From assembly GCA_963920765.1 (NCBI GenBank), contig OY987244.1, forward strand, positions 622,501 through 686,500: a stretch of DNA of 64,000 nt, in the 5' to 3' direction. The notes beneath the pieces were generated by a model. The model was given only the letters and a program-made list of their open reading frames with translations, made no database searches and had not been told where the DNA came from. The translations under genes and the position numbers were made by a program. Source of the stretch: Ulota crispa. Its lineage: Eukaryota > Streptophyta > Bryopsida > Orthotrichales > Orthotrichaceae. Below, piece by piece: positions 1-64,000 of the stretch (positions within the stretch are counted from its first letter, which is position 1; the number at the start of each line of letters is the position of its first letter).

Positions 1-236
1 TCTAAATAATTCTGAGAACGGCCTTGAGAAATAGAAAGTGAAATCTCACCGGCTGCATAGTTTACAGTGTGAGACATTTCGTCAGTTGAGAATGTCCCCA
101 ACGCAAAGAATATCTGAATCACAGTCACGTTTCTTTACATTGTACAGTATAAATGGGAGGGAGGCTCCGGTGGAGGCGCCGCCGACACTGACGCTCGGGG
201 CGTATGGGAATTGACGCCGGTGCGGTGCGGTGAGCG
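1..236. other. 3' flank of the helicase gene
   Basis: This stretch lies downstream of the TAA stop of the minus-strand helicase gene and probably holds its 3' UTR and polyadenylation region. No other gene or repeat is recognised. The short minus-strand frame at 125-319 has no recognisable motif. Confidence 0.4.
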
Positions 237-3200
237 TTATGTTGTTCGCGACGGAATGCTAGAACTGTTTTTTTTCGGCATGGACGGTGCCTCCGCTTGA
301 CGAGCGCAGCGCACCTCACCGAACCGCCGGATGTGCTGCAGAAGGCGCTGCAGGTACATGTTCCGGCTCACGGTTGTACTGTCGCATACAATGGTGACGT
401 GCTTTCGGGCTCTGGTCACCGCCACGTTCATCCTCCGGTTGTCTCCGAGAAACCCTACCACTCCAATGTTGTTGGACCTCACCTACAGGAAAGCACACAC
501 ACGCACTTAGTTCGACCACAACATCCTACGGCGAAGAGATCTATGCAATCTCCTTCTCTGCAGAGAATGATCAAACCCCAACCCTAACCCTAAACTCGCT
601 ACAGTGTCGGCAGAAGATGCAAGAGAGACTTCAAAGAAAAAAAAAATTACGTGAAGTTTTGCAAGGGCTATCATGAGTGCAAGATTGTGTCACGAAAGAA
701 CTTGGTTTCTTTAGCTATGAGCGGTTCAACAAGTGTTGAGAGAGCTACTTTGGAATGAAGAGTATGCGGCCAACAAAAAGGATTACGTAGATCTTACAAA
801 AGAGAGAGAATTGTAATATTAAAATGTTAACATCGTTGATCCCGTGGCGCACTTTCCTTCTAGGGTAACACTGACATGGCATAATTGCATTTAAGATACT
901 AACAGTAGAGGTATTGTATTCGAGATTTGTGAACCCACGTCGCTGAACGCCAGGTAGGCGAATGTTACGAAGCTTTGACCCTAAACTCTCAGTGACAGTA
1001 CAGGATGGATATTATACGTAAAATCACGATTGTGTTAACCCGTACATGCTTGTACAAAAACTAGTGAGCCTAAGTTAAGACGACCGTAATAGATGGTGGT
1101 AACTCCTTGAAATATAAACGTCACTCAGAAATAGAATAGCCTATGTTACTTTCATTTTTTATATCTTACTTGATGATTTACCGTTCGGATGAAGATGGTT
1201 GTCAAAACATTCAACATGTAGAATGAGAATTTAGGGCTATCGAAGTACCATGGAGATGACAACGGCATCGGCCTCCCGTCCTTGGAAGCTGTCCACACTG
1301 GCGATCAGGACACCCTCAGCACCTGGGATTTCCTCGATGCGGTCACACAGCAACTGCACCTGGGCCATGTAGGGTGATTGTACTGCAATTGAAGCCGCAG
1401 GAACTCCTGTGAACCATAGCCAACCCACCAAAGAAAGTTTCTTACAACCCTCGAAATAGGCATAATGAACGCAAGTCTACACAAGAGAGAAACTGCAAAT
1501 GGCAGTTGCTAGAGCAGGTTGTTTTTACGCAGTAGCCTGTGACTAGAGATATAGCAAACTTCGTGGCAGTACTCCCGACATGATATGACTAGAATTAGCA
1601 CTGCGTCAACCGGTGAAAAGTTACACCGGAACTTCATGTGGGTGTGAGGCTGGAGAATTGTGAGGCCAAGGATACCTGTCGCTAGGAGGGCACGAATGTG
1701 GTCGACTACGATGTCTGCCTCGCCTTCGTTGTAGAAGGATCCAGTCCCTGCGGGGTCCAAACGCTCTTCGCAACCGGGTATCAGGCTTCCAAATGGCAGC
1801 CGCGTGTCCAACAGCAACATAGGCACCTTCGTGATAGCAGAGTCCTGCAACCAGACATTCAACGTTGCAATGAGCGGCCAGCCCCGGTCTTGCTTCACAG
1901 GTTCAATGTTCAAAGCGCATGTTTTCTCCGTCAAGGACCACTAACAATTGTGGTGTTTTCTCAGGTGTCGTCATGTACTTAAAAAGCAAGAAACTACTTT
2001 TGCTTGTGTTGAGCTGCAGAGGAAGTAAACATTGCTTCGCAGGCCTCAAGTCGAAAGAACATAAAAAACCAACAACGAAGCACACTAGACCAGAATATTT
2101 AACAAAAGCCATGCAAGAAGAAGAAGCAGCGGACCTTAACGCTGGAGGAGTCACGAAGAAGGTGTGATGCTACTGATGGAGCCGACTGGACACGACCTCC
2201 GTACATTTCGTGGGATGCCCACAGAGCGATGGCGTGATGCATGCGGTATTGCATGGTGAGCATGGAGCTCAGAAGGCCGTCGTGCAACGCTCCTGCTCGC
2301 TCCATGAGAGACACGCCGAGCCCACCGTCAAGGGCCACTCGGGACATGATTGTAGGAGCCAGTTGTCGGGCGTCACCGGCCAAGACACAGCGTTTGCCCT
2401 GCAGCAGCGGAATCCAGCACGACGGCTCGATTGCCTGCGCCGCTTCATCCACCACCACCAGATCAAACGCCTCCAACTTGCGAATCAGTGAGTCACCCGC
2501 CCCCGTATTGGTGCATAGAATCACCTGCATCCATCCAACAGTGGCAAGTCTCTTCTTCAACATATATGGCTTTTCGAATGTTGGCACATTCTAGCTGTGA
2601 GAGATTGATTACTTGCGGCAGCATCCAAGTCAAGAAAACTTAATACTAACCCATAGGAAGAAGTTGGCTGCTGCTGCTACTGCTACTGCTGGGAAACACA
2701 CACCTGTGCGGAGGTCAAGGCATCGTTGATGGCGTCCTTTTCTCGCTGTTTCAGGGTCCTGCCCAGCTGCTTCAACACCTGTCGAATCCCAGCGGCGACG
2801 GAGTCATCGTCCAAGCACTGCCGAAGATCATTCCGCAAGTCGGCACGCCTCCTCACCAGATCTCTCCGAAAGCCTGTGAGCTCCTTGTCGACGATAAAGC
2901 TCAGCGAGCGTGACGACACGGCGGGTGCCACCCTGGCGGGATTTCCTACCCTGACGACGTTCAGACCTGCGTTTGCCAGCCTTTCCACCATGTTGTCCAC
3001 CGCTGCGTTCGTGGGTGCCGTTGCCAGCACCCGCTCCCCGCGCAGCACTGCCCTCTCGATGAGCTCCGTGACGACGCTCGTTTTCCCGGTTCCTGGAGGG
3101 CCTTGGATCACCACCACAGGTCTCTTCCTGTCTAATCCCATTTGGATGGCTCGCTTCTGGGAATCATCAAATCGTACCTCTTTCAGCGACGATCTCTCGA

Positions 3201-6059
3201 ACTTGGGAATCGGCAACAGTGGCCCATTCTGTGCTAGCCAACATATGTCTGGCCCTTCCCCAAAGAGAGTGGCCACTATTGAGGACGCCGGGTTCACCCT
3301 CTGCAGCCCATGCTTTTGAAGTCGCTCCAGCGCTTCACAGTCACGCTGCGAACAAATTTGGACCACATTTCATAGCTCGCAGTCAGAAAAACCCTTGGTT
3401 CTTGGGACAAAACGCCTTTGCTTCCACGCTAATCTCTAAAATTCACACACCCCCCAGAGGCATCCTAAAAACCTAGAATTAGTACAATTCAGCGTTCAGT
3501 TGGCAAGGTTTAATGCAACTAAATTTTCAGAAACGCACTACGGTGGTTTTCCACTACTGATGCCCCCAATGATTGCTAAATATTGCAAGCCTGATCGCAG
3601 ACTTGCAATATAACAGCACTTAGGCGAAAAGACCCTTCAAAGCCTAGTGAAAACACGCTTCTCCGTAGACCCATAGTACATTACGAACTTGACCACCAAT
3701 GATGTGATTTTAGAAACTATACCAAAAAGCTGCTTTTGGCCAAAGGTTGTAAATGTAAGTGAAAAGAAAGCACACCTGATATGTAGTTGCATCGGCGAGG
3801 GCGCTGATACGGTCCAGGCGCAAGGACTTTCCAAACAGGCGAGAGAAGGTGGGATCGCCGTAGCGAGCCTCAATAGCAATTGCAATACTGTTATTGTCAT
3901 CAGCCAAACTGTAAACTGAGCCCCGCATGCACTCCATAGTCGAGCCTCCTCGCCTCTTGCAAGAGATGCGAACACACACCATGTCACCCGGCGATATTGT
4001 AGTAGGAGGCAGATGACCTCCTCCGTCCACCGACAGAGTGACCAAATGCATTCCTCCCAGACCTGCATCAACAATATTCACATGACAGAATGCAAATTTC
4101 TCAATTAGGAATTCTGTTTCTGCTTGCAAAACATTATTACCAACATTGGTCATGTGCACTTTTGACAAAATCGGCGATTTCTAATTACCTGTGGTAGAAC
4201 CAGTGGCAACTAAATGGGTGATGGAATCACGGTTCTCAAGCGCTTGTTCATCGTTGCTGTCTTCCACCACGGTTGAAGAAGGATCCGAGGGGGTGCCGAT
4301 GGCTGATGCAGCGCCCTCCAGAGACTGGTGCGTGGCTTCCAGTTCAGCATCTCTTTCGATTTGCAACAGTTGCAGACCTCTGGTCACGAATGTGTCCACT
4401 TGGGACTGGATCTCAGCAATCCGTTCGCGAGATAATCCCAGCGTGTCGTGAATCTGCTTGGGCTCTCTCGCCTTCCTAGCAACCGCACGGTGGCCGCCTG
4501 TGTGAACACGACACTCAATGCCACACTCTCAACTCTAATACTACCTCCGAAACAAAATTCCCTTCGCACACTCGTTACAATAATACCACAACTGCAGAAG
4601 TAGCAAGAACTCTCGAAGGAAGGAAGTAGTAAACACCATACCAGATTTCGCAAACTTCTTCAAAATATTCCAGGCCTCGGTGTTCTGCCAGTTGTCCACC
4701 TTCCCTTTCGCCTGCAGAGAGGATCACGTTTGCAATGAAACCACGGATGCGGCAGAAGCTCTCAAGAGGGGAAACCAAAACCATCACAAACGAGAAAACC
4801 GAGGAGAGATGTACCTGGGAGGCTTGCAAAGCCACACGCAACTCCCGCTGGTAGTGGTCGAAGAGAGTGGGGTAATGAAGGCTGGCTCGCAGGCAGACAG
4901 GCTCCAGGCCCTTGGGCATGGGCCTCGCCAGCAAGAAGGGCTGCGCCAGCGCCACCAGGTTGTGGCCCGTGCCCATGCGCTCCTCCGCTTCTTGGATCTC
5001 ACCCCTCTCCTGCGCGCATGCCACCTCGCTCACCATGGCAGCAGTTCCATCCTTCATCCAGCTCACCACGGCCTTGCCCAGCACTCTCCTCCCCAGCGGG
5101 TTTCCCGGACCCCTACCATCTGCACGCACACCCCAGATATAATCCAACGCATTAATAATTCCATACAACAGGGGTGGGTTGCCAGGAGCATCTTAACACC
5201 ACAAGTCAATGACGCAAGTTCCCATTTGCCATACCCAAACAAGTGTCGACACTCCTCTTCATCCGCGGCACATCCTACACTTCAATTAGTGCAAAACCAT
5301 CATTTATTCTGGTAATGTCATATGAATTCCTCGTACAGACACTGTTCCCTAGAGAGCACAGATTTCGGGGTTTTAAAATGACCCGTCGGATCGGATTCTA
5401 CACAGTAGAATTCAAGCAAGCAGGGGCGAGTTTTGTATCTCCGGATCAGTGCAATTTTTGGTAAAAATCAAATTATAAAACTGAAGAGCAATTGACAAGA
5501 TATGGGCCTCTGAGGAAGTAATTGTGGTTCTTTCATGCAGAGGTCTTGGAATTCAAGCTGCGATCGCTGGTTCCGAATTGATTGAAAGACTGGCTCCATC
5601 TCGGCCAAGGATATATAGAATGGCAAACGTACCAGATTCCACGACCAAATCGTTATTGTCGTCGTCGTCGTCCTCCTCCGACGAAGATTGCGCAACTTCA
5701 GGCCCCTCCGACGCCTCAGTCTCATCGGAGAAGACAGGGATAGCCGAATTGGAGAGGAGCGCTCGAAGGTCGACGTTCTTCACCACGTCCACTACGGTCC
5801 CATTCTTTTTGCTCTTTCCACTCCGTCTCCTCTTGAAATAGGGCTTTTTCTTTGGCCCTTCGCTGGAGCTCGGCCCCTCTCCTTGGCGCCCAGCAAAGGC
5901 CACCACACACAGGAGCGCAGCGGAGCGGCTGGCTATGGTGAAGCCCGTTGGTCTCAATCTCACGGAAGCACGTGTGTGCTTTGACGAAAGATGGTCTCCC
6001 ACTCGAGAGGAGAGAAACTCAGTGCCCGGCACGCCTGCAGTCGCCAATGCCTTCGCCAT
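237..6059 (-). CDS. Chloroplast-type SMUBP2/IGHMBP2-like SF1 DNA/RNA helicase
   Basis: This is an Upf1-like superfamily 1 helicase that should unwind nucleic acid using ATP, most likely in the plastid. Exons in transcript order are 6059-5633, 5119-4815, 4711-4642, 4497-4189, 4062-3776, 3345-2704, 2524-2135, 1844-1676, 1406-1249 and 482-237. They join in frame to 1,000 residues. The N-terminal ~100 residues are basic and Ser/Thr/Ala-rich like a transit peptide, followed by an acidic run (SSSEEDDDDDNN). Walker A GPPGTGKT lies near residue 548, the DEAA Walker B near 706, a QYRM motif follows, then DSFQGREADAV and NVAVTRARKH (motifs V and VI). The order and wording match the plant plastid P-loop helicase typified by Arabidopsis At5g35970 (about 960 residues, from memory). 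The start has good context (ACCATGG). The exon 7 donor is AAG|GTCCGC, a weak consensus chosen because it keeps family spacing; GTTAAG six bases upstream is the alternative. The plastid location is inference. Confidence 0.93.
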
Positions 6060-9000
6060 GGTAAGGGTGGAGCGAGGCGCGTGGGTGTGGGCGTGGGTTT
6101 ACAACAGACAGAAAAAGCCTAGAGTCGCATCATGAATTTTATTTAGCCCATAGCTGATTTTGACAACAACCCCCTCTCGTCGCGCTCACACTCAAATTAA
6201 CGCAGCCGCCCCCATCTGAAGAAACGCACAGCAACCATTAGCACAGCTAATTCAAATTCAGCCCTGGTAAAAAATCTTATGATTAAAAATTCAGCGCAGA
6301 CGATAATGACCTGATTCTCAGTCACATTATTCCAGTTCAAATCACCGCAAATTAGCTACACCTTACCCTCGTACGCCATCGCAACTGGGCAACTCCCAGG
6401 CTTCAGGAACTCGTCTTTTCCCAAATTGACAAGAAAACGAGCATTCTTACAACAAAAAACCATTGCACGATCCAACTTGTGCCTCTCGTACCTTGATTGA
6501 AGCACAGCTGCAGTTGAACTAAGTTACGCAAAAATGAACCCGCCCCGATTCCAAATCCTGAGCTTTCGCCTCCTAATGGGAACCAGCCGGAGCTGCCAAG
6601 CGAGCAATCGAGGGACTTGTGTGGCGCGATTGGTGTGGGATCGGCAACGCAAGCGCCGCCACTCACTCACCCGCCGAGATCACTCACTCACACTCGCACT
6701 CTCCCCACATAACTTACATTCAAACCACCACGAGGCGGAGAACTTTTTTCTGGCCGAAATCTGGTCCCCCCTGGGACGCCCTGAAATGAACGACTTGTCA
6801 ACAGTTCTGGATGAATCTAGAAACTCAATAGATGCCGCGAAGTACATACATGTTATGCGGTAGTAGATACAGAAAGGGCCTAGAATCTAGGGGGCACATG
6901 GGACGCTGGATGGGCGCCACACAAGCAGGTGGGGTGCGCGGAGCGGAGCGCGGGGGGGCCAGTGTAGCAGCAAATGGCCGGAGTGCGGCCACCCAGTCCA
7001 GTGGATGAAGCCCACACATCCCATTCTACGCTTTCTTTTCAGTTGTGGGGCTGCCAGCTGATTCTCTTGGGCGAACTCTCGCCACATTCTTACCTCGTTT
7101 TCGACGTGGCTGATTTTATCAGAGACAATCCCAAATTTGAAAACAAGGGGTTAAAAAAACTGCGTAAAATTGCACGTGCCTGATGCTTGTATCAAAGGTT
7201 GCGTTGCGGTGCGGGCTTGAGTCGTCGTCTCCGACTTTGCTAGTGTTGTTGCTCTCAAATCCCCTCAGAAAAGCAACGTTTCGGTAGTTTTTCAAGCTCT
7301 CCTGGTCATTTTTAGTCTTCAGCATGCGCAAACTGGTTTTTTTCCAATGCTCACCGGTTTCATCCTCTTACCTCCAAAATCATTCGATTCGTTTCCCTGG
7401 GATATTGTTTATGCATTGACCAAGTACATTCCAATTTGGAATATTGATTAGTTAGAATCCTCAACTTCTAATCTATATTATGAATTTGCTAATTTTGAGC
7501 CTAAGTAATTGGCCATTTGTTGCATATGTGGTAAAAATTAAACATGGCACATAGCCCTTCACCACATGAAGACCCAAGATCCTCCTAACTCCCCAAGCTT
7601 GCATTGAGATTGCTAATGGAACGCTAACATAAAATAATATGAGTAAGAGGTTTGAGTTTCCAAGTTAAGATTTTCTACTTCATGGAGTGGATCATTTGCT
7701 GCATTGAAAGATAATTCTCAAAAATTGTAAATAAATATCAAATTTTGTAACATTTGTGTTCAACCAATGGTGTTCATTAGTATGGACTCAACATCTTTGG
7801 TTGGTTCTCCCATAGCCATCTACCTGACACACTCTAATTTGACGTTATTCTGTGGTTCCAATCTTTCCACTTGATGCATTTTTTGCACACAAAAATGATC
7901 CATATACAAGATGTTGGAATGGACGTGAGATAATACAAGGCAAAAGAAGTGGGAGGCATAGACAACAAGAGATACAGATGGAAACCACATTATTGACAAA
8001 GTCAACAACATCTCAAAAAAAATCGGTCTCTTCTCACACCCTAAACTTCTAGCTTCATCAAAATGCTCCAAGTCTAACCATATCTTGTATCCATATTCAT
8101 CAATTCAAATTTGTCCAATTTCATGCCAATCCTTGCAATTGGGATATTTTGTCAAATTCTGAACTATCCAACAAGTTGAATATCATATATTTACCACTTG
8201 GCTTAAAAATTACCTATTTGGTCATTATGAGGATAAAATTGCTCATTTTTCCTCTCACTAGTTGATATTTGATTTTATCAATTATTTACTTAGTTTTTAA
8301 TCCTTTGCTTTCATGACATAACCAATTCATTGGTCATTTCCACCTACTCACTTTGTGGTAAATATCGCTTCCCTTTGGTCATCGGTTGGCAACATCACAA
8401 AGTAATTGTCCTGTGTTGAAGGCAATACCAGTATTATTTTTGTCACACGGCAATCTTAATTCCCAAGTATGTCATCATCTAGAATGTGGATAATGGATGA
8501 ATTCACATATTTAGGGTAGGAGGTATGTAAAAAAAATGAAATACACCCAAATATGCTTGAAATTTATTGTTTGTTTGTTTCTCAACCATATGATTAATTT
8601 TATCATTGAATGGTTTATGATTTCTTTGCAAGGCTCTAAATCAATTCATGTAGGGGTGCCAAAATAAATAACTTGCAAAAATGAAGATTTTGTTTATAGA
8701 ATATTTGTAAGCTATAGTCTATTTAGTGTTTACCTCAAAAGCTCCAAATCTACATGCTCCCACTCTTTGCTCTTGGAAGGAGAGAAGCAAAGCCTCTCTT
8801 ATAAAACTCACTTCTCTAATTGAAGTTCCCTTCTCCATTTTAGATATGTTGTAAACTTGGGTTGATTATTGACTAAAAGCAACATTAGTCAATCTCTTAT
8901 ACAAAATTGGGCTTTGGCAAAGTGCTATAGTTTGGGGGTTCAAATTGCTAACTTTACTCTCCAAAATATTAGAGTTGTCCAAATGGCTTAAGGGCATCCT

Positions 9001-10306
9001 TAATCAGTCCATTACACATTTGTAAGAGTTGTATCATCGGGTTTGCGTGGTAGGACATGGTCTTCAAACTTTGACGCAATGTAAACATTACATTTGTTGG
9101 AAAGATTGCAATCTTGTTACATTTTTTTCTCAATCAATATTTTGATGAGTAATGTAAACTTGGCATGTGCTAGATCCTCTCATGAAAATTGTAACAACAA
9201 TAAGCTCCCTTATATTGTTGCAACATAGTGACCATAAACAAGTGCAAGATTGCTTTGCAGTTCTTCCTTGGTTTACACATTGGACTGACAAGGCTAACAA
9301 ACATGCAACAAACAAGGCAACAAAGAAAAAAGGTCTTACAACTTGGCCCTTCATTTTCCTATATTAAGCTTTCTTTTTGATGTTTGAAGAAGCTCTAAGT
9401 GCATGCTTTTGACTCAACAAAGCGTGGCTGTTTACTTTTGTCCTTGTCTAATACATATGGTAAATTTCAATATTATCATTTATAAACTAAAAACAACATT
9501 TCCTTGTCATACATTGATTGAGCAATAACCAATAGCAAACTACAAATGCAAATGGCAAATTCAAGCGGCTTGCAAGAATTTTAAGAAGCTTTTTAGTGAA
9601 GTTTTTTTGAATGCGTTGAAGTTAATGGGTGGATGGCCCGTGGGATGACCCAATGTGATGTAAATTGGGTAAAGGGTTGATGGAAGAGAGACGCTCTTAG
9701 GTTCAAACAATGAACTCTTTTTGAAAGCATGCAAGGATATGAAGAACCTTACCACCATTTCCAAACTAAATGAGGGGGCTTTTATGAAAACAATAAACAA
9801 ATGGTTAAGTTATATGTAGAGCAAAAGATATATGACATTTGTTGTGCCAATATTGAAATTATATTTTCCAATGTTGTAATTGAAGCAGTAGAGGGTCAAA
9901 AGATGTTTGTGCAATTTTCCATATAATTTTACATTCTTAATAAGGCATTCAATATCAGATCATATCATGTCAAAGAAACTCCTTAAACTTGTAAGAGTCT
10001 TTGATAGCTTTTACAAACAATAGCATCAAGTAAAAAGTAGCCATTTTTTTTATAGTTGTAATACTAACCAAGATATATATATAAAAAAGTATTCAAGTTG
10101 CCCACTGTTTCTCAACATTATTTTAAAACAAAATAACCAACATTTATGTGTGTCAATAATTAAAATGAACATTGCATTTACATACACATACAATTACTTG
10201 AGATGATACAAGAACCAATGCTCTCAAGTAACATGTCATTAAACAGTTGGCAATTTGTGGTGATGCAATAAAAAGATGGTGCACTTCTTATACCTTAGCC
10301 CTTTAA
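6060..10306. other. 5' flank of helicase, then AT-rich gene desert
   Basis: 6,060-7,200 is moderately GC-rich and should contain the promoter and 5' UTR of the minus-strand helicase. Short frames at 6,403-6,666, 6,534-6,863 and 6,974-7,183 show no recognised domain. From about 7,300 onward the sequence is strongly AT-rich and no frame longer than about 85 codons is present. I recognise no gene, RNA gene, LTR element or transposase here. Confidence 0.5.
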
Positions 10307-10378
10307 CCCTTTAAGGACCACAAAACCACCTACTGATTGACTTGCAGTGTATTTCACATACATTTGGTCCTTAAAGGG
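10307..10378. mobile_element. 72-bp TTAA-flanked micro inverted-repeat element (piggyBac-like MITE)
   Basis: CCCTTTAAGGACCA at the left end is a perfect reverse complement of the right end TGGTCCTTAAAGGG. TTAA lies immediately outside both ends (10,303-10,306 and 10,379-10,382). The element is only 72 bp, so it must be non-autonomous. TTAA target sites and CCC-starting termini are typical of the piggyBac superfamily. It could also be a fortuitous hairpin, but the flanking TTAA pair and similarity to the other copies in this window argue against that. Confidence 0.7.
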
Positions 10379-10423
10379 TTAAACACAACAACCTTGGAGC
10401 AATACTAGATTGCAAGAGGGTTG

Positions 10424-10458
10424 CATTAGCCCAAAGGTTGCATTAGCCCAAAGGTTGC
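10424..10458. repeat. Short tandem duplication (period about 18 bp)
   Basis: The phrase GGTTGCATTAGCCCAAA occurs twice in tandem just downstream of the 72-bp element, followed by a third partial GGTTGCATT. This looks like simple local duplication with no further function evident. Confidence 0.6.
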
Positions 10459-10870
10459 ATTTACTTAGTTTGAGCTCCTTGTCCTTATAGGGTTAAGCCT
10501 TAACTTTGAAGCTGATTCTTGAATCCAAACCTTGCTCTAGTTTTATCAACCCAACCAAACCTAAATAGTAAATTTTTTGTCAATCCTCAACCTTAAGCAA
10601 TTCTACTAAAATATGTATTTTATTTTCAAATGAGAAAAATTGATGGGAACTTTAAAAGCACTACAGAACACATAAAAAGTAAAATTGTAGTAACATGCCA
10701 ATCCAAAAGTGTTTGTCTCATAGAATTACTACATATTCTTCCATCCATGCAAACACATAGAAAATAATTCTAAGTTTGAAATGAGTTCAACTTAATCTAA
10801 CAACACAATATTCCTTGCAAAAGATATTGATGAGAAATCATGTCTAAGAGTGAAATTTGAGATTATTCAT

Positions 10871-11789
10871 CCCCTAGAGGACCAAGCCCTTTTTTCAGTG
10901 AAAGTATTAAAAAACTGCCACTTTTGGGGGAATGAGTAGAAAGGTAGGAAAAACAATTATTTTTGGAAATCCAATTGTAAGATCTTGCCCTAGATTATGG
11001 GAGGTACTTGTGGAAAAAAAACTAGCTCATTCTAGATAAAGAGGAGTGAGATATTCACATCTAAAGTGAAAAAAAAAGTTTTTTTCCCTACTGCCCAAAA
11101 ACTCAGAAGCCTTTAATTGCCCCTAAATCAAACAAATTGCTCTATGCAAAGTTGAGGTTTATTTTTTTCATGTAGAAGACCAAGTTAGGTAAGTGTGGGA
11201 GAATTTTCAAATGAATTGGAGGTGTGAATCATACTTTTTAGAATCTTGCAATGCCGTAAGGCCATCAAATTTGCATATACACTAGGCAAAATTAGAGGAT
11301 TTATGTAAAATTCAGAAATTTGAATCACTTTGATCCAAATGGTGAAAACCAAGGATTCTTAGTCTATTACAACTTGGGAAAAAAAAAGTCAAAACGACCT
11401 CAAAAAAGTAAAGTACCAAAGGCAAAAGGAATGGAAGTATAGGAGTCTCATACTTGCCCGCAAACTAAAACTTTTCACTCATAAGTCAAAATTGAATGAC
11501 TTAAAGCTACCCACATATGTATAAATCTAAAGAACCAATTTCAGATTTTTATTTTGAAAAAAATGTGATTTAAAAAAAAGTTTTTGGCTGCCCGCTCTCT
11601 CCTATTTCTCAAAAATTCATGCATAACTTCTTCAATAATTGTTGGTACAAAGGAAAATTTAGATGCCCACATAGATCTTTGAATTCCCCATCTTCAATAA
11701 AAGTTTCAAAAAATCACGCAAAGTAGTTTAGCCATAGGTACATACCCAAATCCCATTTGTCCCCCAAAGGGACAATAGTACTTTAGGGC
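10871..11789. mobile_element. Dispersed TIR element, copy B (piggyBac-like MITE, intact interior)
   Basis: The left end CCCCTAGAGGACCAAG and the right end ending in CTTTAGGG are degenerate forms of the family terminal repeat. The flanking TTAA sites have decayed (TCAT and TTAT). The interior is closely similar by eye, in the same orientation, to 49,305-50,514 and in its first ~350 bp to 63,404-63,752. It has no coding potential. This copy lacks the 276-bp insert present in the 49-kb copy, so it serves as the empty-site reference. Confidence 0.75.
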
Positions 11790-12193
11790 TTATATCTTAG
11801 ATCCACTTGCACAAGAGCTGAGAATACTCCATTTCCAGCTGAGAATACTCCATTTCCAAATTCAGCTATTATGAAAGTGCCCTTGTAGGCCATATTTGAT
11901 TCTCATCACCACTGCAACTCATTTTTTCCCTGATATTTATTTTTTCTTTCTTTTCTAATTCTCAAAGCTCGAATTTGGACTTTGGTGTCCATCAGATTGA
12001 CAATATCGGCACATTGAATTCTTTATTTATCCAATTAGATGAGATAAACCCTGACCTAAAACACAGGAGCTTCTCTGATATACCTTATAACTCTCTCATC
12101 TTAGAGTGCTTCCACTTCCAATGCGCTCTTCACCAACTTGGACTGATCATGACTCCACCCAATAGAAATTATAAATCAACTCAATGACTTTAA
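11790..12193. other. AT-rich spacer between two TIR elements
   Basis: About 400 bp without a recognised gene. A short duplication, AGCTGAGAATACTCCATTTCC, appears twice near 11,820-11,860. The 70-codon frame at 11,975-12,187 has no recognised motif. Confidence 0.4.
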
Positions 12194-13110
12194 CCCCTTA
12201 GGGCCGGAGGAGAAGAAAAAAAAAAAAAAAACTGCCTTTACAAGTTTGAAATGAGATTTAGGGTGTGTTGTCAATTTTGGATCATGGATTGATCAATTAC
12301 AAACATGCACGAAATGAAGTCTATTTTCCCGAGCACTTGTTTGATCAAAGTTTGAAATTACAAGATGTTGTAAATAGAGTGATCCATTGGAAGGGGTATC
12401 AAGAAACTTGAGTGTTCAATACAAATCACTCACCAAAAACACCAACAAGAGGATGATGTCACTTGATGTCTTTAAAGACCGAGTAAATAGTGCCACAACA
12501 ATAGCTAATCTAATTATTCTTTGACTTTGTACCCCCTATCCGAGCTCTTTAGTCCTTTCAAGGTTGCACAATCAAAATCATTTATACATTGTCACACTTC
12601 TTTTGAAAAACACATAGTTGTAGATCAATACTATTCAACTTGTCTAGTTGGATTTTCTAACCATGTAAAACTCATTTTTTTAAAAATAATCAAAATTTCA
12701 TGATCTTTTCCACAATTTTTGCACCCTAACCACCCATGCCTTTCCTTCACCAAATACAACAGATGGTTCAACTTTTTGCCAAAATCCCAAATTCAAGCCC
12801 TTCAACATATTACATGTAAGAAAGAGTCCACAATTTCAAAATCTAACTCTATAGTAGTTGCTCGTATGAGTAGTTCATACAACTTGTATGATCCAAATTT
12901 AATCCAATGCACCACCTTTCACTTCACCAATGCAATACATATCATAAGCAAATTGCTCCAAAAAAAATTACATGCTTAACTTCCAAGACCGCAGTTTACA
13001 TCGGTATGGATGGATTGTGCTTTTCACATTTGACTTAAGTGCTAAAAAGCCTGAAACAATTTGCTTTTCCAAAAGAACAACCAGCTTAGAGAGCAGGCGG
13101 CCGTAAGGGG
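12194..13110. mobile_element. TTAA-flanked TIR element, copy C (917 bp)
   Basis: The left end CCCCTTAGGGCCGG pairs with a right end whose complement reads CCCCTTACGGCCGCC. Both ends abut an exact TTAA (12,190-12,193 and 13,111-13,114). The interior is AT-rich and differs from copies B and E, with small frames that carry no recognised transposase motif. It is interpreted as another non-autonomous member or subfamily of the piggyBac-like group. Confidence 0.68.
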
Positions 13111-13114
13111 TTAA

Positions 13115-14658
13115 ACGCGGTAGTCACACAGCATCAATTCTCAGGTTATTGATTGATTCTCTTGAACTAAATACAGTTCTCCAATTGAAATTCAGACCCA
13201 GAAGCATCCATTCACCAACCTTGAGAATCAACATGCGTAAATTACTTTGACCATTAAGCCATTAACTCCTTAACTTCACACATAATAACAGCACACGTCT
13301 TATGTGCCAGCAAATACGGGATTGCACACCATTCCAACCACAGAAACTGTACCAAATTTCATCTCTTGTGACAGATATTGAACCAAAATGGTCAAAATCA
13401 AGGTCAGACAAACCCAGAAAGAGTTCAAAGAATGCAATACAGCGAGCAATTCAACCGCCCCATAACAAATATCGCTCTAAAAAAACGTGTCTTCCAAATG
13501 CAATTCAAATCTCTCATGGCCGCTTTAGTTCTGATAGCGTAATATCGAGTTTAGACTTCGCAAATCCTAAATTTCAGATATCAAATATTGAAGTAACAAT
13601 ATTCAAAGAACATCTTATAAAATTAAAAACATCTTTACATCTTAGTTTCAGAACAAGTTAAGAAAAAAGGATAGCACACATCTGATCAACCTTGTGAGAG
13701 GAAATATTATGAGAAGAAGGATCAAGCAAGCATCATGTAACTCGCTAAAATCCCAGAATGGAATGGGTTTAGGAAAGCCAGCAAACAAGCTTTGTCTCGA
13801 CAACCCAATACATGTTCATGAGTTGAAGCATGAGACAAATCACTCCAGCTGGATCTGGGTTTTAACAGAATTAAGACCTCCATTTCTACTAGCTGGGAAC
13901 ACTTTTAGATAAGATATACGTTCCCACGGGCTGGCATGAAACACCAGTTTTACTTGTAAAGAATTCCAGCGTCACTGGGTCGAGAACCAATTTATTTAAA
14001 CAACAATTAAGTGGTCGATTCAGCATGCACAACTATGCACATCGAAGGCAAATTGCGAAACTTTCTAATTCTAATGTGAATGCTGAGTGAGGAGAGACAA
14101 AGAGGAAATCGAATTTACCTAGGTGTGGATCCATATTGCAATAAAACAGTGTTACGATAGTTCCCATCCCATTATTACACCAATGATACATCGCCCTTCG
14201 GATTTGATCTGTCTCCTCAAACCTGCAAAGTAGAAGAAATCGTCATTCATAATGATCACCTGATTGTCAAAGAAAACGAACCTGACAGAAGAGAAAACAA
14301 CTAATATTGCAGTATTGACAGATAAAATTTGTAATTACAGTTAGTTAGCCCCTGCTGACACCGCCTAAGCAGCAATTGCAAGTCGCTAATTCGTGGGTAG
14401 GAACAACATAAGACACTAACTCAGAGGTGCTTGTCAGAGTTCAAAGGGCACTGTATCATACTTGTAAAGGAGAGGCACACAGCATAGCTCGATTAAGAAA
14501 CTCCTCTCGCCTGCAGTAATTGAGGCACTTAAGATGCTTGCCTCTGAATATTTCAGCAATGCCTGGTAAGCCCTTCCAAGAACCTGGTTTCAAGAGTGCG
14601 GGGCGCTGGGGCACATGCAGAGAGAGCTGGAGGACTTACATCAAAAGCCAAAAGCTTT
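13115..14658. other. 3' flank of AP-3 delta, possibly with spliced 3' UTR
   Basis: Downstream of the minus-strand adaptin stop there is a good donor about 20 nt after TAG (GAT|GTAAGTCC on the minus strand, near 14,635). An acceptor TTTGCAG|GTTTGAGG lies near 14,227 and another donor CTAG|GTAAATTC near 14,117. Together these suggest a spliced 3' UTR, but transcript data would be needed. The plus-strand 119-codon frame at 13,302-13,661 has no recognised domain. Confidence 0.3.
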
Positions 14659-17638
14659 CTAGAGAAGAAAATCGGGAATTGGGTCTGTGTTCTGAGGAGT
14701 GGAAACAGGGCTTCCCTGACGTCGGTTGTGACGATGAGAAGATCGATGTTTGTGCTTCTTTCTATGCGACTTTTCACTGAGTTGGAATGTACCTTCCTTG
14801 TCATTTTCACTACTAGACCCTTCTTTATTCGGTAAAACAAGTATTTCGTGTCTCGAGGGTCTATGTTTGCTCCTCCTGTGCTCCCTATGACCGACATCTG
14901 ATGTTTGCTTGCCAGCTTCGGTGCCCAGACCGCTACCTGTATCACCCCCCAATTCATCAACCTCCCCGGGACTGGTCTTCTCCCTGTTCTTCACCGAACG
15001 ATGGCTCTGCCAAGACTTCCTTGAAGAGGATGCACCAAGGTGACTCTCTAAAACGTCAGCTGCATTGCGACCCTTGTTCCCATCTGCAGAAAGTGCATCT
15101 CGTATTGCACTGAACACCAACTCATCCTTCAACCCTTTTCTGCTCACAGTTGCTGAAACACCAGGCAAATCATCTTCGTCGTCCAGTGCAACAACTACTG
15201 GCCTGCGAGCCTTTCCTTGTCGAGAATTGGCCCGCAACAGGGAATTATCATTGAATATAGATGAGTCAGATGGTGTCTGTGACGCAGCTTCTGAGGATGC
15301 CGTATGTTGAGGAGGCGGATAATCCACGGAGGGCGCATCACTTGGCAAATAAAAACTCTCATGTCTATGACGATGCTGCTGTAATAACGCAGCACTTGAA
15401 TCCACAGCAGAAGAGGTTTCTTTACTTGGCGGTTGAAAGTTAAATTCAGCTTCCCATTCCCGATAAGTGGTGCTAGATCGTGCCTCTCCAGTATGCAGAA
15501 GCACGTCATCACTGCGATCAACGGGGCCTAGAGCATCAAGATTCTCTTCGGTTGAAAGGCCGTTAGGCAGGGAAACTCTACCCTGTGCATGCACAGAAAC
15601 AGGTCCCAGTTCTAACGAAAACACCTCGCTCAGGGCAGTTAACATTTCAAAGCCTTCCTTCACTCTCTCGGAATTGCTGGGATCCTCGAATGGTTGAATC
15701 AATCCCAGTACATTACACGCCCTCTCCTGCACTTCCATGTCCACGCTACTCACCAAAGGAGCCACATTCTCTTTGATCAGTTCCACCGCCGCATGCAATG
15801 ACCCTCCCTCGCCAGGTCCACCAGATTCCTCGTCCTCTGGAACTTTTGACTTTCCAAGAGATTTGCTCTTGGCATAGGATACAAAAACCTTCAAAATCCC
15901 CTGAAGATAGACCGCGTGTACCGAGACAGGTAAAAGACGAGTGCGGGGTTGGAGAAGAGCCTCCAAGATTTCATAAGGCCCCAGAGGTGCTCGTTGAATG
16001 TATTCTCCAACTATCCAAGCGGCCGCACAAAGCACACCTCGCAATGCAGGTCTCCCGAGGAGGGCGGGGTCGACCAGGAGGCCACGGGCGACTCTCACGA
16101 CGTCTGCCCGCATAGATTCCACTCTGAGTGCAATGTCCACGAGCTGGCGACCTACTTCATCTCCATGTTCGCTGTGGGGGATGCGAGCGATGTCAGCCAA
16201 AACTGATACATACCAACCAAAATCTGACACGAGCTCATACCGAACCCGGCTACATGTCTGAAGTATTGACGACACTAGTTCGTTGCAAAAGTCCGCGTCT
16301 GCTGACTGCGCATAGCGAAGTAAAACCTGCAAAGTAAATGCCGATATTGGTATTAGTACACACTTGAGGCATTTGGGATTCTGGAACCTCTGGATGTGCC
16401 GGGACGCTTCGACCTGCAAACGAAACAATACTTACTACCAGCACGAACGACGGCATTATTGGTTAATAGTGCAGGACCCCGCAAATCTTGTAAAAGAAAT
16501 CCTCCGTACGTTAAGTGACTCGTACCTGCACTGTCTCCTCAACATTGCTTTCAGAAACCATTCCCATGATAAGAACGAGAGCGCTCCTCTGTATGCTTAA
16601 ATCCCCGTCGTTCAGGCACTTAATAATGCCTTCCTTACTTGATTCCAGAGCCCATGGGTGTGAGTTCATCAAGGCAGCAAGCGCTTTCAATCCCAGGTAC
16701 TTCAAATTCGGATCTCCAAGTGCCATATTTTCCCTCAGTTTCTCCACACATAACTTCACAGCTCCCTCATGCTCACTCAACCCAAGCGTGACCGTGCGGA
16801 TGCATTCAAACAACAGTGATTTCGCGTGCGTTTTCCTCATGTGATCACACAAAGGCGCTGCTATTTTGCGGCCCAGGCGGGGTTCCAAGGGAGTCAAAGC
16901 GCCAAAGATTTTCACCAGCTTGATTGAGAGCCAATTGTTGGTGGACTTTTCGAACAGTCGAAAGAACTCGGGTGCCAGAGGAAGGTACGCCCGGGGATCT
17001 TTCAAAGTCAGTTCACACAAAACGCTGACTGCAGCGCACACTACCTGTGGATCCGCGTCGTCCATCTTCTCCACAAGCCGCTTAAAGGCGACCCTGATGG
17101 CATCGGGGAACCTCACAAAAACCCTAAATAACACTAGCGTGGACTTCTTACGAAGGAAACTCCGGCCACTGGCCATCAAGGTGAACACTTCCGAGGTCAG
17201 TACAGCTGCCAGATCCGCATTCAAAATCCGCGCCAGGCATTCGATGGCCATGCTTGTCTCGTACTCGTTCTTGCTCCCCATGTCCTTTCTCAGCAAGTTT
17301 GTGGTGAGGACCAGCACATCAGTCCCTTCATGAAAACTCTGTGCCGCCGCAAGGTAGCCCACTTTTTTGTGCGAGAATTTGAGCATGGTCATAACCTCCA
17401 CGATGTGAAACGACGCCCACGACATGTCAGCTCCACAGGCCATCTGCAGGTACGTCAGTTTCTGAAGAGCAGTCACCTTGATGATCGGGTCCGTGGACTT
17501 CATCTCCTTCCGAACCTCCTCCAGCGCTTTCGCCAAGTAGCGCGACTCGCCTATCATTTGCAGCCGCAAGCCTTTCACCAGATCGTCCAATGTCCTTTGA
17601 AACAAGGACTCCATCATTGCCGATGCCGCCATCGCCAT
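14659..17638 (-). CDS. AP3D: AP-3 complex subunit delta (large adaptin)
   Basis: This is the delta large chain of the AP-3 adaptor, which sorts membrane cargo from endosome/trans-Golgi toward the vacuole. Two exons, 17638-16526 and 16326-14659, join in phase 0 to 926 residues, similar to plant AP-3 delta (about 870). The adaptin N-terminal alpha-solenoid covers roughly residues 10-600, with family phrases such as FQRTLDDLVKGLR at the start, LPLAPEF and DPNLKYLGLKAL mid-way, and DFGWYVSVLADIARIPH after the junction. The last ~300 residues are low-complexity and end in a Lys/His/Arg-rich tail, consistent with a variable hinge/ear. The first ATG of a cluster (MAMAASAMM) was taken as start. The join ETVQ|VLLRYA keeps exact spacing with other AP-3 delta chains. 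An in-frame upstream acceptor at 16,413 is an alternative. Confidence 0.93.
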
Positions 17639-18303
17639 CCCACTTTTCCCAACCCTAAACAGCCGATGATTACCTACCTGTTCTTCCGAAACGCAGCACG
17701 GATTGAAAACAAAACAGACAATCTCATCGGAATATCACATGCTCGTTCAAAAACTCGCAATCACAAGCTCGCCTTGCTTCCATCAAAGCAAAACCACCGC
17801 AGCAATTTCATTACCCGCGCGTCACTATGAAACAAAAGGGAAGCTGATCGACAGAAAGCAGCAGAACCGTTGCAATTCGGAAACCCTACACTGAACCCTA
17901 GAAACCTCAATCAGGCAAACGCTCATGACAAAGATACATGAAATTAACAAAGAACCGAAACAGAGAATCCCTGCGTCAGCGACAACACCGCCCTGGCTAT
18001 AAACTTACTACGAACTCCCCGAGGCCTCCAACATGTTATGACTTATGACCACAATCCAATCTCAAAGGAGCTCGACTAAGCTTAGTGAACCTGCAAAACA
18101 GGTTTGTGATCAGGGCTTTTATTTTGGCTACCTGGCGCCAGATTCGCTTTTTTTATATTCGATATCACTCAATGGCACTGCCTCCCTCCACAATTCGTCC
18201 ATTCCTGGACTCACACGGCGGCTTCTCACTGTTCATCAACAGTGCGAAAAAAAAGCCCTGTTTGTGATAGTACCAGTGAACTAGTTAGATGACTCAAAAA
18301 TAA
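17639..18303. other. 5' flank of AP-3 delta with telobox-like motifs
   Basis: This holds the probable 5' UTR and promoter of the minus-strand AP-3 delta gene. AACCCTAAA at about 17,651 and further ACCCTA words near 17,880-17,900 resemble plant telobox elements, often found near starts of housekeeping genes. No TATA box was assigned. Confidence 0.35.
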
Positions 18304-18305
18304 TA

Positions 18306-18666
18306 CTCCCTCCGTCCCAAAATAATCTTCCTATTACACAAAATGTTATATTATAGATTAAGCTTGAAAAGAACAATTTTTCAATTTTTTTGACCTATGA
18401 TTAGAATTTGATGTCCTCCTATTGTTCTAAAATTTTGGGTTTCAAATTAATTTTCAAAGTGTGGTTTTAAAATGCTTGAAAATTGAATTTTTGAGGCATT
18501 TTTGAAGGGCACCAATGGCCACTCCTTGATAACATGGGATTGGTTAGCATGCCCATGCTTTTAGACTATGTGCAAGTGTCGCTAGCTTCCTTCCTCCTCC
18601 AAGAAGAAGATCATTTTAGGATACTAAAAAAAGGCCAACATGAAGATCATTTTGGGATGTAGGGAG
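18306..18666. mobile_element. Stowaway-type (Tc1/mariner) MITE, 361 bp
   Basis: The left terminus reads CTCCCTCCGTCCCAAAATAA, a classic Stowaway terminal repeat. The right terminus is its inverted match (TTTTGGGATGTAGGGAG). TA dinucleotides flank both ends (18,304-18,305 and 18,667-18,668), the expected target-site duplication. The right subterminal region repeats the phrase AAGATCATTTTRGGAT twice (near 18,606 and 18,643). No coding capacity is present. Confidence 0.85.
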
Positions 18667-18668
18667 TA

Positions 18669-21480
18669 ACAAATATAAATAAAAAATGAAAAACCCCCGC
18701 TTGAATAGAGCTCACCACTTTTGTGGTTGCATTTGGTCAAACTTTGAACTTTGATGGTTTTCAAACACAACCCGCAATCCGACAGAGAAATTGAATTCTT
18801 CAGCACAAAGAAGCGCAAGGAGCACAGAAGAACTCTTCAAAGAACTCCACGGTGCAATTAGTAGCACCAAAAACACAAAAAAAAAGTCAGAAAAAAACAA
18901 TTGTATTAAACCAAGGGTGTGTAAACTTAAGCTTACATGGGCGAGCCCAGCTAGGTTCAGCTCGTCTAACACAACCCTTGCATGGGACAAACCTTACACC
19001 TGCAATTCTTTGTGATTTCTCCCACTTTTGAGATTTGGTTTGAGAAAAAAGATGTTGGACATAATTTTTTTTTTGACTATTTAAGCTTATAGGTTAACGA
19101 TTTATAACATCAATATAGACCCCTTTCTAATTGATTTAAGAACAACAAACTTCAAAAAAAAAAATCAACTCTTATTTTTAATCATTGAATTTTGATATGA
19201 TAGGCTTGTTTTAGCAGCATGCCTTCATTTTGTCATAGGTATTTTCCTTGCACGTTTGATAATTTTCATTCATCCTTTGTAAAAAGATTTGGTTGACGTA
19301 CAAAAATGACTTTGAAGAAAAAAAGATACTATGCACATGCAACACATGGCAAGAAAGGATTATAATGAAACATTCATATTACGTCCCTTTAAGCTTTTCA
19401 AATTTCTATATCCTTATACACCTCAAATATTCCTAATCTATATTTTCTTAGTTAAGTGGAATCCAAGTCTAATTCACTTGATCATTTGTTTTTTCCAAAC
19501 CCTTTTTAATAGTTGTAGTTTTACAAATTAGAACATTGAATGTTTGAGGAATCACTTATCTAAATATTTTCCTTTGTTTTTTGAAGAATAAAGACTATGT
19601 TATGTACCTTCTTGGTAGAAAATGCATTTTTAACAAGTAAGATTGAATCTATTCTACATCACTCAGCACATTGCAATCAATCATTGCTTCAAGGACAATA
19701 GAGCATTTACCAAGTACTCAAAAGGTGCAACAATAGTCAAAGACTACTATGAAAAGAAGAGACTCTAGAAAACAATGATAGTACAGTAGTGGATATTATA
19801 ATTGTATATTATAATTGATTCTAATAGGTTTTATATGGCCAAACACAAAGAAGGATAAAAAAATAACATGTGATTTGTCCAAAGTTTCAAAAATTAGCAC
19901 TTAAACACAATTTTTGTAACAAAAAAATTTAAATTTTTGTTGCATGTTGTTGACAATTGACAAATGGTGGATTGCCATTTAGTATTTAATTTTAAACAAT
20001 AACACAACAACTTATAAAAATTTAAATTGTTGATAACATGTTAACCTATCAACCATAAAATCTTTTCTTGATCCCATAACATTTTCCAAATTGACAAACT
20101 AAGGTTTTTCAAATAAAGTTGAAATTAGGTTTAATTACTTAAGACCAGTTGATTAGAAGATCTCTTAGTTAGTGTGATCTTTATTTTTGTCTTTTTTTAA
20201 ATTTGTATATTAATCAATATTAGAATAATGCAATTTTAGATAGTGCACATAGCTTTCTACCCAAATCACACATTCCTTTTGTTTTTCAATAATTTCTCAA
20301 ATTGGAAATAAATTGGTTAGACAACATTCATTTTAGACATGTTTTTTCAAAATAAATGTGTTTCTTACAATGTGGTTCAATATCAACCTAAAATTAAATA
20401 ATTTAAGCACTAGTATAGTTTTTACTTATGATTGGCTAGGAAAGATGTGTTTCTATTTCAAAAAGCATCCAAATGTACTAAATATAAAATAAATCTGAAA
20501 AAAACGCTAAAATCATGATGGTTCTCATTTTTTTAAATTATTGAACCTTCAATCAATACTAAATATAATGACTACATCCTCATACTCAATTTATTATTTT
20601 ATAATCGTTATTAAAGATTTTTCAGCATTAATTATTATTTGCAAGATTGCTTTTAGTGTATACGCTTTTAAAGACCATTTGTCCTTTAAGGCAATGCAAT
20701 AGGAGATGATTAAAAAACACATTTTCCCATTAACATATCACTTAGTTGATTTGATGAAAGTCAAAGAACTAATTTCATGCTATGTTGATTTACCACAAAG
20801 TAGCATATTGCTAGGATATTTTTAATTTGCAATAATTAGGCTAAATATGAATGAATAAACCATAAATAGATTGGTTTTCATTTTTGTTTGTAGAATATTC
20901 ATTATAATAAATTTCTATTACCATTTGGATCACATGGTTAACCCCTTCTATCATTATTTTGTAGTTTGTTTTAAGCTTGAAAAATTCAAAAACTAATCAA
21001 ATAAAAAACTTGGTGAAAAATTCTTGTGCTTTGCTTTTTAGAAGAGAACTTCACTAAAATTTACTAACGTGCACTGCATTCTTTTGCTTAAAAATCTTTG
21101 AAAAAGAAAATCACAATACATGTTTTTTTTTCAATTGTCAAAAAATCTGTCATCACATTAAATTATGTGTATACACATTTCATAAACTATTAATTATTCA
21201 AAATAGGTGACCAATTCAAGTAACATACTGTGATGACCAAGTAAACCAACCCTCAAACCGGAATGGGGTTAGGGTATCAATAACTTGGTTTACAACATTT
21301 GCACCCTTATTTGTCAAGCATTTGAGACTCACCAAAATTTAATGATATGTGCTTTGAACCCCTCAATGTATAATCATGTTACTCAACCCTAAAATGCCAA
21401 GTAATGGCATTTGAACTTATTATGCATTTTAAGTTTATAGTGAATTTTATCCTAGATTCCACTTAGTAACTAATCACTTG
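18669..21480. other. AT-rich gene desert
   Basis: About 2.8 kb of very AT-rich sequence with frequent A and T runs. The few short frames (for example 18,712-18,990 and 19,331-19,531) have no recognised motif. I see no terminal repeats, LTRs or RNA genes. Confidence 0.5.
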
Positions 21481-22524
21481 ATGTTTATTTATGAAGCATA
21501 TTTGTTAAGCAAGGATGGGTGGGGGGACTAAGAAATTTGGATACCTCTTTCCATAAATAGATGCAAACTTTTGACAAATCCACTTGGATAGGCAAGAGTG
21601 CGGATGACCTTGCCACGGTGTCCGGTATGCACTCCTCATCCGATATGATGGATGAGTTCTTTTCCGGTGGATGATGCTTCATAGAATGATCCAGTGAGTG
21701 TGAATGGCAATTGGCATCAAAGACGAAGGGACAGTTTAGGGCTAAGTTACGTAAGTTAGGTTTCGAAGCTTTTGTATGAAGCTTTGGATAGCTTTGGACA
21801 GACAGAGACAAGAGACAAGAGACAAACAATGGTTAATTTCCCGTTTTGTTTTGCGTGTCTGCTGAAGCTCAGGAATCCGATAACTTAGTGGCCCCTCAAC
21901 ACTGTCAAATTAGCAGCGGTTACGCCTTTGGAGCATCTCTCTAAGGCGGCCTCTTTGTGGTCTACAATTTGGCTATGGAGTGATCTTGAATTGTTGTGAT
22001 TATAAATTCTTCATGTGCGCATGGCTTCATTGCTACGTTTTGAAGTGTCTAATTCATAGCCAGAGCGGCATTTGACTCGACAATTGGTGTAAGTGTCAAT
22101 ATATAATCAATTGCAGGCTATTCTGTTGATTGATGCGTTGAGTTGTCGTTTTTCTATGGAAGATCCAGTTTTGCAAATACGGAGGGAACCTTGATCAGGA
22201 ATTGTGCTTCTTCAGTGACAGACGATTCCTTATGTGCATTTACTTGCCGCGTTTTTTTTATTGACTTATTTAGAATAAGAGCGGCATTTGTTGGTAGTAT
22301 TGCGTATGTCAATATAATAGTCAATTGCAGGCTATTGATTCTGTTCGTTGATTTGTTTCTTTGTTTCAGATAAAATTGCAGAAACTTAGGGGATTTTGAT
22401 CTAGGAATTGCAAGAAGTTAATTTTGACAACTAGAGTGCTCTGATCATTTGTTGCAAGTTGGAAGTCTGGTTGAAGAGGATAGCAATGGGAAAGTAAGGT
22501 GCAGGAGGAAATAAGACCGGCATC
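21481..22524 (+). promoter_or_regulatory. Putative promoter and 5' UTR of DRC4, with an internal duplication
   Basis: Base composition becomes less AT-rich from about 21,500. Two related segments, about 22,059-22,138 and 22,267-22,352, share AGAGCGGCATTTG, then TGTCAATATA and TCAATTGCAGGCTATT. Each contains an acceptor-like TTGCAG, so a 5' UTR intron with duplicated acceptors is possible. A short tandem AGACAAGAGACAAGAGAC lies near 21,805. The start of transcription is not determined. Confidence 0.35.
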
Positions 22525-25500
22525 ATGGGACCGAAGAAGGGAGGCAAAAAGGGGAAAGGAAAGGGAAAGAAGAAGGATGAAGGACCCTCGGGTCCGACCC
22601 CTGAAGAGCTGCTGGCACAAATTGCAGTGCTCAATGGCGCCAAAGATAAGGAGACTCAAGAGCGCAATCTCATGATGCTTGAACGAGTAAGATATCTTCC
22701 ACAACGAATTTTGTTACTTTGGTTGCCTAGCAGAAAACACTCACTTTATATTTTAATGAATTGTAAGTACATATAATCAATGTGATTGATAAGAAGGCAT
22801 GAGTAACTCGCTGGCATTGAATTACTGTGTTGGAAAGTGAGGTCTCATCTCCACGTCCAGAAAATCATTAATTCTTCTAAGAAGTGCTTCTAACTGTAGT
22901 ACCTCAAAGAAGATGTAGTTATGATTGATATCGTTGAGGAAGTAGCATAGGAAGGAGCAATTCCGAGTTGAAACTGAGTACAGTCTGAATCTTGTTTTGC
23001 TAGCCTTGTTTGATTCTTATCTAAAGCAAGTTCCAAATTGAGGCCTTGTATCTTTTGAAATAATCATGTCCACAACCAAGAATTATAACTTTGATGTACA
23101 ACATTTTTTCTGCAAGTATTTTGGTGGATGTTTATGTTATGAACAAAGAGTTAGATTTGATATGTTCGGGGGACTGTTTGAAACAAGAATTCTAATATTC
23201 AATATGGAAACGCTGTTCAGGACAAGATCTCATCATTTTGGGAAGTCAAAAAAGAAGAATATGACAAGCTACGTGCGGAGTTCCGCAACAAGGACAGGTC
23301 CATGGAGGAACTTGAAGAAGCACATCAACTTGAGCTCAAGGTTGATTCTTGCTACATGATTGTACATAATTCTGGTGAAAAATGAGATAATTACTACTCT
23401 GTATTCCCAATTTACAAGGTAGAATCCCAACTCATGTTGATGTAGATGCGTGATTAAACTTCGTGTTTTGTTCGCAGCAAGACTCGCACATTGATAGTAG
23501 TGGTTGATTAAGTTTTTAGTTGTAGTTCTTGTTGTCATATGGTGAAATTATTGACAGGTGTACAACCAAAAAATGAAACATCTGTTGTATGAGCAACAAA
23601 ACATGATAGCTACCATAAAAGCCGATAACGAACAAGCTCTGAAATTGCAACGGGAACAATTTAGCAAACGTGAAGGGGAGCTTGTGTAAGCTAGTGCCTT
23701 CTCAAAAGTTTTTGCATGCAATTTCTCATGTCACACCAAAAGGATCACCTAGTACCATATTTACTTCTTGTTCATGATCAGAAGATATCTAGGCTTCTTA
23801 CGGCCTTTTACTTGATTTGCTTACTCTAAAAGTTCTACGGACTCATGAGTGTTCTTTGTTGACCATGTTACACTAGACTAGTGTCCCACCATAGTAGCGT
23901 ACAATTGTTGTGGTAGATTGAAGAGTCTAGAAAAGAAGCTAATATTTGGTTTCTTTGTTGTTCTGATGCAGTTAAGTTCTGGGCACGAAATGCAGGAATG
24001 AGAAGCGTGCTCTCAAGGATCAAGTGAAAGAGATGGAAATATCCTATGAAGACACTATTCGCGCTTTTAAGCTAGTATGAGACAAACTAATCTTGTCTCA
24101 CAGTGATTGACATATATTATCTGTTTTTTCATGTATCTATTTTGTAAGTTGACAGAGAGTGTCCAAATGCAATCTCACACAAAGCAAATTAGCTGGTTGG
24201 TAGAATTGAATACTTTTCCATACAATTAGTCTGAAACTTGTCCAAAATAAAACATTGTTGCAGGAACATGCAAAAGAAGCCACGAAGATGCGCCAAGAGT
24301 TTGATCAAAATGCTAAAGAGCTTCAGCAAAAGTTTGATCGGAAGGTAAGCCGTTTCTTATAGTACTAATATGTTATTTAGCGTCTTCACATTAGCAACAT
24401 GGCTACTGATAGTTCTTCATCGCGTTGAAAGTGTTTATTGAAAGTCAGCTTAAATATAGTTTTACTGATGTAGCAATTGATCTTATTTTGTAACCGTTGG
24501 CTTTTCACACAGATCAAGACTCTGAGAGAGGAAATGGACTTGCGCCGAAAAGTAGAAATTCAGGAAATTGAAGAACGAAAGAATGTGCATGTTAGCGAGT
24601 TGATGAAGAAGCATGAGAAAGCATTCACTGAAATCAAATGCTACTATAATGATATCACTCATAACAATCTCGACTTGATCAAAACTCTGAAAGTAGAAGA
24701 GCTTGATCCACTGCCCTTGCAGCTATTTCTTGTTGTATTAAATTGTTTGTTTGAATTTTTCTTGATATGTCGGTGTCAATTGAATTACCATTTGAAATTG
24801 GCTAACAATTAGATGCTACAAACATTGTAGGAAGATGTGACAGACATGAAGAAGAAGGAGGCTGCAAATGAGAAACTAATGTTTGAGATTGCACAAGAAA
24901 ACAAGAGGCTCACGGAGCCACTGGCGAAGGCTCTCAAGGAAGTCGAGGGACTTAGAAGGGATCTCACTAACTACGAAAAAGTAATAGTATTACATCGGCA
25001 TAAATTGGATAGCCAAGTCTAGAGCTGAGCTAGGTTGTTCACTTTCTAGTATATTGCAAATACATATTCCTATTTCGTTTCTGATTATTTGACGTGCCAT
25101 ATATACTTCTGGAGAATTGACGTGCAGGACAAACACTTACTTGCCCAAGCAAGTTCGGGTCTGAAAGAGAAGACTAAACAATTCAAGCAGTTGGAGTGGG
25201 ATTTCCAGGTCCTCCAAAAACGATGTGAACAGGTAAGCATTGATAGGACCACAATTTATTGTGCACTTGTCACCTTATTGCATTGTCAGCACGTTACAAC
25301 AAAGCCTCATCCAAATATTTGCACACACTGAAGCTTTTGTCCGCAATGAATGACTTTTTGGCAAGTTTGGATTATGATAGTGTTGAGCTTGCATTGCATG
25401 TTGTCTATTTTTGCATCTAGACACAATTTACAAGTGTATCTTTGGGAAGTTCAGCTCAATTGACGAGTTTGCCTTCCACAGTTCCATTTAGCCTCACAAA

Positions 25501-26452
25501 CACAGGAGTATAACACTAAACTACGCATAAAGGCAGCTATTTCAACAGGCATTTGGCTCACCAAAAATGGCTCTACCTATTGCGATATTGACAAACATAG
25601 GGGCCAAAATTTTGCAGGAAATTTTTAGGGCACGCTAGTCTGCTGTCAGCATGCTGTCATTATTGAGCACATTGTACATATCAATTGGTTTTATTGTCTT
25701 GATTATCTGACAGGCTTATTGTATATTTCTTGCAAACTTCTCAATTTTTGTGTTCTTACTAAATTCCTTTATCAGCTGCAAGAGGAGCGTGATGAGGTAT
25801 TTGCAAAGTTTGAGAGTAGCATCTATGATGTCCAACAAAAGTGTGGGCTCAAAAGCATGCTTCTGCAACGGAAGGTGCAAGTTCTAGGAGAGAAGCTTGA
25901 AAAGAAGGTCACATATTTGAACCATAACCATCTTTACGCATTCTCTCCGGTTTTAGAATGTTTAGAATGTTTCCGGTTGCTAAAATAATTGCAACATGGC
26001 CAGTGTGGAGAAGTTTGATTTTGATCAAATGCCCTAGAAACTAAGATAGAGTAATGTAATCTATTGACCTAATGCTAGTGTTTGGGACCAATATTGCAGG
26101 AAGCCCAACTTGGAGAGGCAGGAATAAAATTGGATCCAAATTCTGGCATAGATAGTGTTCTGGAAACGAAGAACAACCTGATCAAGTCTCTACGATATGA
26201 CCTTGGAAAAGTTACAAAGGTGATTCTTCAACCAGGGTACTTGTCAATGAACCTAACATACATATGTTTGTGCATCAGTTAATCACTTGTACTTCAGAAA
26301 CAACAAAATTGTTATTATAACTTGATCAAATTTTTGGGTGATAGGCACATAATGACGTTATCAAAGCATTTGAAGCAAAGATGGCAGAATATGGAATCCC
26401 ACTTGAAGAAATGGGTTTGCTACATTATATCTCCAATTCTATGATGCCATAG
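22525..26452 (+). CDS. DRC4: Dynein regulatory complex subunit 4 (GAS8/DRC4)
   Basis: This coiled-coil core subunit of the nexin-dynein regulatory complex cross-links axonemal doublets in motile flagella. Eleven exons (22525-22686, 23221-23340, 23558-23685, 23996-24074, 24264-24344, 24513-24692, 24831-24980, 25128-25232, 25776-25907, 26100-26219, 26345-26452) join in frame to about 454 residues, against about 478 in animals. Diagnostic blocks include the Lys/Gly-rich start [17 protein letters not shown], then [46 protein letters not shown] and YGIPLEEMG. The chain is almost wholly heptad-rich coiled coil. The last exon is read through to TAG at 26,450; the animal and algal tail after GIPL is longer, so either the tail is short here or a further exon is missed. 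Presence implies flagellate sperm. Confidence 0.93.
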
Positions 26453-28021
26453 GATAGTCTTTCTTTTAGACCTTTTGGAGCTCTAGAATGCGTTGCCTCA
26501 GGAAATGGAGTTATTTCAAATTGAACAATGAACTTTCTCACTGGATTGAAAATGGTGATCAAAATCATTACAAATACTCTTGACAAAATATTAATACGAA
26601 ACGATCTTATCCTGTAAATGCATGCAAATGTTTAGTAGCTGCAACTTTACATAGAGTTGATCCAGAGCATGCTGACGCAAGTTTCATTTCTACATTGTAA
26701 TAGGGTTTGTTTTGTTATCCTTTGATAAATCCCAGTTTTATCACGGTTAATCGGTTGTTCGATATGACAATCAAGGGAGTCAAGGGATTTCTATTGCATA
26801 CTACTTGGTTATAGGTTTCCAAATGCCACCTCGATCCCTTTTCCTAAATGTCTCATATCTTTTTGCCTTTTTGTGACTACTTTTTCTTAGTTTATATTGT
26901 TGTATTGGAGTGGCATCTTATGGGTTTTACTACATTGTCCGTTATTGTACGTGTTGCTGCTACGAGTACTCTGAAAGGACTTCATTGTTTCAAATTTTGC
27001 CTTCGCATATAGATGGGGCTTGGTGTCTATAGTAGAGACATGCTCAATTTCCTCATTCAAACATCAATTATTGACACCAACTCTGGAGTGTAACCAATGT
27101 TTGAGTGCACCAAAAAAGGAGCATACGGCCATACATTTCTTTAACAAAGATAGAACGGCGTACTCCGGAGTTAATATTATTGGGAGGGCGTTGTCTTTCC
27201 TCCACCTCAAAAGTTTTGGATAATTGCGATCTTTCGTGCAATTACATTTTTGTGAACACGAAACCCACATGTCAACTATTTATTCTCACTTGGACGATTT
27301 CTACACGAATGTCGATATATTCATATTTGTACAGTACATATCACATATGTGGTATAGTACATGAGTCCATGACACACCTGAACTTGTTAGGGTTCTTCCT
27401 TGCTATGCCTGCTATACCAACGGAAGAATGTAAATTAGGGAAATTAGTCATCATCGTTCAACATGCTTCAAATGTGCTCATTGATATGATATGGGCGTGA
27501 TGCAGCGACAATGAGTAGCGTAGAGGACGAAGACTTAAAACCCTACTAGTTCATGTCGGGAAAAAGTTAGGTTATAGCTCCCCCTAAACCTCCTCAGCAA
27601 GTATTACTTCATTGTTATTTCAGTAACTATTGCAGTACTGCCCGAGTGCCTGTCAATAATCAGCGTCAAATTTCACCGGACGGTTTGCATGGCCACATTG
27701 CTACCTCTTGAAAGTTACAAATAGTTTACGAAAACACACCTTAATTCTGTGCCTTTCGCTAGAGAGGCAAAAGTTGGGGGATTTGAATTGGATAGGAATG
27801 ATAAATGCATTAGATACAACGCAGTAACTTGGAAAAGAAATTGATACAACCACTTCTAAGCAGCGTATTTTGCGATGTTAAGGGCGGAGTCCAATTGATA
27901 ATGAGTAGGCATCAAATTGTCAGTGAAACTCCTTCACCGAGCTTCTCTTCGACACAAAAAATCAATTGGCTTTTGACATTTGAGAACCTGCAGGCGAGTC
28001 ACAAGTGCATGAAAGTTAGGG
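26453..28021. other. Intergenic spacer between DRC4 and the ANTH gene
   Basis: This covers the 3' flank of DRC4 and the 5' region of the ANTH-domain gene, which lies on the same strand. The frames at 27,105-27,500 and 27,829-28,101 show no recognised domain; the latter overlaps the first ANTH exon in another frame. No repeats were recognised. Confidence 0.4.
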
Positions 28022-31000
28022 ATGAGCAGCTCTCGGAGCTTCCGCAAGTTTATTGGTTCTATCAAGGATGGCACAAAAGTTGGCATCGCCACTCTCAATA
28101 GCGATTACAAGGTATGTCGAAACCTTTTGAGTGAACACTATTAATCTTCAGAACACATGATCATGATTTGTAGAATCTCCACTGCAGGGAATCAACCTTT
28201 CTCTTCATCTTCATCTAATGTGAAATGGTTTCTATCAATGATGTGTAGCCCAGCACTAGGTGAGGCCGCACATTCAACTTGGTCTATAAATTTAAATTTG
28301 CATAGTTGACAATACTGGCAATGTGCTCAACCCTTAAACATCACAAGTGACCTCTCGCGCCACAGTTTTAGTCCATTTGAGGATCCTGTGACGTTCACGG
28401 GTAGAACTCTTTGTTCTCTGACGCCACCCGCAACTTGCCTAGTCAGCTTTAATATAGTGCATTATTGTCATGGCATGTGTTTGGAGTGAACAAGGAGCCT
28501 AAATCACTTAAATTATGTACATAATGTATGCCTTCATTAAAATAAAAGGATTGCAGGACCTTGACATTGCAATAGTGAAAGCAACCAGTCATGTGGAGTG
28601 CCCACCAAAAGAGAAGCATGTAAAAGGTTAGCAACTGCTTTTCGCGCAAACAATCCATGATAATAGATAAGCATATTTTGCTGAAGATGGTGACTTCTCA
28701 CTTCCGTCCTTATGATCTCTTTGATTTTTTCCCTGTTATTAAGGAGTGACAAGGTTTTAGGTTTCGCTGATGTTAGAGAAGTACATGATAATGGATAATG
28801 AACTCTGGCAGCAATCTTTTTGGCAACATCACCTCCAAAGCCGCGTGCAGATGTGGCGTATTGCATCCATGCCCTAGCAAAGCGAATTGCTAAAACTCAC
28901 ACCTGGACGGTACATTCTCCCCTTTCGATCAAAAAAATATTTGACCGGCCAAGTATGTAGACACGAAAGGGATCCTCCTGATCTCTGGAACTGAATAAGT
29001 GTTCTATTGAGTGAATTTCGGTTGAGGGTCTCATCTCATGAGTGCACGTTTTCTGTCTAAGAAACATTCGGAATAAGTTCCTGTGGAGTTGCCATGTATT
29101 AAAGCTTATGAGGTCAAGCTATTAACAATGAGATTGATGATGTATAGCGTTTCAAGAAACAGCGAATTCGCTGAGCAAATAGCAATTTACCAGAATAATC
29201 GTGATTATGATTTCGTACATATTTCTCCTCGCACAGGTAGCTTTGAAGTCCATGATGGTGATTCACAGAATATTGAGGGAAGAAGAACTCACTTTCCGCG
29301 ATGAACTTCTCAATTATGCATGTAATCGAGGGCAAGTCCTAAACCTCTCCAATTTCAAGGATGACTCAAATCCCAGCGGTAAGTGATGCTTGCAACTGGA
29401 CATTTTCCATGTAGTAAAATATGAAAATGAGATAAAGTTTCATGCCACAATGTTTTTTGTAATACCGAATAACAATAATAACACATTAAATCTGAACTTG
29501 TGCAGCGTGGGATTATTCAGCATGGGTGCGCACATATGCTCTTTACCTCGAAGAGAGGCTTGAACGTTGTCGTGTTTTGAAGTATGACATTGAAGCTGAG
29601 CGCATTGCGGTAAGCTTCTGTCTTCTCATGCGGATGGTTTCAACGACATATTTGTAATATTGTAGTTGATAACCTAATATCAGAGGAAGTGCAAGACCTT
29701 TTGCACATTTTGAATTTCTGTGAATTTTTGAAATCATTGGTCTTATTCTGCAAGTTCCGTTCAAACGTCTCTGTCAACTACTCAAATCCAAATAGATAGT
29801 CTTGCGCATTTTTTGAGAGGAGTCGAAGAGGTGGTCAAGAGTCTTAGGTGCTCTTCTTTTGTGGTCCTGGTAACATATCCCATGCATATCTTTCTTAGTT
29901 GGTGTTGTGACGAAAGGTACGTAGCAGAACCATAGCCGGACAAGGGAGCTCAACACCGAGGAACTATTGGAGCAACTACCCGCTTTGCAACAGCTGCTTC
30001 ACCGATTAACGAGTTGCCAGGTACAGTTTCGACTTCCCTAATAGATTTAGTCTTTGAAATGCAGTTTTGGCAGCCACTACTGTGATGAATCCGTTAAAAA
30101 GGCATCGGTTCCTCATCGGTGTACCCGATTAATAGAGCTTTTTAAAGTGTTTCTTATTCAGTTGATTAATCTGCACCTATTGAGGTATTCTTTTGCGAAT
30201 GAGACCTACGGCACTTGCTGATTACAAGAATAGGGATTATCAATCTACAATATGTCCAACCAAGCTCTCTCTTACACGAGCAGATGAACTTGATACATGT
30301 TATTGCAGCCCGAGGGAGCAGCCATCGCGAATTACGTCATCCAATCAGCCCTGAGCTTGGTAGGCACGATATCTAGATGAGCCAATAATGCATTGCAGTC
30401 TTCAGCTGTTGGTGAATGTTCCCTCCTATTCATATCAATATGTAGGCCTATTTTGCGTACATGTACAAGAGATACCCGCAAATTATCAATTGTATAATGC
30501 ATTAGGATTCTGATAAAGATTTGATATTCAATATGACTTAATATGACTTCTTTGTTTACAGTGTCTGAAGGAGAGCTTCAAGCTTTACCGTGCAATTAAC
30601 GATGGCATCATCAATCTGGTAGACAAGGTACATGGAGTTTTTTTAATGGGGGTTTTGTGTAGTCATACACAAATCATCATGCATACAGCTTGTCTCTGAG
30701 CATTGTCTACGGTTGAATGCATGATCCTGCATTTTCTATAGTATTTTCTAACTCGCAGATATTGTGTCCACAAGTGTAACTAACAAGAAATTGTGGTGCG
30801 AAAAGCATGTGAATTGCTCTGACCTAAGACTATTTTGGGCATTTAGTACAGACATGTCCATGCTTGCATGTGTTTTTGCTATACCTTCGCCGTCTTATAG
30901 TCTCCTATTGCTTTGTTCTGGCGTGATTACATTAAAAAAAGTTTGGAAATCTCATGTTCCTTGCAGTTTACAAATCACTTTCTTGCGGTTGGGTTTGCAG

Positions 31001-33904
31001 TTTTTTGAGATGACCCGTCCCACTGCAGTGAAAGCTTTGGACATCTACAAAAGAGCTCTGCTTCAGGTTTTTGTCAGAAAATTAATAAGTCTGACAAAAG
31101 TTGTGCTATGTAACATCTTGTTCTCTGTGGTAGTGTCTCTAGTAGGAACGAAGCCTACAACTAAGTGCACAGCATAGGCAGCACTTCTTGGAAATTGAAG
31201 GCCAGTTTTTTTTAGTGTACTTGAGAAAATTCTGACCAGATCTACCTAGCGCATGATTTACTCAGTACTTGAATCATGTGATCAACACTTGTCGATAAGT
31301 TAGTACTTTAGGCGGCTTAGTTTGTGCAAATCCACTGCTTCATCATGAAGTAAGATGAAGTACGATGTCCATTCCAGTTCAAATTATCAATTGCAATGAG
31401 GGTGCCCAGTTTGTGGTGATTGTCTTCAATTAACAGCTCCCAATTATTCAACGTTGTGCACTGTTTACTAGCTCACATTAAGTACAGTAATCATTATGAT
31501 ATTATATTCATCTGACTGATTTGTTGGGGTCGCACATATAGCCGCTTTGGAAGTCGATGAAGCAAACAAGAGTGCTTACTGTAGCTAACCTGATCAAAGT
31601 TTTGCAGGGTGCAAGGCTAGTGGAGTTTTATGAGATGTGCCAAGGCTTGGACTTTGCACGTAATTTTCAGTTTCCCATTCTGGAGCAGGTTTGTTTTGCT
31701 TCAAGTATTCAAATTTGCTGGTGTTGTTGAAGAGTCCATAAATCTATCTCATTGAAATTTTGATATGTGAAAGCTACAAATATCAGGATCAATTTGGTTC
31801 TTTATGAAAGTCCATGTCGGAGCTCACGGATCTCTAAAAAATTGTTTTGCAGTCCCCAAACTCATTTTTATACACCATGGAAGTCTATGTGCGGGATGCG
31901 CCACGCAAAAAAGAGGTAAGACTTTGTACAACTTTTATTTGAAATATTCCTTCTTACTGAATCAAACATTCATCCATAATTATCTATGTTAAAATTTCTC
32001 AACACACAAGAGGCAAGTGGAACAAGTCAGCCATTAATCTTCTTTTTCATCGTCTACCAGAAAGTCCTAGGTTCATGCACCAAAGGTACTTGCTCATCCG
32101 CTCAAATCTGCAAGATTAGCTAAGAACCAATGCAAGACCTAAATAAAGAAGAAATTAACTCTGTAAGAGTTAACCCAGATGAAACTAATAATTGTTGTGG
32201 ACCCAAACTTAATCTGGTGCCATCCCTCCCTGACAGGAGTACAACGAACGTCATCCTAAGGTTTTGGGCGCAGTAAGTCCTCGAGCAAGTTTCACAGGCT
32301 TTGACGGGGGAATAGCTTCTGCTCAACCGATGCCTGACGAGTTCTTTGTTCCACCTCGATTGGCAGCTCAGGACATAATGGCAAGTTCCATCAGATGAAC
32401 TTCAGTTCCATTTTCAGTGACCGCAAAAAGGAAACAATCTATCATTTATCATGGCATTGATCGTTGTAAGCATCCTCTGTCTTTAACTTCAGATGCAATT
32501 CGAGAGTCTTATCTGGAACTTCTAACGCACTGAAATTGCCGTAATGGGTGAGCAATGAGCAGGAATGGAATGAAGGCTTGCAAACTGAAAGAGATTCTTT
32601 CAAATTGGGGCTTTACGCACCAGGTAATAAATCTTATTCAAATTTGGAATTGTTTAAAAGAATCATTCAGTCTTGGGGTCCAAACTTCAAATTTAAGCTT
32701 CCAATATTCGAGTAAAGAGTGGTCGATTATGCTGTAGGTATTTGTGGGTCGACAAAAAATAGAACCAAAATGAAATTTTAAGAGGCTTTAGTACTTATTA
32801 GTAGCTGAACTTGAACAGAAATTGTGTTACTAATCATTATTCTCTCTTGGAGGATCTAAGATATATTGCTTGTAGAGGTGCTTACATCTCCATATCACTA
32901 TTTTTGTGCTTGTGCAAACAGGTGGAGAGATGGTACAGCAAGCCACAGGTTGGGAGCTTGCTCTAGTTCCCAAAGCAAGTCGTGCTGGAAGTGCATCTCC
33001 ACCCACAAAAAGGGTATGTCAGCCTCATTTAGTGATGATCAACCCTTTTTTGAGACTTAATAATAGCATCTGATTAGATGATTTCACTTACAGTAAACAT
33101 AACGTGATATTCATTAATTTGGAAAAAATGGTACATTTTGGGACTTTTCAGGAAGTGAGTCAGGAAGTTTGAGGTGATCACCTCAAACCGACACGTGCCC
33201 TCACGTGAGAGGAGGGATTTGTGAGGGAAAAATTCTTAGTGGCTCAGATTGTATCTGATACCTTCGAATCTGGTTTTAAAGTAACTTTTTGGGTTTGCGG
33301 GGAAAACAAAGTGGGACCCCTGGTTTTCCCAAATTAACGAATACCGCGTTGCATACTCGATTAAACTCTATCTCAGACTTGCTCGAGTGCCGACTGCGTT
33401 AATTCGGTGCCAATAATTATTAATACGTGTTTTTAGCTGTCAAAGAAATCCTGCCTTTGAGAAGGGAATGATGAGCAATAGATTTTCAGCTAAGTTAATT
33501 TGTAATGCAGTGCTATCGTATGGAAACTACTTATTTTTCTAATCATGTGCAAGCAGGATTCTGGTTTTGATAAACAACTCTTAAACAATTTGTATGACGA
33601 CGCAACACAGAGAAGATATCTACCACCGGCGGTCCTAAGTGGAGCCAATGGTACTGCGATGCCCACAAACCCCTTTGACGACCTATTCGGTGGGCCGCCT
33701 TTGCCAGTCTCGATGGCCATGATGCAACAGCAACAAGCCTTCGCTCTGCCGAGACAGCATCGACTGTCGAGGATGTCCGGCAGTCGCTCCTCTGGAAACC
33801 CGTTCGAGGCGCCTGGAAGCCCCCCGTGGTCTTCGCCTTCATCACCTCTCCCACCACAGGAGAACTTTCAGAACAATCGCTTCGGAGACCCCAACCTCCG
33901 CTGA
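28022..33904 (+). CDS. ANTH-domain clathrin assembly protein (AP180/CALM-like)
   Basis: Such proteins bind PI(4,5)P2 and clathrin/AP-2 to build endocytic vesicles. Fifteen exons (28022-28111, 28557-28626, 28812-28909, 29237-29378, 29506-29609, 29928-30020, 30309-30359, 30562-30627, 31001-31066, 31608-31688, 31853-31915, 32237-32380, 32563-32623, 32922-33013, 33557-33904) join to 522 residues. The ANTH domain spans about residues 7-290: [12 protein letters not shown], the lipid-binding K(x)9KxKH signature in exon 2, [55 protein letters not shown] and ARNFQFP. The tail has TGWELALVP, two NPF motifs ([16 protein letters not shown]) and a DLF, typical adaptor/EH-binding motifs. Start is [10 protein letters not shown]; no closer in-frame ATG exists. 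Exon 12 needs a GC donor (ATG|GCAAGT), or else ends early at GCA|GTAAGT. Exon 6, 13 and 12 borders are the least certain. Confidence 0.9.
33168..33187. repeat. Perfect 20-bp palindrome in an intron
   Basis: TTTGAGGTGATCACCTCAAA is its own reverse complement. It lies in the last intron of the ANTH gene, a few bases before two CACGTG-like words (ACACGTGCC, TCACGTGAG). It could be chance, a protein-binding site, or a remnant of an inserted element. Confidence 0.6.
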
Positions 33905-34797
33905 TGTTTAAGTTATCCGAGCTTTCCAATGTAAGTTAGGCTTGTCACTCTTGGGGAAGTCAGTGCTTCGATCATTTGATGAGAAGGAGCTAGCGAACAC
34001 CTCTTGTCCGTAGTGAGTCAAGTCCCCAAGTAAGTACCCCGTCAACAGTAGCGCAGCTAACAATTTGGGATTTGAATACTGTCAGAGTGTCAGGTGCTTT
34101 GAGGGCTTAAGTTAGATTGGCATTGTACGTGACTGTCTGCAGCAGCAGTCCGCACTCCATCGTGAAGGAGCTGGGGGGGGGGGGCATACCAATGTACTGG
34201 AAGTACCGGCATTTAGTTACAAGTTAGCCAAAAACTGTAGGAGAATTTTGAATGATATGAAAATGTTTAGTGCAAGGGTTTGAATGAAAAATTAAGATTT
34301 TTGGAATTAGATTGGATAGAAAAATCAAATGTCAACTTTAGGGCCGACTGCTCTTAAAGTATGTAGGAAAATTATTGATGAAAATGTCTATTTTTTGGCG
34401 GGCATCAAATATATACTTCTTAGGAAATTTTTCTTGTCATATACATAGTATTCTATTGTGGAAACTATCCTTCCTTTGTTGTGACTCATAGGCACAGTTG
34501 GCTTGCAGTGGTGACATTGTTAGCACTTACTTTGCACTTACTAGCTAGTTGAGGTTTTCCTGCCAAGGGGGGCCATTTATTGTGGTTAGATCATCTGAGC
34601 TCCAGATTGTTGAAGTTGAAGGATAGGCATGAAGACTCCAAAGTCTTGACTTTGGGATCTTGTTGCAACACCGTCACTAGTCTCGTTGTTGGGTTTTGTT
34701 GTTATGAACTCTTAAGTTTTTTTCTTCTTGTGCTGCATCACTCTCCTTGTTGTTGGATTTTTTGCTTGGTTCCCTTCTCATGTGTGTTTGAGGCTAA
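33905..34797. other. 3' flank of the ANTH gene
   Basis: This is a probable 3' UTR followed by spacer. A run of about 11 G lies at 34,171-34,183. The 90-codon frame at 34,580-34,852 is not recognised and runs into the MITE. Confidence 0.4.
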
Positions 34798-34920
34798 GGG
34801 TATGTTCACACTTGGTGTTAAGAGGGGTGTTAGCAGTATGAATGTAGTCTAAAGGTGCATCCAAATGCATCTAATTTTCCTCTGCTAATACCCCTCCTAA
34901 CGCCAAGTGTGAACATACTC
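34798..34920. mobile_element. Tourist-like (PIF/Harbinger) MITE, 123 bp
   Basis: The left arm GGGTATGTTCACACTTGG is the near-perfect inverted match of the right arm CCAAGTGTGAACATACTC. Pairing continues inward to about 40 bp per arm through AGAGGGGTGTTAGCAG. TAA flanks both sides (34,795-34,797 and 34,921-34,923), the duplication expected for PIF/Harbinger-type elements. A CTAAG duplication could also be read, so the superfamily is inferred. Non-coding. Confidence 0.78.
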
Positions 34921-34923
34921 TAA

Positions 34924-35320
34924 GCCACTAAGCATTTCATACAAGCCTTGCATTGTGTTGTGCAATACTACAATTGTGCGTGCACTTGTTTGGTGCGAAT
35001 TGATTGGAGGTGTGCGTGCCCTCTGTTGGCGTCAATTTGGTTGGAGGTGTGATACTTACTTCCCACTTTTAAGAAACTAGCATAATGAAAATGAAAAAAA
35101 TCGGCAAACTACTTGCTGAAATTTACAAATGTAGGATTTAACCGAGACAAATTTGACACTTTCGGCTGACTATTGGATAAAAATGAAAAAAATCAAACTT
35201 ACTTGTCCAAGCATGGAAATGGTTTGTTTAGAAAATAAAAGTTTCCCAAAAGCTAGGGCATACACATGCAGTTCAAATATGAGGTAGCAATGAATGGAAA
35301 TGTTGGAATGCTGGATTGAT
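34924..35320. other. Spacer
   Basis: About 400 bp of AT-rich sequence with no recognised feature apart from a weak direct repeat (TTGGAGGTGTG near 35,005 and 35,041). Confidence 0.35.
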
Positions 35321-35323
35321 GTG

Positions 35324-35874
35324 TTAAGGTAGGAGGCTCATGAATGGAGCATCTAAAGGCTGAAATTGAATTTTGGAGAGGTGAAACTTCTTGATATATT
35401 TTTCAGTGAATTTTTCTTGAAAGACAAGAGGAATTGGCATCTAATCTAAGTTGCTTCATATTTTTTGGAGCTTTGCAGAATTAGTTATAGAATTTTGAAG
35501 TTGAAATGGCATATGCCTCTAAAATGGTGTACCTCCTTAACCCCTGAAGGGCCCTTGGGCTACGGTACCAAATACATTCGCAATCAATATTCAAAAGTTT
35601 GAATCAGCTAGAAATTAAGTGATACAACCATACATATTGAAGGGTTGTATGATGGTGGGTGCATAAAAAAAAATTGGAAAGCCCTCAAAGCAGCTCAAAT
35701 ACGTCTGTACATACGGCCATACGTACGGCCGCAAAGGGCTTTTGTGACGTTTAGGGGTTAATTGTGCCTATACATTGTTGAAAGGTTGTGAAAAACAACA
35801 TGTACGAAAAAAATACATTTGAGGAGGTGCACCATTTTAGAGCCTCCACACTTTTAGAACCTCCTATCTTAATG
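35324..35874. repeat. Imperfect foldback element enclosing a TTAA element
   Basis: TTAAGGTAGGAGGCTC at the left is the imperfect inverse of GAACCTCCTATCTTAA at the right. Closer in, CTCTAAAATGGTGTACCTCC (35,511-35,536) pairs with GGAGGTGCACCATTTTAGAG (35,823-35,842). The 217-bp TTAA element lies between the inner arms, so this looks like an older foldback that received a later insertion. The outer arms are only moderately similar. Confidence 0.5.
35541..35757. mobile_element. TTAA-flanked element, copy D (217 bp)
   Basis: The element starts CCCCTGAAGGGCCC and ends TTTAGGGG, with exact TTAA outside both ends (35,537-35,540 and 35,758-35,761). The terminal match is limited to about 8-10 bp plus a displaced AAGGGC. 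A palindromic segment with CATACGGCCATACGTACGGCC lies near the right end. It is assigned to the same piggyBac-like group with lower confidence than copies A, E and I. Confidence 0.55.
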
Positions 35875-35880
35875 CCTTAG

Positions 35881-37427
35881 TGGAGGTAAGCTTAGTCAAT
35901 GCTCTCTCAAGTGCAAGTCTGTTATCATGTTCAAGGGCTAATCAATAATCATACATTCATGACGAGATCCTTGACTATGTCATAACTCTTGTTTTAGTTT
36001 TATTTTTAGGAAAAACTATTGTGTCAAGAACTCCAAATGATGTTCTAGGTTCACATTATATGGATTTAGTAGTTGAGATTGATTACTATAAGAATCTCTT
36101 CCATGAACTAATGACAACTTCAACAAAGTAGTTCTTGGTTCCAATTTTTTTCAACTGTGTTTTAAGCATTGGGTGATCATAAATTTTGTGAGGCATGTAG
36201 TCAACTCCATACTTTACAATAAATTCAAATTACACAAGAAATATGTTGTGGAAGATATTATTTTAGGTGACCAAAAAAAAATTGACACTTTAAACAAGCT
36301 TCATTAACCCTACTTTTTACTGTTATGATTTAATGAAGTATGCCCTTCCAAAGTCTGAAATTTTTGAACGGATAGACATAAATTACGTGAAAAAATTGAT
36401 CCTACGGTTAAATTGTTGAAAAACTTTCCGACATTTGATCCACTAATTATTTAATTGAGAGAAGTTTATTTTAATCCGTTTGAGCATGTAAATACAAAGG
36501 AAATTGAGGTGTTAAAAATGTTGACAAACAAGGTAGTCTACTATCAACATGGGATTCCTTGTAATTTCAACTTTGAAAATTAGGAGTCTATTATCAATTT
36601 TGAAAATTGGCAAAACGTTATTAAAACATTGGATAAGTGTGAAACAGCTTCTAATTCACCAATTTAAATTACAAACTTAACACTGGTATTCACATGTTTC
36701 ATTCCCCTATAGAAATAGTAGAAGATTTACTAAGTTTAGCCTCGTTTGTGAACACTATATCAGGCTACTTACCGAAAGTAGGTACAAAAGTATTTGAAAC
36801 TCAATTCGGGGAACAACTAAACTTGATTTCTTATCTTAAAATCGCTGACATCGATATTCCCTATTAAGTACATTTTATGAGACAATTACTCTAAGTACTT
36901 ACAAAAAAGCATGAATCTATGAACGTGCATTGAACAGTTGTCATTTTACACTTGCAAACTAATCAAGAACGAATCTACAAGGTATCAATACACCCATGTT
37001 CACATAAACCGAGGATAAATGCTGATCATGCACAGAAAGCGCTGCTCCCAGGCAGGCAGGCTGGCAGGCACCTACCAGTGATCCAAAATGTACTTTTCCT
37101 GGTTAGCTCAGGTGGCTAAAAACACTGTTAAATGTGCTGAAAACTCAAATTTAACGCTGATATTTGCAGTTTTTGAAGCCTTGAAAAAACTGGTAGAGGT
37201 TTTGCTAAATCTAGCGAAATCTGAGAGCTCGGGCCGCTACAACTAATTAGCGTAAAGTTTACTCAATTCAACGGGTTCTAACTTTGGAACAGAAGTAATT
37301 CAGCTGAAGAACAAATACTCTCCATTTACACATGTATGATACTCACCTGCAAGAATGTTATAAGTAAGTATCCTTCTTGCCTCAGGGTCTAAGATCTAGG
37401 GTGTGTAAGAAGGGACGTGGAACTTGA
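35881..37427. other. AT-rich spacer and 3' flank of the ENT gene
   Basis: No frame of note. A GGCAG-rich microsatellite-like patch lies near 37,052-37,070. The last ~300 bp are probably 3' UTR of the minus-strand transporter. Confidence 0.4.
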
Positions 37428-40329
37428 CTAGCACCCCTTGCCAATTAGCCAAAGCCAGCCTGAAATTACACCCAGAGTGAGGCCGACGATGATGGCGAGC
37501 ACCACGAGGTTACCAACAGCATTTTGTTCCGGGCGCTGCAAAGAAAACCATTCAAATCTCAATGAAGCAAATTTGAAACACGCATTGTAGTAATTTCCAG
37601 AGAAACATCTCTTCGTTAATTATTATTGATCAATTCACGAGTACTCCTTGAGAAATGGAGTCGCTTGCAGAACTGTTGCACGAACCCAAGGGGGTCGTTG
37701 ATCAACCTCCAAGGAGCTCAAACTGATCCCTAAATCCCGAGGGGCTTGGGGTTTCATTTTGACACAGAAGTATGCTGCTGACTAAGAAATCCCGCACCAT
37801 CAACAATACCAATCAACGCTCCAGTTTTGCGGAAACGACTCCAATTTGATCAAAATTTGCCTTCTTTGCTAAAGAGTTGGATGTATGTATGAGTTGCATG
37901 TATGTAGGTATCACACGTACCGAGTAGCCACGTGGCGCGAGCATCATAACAAGGACTGTGAAGTATCCATTGGTCCATCCGAGCAGGATGCACAAGAGAA
38001 TCATCCATCCAGCGTCGGCAAACTTGGCCGCAAAGTAGAAGCAAGGCACGAAGAGAACCCGAGCCAGACACACAATAAACAGCCCTTTCCTTGACACCAG
38101 AGCAAACGCCTTCAACAACGGCATGTAGCGGCCCACAAAGTCGCCTGCGTTGAATATAGCCACAAGCAGCAATGCATACCTGCAGCCACGCCAACAACAA
38201 GTGGAATCTAAACATCCTCCTCACAAACCATTGGTTCAACAAACCAGTCCCAGCTTCTGCCGTGTTTAGTAAACTCTGAGAACACGTGAGAGAGAAGATA
38301 CAAAACAGTGACAGCACCCTTTGGGACCTGATCCCATCTCCCCATAAAACTTGCTCATACACCTGGAAATTGTATGAGAAATTCATACAGTATTCAAACT
38401 TTCGATCTCAAGAGATTGGCTCTTGTACCCAAGACTCTCTCTAAATCTCCCTAAAATCACAGTTCAACATGAATAGAAAGTGTATGAAATGACGCAAACG
38501 GTTTCCTCTACAATGTTATAAGCATGAGATAGAAAAGTAGAAAGAGAAAGGACTTGGTACCAAGCTCCTAGTTTATGCTTCCCCGTATCTTCGTACAAGA
38601 ATCCAGGAAAAATGCACAGCGATATTGTGTAAATGACCACCATGTCAAACAGGTAATCCCAAGTGCGACCTGCAAGTTGCCACACAGTGAGACGAGCGAG
38701 CAATTTGCCGATTTCGTCATCCTGCAAACAGCACCGAGACGACGTACTTGTCAAAACGGCAAACCCCAATTCATAGTTGAGAAAATGTTAGTGCAAGGGA
38801 TGACGCAACATGGGGCGATAGTTAGGAGATGGAGCCCTACGTGATGAGCGTGCAGCCCAACTGCCTTTAGATCGTCTTTGACAGTGAGAGCACCCTGCTG
38901 CTGTGCAGTGATGCGGAACTCCTTGACCGCTCGCAACTTCGGAAACACAATTCCATACAAGAGAAACCCAACCAATTCTGCCAAGACCGCAATTGCGAAA
39001 AACGTCACTGCCAGTTTACAGACAGTGGTCAGTTTTCGGCACGGGTGCAAAACTTGAATTGTTGAGAAAGCACACGCAAGCTGGTTAGCGAGACTGAGAC
39101 TCACATGCTCCTTTCCGAATTCCAGTACGTGAATCTCCGAAGGCCGCTTTTGTAATCATGCGCAAAACCGAGGTTGCCAGTCCGGACATGGCAAGTCCAG
39201 CAGCATATGCCTGCGATTATGAACTCAACATCAATGAATCCGAGATTTATCAAGTTTTCTTTCAGATGACCTGTCACACAATTGAGGGAGAACTACCTGA
39301 ATATAGGTCGGATCCATGAAGCAAAGGTCGCCCACGAGCGCACCTTGAGCGGTTCCATCAGCAATTGCAATGCCGGCAATGAGAACGGACACACCCACGA
39401 ATGGCGCCACCCCGCCATGGCCAGATGTTGCCACATCCACCTACACAGACAGACAGACGCACTTTCATTTAGACAATTAGCGCACTTTGAACGCGGATTT
39501 TTGCCTCTAATTTCAAGTCATCGTCGATGCGCCGTGTTTTAGGGTTCCACTTCAGCAAGTCTAGTTCGCGAGAGAGTACGATCACTCATGATGATTAAAA
39601 GCAGTAAGAAAACCGTGTACCCGCCATAGCCAAGCAGCACTCGCAGCCGTGTGCTGACGCGCGCTTCGTACCACGTGAAGATGAGGGTGGTCGTCAGCGC
39701 CAGAGGCTCATAGATGATCGTGAATACCCGAGACGGATGGTATTTCTGTACGCCACAAATGCCACCTTTCACCGACAGTGGACAAAGTTTCGATTTCGGC
39801 AGGTCGATCGAACGGAAGCGGAAATTGACGAGCAATAAAATAAAATCATCACTTACAGGGAACACGGCGTAGTAATAATCCTCAATCGTAAGAATGGAAT
39901 TCCAAGGAAGGAGGAACGTGAGTCCCAGCATCCAGCATAGTGTACGTGCCCCCAAGTGGTCCTGCCAAACCACGCGTCCTTGTCAAATCCATAGGCCTCC
40001 AAAGAACGTGCAGTGCTCCCACAAATTCCATTTTTGTGAGCGTTGTTTCTATCTGTTCAATCTGCAGACAGTACTGCGAAGAGCATTAATGTTTTCGAAA
40101 ATCGGGTAATGAGATCCAGGAGGTCGCAACTGGGCATGCGAGAGCGCCAAAGAATTGGTTGAAGGGGACGAAATTGATTGCGGCTTGCATGGTCGGTCGG
40201 TGGGTGTAACGAATTAACAATTGTACGTGCGACGACTAGAAATTCAAAAATCGACAATACAGCAACAGTGGCAGATAGGCAAGCAGTATGCAGGCAGGAG
40301 CAGACATGAGTTACCACGCCCTGCGCCAT
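37428..40329 (-). CDS. ENT: Equilibrative nucleoside transporter (plant ENT family)
   Basis: This is an SLC29-type membrane carrier for nucleosides/nucleobases, in the clade of Arabidopsis ENT2-7. Exons: 40329-40315, 39961-39857, 39745-39551, 39440-39297, 39210-39105, 39007-38841, 38721-38561, 38179-37921, 37535-37428; 419 residues, close to the family's ~418. Family blocks include LPWNSILTIEDYYYAVFP, YHPSRVFTIIYEPLAL, IADGTAQGALVGDL, FPKLRAVKEFR, IFPGFLYEDTGKHKLGAWY, FNAGDFVGRYMPL, GWTNGYFTVLVMMLAPRGYS and PEQNAVGNLVV. Hydrophobic segments match the usual 11-helix layout. The first exon encodes only MAQGV and was chosen because GTG|GTAACT joins the acceptor before DHLGART in phase. Exon 3 must end at a weak donor (GAA|GTGGAA) to stay in frame, which adds about 12 residues after LLLLIIM not seen in relatives; that border is doubtful. 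Confidence 0.9.
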
Positions 40330-41600
40330 AGTGGATTGCGAACATGGCTGGGGCAGGAGGAACTGAAGAGTGAGCCGGCCATATCGGGGCAAGGACGAAT
40401 TGCAAGGGGAAGTGATAACTTTAGAAAAGAAAGAAAGAATGAAAGGGACAGAAGCACAGAATCCTCCGCCTCCGCGGGGTGTGAGGGAGGCATCCAAGGT
40501 AGCGTAGCGCCTCACGACAGTGCCCAACTGACAGTCGAACTGCAGATGGAGTGCAGAGTGCAGAACTGCAGACGAAGACCGACACTCGCAGACAGTCAAA
40601 GCGCAGAGCTAAGCTTATTTAAGTTAAGTTAAGCTTAAGTAAGCTTAATTGCTGCTGCATGGTGGATGGTTGAGCAAAGTGCGAGTTATTAACTTCCTTG
40701 CTCCCCCCCGTACAATGGTGCCTCGATAAGATGAAGGTATCCGGACAACATATTCATTTCATGTAAGGAAAGCATCCATTATAACCAAACACATCTTTTG
40801 TAGCTTTCCAACCGTCAGGGACAGTCATCTCCTTCATCTTAGCTAAGCGTTTTTTCTTATAAAGGTTTGTCTTAAAGAGGCACTACTGTACTTAATTCTG
40901 TACCACTCTGCATTGCAGTCTTTTCTATTCCAAGTATTTCACCGTTAGATATGGGACATTCTCCTTGGCATGTCAATTGTATTCATTATAGTTACAGAGA
41001 GGAAACTCCATGTGGATGAAACTAGAGATATTACCACTTTTGTAACCAGTATAATTACCTTTTGAATCTAAAGGAAGCTTTTGTAGAGGCGTTGAGGTGC
41101 TACGCTGTATAGACTACATTGAATATTACATTTAGGTTGCCTTGACAATTAGGTTGTCTTAGGACATCTCCACCAATCCGGCAAGATTGGCACACGAGGA
41201 GAGCGAGTGAGAGGGCATGAGGGGGGGAGAAATTCTATGCAGCAGGGCTGCAAAGTCCACTGGTTTTGCTCAAAAAATAACTAGCCACACTTTCAAGAAA
41301 ACTATGTCTCATGGTTTACGTGGGAACTACGACGTCTGGGGCAAGAGCCTTTGACAAGATCACAAGCATTGCGGTAGTCAATATATAGAACAAAGCACCG
41401 CAAACTCAGCTCGCTCAAACTTCTTTTGACGCCAGTAGCTAAATGTCCCTGGAGCTCTTTTGAGCAAGCCTGCTCAAACTTTTTTGCCCCCCATGCCACC
41501 GGTAGAGATCCAAGATGGGCCCAAGAGCCACTAGCCACGTTGTCCTCCATTGCAAAGTTTATGAATGGCACAATAGGCATGTACATATCATTATTTAAGG
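40330..41600. other. 5' flank of the ENT gene and spacer
   Basis: 40,330-40,640 is GC-richer and likely contains the ENT 5' UTR and promoter. Near 40,612-40,650 there is a run of short AAGCTTA/TTAAGT repeats. The minus-strand frames at 40,057-40,599 and 41,302-41,622 have no recognised domain. Nothing else is seen. Confidence 0.4.
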
Positions 41601-42460
41601 GTATTGTACGATGCCCTTGCATTTGTTTTCATTCACCTTGTTTTACCAATCAAAAACTTAAACACTGTATTCAATAAAACTAGCGTTTTAGTATCTTGTA
41701 TTAGCAGTTTTTAATTCTTATGCAATCCCAATCAAGCATATCAAATTTTGAGTTTAAAAAAACCGAAGCCCTATTTTTGGTGAATAGTTTTACATAATAT
41801 TCATGGTTTTACATGATAGTTGCTTTAGGAGAATTGGTGATGAATTTTTGAGATTTGGTTGCACGGATGTGTAGGAAACATCCATATGCACATCTTTCCT
41901 TCTAACAAGCACCTCCAAAAGTTTTGAAATTCCTTTTATGTAGGTTTTAATGTTGGGGTGATCAAAACCAAATTTTGTAAGATAGATATTGCTATTTGAC
42001 TCATACAACATGATTAGGTTTGAAATCTTTGAGCATAATGATATGGTTATAGCTAGTTAAAAAGTTAGAGGTATTTATTTTGTAAGACTTTATCATGATC
42101 ACTCCAACATTAAAACCTACAAAGAAGGAATTTCAAAACTTTTTGGAGATGCTTGTTAGAAGGAAAGATGCACATATGGATGTTTCCTACACATCTATGC
42201 AATCAAATCTCAAAAATTTATCACCAATTCTCCTAAAGCAACTATCATGTAAAACTATGAATATTATGTAAAACTATCCACCAAAAATAAGGTTTTGATT
42301 TTTTTTAAACTCAAAATTTAATATGCTTGATTGGGATTGCATAAGAATTAAAGACTACCGATACAAGATACTAAAATGCTAGTTTTATTGTATACAGTGT
42401 TTAGGTTTTTGATTGGTAAAACAAGGTAAATGAAATCAGTTGCAAGGGCGCCGTACTGTA
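41601..42460. repeat. Large inverted repeat, arms about 365 bp, loop about 130 bp
   Basis: The left arm 41,601-41,965 (starting GTATTGTACGATGCCCTTGC) is matched in inverted order by 42,095-42,460 (ending GCAAGGGCGCCGTACTGTA) with high similarity by eye throughout. This resembles a long-TIR foldback or Mutator-like MITE. No clear target-site duplication was found, and there is no transposase frame. A transcript would form a long double-stranded hairpin and could be a small-RNA source. Confidence 0.85.
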
Positions 42461-43247
42461 TGTTACAAGAACAGAAACCAAATACTTCTCCAATTTTTAT
42501 TTTGAGACATGTATATACATAATAAACATAAAACCGCAATATAATATACAATAATTTGGGAATTTATCAAAGGTTTCAAGAGTAGCAGTATTAGAGTTTT
42601 TTCATTCATTTTTATTAATTTTGCTCAAACTCTAAGGTAACCTCCAAAGAAGAATAAAACTTAAGGGAGAAAACTTAAGTATATAGAGATGTGGACAATA
42701 AGATCCATTCCTCACTCAAACCCTTCTCATGTAATTAATTCTTCATCAAGTCTAAAATCAATTACGTACTTTAAAAGTTTCTAAAGGGAACAACATGCAT
42801 TAAAATTTGAAGAGTAGATTATTCCAACTCCACACCCTTAATCCATGCCAAATGCTATTTTGCTTTATCAAATATGTTATATTTATCAACTTCTAATCTC
42901 CCACCAACAATGTTTTTAGCTTTTAACCACCTTTTAGAGCTTGAAATTGCCTCAATTCAAGCAAGCCTCTTGTAGATAGAAAGAGGGACACAATGTACTA
43001 AAATTTGACATGAATCAAATTAAGAGAAGTTCTAACAAAAAACATTTGCAGAAAGCATCAAATTTTGATTAAAATGCTTTTTGAAATCACTTCAAATCCA
43101 TCATCAATTTAAAACCAACACATTCTCAATTTATAATTAGAACTTTCAACATATATAATTTTAAATTTTAGATTTAGTGAAGTATTGATAGCGTGAGAGG
43201 CATGTGAGTTGGGAATGGATCTTTGTGTCCCCATCTCTAAAAAAAAC
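42461..43247. other. AT-rich spacer
   Basis: About 790 bp of AT-rich sequence without recognised genes or repeats. Confidence 0.4.
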
Positions 43248-43732
43248 TGATATATGCACAGTTGGAATTTGATATATGCACACCAGGAGGTTAATTTTAG
43301 ATATTTATCATTAACAAGTTGAATTTGGAAAATTTGAATTTAAATATGGATTTAGAGACCTTGACTTTAATCTAGAACCACAAAAGAGGTTACAATTAAA
43401 CAATGTCTAGTGGAAAAGCTTAGCTAGGAAACAAATTATTACTTTATTACTTTTATCCTCAATTGTAAAAAAAAATTAAGTTCTTTCACTAGACATTGTT
43501 CAACCCCTAAATGCATGAGGCACCAAATTTTGGTGTTGTACAAACCAAAATTTGATGCTTCAAGCACTTACTGGTTAATTATAACCTCCTTTGTTGTTCC
43601 CACCTAAAGTCAAAGTCTTTAAATCCAAATATGAATTCAAATTTTTCAAATTCAACTTGTCGAAGATAAATATCTAAATTTACCCCTCCCCCCGATGTGC
43701 ATATATCAAACTCCAAGAGTACATATATGAAT
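43248..43732. repeat. Second inverted repeat, arms about 170 bp, one arm interrupted
   Basis: 43,248-43,414 pairs in inverted order with 43,487-43,732 (for example AGATATTTATC with GATAAATATCT, and AACAATGTCTAGTG with CACTAGACATTGTT). The right arm is longer because a 71-bp TTAA-type element sits in it at 43,504-43,574. Removing that insert and one target-site copy makes the arms nearly equal in length. It is unrelated in sequence to the 41.6-kb inverted repeat. Confidence 0.78.
43504..43574. mobile_element. 71-bp TTAA-type micro element with visible empty site
   Basis: The element starts CCCCTAAATGCATGAGGCAC and ends with its imperfect inverse (TGATGCTTCAAGCACTTACTGG). Its left half resembles the left end of the 54,158 element. 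Flanks are TCAA (43,500-43,503) and TTAA (43,575-43,578). The opposite arm of the surrounding inverted repeat has the uninterrupted sequence with a single TTAA at 43,398-43,401. That pattern is the signature of insertion with TTAA duplication. Confidence 0.75.
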
Positions 43733-44450
43733 TCTCCAAAAAAAAAATTGTGATTGTGGAAATTACAACTAAGTTAAATTTTCAAGCTACCCAAACTTGA
43801 CCATGACAATGAAGTTGGTGATTGTTTATAAACAAAGTTTTTCATTATTTATGTCAACTGATGTTTTCGACATAATCAGATTTTCCATAGTTCATAATGC
43901 ACTTGACATTTCCCACAACTTGTGACCGACTTTTCTTCAACTTGCACTGCTATATTCATATGCCATGTCACATTTTCACGGACGTCGTACTTGAAGTACA
44001 GTAAACAGTGTCCATTACTCGAAACAAAACCTGACGTTCAAGCAGAAATAAATCAATCCATTTTAGCTTGGACTTCAATGACGATATACCATTAAAATAT
44101 TTTACCAAAAAAATTACATACAATTCATCCAATTTATTTCCTCTGAATATGAACTCTGTGACAACTCATCAGCCACTTCTAGGCACTGGCAACTGTAAGG
44201 AAACCATTATTTCCATGTCCATCTTCACCATTATCTTTCCATGTTCATCCTCTGAAAATAATATTATGCACCAATATCAAAACGGGTTATAAAATCATCA
44301 AGAGAGTAGGAATCTAGATTTCATCATATAGAAAACTAAAAAAGTCAAACAGTAGAAAACATAATAAATGAGCTGATCCTCAACCCACGGCTACCACAAC
44401 GTCAGCAAACGATAAATGGAACTTTGTTTTTACAATCGAGCTTCCTCACA
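43733..44450. other. Spacer and 3' flank of phosphomevalonate kinase
   Basis: AT-rich spacer. The final ~300 bp probably contain the 3' UTR of the minus-strand kinase gene. The frame at 44,068-44,292 is not recognised. Confidence 0.4.
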
Positions 44451-47400
44451 TTACAAAATTGACGAACGGGATTCAGGCACTTGTTCTCTAGGATCAACGT
44501 TTTCCAAGCTCACTCCGCTTGAATCCTCCCGCACGGACAGGCTCAACACGCCTCTACTGCTCCACTCCGACTCAACTTTATCCCTCACGCTACTCCCAAT
44601 AGTCACAGCAAAGACAGCATCAAAGCCGCCTGCGCCAGGAACTCCAGCCAGAACAATACCGTCCATCTCCATGGTTGCGTCCAATAAAGCTGTCTGAGAA
44701 GGAGGTTCAATCTGCAGGCGAAGTCCACACTAAATTTACTACTTTCTCTGATGAATATGACTTAATAAAAGACCTGTTGGGACCCTCACTACCGGATAAA
44801 TCGTGCGCAATATTTAAGAGATGGGGCAGTCTATAAATGTTCGTCCATGAGAACTCTAGCATTGAAGCAAAGCCTACGTATAACAGTGGACACCAACTAG
44901 TTTTGTGAACTCCGGGACACGAAAGAAAATACTTACAGGTACACCTGCTGCTTCGCCCACATGCCTCAACAGAGAACGCACCAAAAGAAACGCCTCTCTT
45001 GTCTCTAGCAATGCCGTCACGACTTGCAATTTTTCTGGCGTGTCACCATGTAGGATTCTCCACTGGACACATTTGCCACACAGCGTTGAGGGTACTTGGT
45101 GGTTACTGCTCAAATTACACGTCACTAGACATATTGAGTGCATAAGATGAACTACTCGATCGTCACATCCGGTGGTTGGCTGTGTACTGGGTACCGTACA
45201 AATTTGGCCAAAAATGCACTTTACAGCCAAAGAACAAAACAGGTTTTCTTCTAGGAACTGTAGTTGCTAATTTTTCAGAAACCACGGCCAAACATGAAGT
45301 GGCAACTGTTCGTACCTTGTCAGCAATGCTGGTGCTACAAGCTTCTAAGGTGCTCTTGTACGATTCTCCTGACTGAGCTGCATCTCTGAGATGGAGGAGT
45401 CCCTTCTCTACGCTTAGATTTGCTTCAGCAAGTGCGGCCCAGACAGGCTTGGCTTTCTCCAAATCCCGCTTGCGCCAGGCTTGTACTGCCCCGACCATTG
45501 AAGGAGTATGTGAGCCACCAAATCCTGGCTCTCCTACAACCTGCGGTAGTGACGGTCATTAAAGCTGCAACCCTTAAGATCTTTTCACATGCGGAAAAGT
45601 ACAAGGCTTACGGTCAAGGTCTTACTGTTCTTCATGTATTTGAGATTTTGAGAGAGAGGGAGAGGGAGAGGCCAGACGGCCAAATTATAGGAAGTGCAAC
45701 GAGCTTGAAGAATATATACCTACCAACATAAGTCCAGGAGGAAGCGCGTAAGCGAGTCTCTCACCATCCCAACTCTCAGCTAAAACTTGCTTCATAGCCT
45801 CCAAAGGCGACACCAGTCTGCCGCTGGCCTGAACATCCAAGGGAAGGGCTTGAGGACTCTTTTGAACAAGCTCGAGATGGAGAAGGACTAAGAGCCATCA
45901 TAGAGCCATCATAGACGGTGATCAAATGATGGTCCAAATGAGAGTACCTGCGCGGATGACAGAACAGAAGGAGAGAATCGGACATAACGTTGGCTGCCAT
46001 AAACAGCACAGCTCACATCAAATCCACTGCCTATTTTCCCCTGAGCTGCGCAATGTGCTGCTTGGGCCACGCTGTGTACAAGCTCCAGTTCTTCCTCCGT
46101 GTCTTCCTTAGTGGCACCATGCAATGGTAGATCCACCCGCCCCAAATATTGCAGGAGGCCGGCCACTACGGCAGTGGTCATTGCTGCTGACGAACCCAAG
46201 CCGGTCTTGGCCACTTCGGGTAAAGCGATCTCACCTTCTCCAGGCTGAGTGTTGCTTATGATAGTTGAGAAAGGCGGAAGAGATGCAAGGCTCGAGTGTG
46301 TAATTGGAACCCCTTGAGCTTCAAGCTACACAACGAAAATGATTTACATGATCACAAACATCTGAGTAAAGCTATGAACATTGATCAACACAACAGCAAT
46401 TGTCTCCAGCAGCCCTTGAACCCGCTTGCAACTCTCTTTTAGAAACAAGAGATCACAACACCTCGATTAGATACAGTAAGCTACGATACAGCACAACCTA
46501 CCTGCTTGCGGAAAGAATAGAAGTCATTGCTGCCCAGGATTGTAATTTCAAGTCCTGCGTCACACAACCAAGCATTTTGAGAAACAAACTGTGAAGAGCA
46601 AAACTTCCAAGTTTGACAACGAAAATGTACCACGAGCATAAATTCCGCAAACGTGTGAGAGATATGACACCAAAAGAAATCAAAGTTCTGTTGAGATGCA
46701 AGTATCGGCGTTGTACCTTGCAGCAACTGGTCCCGGAATAAGTCACGCTCATCACTGGAGGCTCCAGTAAGCCCAGCCTTGGCAGCTGCCACAGCAAGCT
46801 GCACTGCTTGTTCCACAAAGGAACTGCCACCTTCACTGCACATTCGCCAGAATGATGGGTTTCTTCACGTTTGTTTCATGGCCTAGGAACACAACATCCT
46901 GCACCATTCAGAGCAACGTGTGCGCAGACTGCTCTCGTACTCTCCTCTTTCTAGAACTAATTCCAGTTCTCTTACTGTTTTCTATCATTCTTTCCAAGAC
47001 CCTAGTTCATCGAGCCTCCTATTCAGGATGAGCCGCAGAACTAATATGCTTGAAACGAATGTGTCACTCCACTAAACCTGATCAAGTGCTGGTACTAGTA
47101 TTATTACTATATTGACGCAAATTGGAGAATTTGTACATTACTCAAAATTCTGATCCACCATCCTCGAAATAAGAGATCACCCTACCAAGAATTTGATCCC
47201 CTTGTTATGTGGATACTCGCATCACAGTGTTCAAGAGAGTAGGTTCCCGTACCTCGAAACCCTTCGAAGGCTGACATCACGATAAGAAAGCTTGTAATCA
47301 GTCTCCTTACCAAGCTGCGGTGAGATCACCCTGACGTCTGTCCATGACTACCGAAACCCCATTTCACCCCACGAAAACGAATTAGGGGAACACCTGATTG

Positions 47401-48199
47401 TTTATAAAACCACATTTCTAAGCATTTTGGTTGACAGAAAACATCAGCTACCGAAACACAGGCAGTTCTAGGAACAGGATCGTTTGCTGATGCGGTCGGC
47501 ATTATATTTTTTTATAAATAATAGAATAGGTCAACACGAACCCTAAACCCTGGTACATTCTTCATGCATTCAGACCAGTGAGAAACCTTCATGTTGATGA
47601 CGGTCAGGCCAGGGGCAGGGTCCATGACAACGAATGGTCAGTGGAAGACCTCTGAGGTTCGTAGTTCCATGAGTCTAATTTCAGGATTAGGGTTGAGGGT
47701 ATCATTCTTTCAATCTGAGATGACCCAGAAAAAAGGAATGATGACATGTTGCGTGCAGGCAACTAACTGGTAGGATTGGATCGGACCAATTTTTCTACAA
47801 AAAAGCTTAGACTTCACCTTCGGTTAAAAGAAAACAAAACATGAGAGAAGGACTCACCCAGGACCAACTATCGGGAGCCAAGCCTGGGTGAATGGGCTTC
47901 ACAATGGCATAAAACCGTGCCGACGTGGAAAGCACCAGCCCTGCATGCGGCTGCTCCAGAACCAAATACGCCCCTGTGATCAACACCTTCCCAGGTGCCG
48001 ACACCACTCTGCTCCCAACCCCATCCAATAACCACCCTCGGGTTATTCACCGCCTTCTGAAGCACCGCAACATCATCATCGTCCTCCGCAGCACGTTTCC
48101 AGCACCGGACAACGCGAGAAGTGCGAAAACACCCACCTACAAAAACTCTGGCATTATTGCGAGAAAGGCGGGGAGTGGCACTTACACAGCAGAATCCAT
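44451..48199 (-). CDS. PMK: Phosphomevalonate kinase (GHMP family)
   Basis: It converts mevalonate 5-phosphate to 5-diphosphate with ATP in the cytosolic/peroxisomal mevalonate pathway for sterols and other isoprenoids. Exons: 48199-48186, 48008-47858, 47347-47253, 46835-46717, 46554-46502, 46325-45948, 45870-45724, 45540-45316, 45062-44937, 44711-44451; 522 residues, near the plant enzyme's ~505. Key blocks are VVSAPGKVLITGAYLVLE (GHMP motif 1), ITILGSNDFYSFR, the ATP loop KTGLGSSAAMTTAVVAGLL, GKIGSGFDVSCAVYGSQRY, GEPGFGGSHTPSMVGAV, and the C-terminal AGVPGAGGFDAVFAV (motif 3). The first exon is only 14 nt (MDSA plus two bases). It was chosen because no ATG precedes VVSAPGK in the open frame, the donor GT|GTAAGT is strong and the phase closes exactly. 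Acceptors of exons 2 and 7 lack strong pyrimidine tracts. Confidence 0.93.
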
Positions 48200-48976
48200 G
48201 CTGAGCGACGCACCAGAGAGCGGCGTCATAATGTCCGAGAGTAGGTCCAGTGCACGGGAATCCCATAAAAAAAGAACAGAACAATCAGCTTAGCCTCCGT
48301 CTTCTGTCGACGCAAGGCCTCGTCCGTCCCTGCGGTCCAGACTCCAGAGCCAACAACCTCGCATTGGCGACGACGACGCCATCGAATACGACACATGCTC
48401 AAGGACACGGTTTGCCCCGGGAAGCATGCCGGCGGGTATCAGCCCACCCTTGTATCTGTACACAGACTGAGTACTGACTACTGAGGATATCGGTTCCGAA
48501 CCCGGATCTCAGTGCCTCTAATATCCTTGGAGTCGTCGGACTTTTGAGGGTTTGAGGAGTGTTTAAGGTAAACGTACCTATACCCGAGCGTTTAAGGGTT
48601 TGGGGTACCTCGAGGTTTTGGAAAATTCCAGAAAAAATATCCATAGGGTTAGTCTTTCAACAAGCTATCACCAAATGTAATTTTTGTGAGAAAACATTTT
48701 GTAAATTATTTTATATTAAAGATCAAAATTGTAACTCATAGGGTCTCTATTAGCAACTCTAAACTATCCTTGAAACTACTTGGATGAGTTCCTATACATG
48801 TGCTTGACTGTCCCAATCCCAACCCTCTCAAACTAGCTCCTAAGCTAACATGTGGCAAGGTTCACTTGTGCAAGTGGCATTCACTGCTCCACTACGGGTT
48901 CAAGAGTGAGTGGTGCACACCTCAAAACTACGGGTCGGCATTGGGTGATGCTCGGTGAACGACATGTTTACCTTAA
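48200..48976. other. 5' flank of phosphomevalonate kinase and spacer
   Basis: 48,200-48,420 is GC-rich and probably holds the kinase promoter/5' UTR. A low-complexity GTTT/GAGG-like patch (GGGTTTGAGGAGTGTTTAAGG and relatives) lies near 48,545-48,620. No gene was recognised. Confidence 0.4.
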
Positions 48977-49304
48977 CCCATTAAGGTCCAGTCGACCAGT
49001 TTGTGGTCAATTTTGACTTTTTTTATTGGTAGGAAGAGCATGTCATGGAATTTGAGGATACGACAAAGGGGATGGGTGTAGCTAAATAGAAATCCTATAA
49101 CTTAGAACAAAAATCAGGTTTAGCTGTGCTGCCATATGGTTAGGACATTGGAAAAATTCAAGAAGTAATGGTTGCCAAAATACATGAATGAATGTAGAGA
49201 GATTGTCATAATCAGTAAAGATTGAGTACTTGTATGCATTCCCAAGAATCTAGATTTTCCCTAAACCCATCATCACCCTAAAGAATTGCCTTGTGGTCCA
49301 TTAA

Positions 49305-50514
49305 CCCCTAAAGAACCAAGCCCATTTTTTAGTGAAAGTTATTGAAAATTGCCACTTTTGGAGGAATGAGTAGAAAGGTAGGAAAAAACATTTATTTTTG
49401 GAAATCCAATTGTAAGATCTTGCCCTAGGCTATGGGAGGTACTTGTGGAAAAAAAAACCAGCTCATTTTAGATAAAGAGAAGTGAGATATTCACATCTGA
49501 AGTGAAAAAAAGAGTTTTTTCCCTACTATCCAAAAACTTAGAAGCCTTTAATTGCCCCTAAATCAAACAAATTGCTCTATGCAAAGTTGAGGTTTATTTT
49601 TTCCATGTAGAAGACCAAGTTAGGTAAGTGTGGGAGAATTTTCAAATGAATTGGAGGTGTGAATCATACTTTTTAGAATCTTGCAATGCCATAAGGCCAT
49701 CAAATTTGCGTAATTAGCTCTTGCTCAATATTATGAGGTTTTCAAGGAGCCTTTTCACTGTCTAGAATAATCCTCCCGCTTTGCCGAGACAGCAATCAGA
49801 GGGAGAATCAAGGCGGCGACCACTGGTTAGAGAATAACTCTCGCAAAACCTGATTAGGTCATGGAATGGATGTTGGGAGGAGCTTTGCCGGATATAATCT
49901 GCTGTTCCCACTCATGGCTCCCGCCGCTCGCTAGGATCGGCAGATTATATCCAGCAATGCTCCTCCCAACCTCCACTCCATAGTACATATATACTAGGCA
50001 AAATTTGGAGGATTTATGTGAAATTTAGAAATTTGAATTACTCCGAACCAAATGGTGAAAACCAAAGACTCTTAGTCTACTACAACTTGGAAAAAAGAAA
50101 AGGCAAAAAACAAGTTCACAAAGAGCTCAAAAAAGTAAAGCACTAAAGGAAAAAGGAATGGAAGTATGGAAGTCTTGTACCTGCCCGCAAATTAAAACTT
50201 TTCACTCATAAATCAAAATTGAATGTTTCAAAGCTCCCCACATATGTATAAATCTAAAAAACCAATTTCAGATTTTTATTTTGAAAAAATGTTATTTAAA
50301 AAAAAAATTGGCTACCTAATGTTCCCTATTTTTCAAAATTTCATGCATAACTTCTTTAATAACTGTCGAAATGAAGGAAAAATTAGATGCCTACACAGAT
50401 TTTTGAATTTTCCATCTTCAGTAAAAGTTTCAATAAATCACACAAAGTAGTTTAGCTATAGGTACATGCCCAAAATCTCATTTGTCTTCCGAAGGGACAA
50501 TGGTCTTTTAGGGG
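49305..50514. mobile_element. TTAA-flanked TIR element, copy E, nested in F and itself carrying an insert
   Basis: Ends CCCCTAAAGAACCA and TGGTCTTTTAGGGG are inverted repeats, with exact TTAA outside (49,301-49,304 and 50,515-50,518). The interior is collinear with copy B at 10,871-11,789, but a 276-bp segment (49,710-49,985) is present only here. No coding potential. Confidence 0.8.
49710..49985. repeat. 276-bp insert with a 44-bp-arm hairpin
   Basis: Comparison with copy B shows that sequence between AAATTTGC and CATATA is extra. It is GC-richer than its surroundings. Its right half, 49,861-49,981, folds into a hairpin: 44-nt arms (49,861-49,904 with 49,938-49,981) differ at only about five positions, several G:U-compatible, around a 33-nt loop. 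That geometry fits a plant miRNA-precursor-like foldback or a small foldback transposon. No match to a miRNA family I know was seen. Confidence 0.6.
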
Positions 50515-50518
50515 TTAA

Positions 50519-52711
50519 GCAACAAGAAAGAACAATCCATGAAGGAATACGATCCACCACGATAAAAACCGCCGTATCTGTACGAAAATGCATATAGGCA
50601 CATTTAAACCTACTTGCAAATAAAATCAAACTTAAAAAAATGATGAATACCCACAAACCATGCATGGTATTGCCATCCGTACGATTGGATCTTAGTACGC
50701 TTTCATATTTGTTGTTAGTACGAGTTTTACCAAAACACCAGAAAAGGCCTTGCCCACCCCAGAACTAACCACAAACCTTAACGGGTTAACCTCTAAGCAC
50801 CTGGGCTATTTTCACCAAAATCAAGCTTTCAGGAGATCTACAACTTTGATGCATTGTATCTTAGTCAATTGGATGATCCATAAAAAGTGACCATTAGAAA
50901 TCGTAGAACACCTACTTAGAAAATGGCTTGCAAATTTTGGGAACAATTGACCATGGGAGATGGGAGATTATAGCATTTGATCAAGCAACATGTGATGACA
51001 AAATCTCATTTTTTAGTAGATAGTTGCTATTTGATGATTTTTATAATAATCATCAAAAAAATGGGCATTTTATGACTCTAAGTTATGACTATCATGAGTC
51101 AGTTTGAGGTAAAAATGACTCACAGTAGTCATAACTCAAAGTCATAAAATGCCCATTCTGTTGTAGTGTTATAAAATTCTATAAGCCCTTGATTCATCTT
51201 AGTTTTTGTGAGTAGCAAGATTAGATGTGAATGCACACAATTGTAAAGTATTGAAGATTGTACTTCTTTTTATGTCGAGTTTTAGGGCTTCAAATTGCTA
51301 TTGCACAGAAAGTGATGACCGGCACAATTGGTGAGGGTTGCCATCCTTTGGGTCTAGAACATGCTTAAACCTTTGCCAAAAAAATCTCGCTACCACAAAG
51401 CACACAAAGAAGTTTGCAAAGGATATTGAATATTTGTAGCTTGTAAAACTCTTCTTGCCAACACAATCCGTATGGTGTTTCACCCAATCAAATATCTTAG
51501 AGCACTTATACAACATTTAGCTTTCTTGGCCATTACTTTGTTGGCATGGACAACTTGAATGCCTTCATAATTGTAGTTTATAGCAAAATCAAAAAGTTAG
51601 ATCTAGTGCCTCAAACAAGCCTTTGAAATCATGCAAGGACACTTTTGGTCCTCTAGGGGATTTAGGGATTAACCTTTTTGTTCTTGTGAACTTCCTTATT
51701 ATGACGTTTGTATAAAATGTCTTGTGACACAATTTAATGTGATAGCAAGATATATCTGCGCTTGGTAAAAACATTTCATAGAATTTAGCAAAGATAAGAA
51801 AATATGATAGTAATCCATTTGATATTGAAGAAGTTTAGGTGTATGAGATCAACAAAGCATTTGGATATACCTTTGGTACTTATATTGACCTTTGATATTC
51901 CAAAAATGGAAGTATAAAAGTAAAGAAAACACTTAAGCTCTATTGTGAGGTAGTACACATTAAGGGTTTATTTAAAATTCATACCAAATTGTACATTGTT
52001 GTTGAGATCCATGGAACCAAACTCTTCCATTATTAGGTGGATTATGATGTGAAGCTTCCATCAAATAGATTGCATATTTAGGTTAGATGTCATGTATAAC
52101 CAATTCAAGACCAATTTTAAACTCTAAATACAAACACAAGGTCAATGTGGTCAAAAGACATCTTTATGTCATACACATTATTAGAAAATAGACATTAATT
52201 ACAACATAACATTGCCCTTCTATTGAGGGATCTCCCAATGCAATTTATAAGGTGTCAAATCATATTATCATTTTTAATTATGGACTTTGGATTGTTCCAA
52301 GTTAATTTATAATACAACATAATTCAACAATGAAACCAAATAGTTGTGATTCAAGTCCATGCAAAACAAGCTCACTATTCAAGAAACATGGACCTCCTCA
52401 TCTTGTTCAATTTCATGACTCATTGTCTCAAGGGATCACGCCCCATTACAATTGGATACCACCTGTGATAATGGGGTAATTAAATGGGGGTATTTAAATT
52501 CTTTTTAAGGTAAATTTTTCCTCCCTTTCTTTTGATAAAAAGCTACTTTAGTGTATTTTAGGGTACCCTATGCTTATTTCTAAATGGTTATATGACCTAA
52601 TTTTTCAAACCCAATTTTTTTACAAACACAAAAGTATCATAAGAAAAAATTATGTGTATATAGTGGGTTTATAGAAGACTTTGGTCCACAAGAAAATAGA
52701 GTACAAATTTA
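50519..52711. other. AT-rich interior of composite element F
   Basis: No recognised gene. Fragments resembling family termini occur (CGGGTTAACCTCTAAG near 50,779; GGTCCTCTAGGGGATT near 51,647), suggesting further decayed insertions. Minus-strand frames at 51,298-51,516 and 51,589-51,774 have no domain I can name. Confidence 0.35.
51061..51156. repeat. Hairpin with 41-bp arms and 14-bp loop
   Basis: 51,061-51,101 pairs with 51,116-51,156 with about five mismatches (ATGGGCATTTTATGACT with AGTCATAAAATGCCCAT at the base). It is either a foldback MITE or a small-RNA-type hairpin. The flanks show no obvious duplication. Confidence 0.7.
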
Positions 52712-53121
52712 ACCCTTTCACAACCGTGGTTGATTTGGGGGGTGGGCAATCCTTTGTATGGCCATTTGAGGGAAATTTTCAAACTTTTGAATACAGATGT
52801 CTACGATAGATCTAACCGTACATATGGAAGTATCTTGCAAGGTTTAGTGTTATGCATCATGAATTATGGTCACTCTTTAGTTGTTATGGCCATCTTTTTG
52901 CATTTATTGGTGTATTTTCAGCCGGTACTCTTTTAGTTTTTTCAACCCTCTAGCCACCTGCCACCTCACATTGGCCTGATTATTGTCCTAAACTCTTCAC
53001 TTTCCAATTCCCCAGACCCGTCCCCTTTGCCACATTATCAAATTCCTTGACATGCTCTCTCTACAATCTGAAAAGAGTCAAAATTGACCACAAACAGGTT
53101 GACCGGTCCTTAAAGAATTAA

Positions 53122-54153
53122 CACATTGGAAGTCCCTCAAACCATACTTACAAAGCAGCCTCTAAATCCTAACCCATTCCTATAAATTCAAATTACCCTC
53201 AACCACATGCGTACTCACGAAATGGCAGATGACGGGCTTTGAAGCACTAAACCCTAAAATGAAGAAGAAAAGAGGAAAGGAAGAAAACCGGGCAGAGGAT
53301 AGTATATAAACCTGAGCGCAAACCCGAGCTTTTACTGTTGAGAACTGCAAAAAATAGAGCAGTAATGCTGACATCTACCATAGCAGTTGGCAAAAGAAGC
53401 TAAGAAATCCAACTTTGAACACACCAACAAAGAAAACAAATCCAACCTTGAACGCAAACCCCACTAAGCTCACACTCCTGTGCTTGCAAGTACAGCTCTG
53501 CAAGGAAATATCTATAAGGAGGATGAGAAGCTTCAATTGCATAGCACCCTTGCTGCCACTTTCAGCACGCTCAGATCATTCGAGGAGGAAAAATCACAAA
53601 CAATAAGAAAGCAATCTCAAATCTGAGAATCCTTAGTGCCAACAAGAGCAATGGTAAGCTTAGCACAATAGCATGTAAAGAATCCAATGTGCTTGCTAGC
53701 ACTAACCCTACTCTTGAGATTCCACCACAATTCCAGCCTTTGCCAGCATGCTTGACCCTTCTTCAATTACCCTACAGCCTTTTGCTAAACCCTAAACCAT
53801 TACAACCCAAAACCTCTACAAAAAAAACCATTTTTCATCCATATTGCTCATGAACTCTAAATCCTAAAGTCATCCTACTAAATTCTTTTAGGATAATTCT
53901 ATAATTCCACCCTTTTTTTTGTACAATATTCAAAAATGGAGGATTATACACCATCTTATTTTACGTATAATGAAGCAAGACATATTTTTCCAATGCTATG
54001 GTAAATCCAAATAAGATACAAATTTATCTCCAATGAATAAAGTTGACTCTATTTTTTATCTCATAGTTTACTAAAAATTGGAGAGTCATCCCTCCCTTCC
54101 CCAAGGTCATTGTCTCTATGACCAACTTGTTGCCCACTTTCTCAATTCTCTTT
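53122..54153. other. Spacer of mixed composition, possible gene remnant
   Basis: A TATA-like AGTATATAAACC lies near 53,300 and telobox-like AAACCCTAAA near 53,269 and 53,786, followed by less AT-rich sequence to about 53,800. No open frame with a recognised product follows on either strand, so a promoter or decayed gene is possible but unsupported. Confidence 0.25.
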
Positions 54154-54157
54154 TTAA

Positions 54158-55093
54158 CCCCTAAATGCCCAAGGCACCAAATTTTGGTGTTTAGGAAACT
54201 CTAAAACGTTGTTGAAGGCCAAGATTTTAAATTTCCTTTTTTGAGAAGTTGTTGTTTGAAGTTAGCTTTTACCTTATTACATTTTTTATTTATTTTATGG
54301 AAGTTAAATTGCAAGTATGCATATTGCTCATTGAAAATGTGGTGAGTAGTGTCACTAAAAAACTTGAACATTGTATTTGTTAATTTGGGAAACCCAAAAG
54401 GGATTTTAAGGGCATTGAATTTTACATTTGTGAGAATATTTTGGTGATTTAACCCCTAAATTCCCAAGGCACTTTTTGAGCTTCTAGGAATTTGTTATGA
54501 GTCAAACAAAAAGTCAAAATTTTGATAAATTGTATTAGGTTTTTGAAAATTGTAACTCTACAAAATCAAACTACACATGTTAGAGATCACACAAGAAAAG
54601 AAATGCGATAATATCACTAATGGATTGAAAGATTATAATGTTTGATTAAGTGGGTGTTAAAACTATGAAAATGACTTGAGATCTTTTAGTCCTCTTTTCA
54701 CAAGTCAATTTTAAAAAATGGTCACATGAAAAATATGGGGTTAAAGGACATTTCATACATAACTCCAATCAATTTAAGGCTTTTTGAAAGCTCCTCTACA
54801 ATTTTATTAAATAAATTTCTAGTGTAAATTTTTCTCCAAGGTCTAATGTATTTGAGGCTCATTTCCAAGAGCTCTCAACATTAAAATAGTCAAGATTGCA
54901 ATGGACACCCTTGCTCAAAATCTTGAATAGAAAAATCATCATCAATCATTTACAAATCATATTTTTAATGCTAAAACTAGACTTCAAAAAGAATAGTTAA
55001 AATAAAATCTACTAAAAATAGCAACTTACTTAGGTTTTATAGAAGTTCAATGCATTGTCCACACCATAATGTGGTGTCTTAGGCATTTAGGGG
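54158..55093. mobile_element. TTAA-flanked TIR element, copy H (936 bp)
   Basis: The left end CCCCTAAATGCCCAAGGCAC matches the inverted right end (complement CCCCTAAATGCCTAAGACAC) over about 26 bp. TTAA flanks both (54,154-54,157 and 55,094-55,097). A second left-end-like sequence, TTAA followed by CCCCTAAATTCCCAAGGCAC, occurs inside at 54,449. Non-coding and AT-rich. Confidence 0.72.
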
Positions 55094-55097
55094 TTAA

Positions 55098-55809
55098 AGT
55101 GAGTTTTTTTATATAATCCCATCAAGTTATTACATCATTGATGTAAGTTCTTGAAGAAATCATCATAAAATTCATTCTAAATCATAAGAAATATCTTAAA
55201 AACATGAAATCCAAATGTCTCAAAATTTAGTTTCTTTCCCAAATCAACAAATATCATAGGTCCAATGACAAGCTGCCACATTGAAAACACAAGTAGCAAG
55301 TTGAAAATATCAAGACTTCCCCTAACTCCATAGTGAGAGCCATTCTATTGAAAATTAGTCATCTCATAAAAGCCACATGTGTTTTGTGCTAATTTCACTT
55401 TTGAAATGCTTTTGTTATACACACTAGAACTCATCCACTATAGAATTCTCTTTGTTCATAATGACTTTTGGCCAATAATAGGAACTCAAATTTTTCTTTG
55501 TATCAAGTGGTAGCTCTTTCACTATTGCATTGCAAGCTTGTTTGAGAAATTGTAGTCACTTGTTTTGAAATAACAACAATAAGTACTACATCATCATAAG
55601 TGGCTATTTCCCAATTTTGTACACAAGAGTAACCTTTTTAACATAACAAGTTATGGGCAGTTGCAGTAAAACACCAATTTCCATACTCATCCACATTCAT
55701 TCACAAATATCTAAACATTTGCAAGGTTTTTTCAAAAAAATTATTGGCAACACTAGTATCTAAAAGCCTTGAAGTTCAAGATCCTACGATTACAATTTTC
55801 AGTCAATGT
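55098..55809. other. AT-rich spacer between two TIR elements
   Basis: About 700 bp with no recognised features. Confidence 0.4.
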
Positions 55810-55813
55810 TTAA

Positions 55814-56818
55814 CCCCTAAAGGACCAAGGGTGTGTTTTGAGAAAAAATTTCAGAAATTGCCAGCTTTTACTGCATTGCCCAAAATTGAAAATAAAAACC
55901 TTTTTTCTCAATTCCAACCGTACAAAAGGGTGTCAAATAGATAATTTAATATGTAAAAAAAAATTCAGCTCATTTAACCTCGCGGATTGTAAGATTATAA
56001 CGTTTGAAGTGAGAAAAATAGTTTTTTCATTCCTGCAAAACAAGGTCAAAAAACTTTGAGCCTTCCTAGAGTAACATTTTTGCTCTATACAAATTTGAGC
56101 TTTTTGACTATTCACAAGTACATGATGTTAGGTTCACTCATGAAAATTTTCAAATGCAAAGATAGAATCTAGCTTATTCTAAATCACCTTGCAGTGCAAG
56201 GAGGTTTAGTGAATTGGCAATACATTAGTCATTCTTTCATGATTTCTTGTGCAATGAGGAAGTCTTTTATTTGAAATTTGAATGATGAAAAGTTAGAGAC
56301 AATCATTTGGAGTATGTGAAAAAAAGTTTCAAGAGTTTAAGATTTACAAATTGAAAGATGATAGAGCCAAAAGTTAGAGGAATTTTTTTTCTTGAAACTG
56401 CCCAAACATAGTTAACAAAGTTTGACTCCCTTCTAAATTTGATGTGAGAGTTCAATTTTTTTATTATTTTTTGACAATTGTACACCATGTTTTTTTAGTT
56501 ACATACTTGCCAAATTTCAAAAGTTGAAGAGAGTTTTAGCATAAGATTCTCCAAAGATGCCCAAGCTACTCGAACTGCCCAAATTCTTTAAGGTAACTTA
56601 ACTTTTGAACCAGGCATCCAATTTGGAAAAAAATTACATCTTCACTTATAGGATACATATTTGCACCTTATGTAACAATTTTGAGAACATCCAATAAAAT
56701 CTAACTTCATATGACCTTACCCGAATTCTCAAGTGGCTGTTGAATAGCCACTTGATCCTTTAGGGGTTAATAGCCACTTGATCCCTTAGGGGTTAATAGC
56801 CACTTGATCCTTTAGGGG
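55814..56818. mobile_element. TTAA-flanked TIR element, copy I (about 1.0 kb), right end triplicated
   Basis: The left end CCCCTAAAGGACCAAG abuts TTAA (55,810-55,813). The right end CTTGATCCTTTAGGGG abuts TTAA and is present three times in tandem. The interior is diverged from copies B and E but keeps the same start. No coding potential. Confidence 0.72.
56741..56818. repeat. Tandem triplication of a 26-bp element terminus
   Basis: The unit AATAGCCACTTGATCC followed by YTTAGGGGTT occurs three times with a 26-bp period. Each copy ends in GGGG followed by TTAA (56,767, 56,793 and 56,819). One copy has CCCTTAGGGG in place of CCTTTAGGGG. Confidence 0.9.
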
Positions 56819-56822
56819 TTAA

Positions 56823-57827
56823 CAATGATCTGACAACGACCATTCAAAAATTCCAAAAGACTACGTTTCTTGTTTCAAGAAGGCATTGACTGTTTAGGGG
56901 TTGAACAAACAGCTGCGCTACAAGAGATTATCCTGCAACAAGGTTACCATCCCTGCAAGTTAAATAGCGACTCAAACTTCCGCAAGGTAGCTGCTTCACT
57001 TGTTGCAAAATCTCCTGCCTTGTGGTCCAGAGTCAGTATAATTAACTTGTGGATGGTACAAGATTCTTCAACCCCTCACAGCTGCAGAATATTCTACCTG
57101 TTGCAATTTCCTGTGAGAAACGCCCAGGCTTGTTGAACAGTTCTGTATTCTCTGCACTGCTGTGCTACTATATATTGCAACAACACAAAAGGGATTGTTG
57201 CGAAGTAGCAACCGCATGACATGCACACATACATCAGTAGAAAAGCTTTCATAGAAATTTTATAATTGAATGTGGTCGTTATAGGATTTGCAAGCCTTTT
57301 GCCTGCAGCATAATTTCATCTATTAAAGAGAGTACGCTGTTGCCGCAATAGTTGACGGAATCTACACCACTAGCTACCTATTCTAGAATATGAGAATCTG
57401 ACGGATCTATGTAATCAGTCTTCAAACTATTGACCCGGCTATTGACTTCAGGATAGGAACGTCAATTTCGTTAGAATGGCGGTAATTGTGCGCCAAAACT
57501 TGTGACATATCTCACAGTTCTAATTTCAGTCCACGGCCTGAACCGCGCCAAATGAATGGCATATGGCCAATTTAACGAAATGGACGTTGTTTGTACCTGA
57601 TCGATAAGAATGTCGTCGTCGAGGTGTATCTACGTATATCCACCGACCCGAGCTTTCAGAAAAGCTACTCTGACTCCGAACAACTCAATTCCCATATATT
57701 TCCTCCTGGCCTAGAAGAATGCTTCACTCACTTGAATCCAATGATGTCTTTCCAGCGAGTTGCCCCTGCCAAGGTCTTCATTCTCGAGGCACATGGTACG
57801 CATCGTGTATGCCGTGACGAGACGTAG
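56823..57827. other. 3' flank of the ZIFL gene
   Basis: The sequence is less AT-rich than the repeat block and probably contains the 3' UTR of the minus-strand transporter. Plus-strand frames at 56,870-57,136 and 57,591-57,827 have no recognised domain and are treated as chance. Confidence 0.4.
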
Positions 57828-60800
57828 TTAGAACTCTTCCTTGTAAGGATGATTTGTTGATTTCGGCAAAATTGGCTCATATGTCAAAATCGCTGTCACG
57901 AAGGAAACCAGTGCCAAGAAGAACCACACCAAGTCATTCCCTGCAATGAACCCCACGCACGAAGTTTAAGTTTGCCTGATGCCAGTAAAGAAAACCTCCT
58001 TTCAGAAAAACGGTGTGAGCTTCTCCTTGAAAGCACAATGCACGAAAACACAATTCCATATAAAAAAACAGTGGAACAGTTCGACATTCCCTTGTCAAAC
58101 AGCGCCAGACTATTAATACACTATTGGTTACATTTGCAAAGCGCTTCAGCAGCAGTGCGGAGTTCAAGGACTTCACACTTACCAGGAAGAAATTGCGCAT
58201 CTTCACGTTTTTGAGCCCATGCGAAACTGCACAAATGATTACCAACCATGGTTTTAACAAAATGCACACCATAATTCCAAGTCCATTTTAAAATCAGTGC
58301 ATTAAAATCGAAAAGACTAAACCAAAAAGGTTTCCATATTATCAATTAGTATAGCACAAGGAACTCACATGGCACCTCCCATCTCAGGCCCCATGGCTTT
58401 GAAAAGCGATGCAAAAGTCATAGAAAGTCCATTGGCAGCCCCTCTCTGTGCTTGAGGCTGCAAAAGAACATACGAAGTTTTTTATTAATTGCACAATCTA
58501 CGGTAAACATACGAAATTGGACAGAAGTTGACTGAATTAGCAACACATTCAACCCGCCATGGACATTAAATCATACCACTGAATTATTGACGAGCATGAA
58601 TGAGCCGGTGAGGGTGGTAACCTACAAAACAACGAGAAATCAATGCCGTTAATATAATTGTGAAAACATACAAGTCTCCATAGCAATATACCTCTTTGGA
58701 GGGGATTTTTCCAGTATGGAGGTTCGCTGGCAGCTTAGAACACACAACTCCCATTCAAAACAATGTTTGGATGAACAAGAAAAAGCAACTTACAGAGAAA
58801 ATAAACCTCAATACTGAGCTGGCAACCACAATCACCCAAAGTAACTCTCCACTCATACTTGGGTACAATGGTAACACAGCCAGTAGCGGTATTGAAAGAG
58901 CCTGCAAGCCACAGAGAATTATCAGTGATTTGCATTTAACAAGCAAGATCCTTCGTCGCATTCAGAAGTCACTACTCTTGTACAGTAGTTTTGAACTGGC
59001 TGCAAGAAAAATCTAGTTCAGTTCTACAAGACCCAAGCTCACGGAAAAGTTATGCACACAAAATCAATCTGCTTCTGATCATAATTTACAGCATTCCCCA
59101 AAGTCCTCCTAGAAAAAGGTGACTCCTGATTTCTACAGCAAAACCATGCTGGTTCTTGTTTGCTAAGTTCTAGTGGCTCTCAGTGCAATAGCTGACCATT
59201 CCAATGACTGTGAAATTGCATCATACCGCGCCAATGCGAACAGTCAATATTGGTCCCAAGAAGTTGGCCACAAATGGAAAAAATAGGAGTTGGAATATAA
59301 GCATGCCCAATCCTGCACAGCCACGCACACCTTATTAAATAAGCATTGAAGTCAAAGCAAAAAACATCAGTAAGATATCAACTTGCATTGGTCAGCAAAC
59401 AGAAGAAAGTGAGTGACGCACAGCCGCTTTATATATCATCCCACTAACTTGACCTAAAGCTCAAATTGCTGCTCCTAACTATGTCACATGTTGAGCAATT
59501 TTAAACCTAAACCCCAAACCTGTTTATTGAACAGTTCCAGCAAAACGAACTCCACCAGATACGGAAAGACTTAAATTGACCAGCCACCAAGAGGACATAC
59601 CAGAAAAAGCAAGCACTGAGCCGATGTCATTTGTTGAATACCCTAACCCATCTTTAATTTTTGGGCTCACGGTCCAAAGCGAAAAAACCTAAAAAGCCCA
59701 TCCCAAATTGCAACAATCAGAACATATCGTCACCAACATGGGACCAAGATCTCGAGAAAAAATAGAAAAATTCCAAGGTTACTTGCAACTCACGTACAAA
59801 GCAATTTATATCACTTTCTTCAATCGTGCACTTCTATTTTAATTCTTATTTTCAATGTGAAGTTGCAATTAAAGGAAACGATGAGTGTGTACCTCCGTAT
59901 ATGCGATATCCTGAAGACACCAAAAGCAATACACAGCAATGGAGGCCATGAGGGGACGGTTAGTCAGCATCCATTCAGATTTTGCACCTTGACCTTTGTA
60001 TTTTCCCAGTAACGGTTGTTCGATGTCATCCACATTGGACACTGCCGTATGCTGTCCATTTACTGGACCTCCAAACAACAAAAACAATAGCCCATGGAAA
60101 TCAGCCAACTGAAAAATACCAAAATGTTGTATGTTCACCTCATTGAGGAACTTGTCGATATTAAGCAGTGCACTTTAAAGAGTGACAAAGGCGAAAGAAC
60201 AGGTGCGACATGGTAGATGCAACATTTTAGTTTTGGAAAGAAATCTTAGAATCAAGGCATTGAGTAGCTGTTAATACCGTGTGTCTTCGCTGTTGTAGGA
60301 ACCCCATCATCTTCTTCATCTGCTTCATGGAGAGACGCGGCGCACCACTTAAGTGAAGCATCTTCACCAGGATACTCCTCAAAGTCTTCAATTGGTTGTT
60401 TACCATGATGCTTATGCAATGTTTCCTGTCAGAGACGTGGACAAGAGCAATGTTATGTGACCTAATAAGAGAAGAGCCTTTCAAGCAGATTCCAATGAGG
60501 CCCAAAAACAGAATCCACGCCAAACCCATGCAATCCCAAGCACGTATGTGATGTGCTAAAACCAGGCCAAGGCACTTACAGGAAGCCACAGGCAGATGAT
60601 GAGAGCAGCAATTCCAATCACTGTGGTGCAAGCAGACGGCAGTAGGTACGGATACCTGCGTTCACTCACAATCTTAGCCCCTGCCAGTACGCGACCACAA
60701 GTACTGCATTGCGGAGTTCAAAAAATGTTTCATCATAGTTGAATCTACTCACCGATCGAAAAGGGAGCCAGGAGGAAAGAATTTTGGAAATTTACTGGCT

Positions 60801-62734
60801 GGCTGCACAATCACCATTGAAACACAACGATGTAAATTTCGTTGGAATTATAAAAGTGAATGAGTGTCGAAAACACAGTGGACGAAGATTGGCAACAACT
60901 TATGATTTCCTCAAAATGTAGCTTATTATTCTTCTCATACCTGAGCGAGATAGCCTCCCAGGGCTGGTCCGATGATCAATCCGAGACCCCAAAAAGTTCC
61001 AACCTGCGCGAACAACCCTCCCAGACTACACACTCAGCTACTTGCAACTAAACCCTAACTGAATCCTTGACCCTGCACCTTGATTAAAAACGATCATCTC
61101 AACTACCGAGTTACGAAGAGGGACTGGTTCTGCCAACGTGGCGCTCCTCAAATATAATCTCTGAAAGAAACGAGTTTCTTGTGGGGTGGAACGCCGTGAC
61201 GAGCACTTACAGTTGAAACACCGACCGCTTGATTTTTCTCACTGCAGATTTCTGACGAGTAAGCCTGCACACCCATCCCAGGCAGTTCATAAATTGCTTG
61301 TTACTCCTGCTGATTAACAGCTACTAAGTGTCCAGACTGGTATATACACGTAAATTGTGTTGCAATTCGGAAACAAGTGACGGGCAGGGGAGGAAAAGAT
61401 GAATACTTTCACGGTTGCGAGCATGCCGTTGAAGCCTCCGAGAAGAAACCGCATAGCTAAGGCGACCCAGAAATTGGTGCTCATACCAAATCCTGTGCCA
61501 AATACAATCCTGCCATTGCCAACCGACACATATGCTGAGACTTGAGTCACCTAACACAATCACTCGGCTTCTGCATGTCATGCGTTACTGCAAACGCAAA
61601 AGAAAAACCTAAAACTCTCTATCGTACATAAGGTAAGAAACATCAGACAAAGCTTATGTAGAGAGTAGCTAGCGCGGTGCTTACACTGATACGACGCCAA
61701 GCATCATTACTGGCTTTCGACCATATTTATCAGCTATCATACCCCACCCAACTGAGGTCAAGCATCTACCGATCATGAATGTTGATCCTGCAGGCCACAG
61801 TAGTTCCCAAGGCGACAAAGTAAGCTAGCGTTGTGGATGTCATTGAAGGCACAACCTAGCTGCCACTGTAAAGCCGAAACTTAGTAAAACCCCACAGACA
61901 CGAAAGTCACAGTAGGACACACACACAGAGTCTGCCATTGTTGCTTACCCAAAGCTCCGACGTAATAGCCGATATCATCCTTGCTTTTCGCTATTTGAAA
62001 ATCGCTGACCTGTATCACGAAACTCCCGCAGGCTCACTTCGGTAACGACATCAAATGTTCTCGAAAATACGCAAACGAACGAATGCACGTGAAGGGGCAT
62101 ATCCGACTGTAAGCTTTGTGAATTCAACCTCACGCCATCGGATTGCACTATGATTTTGGAGGTTCAAACAAATTGTAAATAGCAAAGATTGAGGAGGTGT
62201 TCCAATACTCACCATAAAATAAATAAAAGGGTAAAGCGACGCAATTGGTAGTGCTGCCAGATTCCCAAACACACCCAACCCTGCGTCAGTCTGAATCCTT
62301 ACTTACACACTCTTTTCGTTGCCCAACCGAACGCTGAAAAATTAGTCTAGATAGATAGTATGCCACAAGTAGGTTGCCAAGTCATCCACATGTTCCGCTC
62401 TGCAGTGACGAAACCTCGATCCAGGCAATGTACACAGCCCCTCCTTAGAGTACATAACTCCGGTACTCACAATTCGGAGATTTGAGCATTTCTTGAGTTT
62501 ACCAGCGCTGCGCTAATATTGCAGAGGAGAGGAGAGGGTGGACAGAGTAGAGTGCTCACTGTTGCACACCACCAGGAGAGCCACGACAGCGAGCTCCTTT
62601 GTGGGGAGTTTGTCATCAGTGTAATGCCTCAGCGCAACCTCGCAGCCTGGACAGTCGGGATACAACACCGGTCTCGGGCGAACCTTGAGCGGCTTCTCCA
62701 CGTCCTTCACCCGGGATTCACTTCTTCGGCCCAT
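57828..62734 (-). CDS. ZIFL: ZIFL-type major facilitator superfamily transporter
   Basis: This is a membrane antiporter of the Zinc-Induced Facilitator-Like family, whose plant members move metal chelators, organic acids or auxin/K+ at tonoplast or plasma membrane. Exons: 62734-62560, 62253-62213, 62009-61949, 61787-61685, 61509-61407, 61264-61211, 61003-60941, 60802-60753, 60655-60580, 60425-60278, 60068-59893, 59688-59601, 59312-59227, 58901-58794, 58621-58577, 58457-58369, 58226-58183, 57940-57828; 540 residues (typical ~480). Diagnostics: N-terminal CPGC, LPIASLYPFIYFM, the MFS loop GWGMIADKYGRKP, the antiporter motif GLGLIIGPALGGYLAQ, YPYLLPS, DIAYTEVFSLW, QRGAANGLSMTFASLFKAMGP and FAWAQKREDAQFLPG. 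Extra length lies in a long acidic central loop after ETLH (about residues 242-320). All 17 intron phases close. The substrate cannot be told from sequence. Confidence 0.92.
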
Positions 62735-63399
62735 GTTGATCCCTTCCCTTCGAAACTATAGCCTTACTACTCAGTACTCGTGAGCGTTGTTGTTGTTGTT
62801 GTTGTTGTTCTTGTTCAAGTGACAAGTACTCCAGTAAAGTTGGAATGAACCAACCTCCCGTCAACTGCAAGGCAAGGGAGCTATGGATCGTGAGTGCCTT
62901 CACTACCTTGCAAAAAGCTCCAAATGTACTCATGCAAGGAGGCCGCAGCTCGTCTGGATTCCACAGGACAGCTGGTCGACCAGCTTCTCGTGGGCTGATG
63001 GGCTGACAGTGGTGTTGATGCGAAACACGCTGAGCACAGCACCCGGGCGCCGGTGAAGCCAGCGACAGCGTGCGATGGGAATCCTGAGAAGACGGCACAC
63101 GTGATTCATCTCTCTCGATCGCACACGTGCTTCGTGTTGCAGTAAGTTAGTGAGTACTGTACGTAGTATGAAGCGGCGTTGGGGACTGAGACAGATTTGC
63201 AGGGCGCCTTTCCGATCAACGGCTTTCTATATTAAGAGCATCATTCTCCAGTTGACTTCAAATGAAAAACTTCATCAGTGGGAAACACTGAAATTTCTTG
63301 CTAACCTAACCTTTCTGTCTTGACAAGTCTCCTTATTTGCAAAAAAAACACCATATTCGTTAAATTGGGAAAAATAGAGGTACCTTTTTATACTCTACC
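62735..63399. promoter_or_regulatory. 5' flank of the ZIFL gene with a (GTT)n tract
   Basis: Probable 5' UTR and promoter of the minus-strand transporter. A trinucleotide run GTT x about 7 lies near 62,787-62,808 (CAA repeats in the transcript sense), giving a Gln-run in an overlapping minus-strand frame (62,718-63,098) that has no recognised domain. No TATA box was assigned. Confidence 0.35.
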
Positions 63400-63403
63400 T
63401 TAA

Positions 63404-64000
63404 CCCCTAAAGGCCCAAGCAATTTTCTTCAATGAAAGTTACTGTTAATTGCCACTTTGGGGAATGAGTAAAAAAGTAGGAAATAAAATTTGTTTTGCAA
63501 ATCCAACCATAGGATCTTGCCTTAGACTAGAAGAGGTACTTGTGGGAAAAAATCAAGTCATTCTAGATGGAGAGGAGGGAGATATTTACATCTAAAGTGA
63601 AAAGAAGTTTTCTTTTTGTGTTGTCCAAAAAATTTCAAAAGCTTTTGTCCACACTTAAATGAAAAAAACTACTCTACACAAAGTTGAGGTTTATTTTTTC
63701 CATGTAGCAAACCAAGTTAGGTATGTGTGAGAGAATTTTCAAATCAATTGGAACTATACAACACATGGGGGAAAATAGTAAGTAAAAAGAAGTAGAGAAT
63801 GAGTCAAATCACTAAATTGTTAAGAATTTAATTATTAATATGAAAAAATGAAAATCCCAATAGTTATAATGTTGTGATAAACAATCTACTTCCTTAGGTT
63901 TAGTTTTTTTTTCCAATTATTAAAATTTGTGGAAAATAAAGGACTTCAAAGTTTATTTTAGAGTAGAGAATCCATAATTGCCCACAACCTAAAACATCTC
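63404..64000. mobile_element. Partial TTAA-flanked TIR element, copy J (runs off the window)
   Basis: The left end CCCCTAAAGGCCCAAGC abuts TTAA (63,400-63,403). The next ~350 bp are collinear with copies B and E, including the AAGTTGAGGTTTATTTTTTCC and ACCAAGTTAGGTA phrases. After about 63,752 the sequence departs from the other copies, so a different interior or a nested insertion begins there. The right end is outside the window. Confidence 0.65.

What the first reader, a model, noticed from the sequence alone, without database searches (positions are those of the whole stretch)
10303..64000. A dispersed family of piggyBac-like non-autonomous elements in a plant genome
About ten elements in the window share CCC(C)TAAAGGNCC-like termini in inverted orientation and sit directly between TTAA tetranucleotides (10,307; 10,871 decayed; 12,194; 35,541; 43,504; 48,977; 49,305; 54,158; 55,814; 63,404). 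TTAA duplication with CCC-starting ends defines the piggyBac superfamily, well known in animals and some other eukaryotes but not a usual component of land-plant genomes. Several subfamilies seem present (AAAGGACC, AAATGCCC, TTAGGGCC), so the family has been active repeatedly. No transposase was found here.
Basis: partly seen in the sequence, partly recalled or inferred. Interest (0 to 1): 0.78.

Follow-up and report, generated by a model that had tools for sequence, protein, structure and literature searches.

The report
piggyBac transposon burst in a plant
The window holds short, gene-less jumping elements of the piggyBac type, best known from animals, and the same green-plant genome carries thousands of their ends and many copies of a piggyBac transposase gene.

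Summary
TTAACCCCTAAAGG (up to 2 mismatches) occurs 19 times in the window, 0.46 expected, and 15,411 times exactly in the 275-Mb own genome, 1 for the reversed control. The piggyBac reading holds for several window subfamilies. The genome gives 120 matches to the piggyBac transposase domain. Seven of 14 longer transposase loci were resolved into 5.0-5.7 kb elements with CCC-starting inverted ends, five with TTAA on both sides. Two window elements match such elements at both ends beyond the repeat (0 of 500 shuffles for each of four ends). Ten of 11 examined copies of the outer element at 48,973 have one TTAA where the window has an insert. In 6 of 7 elements a palindrome is centred 25 bp inside the transposase-5' end, as reported for T. 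ni piggyBac. Unexpected: a conserved ~90-aa coding segment without a Pfam match lies 1.5-2.9 kb upstream of a transposase match in 26 of 41 genome hits (0.05 expected). The host has MatK, so is a green plant; land plant is inferred. No autonomous partner was found for the commonest ends.

The parts
10303..10382 (.). 80-bp element, ends TTAACCCTTTAAGGACC on both sides
10867..11793 (+). decayed copy of the 49301 family; flanks TCAT and TTAT in place of TTAA
12190..13114 (.). 925-bp element, ends CCCCTTAGGGCC / CCCCTTACGGCC; both ends match the L031 transposase element
35537..35761 (.). 225-bp element, ends CCCCTGAAGGGCC / CCCCTAAACGTC
43500..43513 (+). single end TCAACCCCTAAATG; partner not found
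48973..50789 (.). outer element (603 bp without the insert), ends CCCATTAAGGTCC / CCCGTTAAGG; both ends match the L043 transposase element; interrupted by 49301-50518
49301..50518 (.). 1218-bp element nested in the outer one at TTAA; empty site with TTAA in 10 of 11 other outer copies examined
54154..54200 (+). single end CCCCTAAATGCCC with palindrome CACCAAATTTTGGTG; its partner is probably not 55097
54449..55097 (.). 649-bp element; a paralogous site in L030 lacks it and is continuous across one TTAT
55810..56770 (.). 961-bp element, ends CCCCTAAAGGACC / CCCCTAAAGGATC; 38 of 39 other scored copies end at query position 958-964
56771..56822 (.). two further 26-bp tandem copies of the right end, each closing with TTAA
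63400..64000 (+). left part of a copy related to the 49301 family, cut by the window end

Best explanation
These are non-autonomous piggyBac-superfamily transposons in a green-plant genome (probably a bryophyte), moved in trans by piggyBac transposases encoded by 5-5.7 kb relatives in the same genome. The transposase core would bind the CCC-tipped inverted repeats, and its C-terminal dimer would bind a palindrome centred 25 bp inside the transposase-5' end. The element is then cut out and joined at a TTAA, which is duplicated. Several subfamilies amplified this way, at times into each other. Shown: ends, TTAA duplication by empty sites, transposase loci between matching ends, palindrome position. 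Inferred: binding, trans-mobilisation, activity of any one transposase.
For: End motif far above chance in window and genome. 120 piggyBac-domain matches, best E 1.3e-73; 0 of 14 control genomes ring. Elements with TTAA on both sides: L029 3763-8789, L030 3696-8797, L050 1018-6598, L063 1195-6424, L064 1412-6921; L043 895-6550 has TTAA/TCAA and L031 2258-7763 CCAT/TTAT. Window 12190-13114 matches L031, and 48973-50789 matches L043, at both ends beyond the first 20 bases: 0 of 500 shuffles each, and each the best of 14 transposase-element ends compared. Empty sites. L031 and L032 proteins match T. ni piggyBac (6x67) and piggyBat (9c0f), E 5.8e-17 to 2.6e-24. Palindrome at centre 29 counting TTAA: first of 109 centres in 42 non-redundant ends, z 4.4; 0 of 5000 shuffles; 6 of 7 transposase-5' ends, 0 of 7 3' ends; T. 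ni: within bp 17-33, centred ~bp 25 (PMC7351741, passages).
Against: No autonomous copy with the commonest ends (CCCCTAAAGGACCAAG; families 55810, 49301, 63400) was found: none of the first 20 transposase loci (1.5-kb flanks) has TTAACCCCTAAAGG within 2 mismatches, one has it with 3, and the ends of those families have no clear best match among 14 transposase-element ends (scores 20-29). Seven of 14 longer loci were not resolved; L046 and L047 gave TTAA-flanked pairs (13 and 11 of 16 bases) that I did not count, while L043 with 11 of 16 was counted because its ends match a window element. L030 lacks the palindrome (1 of 5 pairs). L032 has N where the third aspartate aligns. 110 of 120 transposase matches carry stops. 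The palindrome was noticed in the data before it was tested; only L063 and L064 are later cases.
Confidence: 0.92

Rival explanations
1. Another TTAA-targeting superfamily (Kolobok or Sola) moves the commonest families, and only the rarer subfamilies (CCCCTTAGGGCC, CCCATTAAGG) are piggyBac.
For: No autonomous partner was found for the commonest ends. Sola is on a published list of plant superfamilies (PMC10741241, passages); that Kolobok and one Sola group use TTAA is recalled.
Against: These families share the CCC tip and TTAA. The 55810 family has the longest palindrome at the piggyBac position, 9 pairs, 0 of 200 shuffles, and the 49301 family has a TTAA empty site. No search for Kolobok or Sola proteins was run.
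Confidence: 0.06
2. Animal or fungal contamination of the assembly.
For: piggyBac is best known from animals.
Against: The ends occur 32,602 times in the genome and on a contig with ordinary host genes, one of which has Oxalis as its best named match (51%). The own transposases group with 19 unnamed metagenome proteins, apart from the two insect rows (100/98, midpoint root).
Confidence: 0.01
3. Chance or a shared regulatory motif rather than transposons.
For: The motif is short.
Against: 19 against 0.46 expected, copies flush at both ends, empty sites.
Confidence: 0.01

Closest known systems
piggyBac (IFP2) of Trichoplusia ni
   Same: TTAA target, CCC tips, related transposase with aligned aspartates, palindrome centred near bp 25 of the left end
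   Different: Plant host; elements of 5-5.7 kb instead of 2.4 kb (PMC2874221, passages); an upstream coding segment is present, whereas piggyBac has one 594-aa ORF (PMC7351741, passages)
piggyBat of Myotis lucifugus
   Same: Best solved-structure match of L031 (E 2.6e-24); palindromes on the left end, none on the right (PMC11707139, passages)
   Different: Three palindromes on the piggyBat left end; here one position stands out
CMITEs of corals (PMC2872659)
   Same: Non-autonomous, TTAA duplication, likened to piggyBac (passages)
   Different: About 100 bp and an estimated 1600 copies in an animal; here 0.08-1.2 kb in the window and thousands of ends in the genome
Plant MITEs of Mutator, hAT, CACTA, Tc1/Mariner, PIF/Harbinger
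   Same: Short, abundant, inverted ends
   Different: A survey of 207 plant genomes (four bryophytes, 14 algae) sorts MITEs into these five and a special group; 'piggyBac' and 'TTAA' occur 0 times in its main text (PMC12550479)

Membership tests
piggyBac superfamily | Insertion at TTAA with TTAA duplication | tested here: met
   10 of 11 outer copies examined keep one TTAA at the insert's site; the L030 site reads TTAT
piggyBac superfamily | CCC-starting inverted tips | tested here: met
   The literal CC[C/T]T motif of PMC2872659 fits only some tips, such as 10303; most have C as fourth base
piggyBac superfamily | piggyBac transposase between matching ends | tested here: met
   7 of 14 longer loci; window 12190 and 48973 elements match L031 and L043
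piggyBac superfamily | Same, for the commonest CCCCTAAAGGACCAAG families | tested here: inconclusive
   no partner among the loci fetched
piggyBac superfamily | Three catalytic aspartates | tested here: met
   L031 aligned to 6x67 (their identity as catalytic is recalled); L032 has N at the third
piggyBac superfamily | Subterminal palindrome for the C-terminal domain | tested here: met
   6 of 7 transposase-5' ends at the T. ni position; binding not tested
piggyBac superfamily | Hairpin intermediate and footprint-free excision | not testable with these tools
   needs biochemistry
Sola / Kolobok | Own transposase inside a full-length copy | not tested
   no protein search for these was run

The most novel reading that the evidence does not exclude
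Green plants host a diverse piggyBac lineage of their own whose elements encode, besides the transposase, a conserved ~90-aa domain of unknown kind 1.5-2.9 kb upstream (N-terminal exon or second protein), which takes part in transposition and in the amplification of thousands of short copies.
Probability: 0.4. Interest if true: 0.75.

Novelty: new variant of a known kind. Interest (0 to 1): 0.62.

Why it matters
A 2023 guide names seven terminal-repeat DNA transposon superfamilies in plants, without piggyBac (PMC10741241, passages), so plant pipelines may mislabel such elements. Other reviews do name plants or list PiggyBac for plants without examples in the passages seen. A native plant piggyBac lineage with many subfamilies would settle that it occurs there in force, would show how conserved the end-recognition geometry is between insect and plant, and could supply plant-adapted tools with clean excision.

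Tried and rejected
Ends within 1.5-kb flanks of the transposase: no TTAA-flanked inverted pair with up to 4 mismatches in 14 bases in any of 20 loci; 3 of 20 show one TTAACCC end. The resolved elements are 5 kb or longer. L046 was not counted, its left end belonging to a 49301-family copy; L047 was left open. A likeness of the L032 3' end to the window's 50789 end, seen by eye, failed its test (45 of 500 shuffles as good) and is dropped. Palindromes were first tested end by end; most single ends were not significant. At 3' ends the best other centres scored 3 or 4 of 5 at differing places and were not tested further. Host: the AP-3 tree puts the window with unnamed metagenome proteins and leaves it unresolved; MatK was found on a 112,500-base contig, but no protein search was left to name it; a plastid-rpoA test for moss did not complete. 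Literature: in the listings seen (several show only part of the papers found) I saw no report of native piggyBac in a bryophyte; ten papers were looked at by passages, none as a whole.

Full report
Observation. Every coordinate given shows the described CCC tip. Eight of ten follow TTAA exactly; 10,871 follows TCAT and 43,504 follows TCAA. With up to two mismatches, TTAACCCCTAAAGG occurs 19 times in the window, 0.46 expected, at most 2 in 100 shuffles. In the window's own genome (274.8 Mb, 157 contigs) the exact motif occurs 7719 + 7692 times, its reversed control once. A looser motif for several subfamilies, TTAACCCNTNANNGNCC, occurs 32,602 times against 14. These are ends; the number of elements was not counted. 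The elements listed as parts add up to about 6.2 kb of 64 kb (my sum).

Elements. Seven elements in the window have both ends and TTAA on both sides. For the 55810 family 40 candidates of 1915 were scored, one of them the window copy: the other 39 begin at query base 1-8 and 38 of them end at 958-964, where the first right end lies; one ends at 944. None of them reaches the two further 26-bp tandem right ends of the window copy.

Empty sites. The element 49301-50518 lies inside an outer element, 48973-50789. Of 39 other scored outer copies the 11 best were fetched (L052-L062). None carries the insert; ten have TTAA at the junction and L054 has a short deletion there. Window 54449-55097 is absent from a paralogous stretch in L030, which is continuous across one TTAT. 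TTAA is therefore a duplicated target.

Transposase. The piggyBac domain PF13843 gives 120 matches (116 candidates scored of 528), best E 1.3e-73, 0 of 14 control genomes, none in the window; 10 of 120 are free of stops. Fourteen loci, chosen by score or few stops, were fetched at 6.8-9.9 kb. Seven were resolved into elements of 5027-5656 bp with inverted CCC ends around the transposase: L029, L030, L050, L063 and L064 with TTAA on both sides, L043 with TTAA and TCAA, L031 with CCAT and TTAT. L032, L044, L045, L046, L047, L048 and L049 were not. L046 and L047 did show TTAA-flanked pairs, 13 and 11 of 16 bases alike, left out because the L046 left end belongs to a short element and the L047 pair is weak.

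Link to the window. Leaving out the first 20 bases, the left and right ends of window 12190-13114 match the 5' and 3' ends of L031, and those of 48973-50789 match the 5' and 3' ends of L043: 0 of 500 shuffles in all four, and in all four the best of 14 transposase-element ends. The window's 52709 end matches the L043 3' end. The ends at 49301, 50518, 55810, 56770 and 63400 have no clear partner (same call).

Protein. The L031 protein matches piggyBat (E 2.6e-24) and T. ni piggyBac (7.6e-20), and the three aspartates that I recall as catalytic align; L032 has N at the third. L031, L032, L043 and L050 group with 19 unnamed metagenome proteins apart from the ant and moth rows. Among the 16 and 25 homologues found, none bears a plant name; most bear none.

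End geometry. Among 42 non-redundant ends of 78, self-complementarity is highest at centre 29 counting TTAA, z 4.4, first of 109 centres; 10 ends pair at 4 or 5 of 5 positions, and no shuffle of 5000 reaches this. That is bp 25 from the tip. For T. ni piggyBac the paper gives a palindrome within bp 17-33, bound by the C-terminal dimer, with the minor groove narrowed at about bp 25 (PMC7351741, passages). The peak was seen before the passages were read. L063 and L064, fetched later, both pair at 5 of 5. Over the seven elements the transposase-5' end scores 4 or more in 6 (L030: 1), the 3' end in none.

Upstream segment. About 90 codons on the transposase strand, near the 5' end, are shared by divergent elements: 10 of 14 loci by tblastn at E 0.01. 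A profile from seven of them finds three more of the 14 and, weakly, L013, and nothing else in the window or the 65 loci held then. Pfam and solved structures at E 1 give nothing. Genome-wide the L031 segment has 41 matches, its own included; 26 lie 1.5-2.9 kb upstream of a listed transposase match on the same strand, 0.05 expected. The L050 segment has 38, of which 20 are so placed (1.5-3.0 kb) and none on the wrong side or strand. The other 15 and 18 have no listed transposase nearby; 412 candidates were never scored, so they may be unlisted, decayed or something else. Whether it is an exon or a separate protein is not known.

Host. MatK occurs on a 112,500-base contig (E 5.4e-100), so the host is a green plant. 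The AP-3 tree does not resolve it. Land plant, and moss in particular, is inferred from recalled chromosome and plastid sizes.

Known or new. The short elements work as piggyBac non-autonomous elements elsewhere do. Their scale in a plant and the upstream segment are the unusual points. A 2023 plant guide names no piggyBac, and a 207-genome plant MITE survey does not mention it in its main text. Against full novelty: one plant review lists PiggyBac among plant superfamilies (PMC10794571), another abstract and a 2010 review name plants among hosts (PMC10813416; PMC2874221), and a fern paper tabulates 1230 copies, 0.00% of the genome (PMC6890710). All of these were seen as passages.

Noticed in passing
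L031:6714-6980, L050:5416-5685, L030:4382-4600 and others: Conserved ~90-aa coding segment without Pfam or PDB match upstream of the piggyBac transposase; 26 of 41 genome matches lie 1.5-2.9 kb upstream on the same strand.
   Followed up: partly
56771-56822: Two extra 26-bp tandem copies of the right end, each closing with TTAA; none of 39 other scored copies reaches into them.
   Followed up: partly
41606-42456: Large inverted-repeat element (arms 184 and 173 nt, 88-89% complementary) whose outer ends show no TTAACCC; relatives in L026 and L032.
   Followed up: no
43289-43685: Inverted repeat with arms of 114 nt, 82% complementary; relatives in L012, L022 and L043.
   Followed up: no
L043:6546-6550, L050:6595-6598: A short-element end abuts the transposase element's end through one shared TTAA or TCAA, as if one had inserted into the other's target duplication.
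   Followed up: partly
14659-17734: AP-3 delta adaptin coded in two long open frames close to each other.
   Followed up: partly
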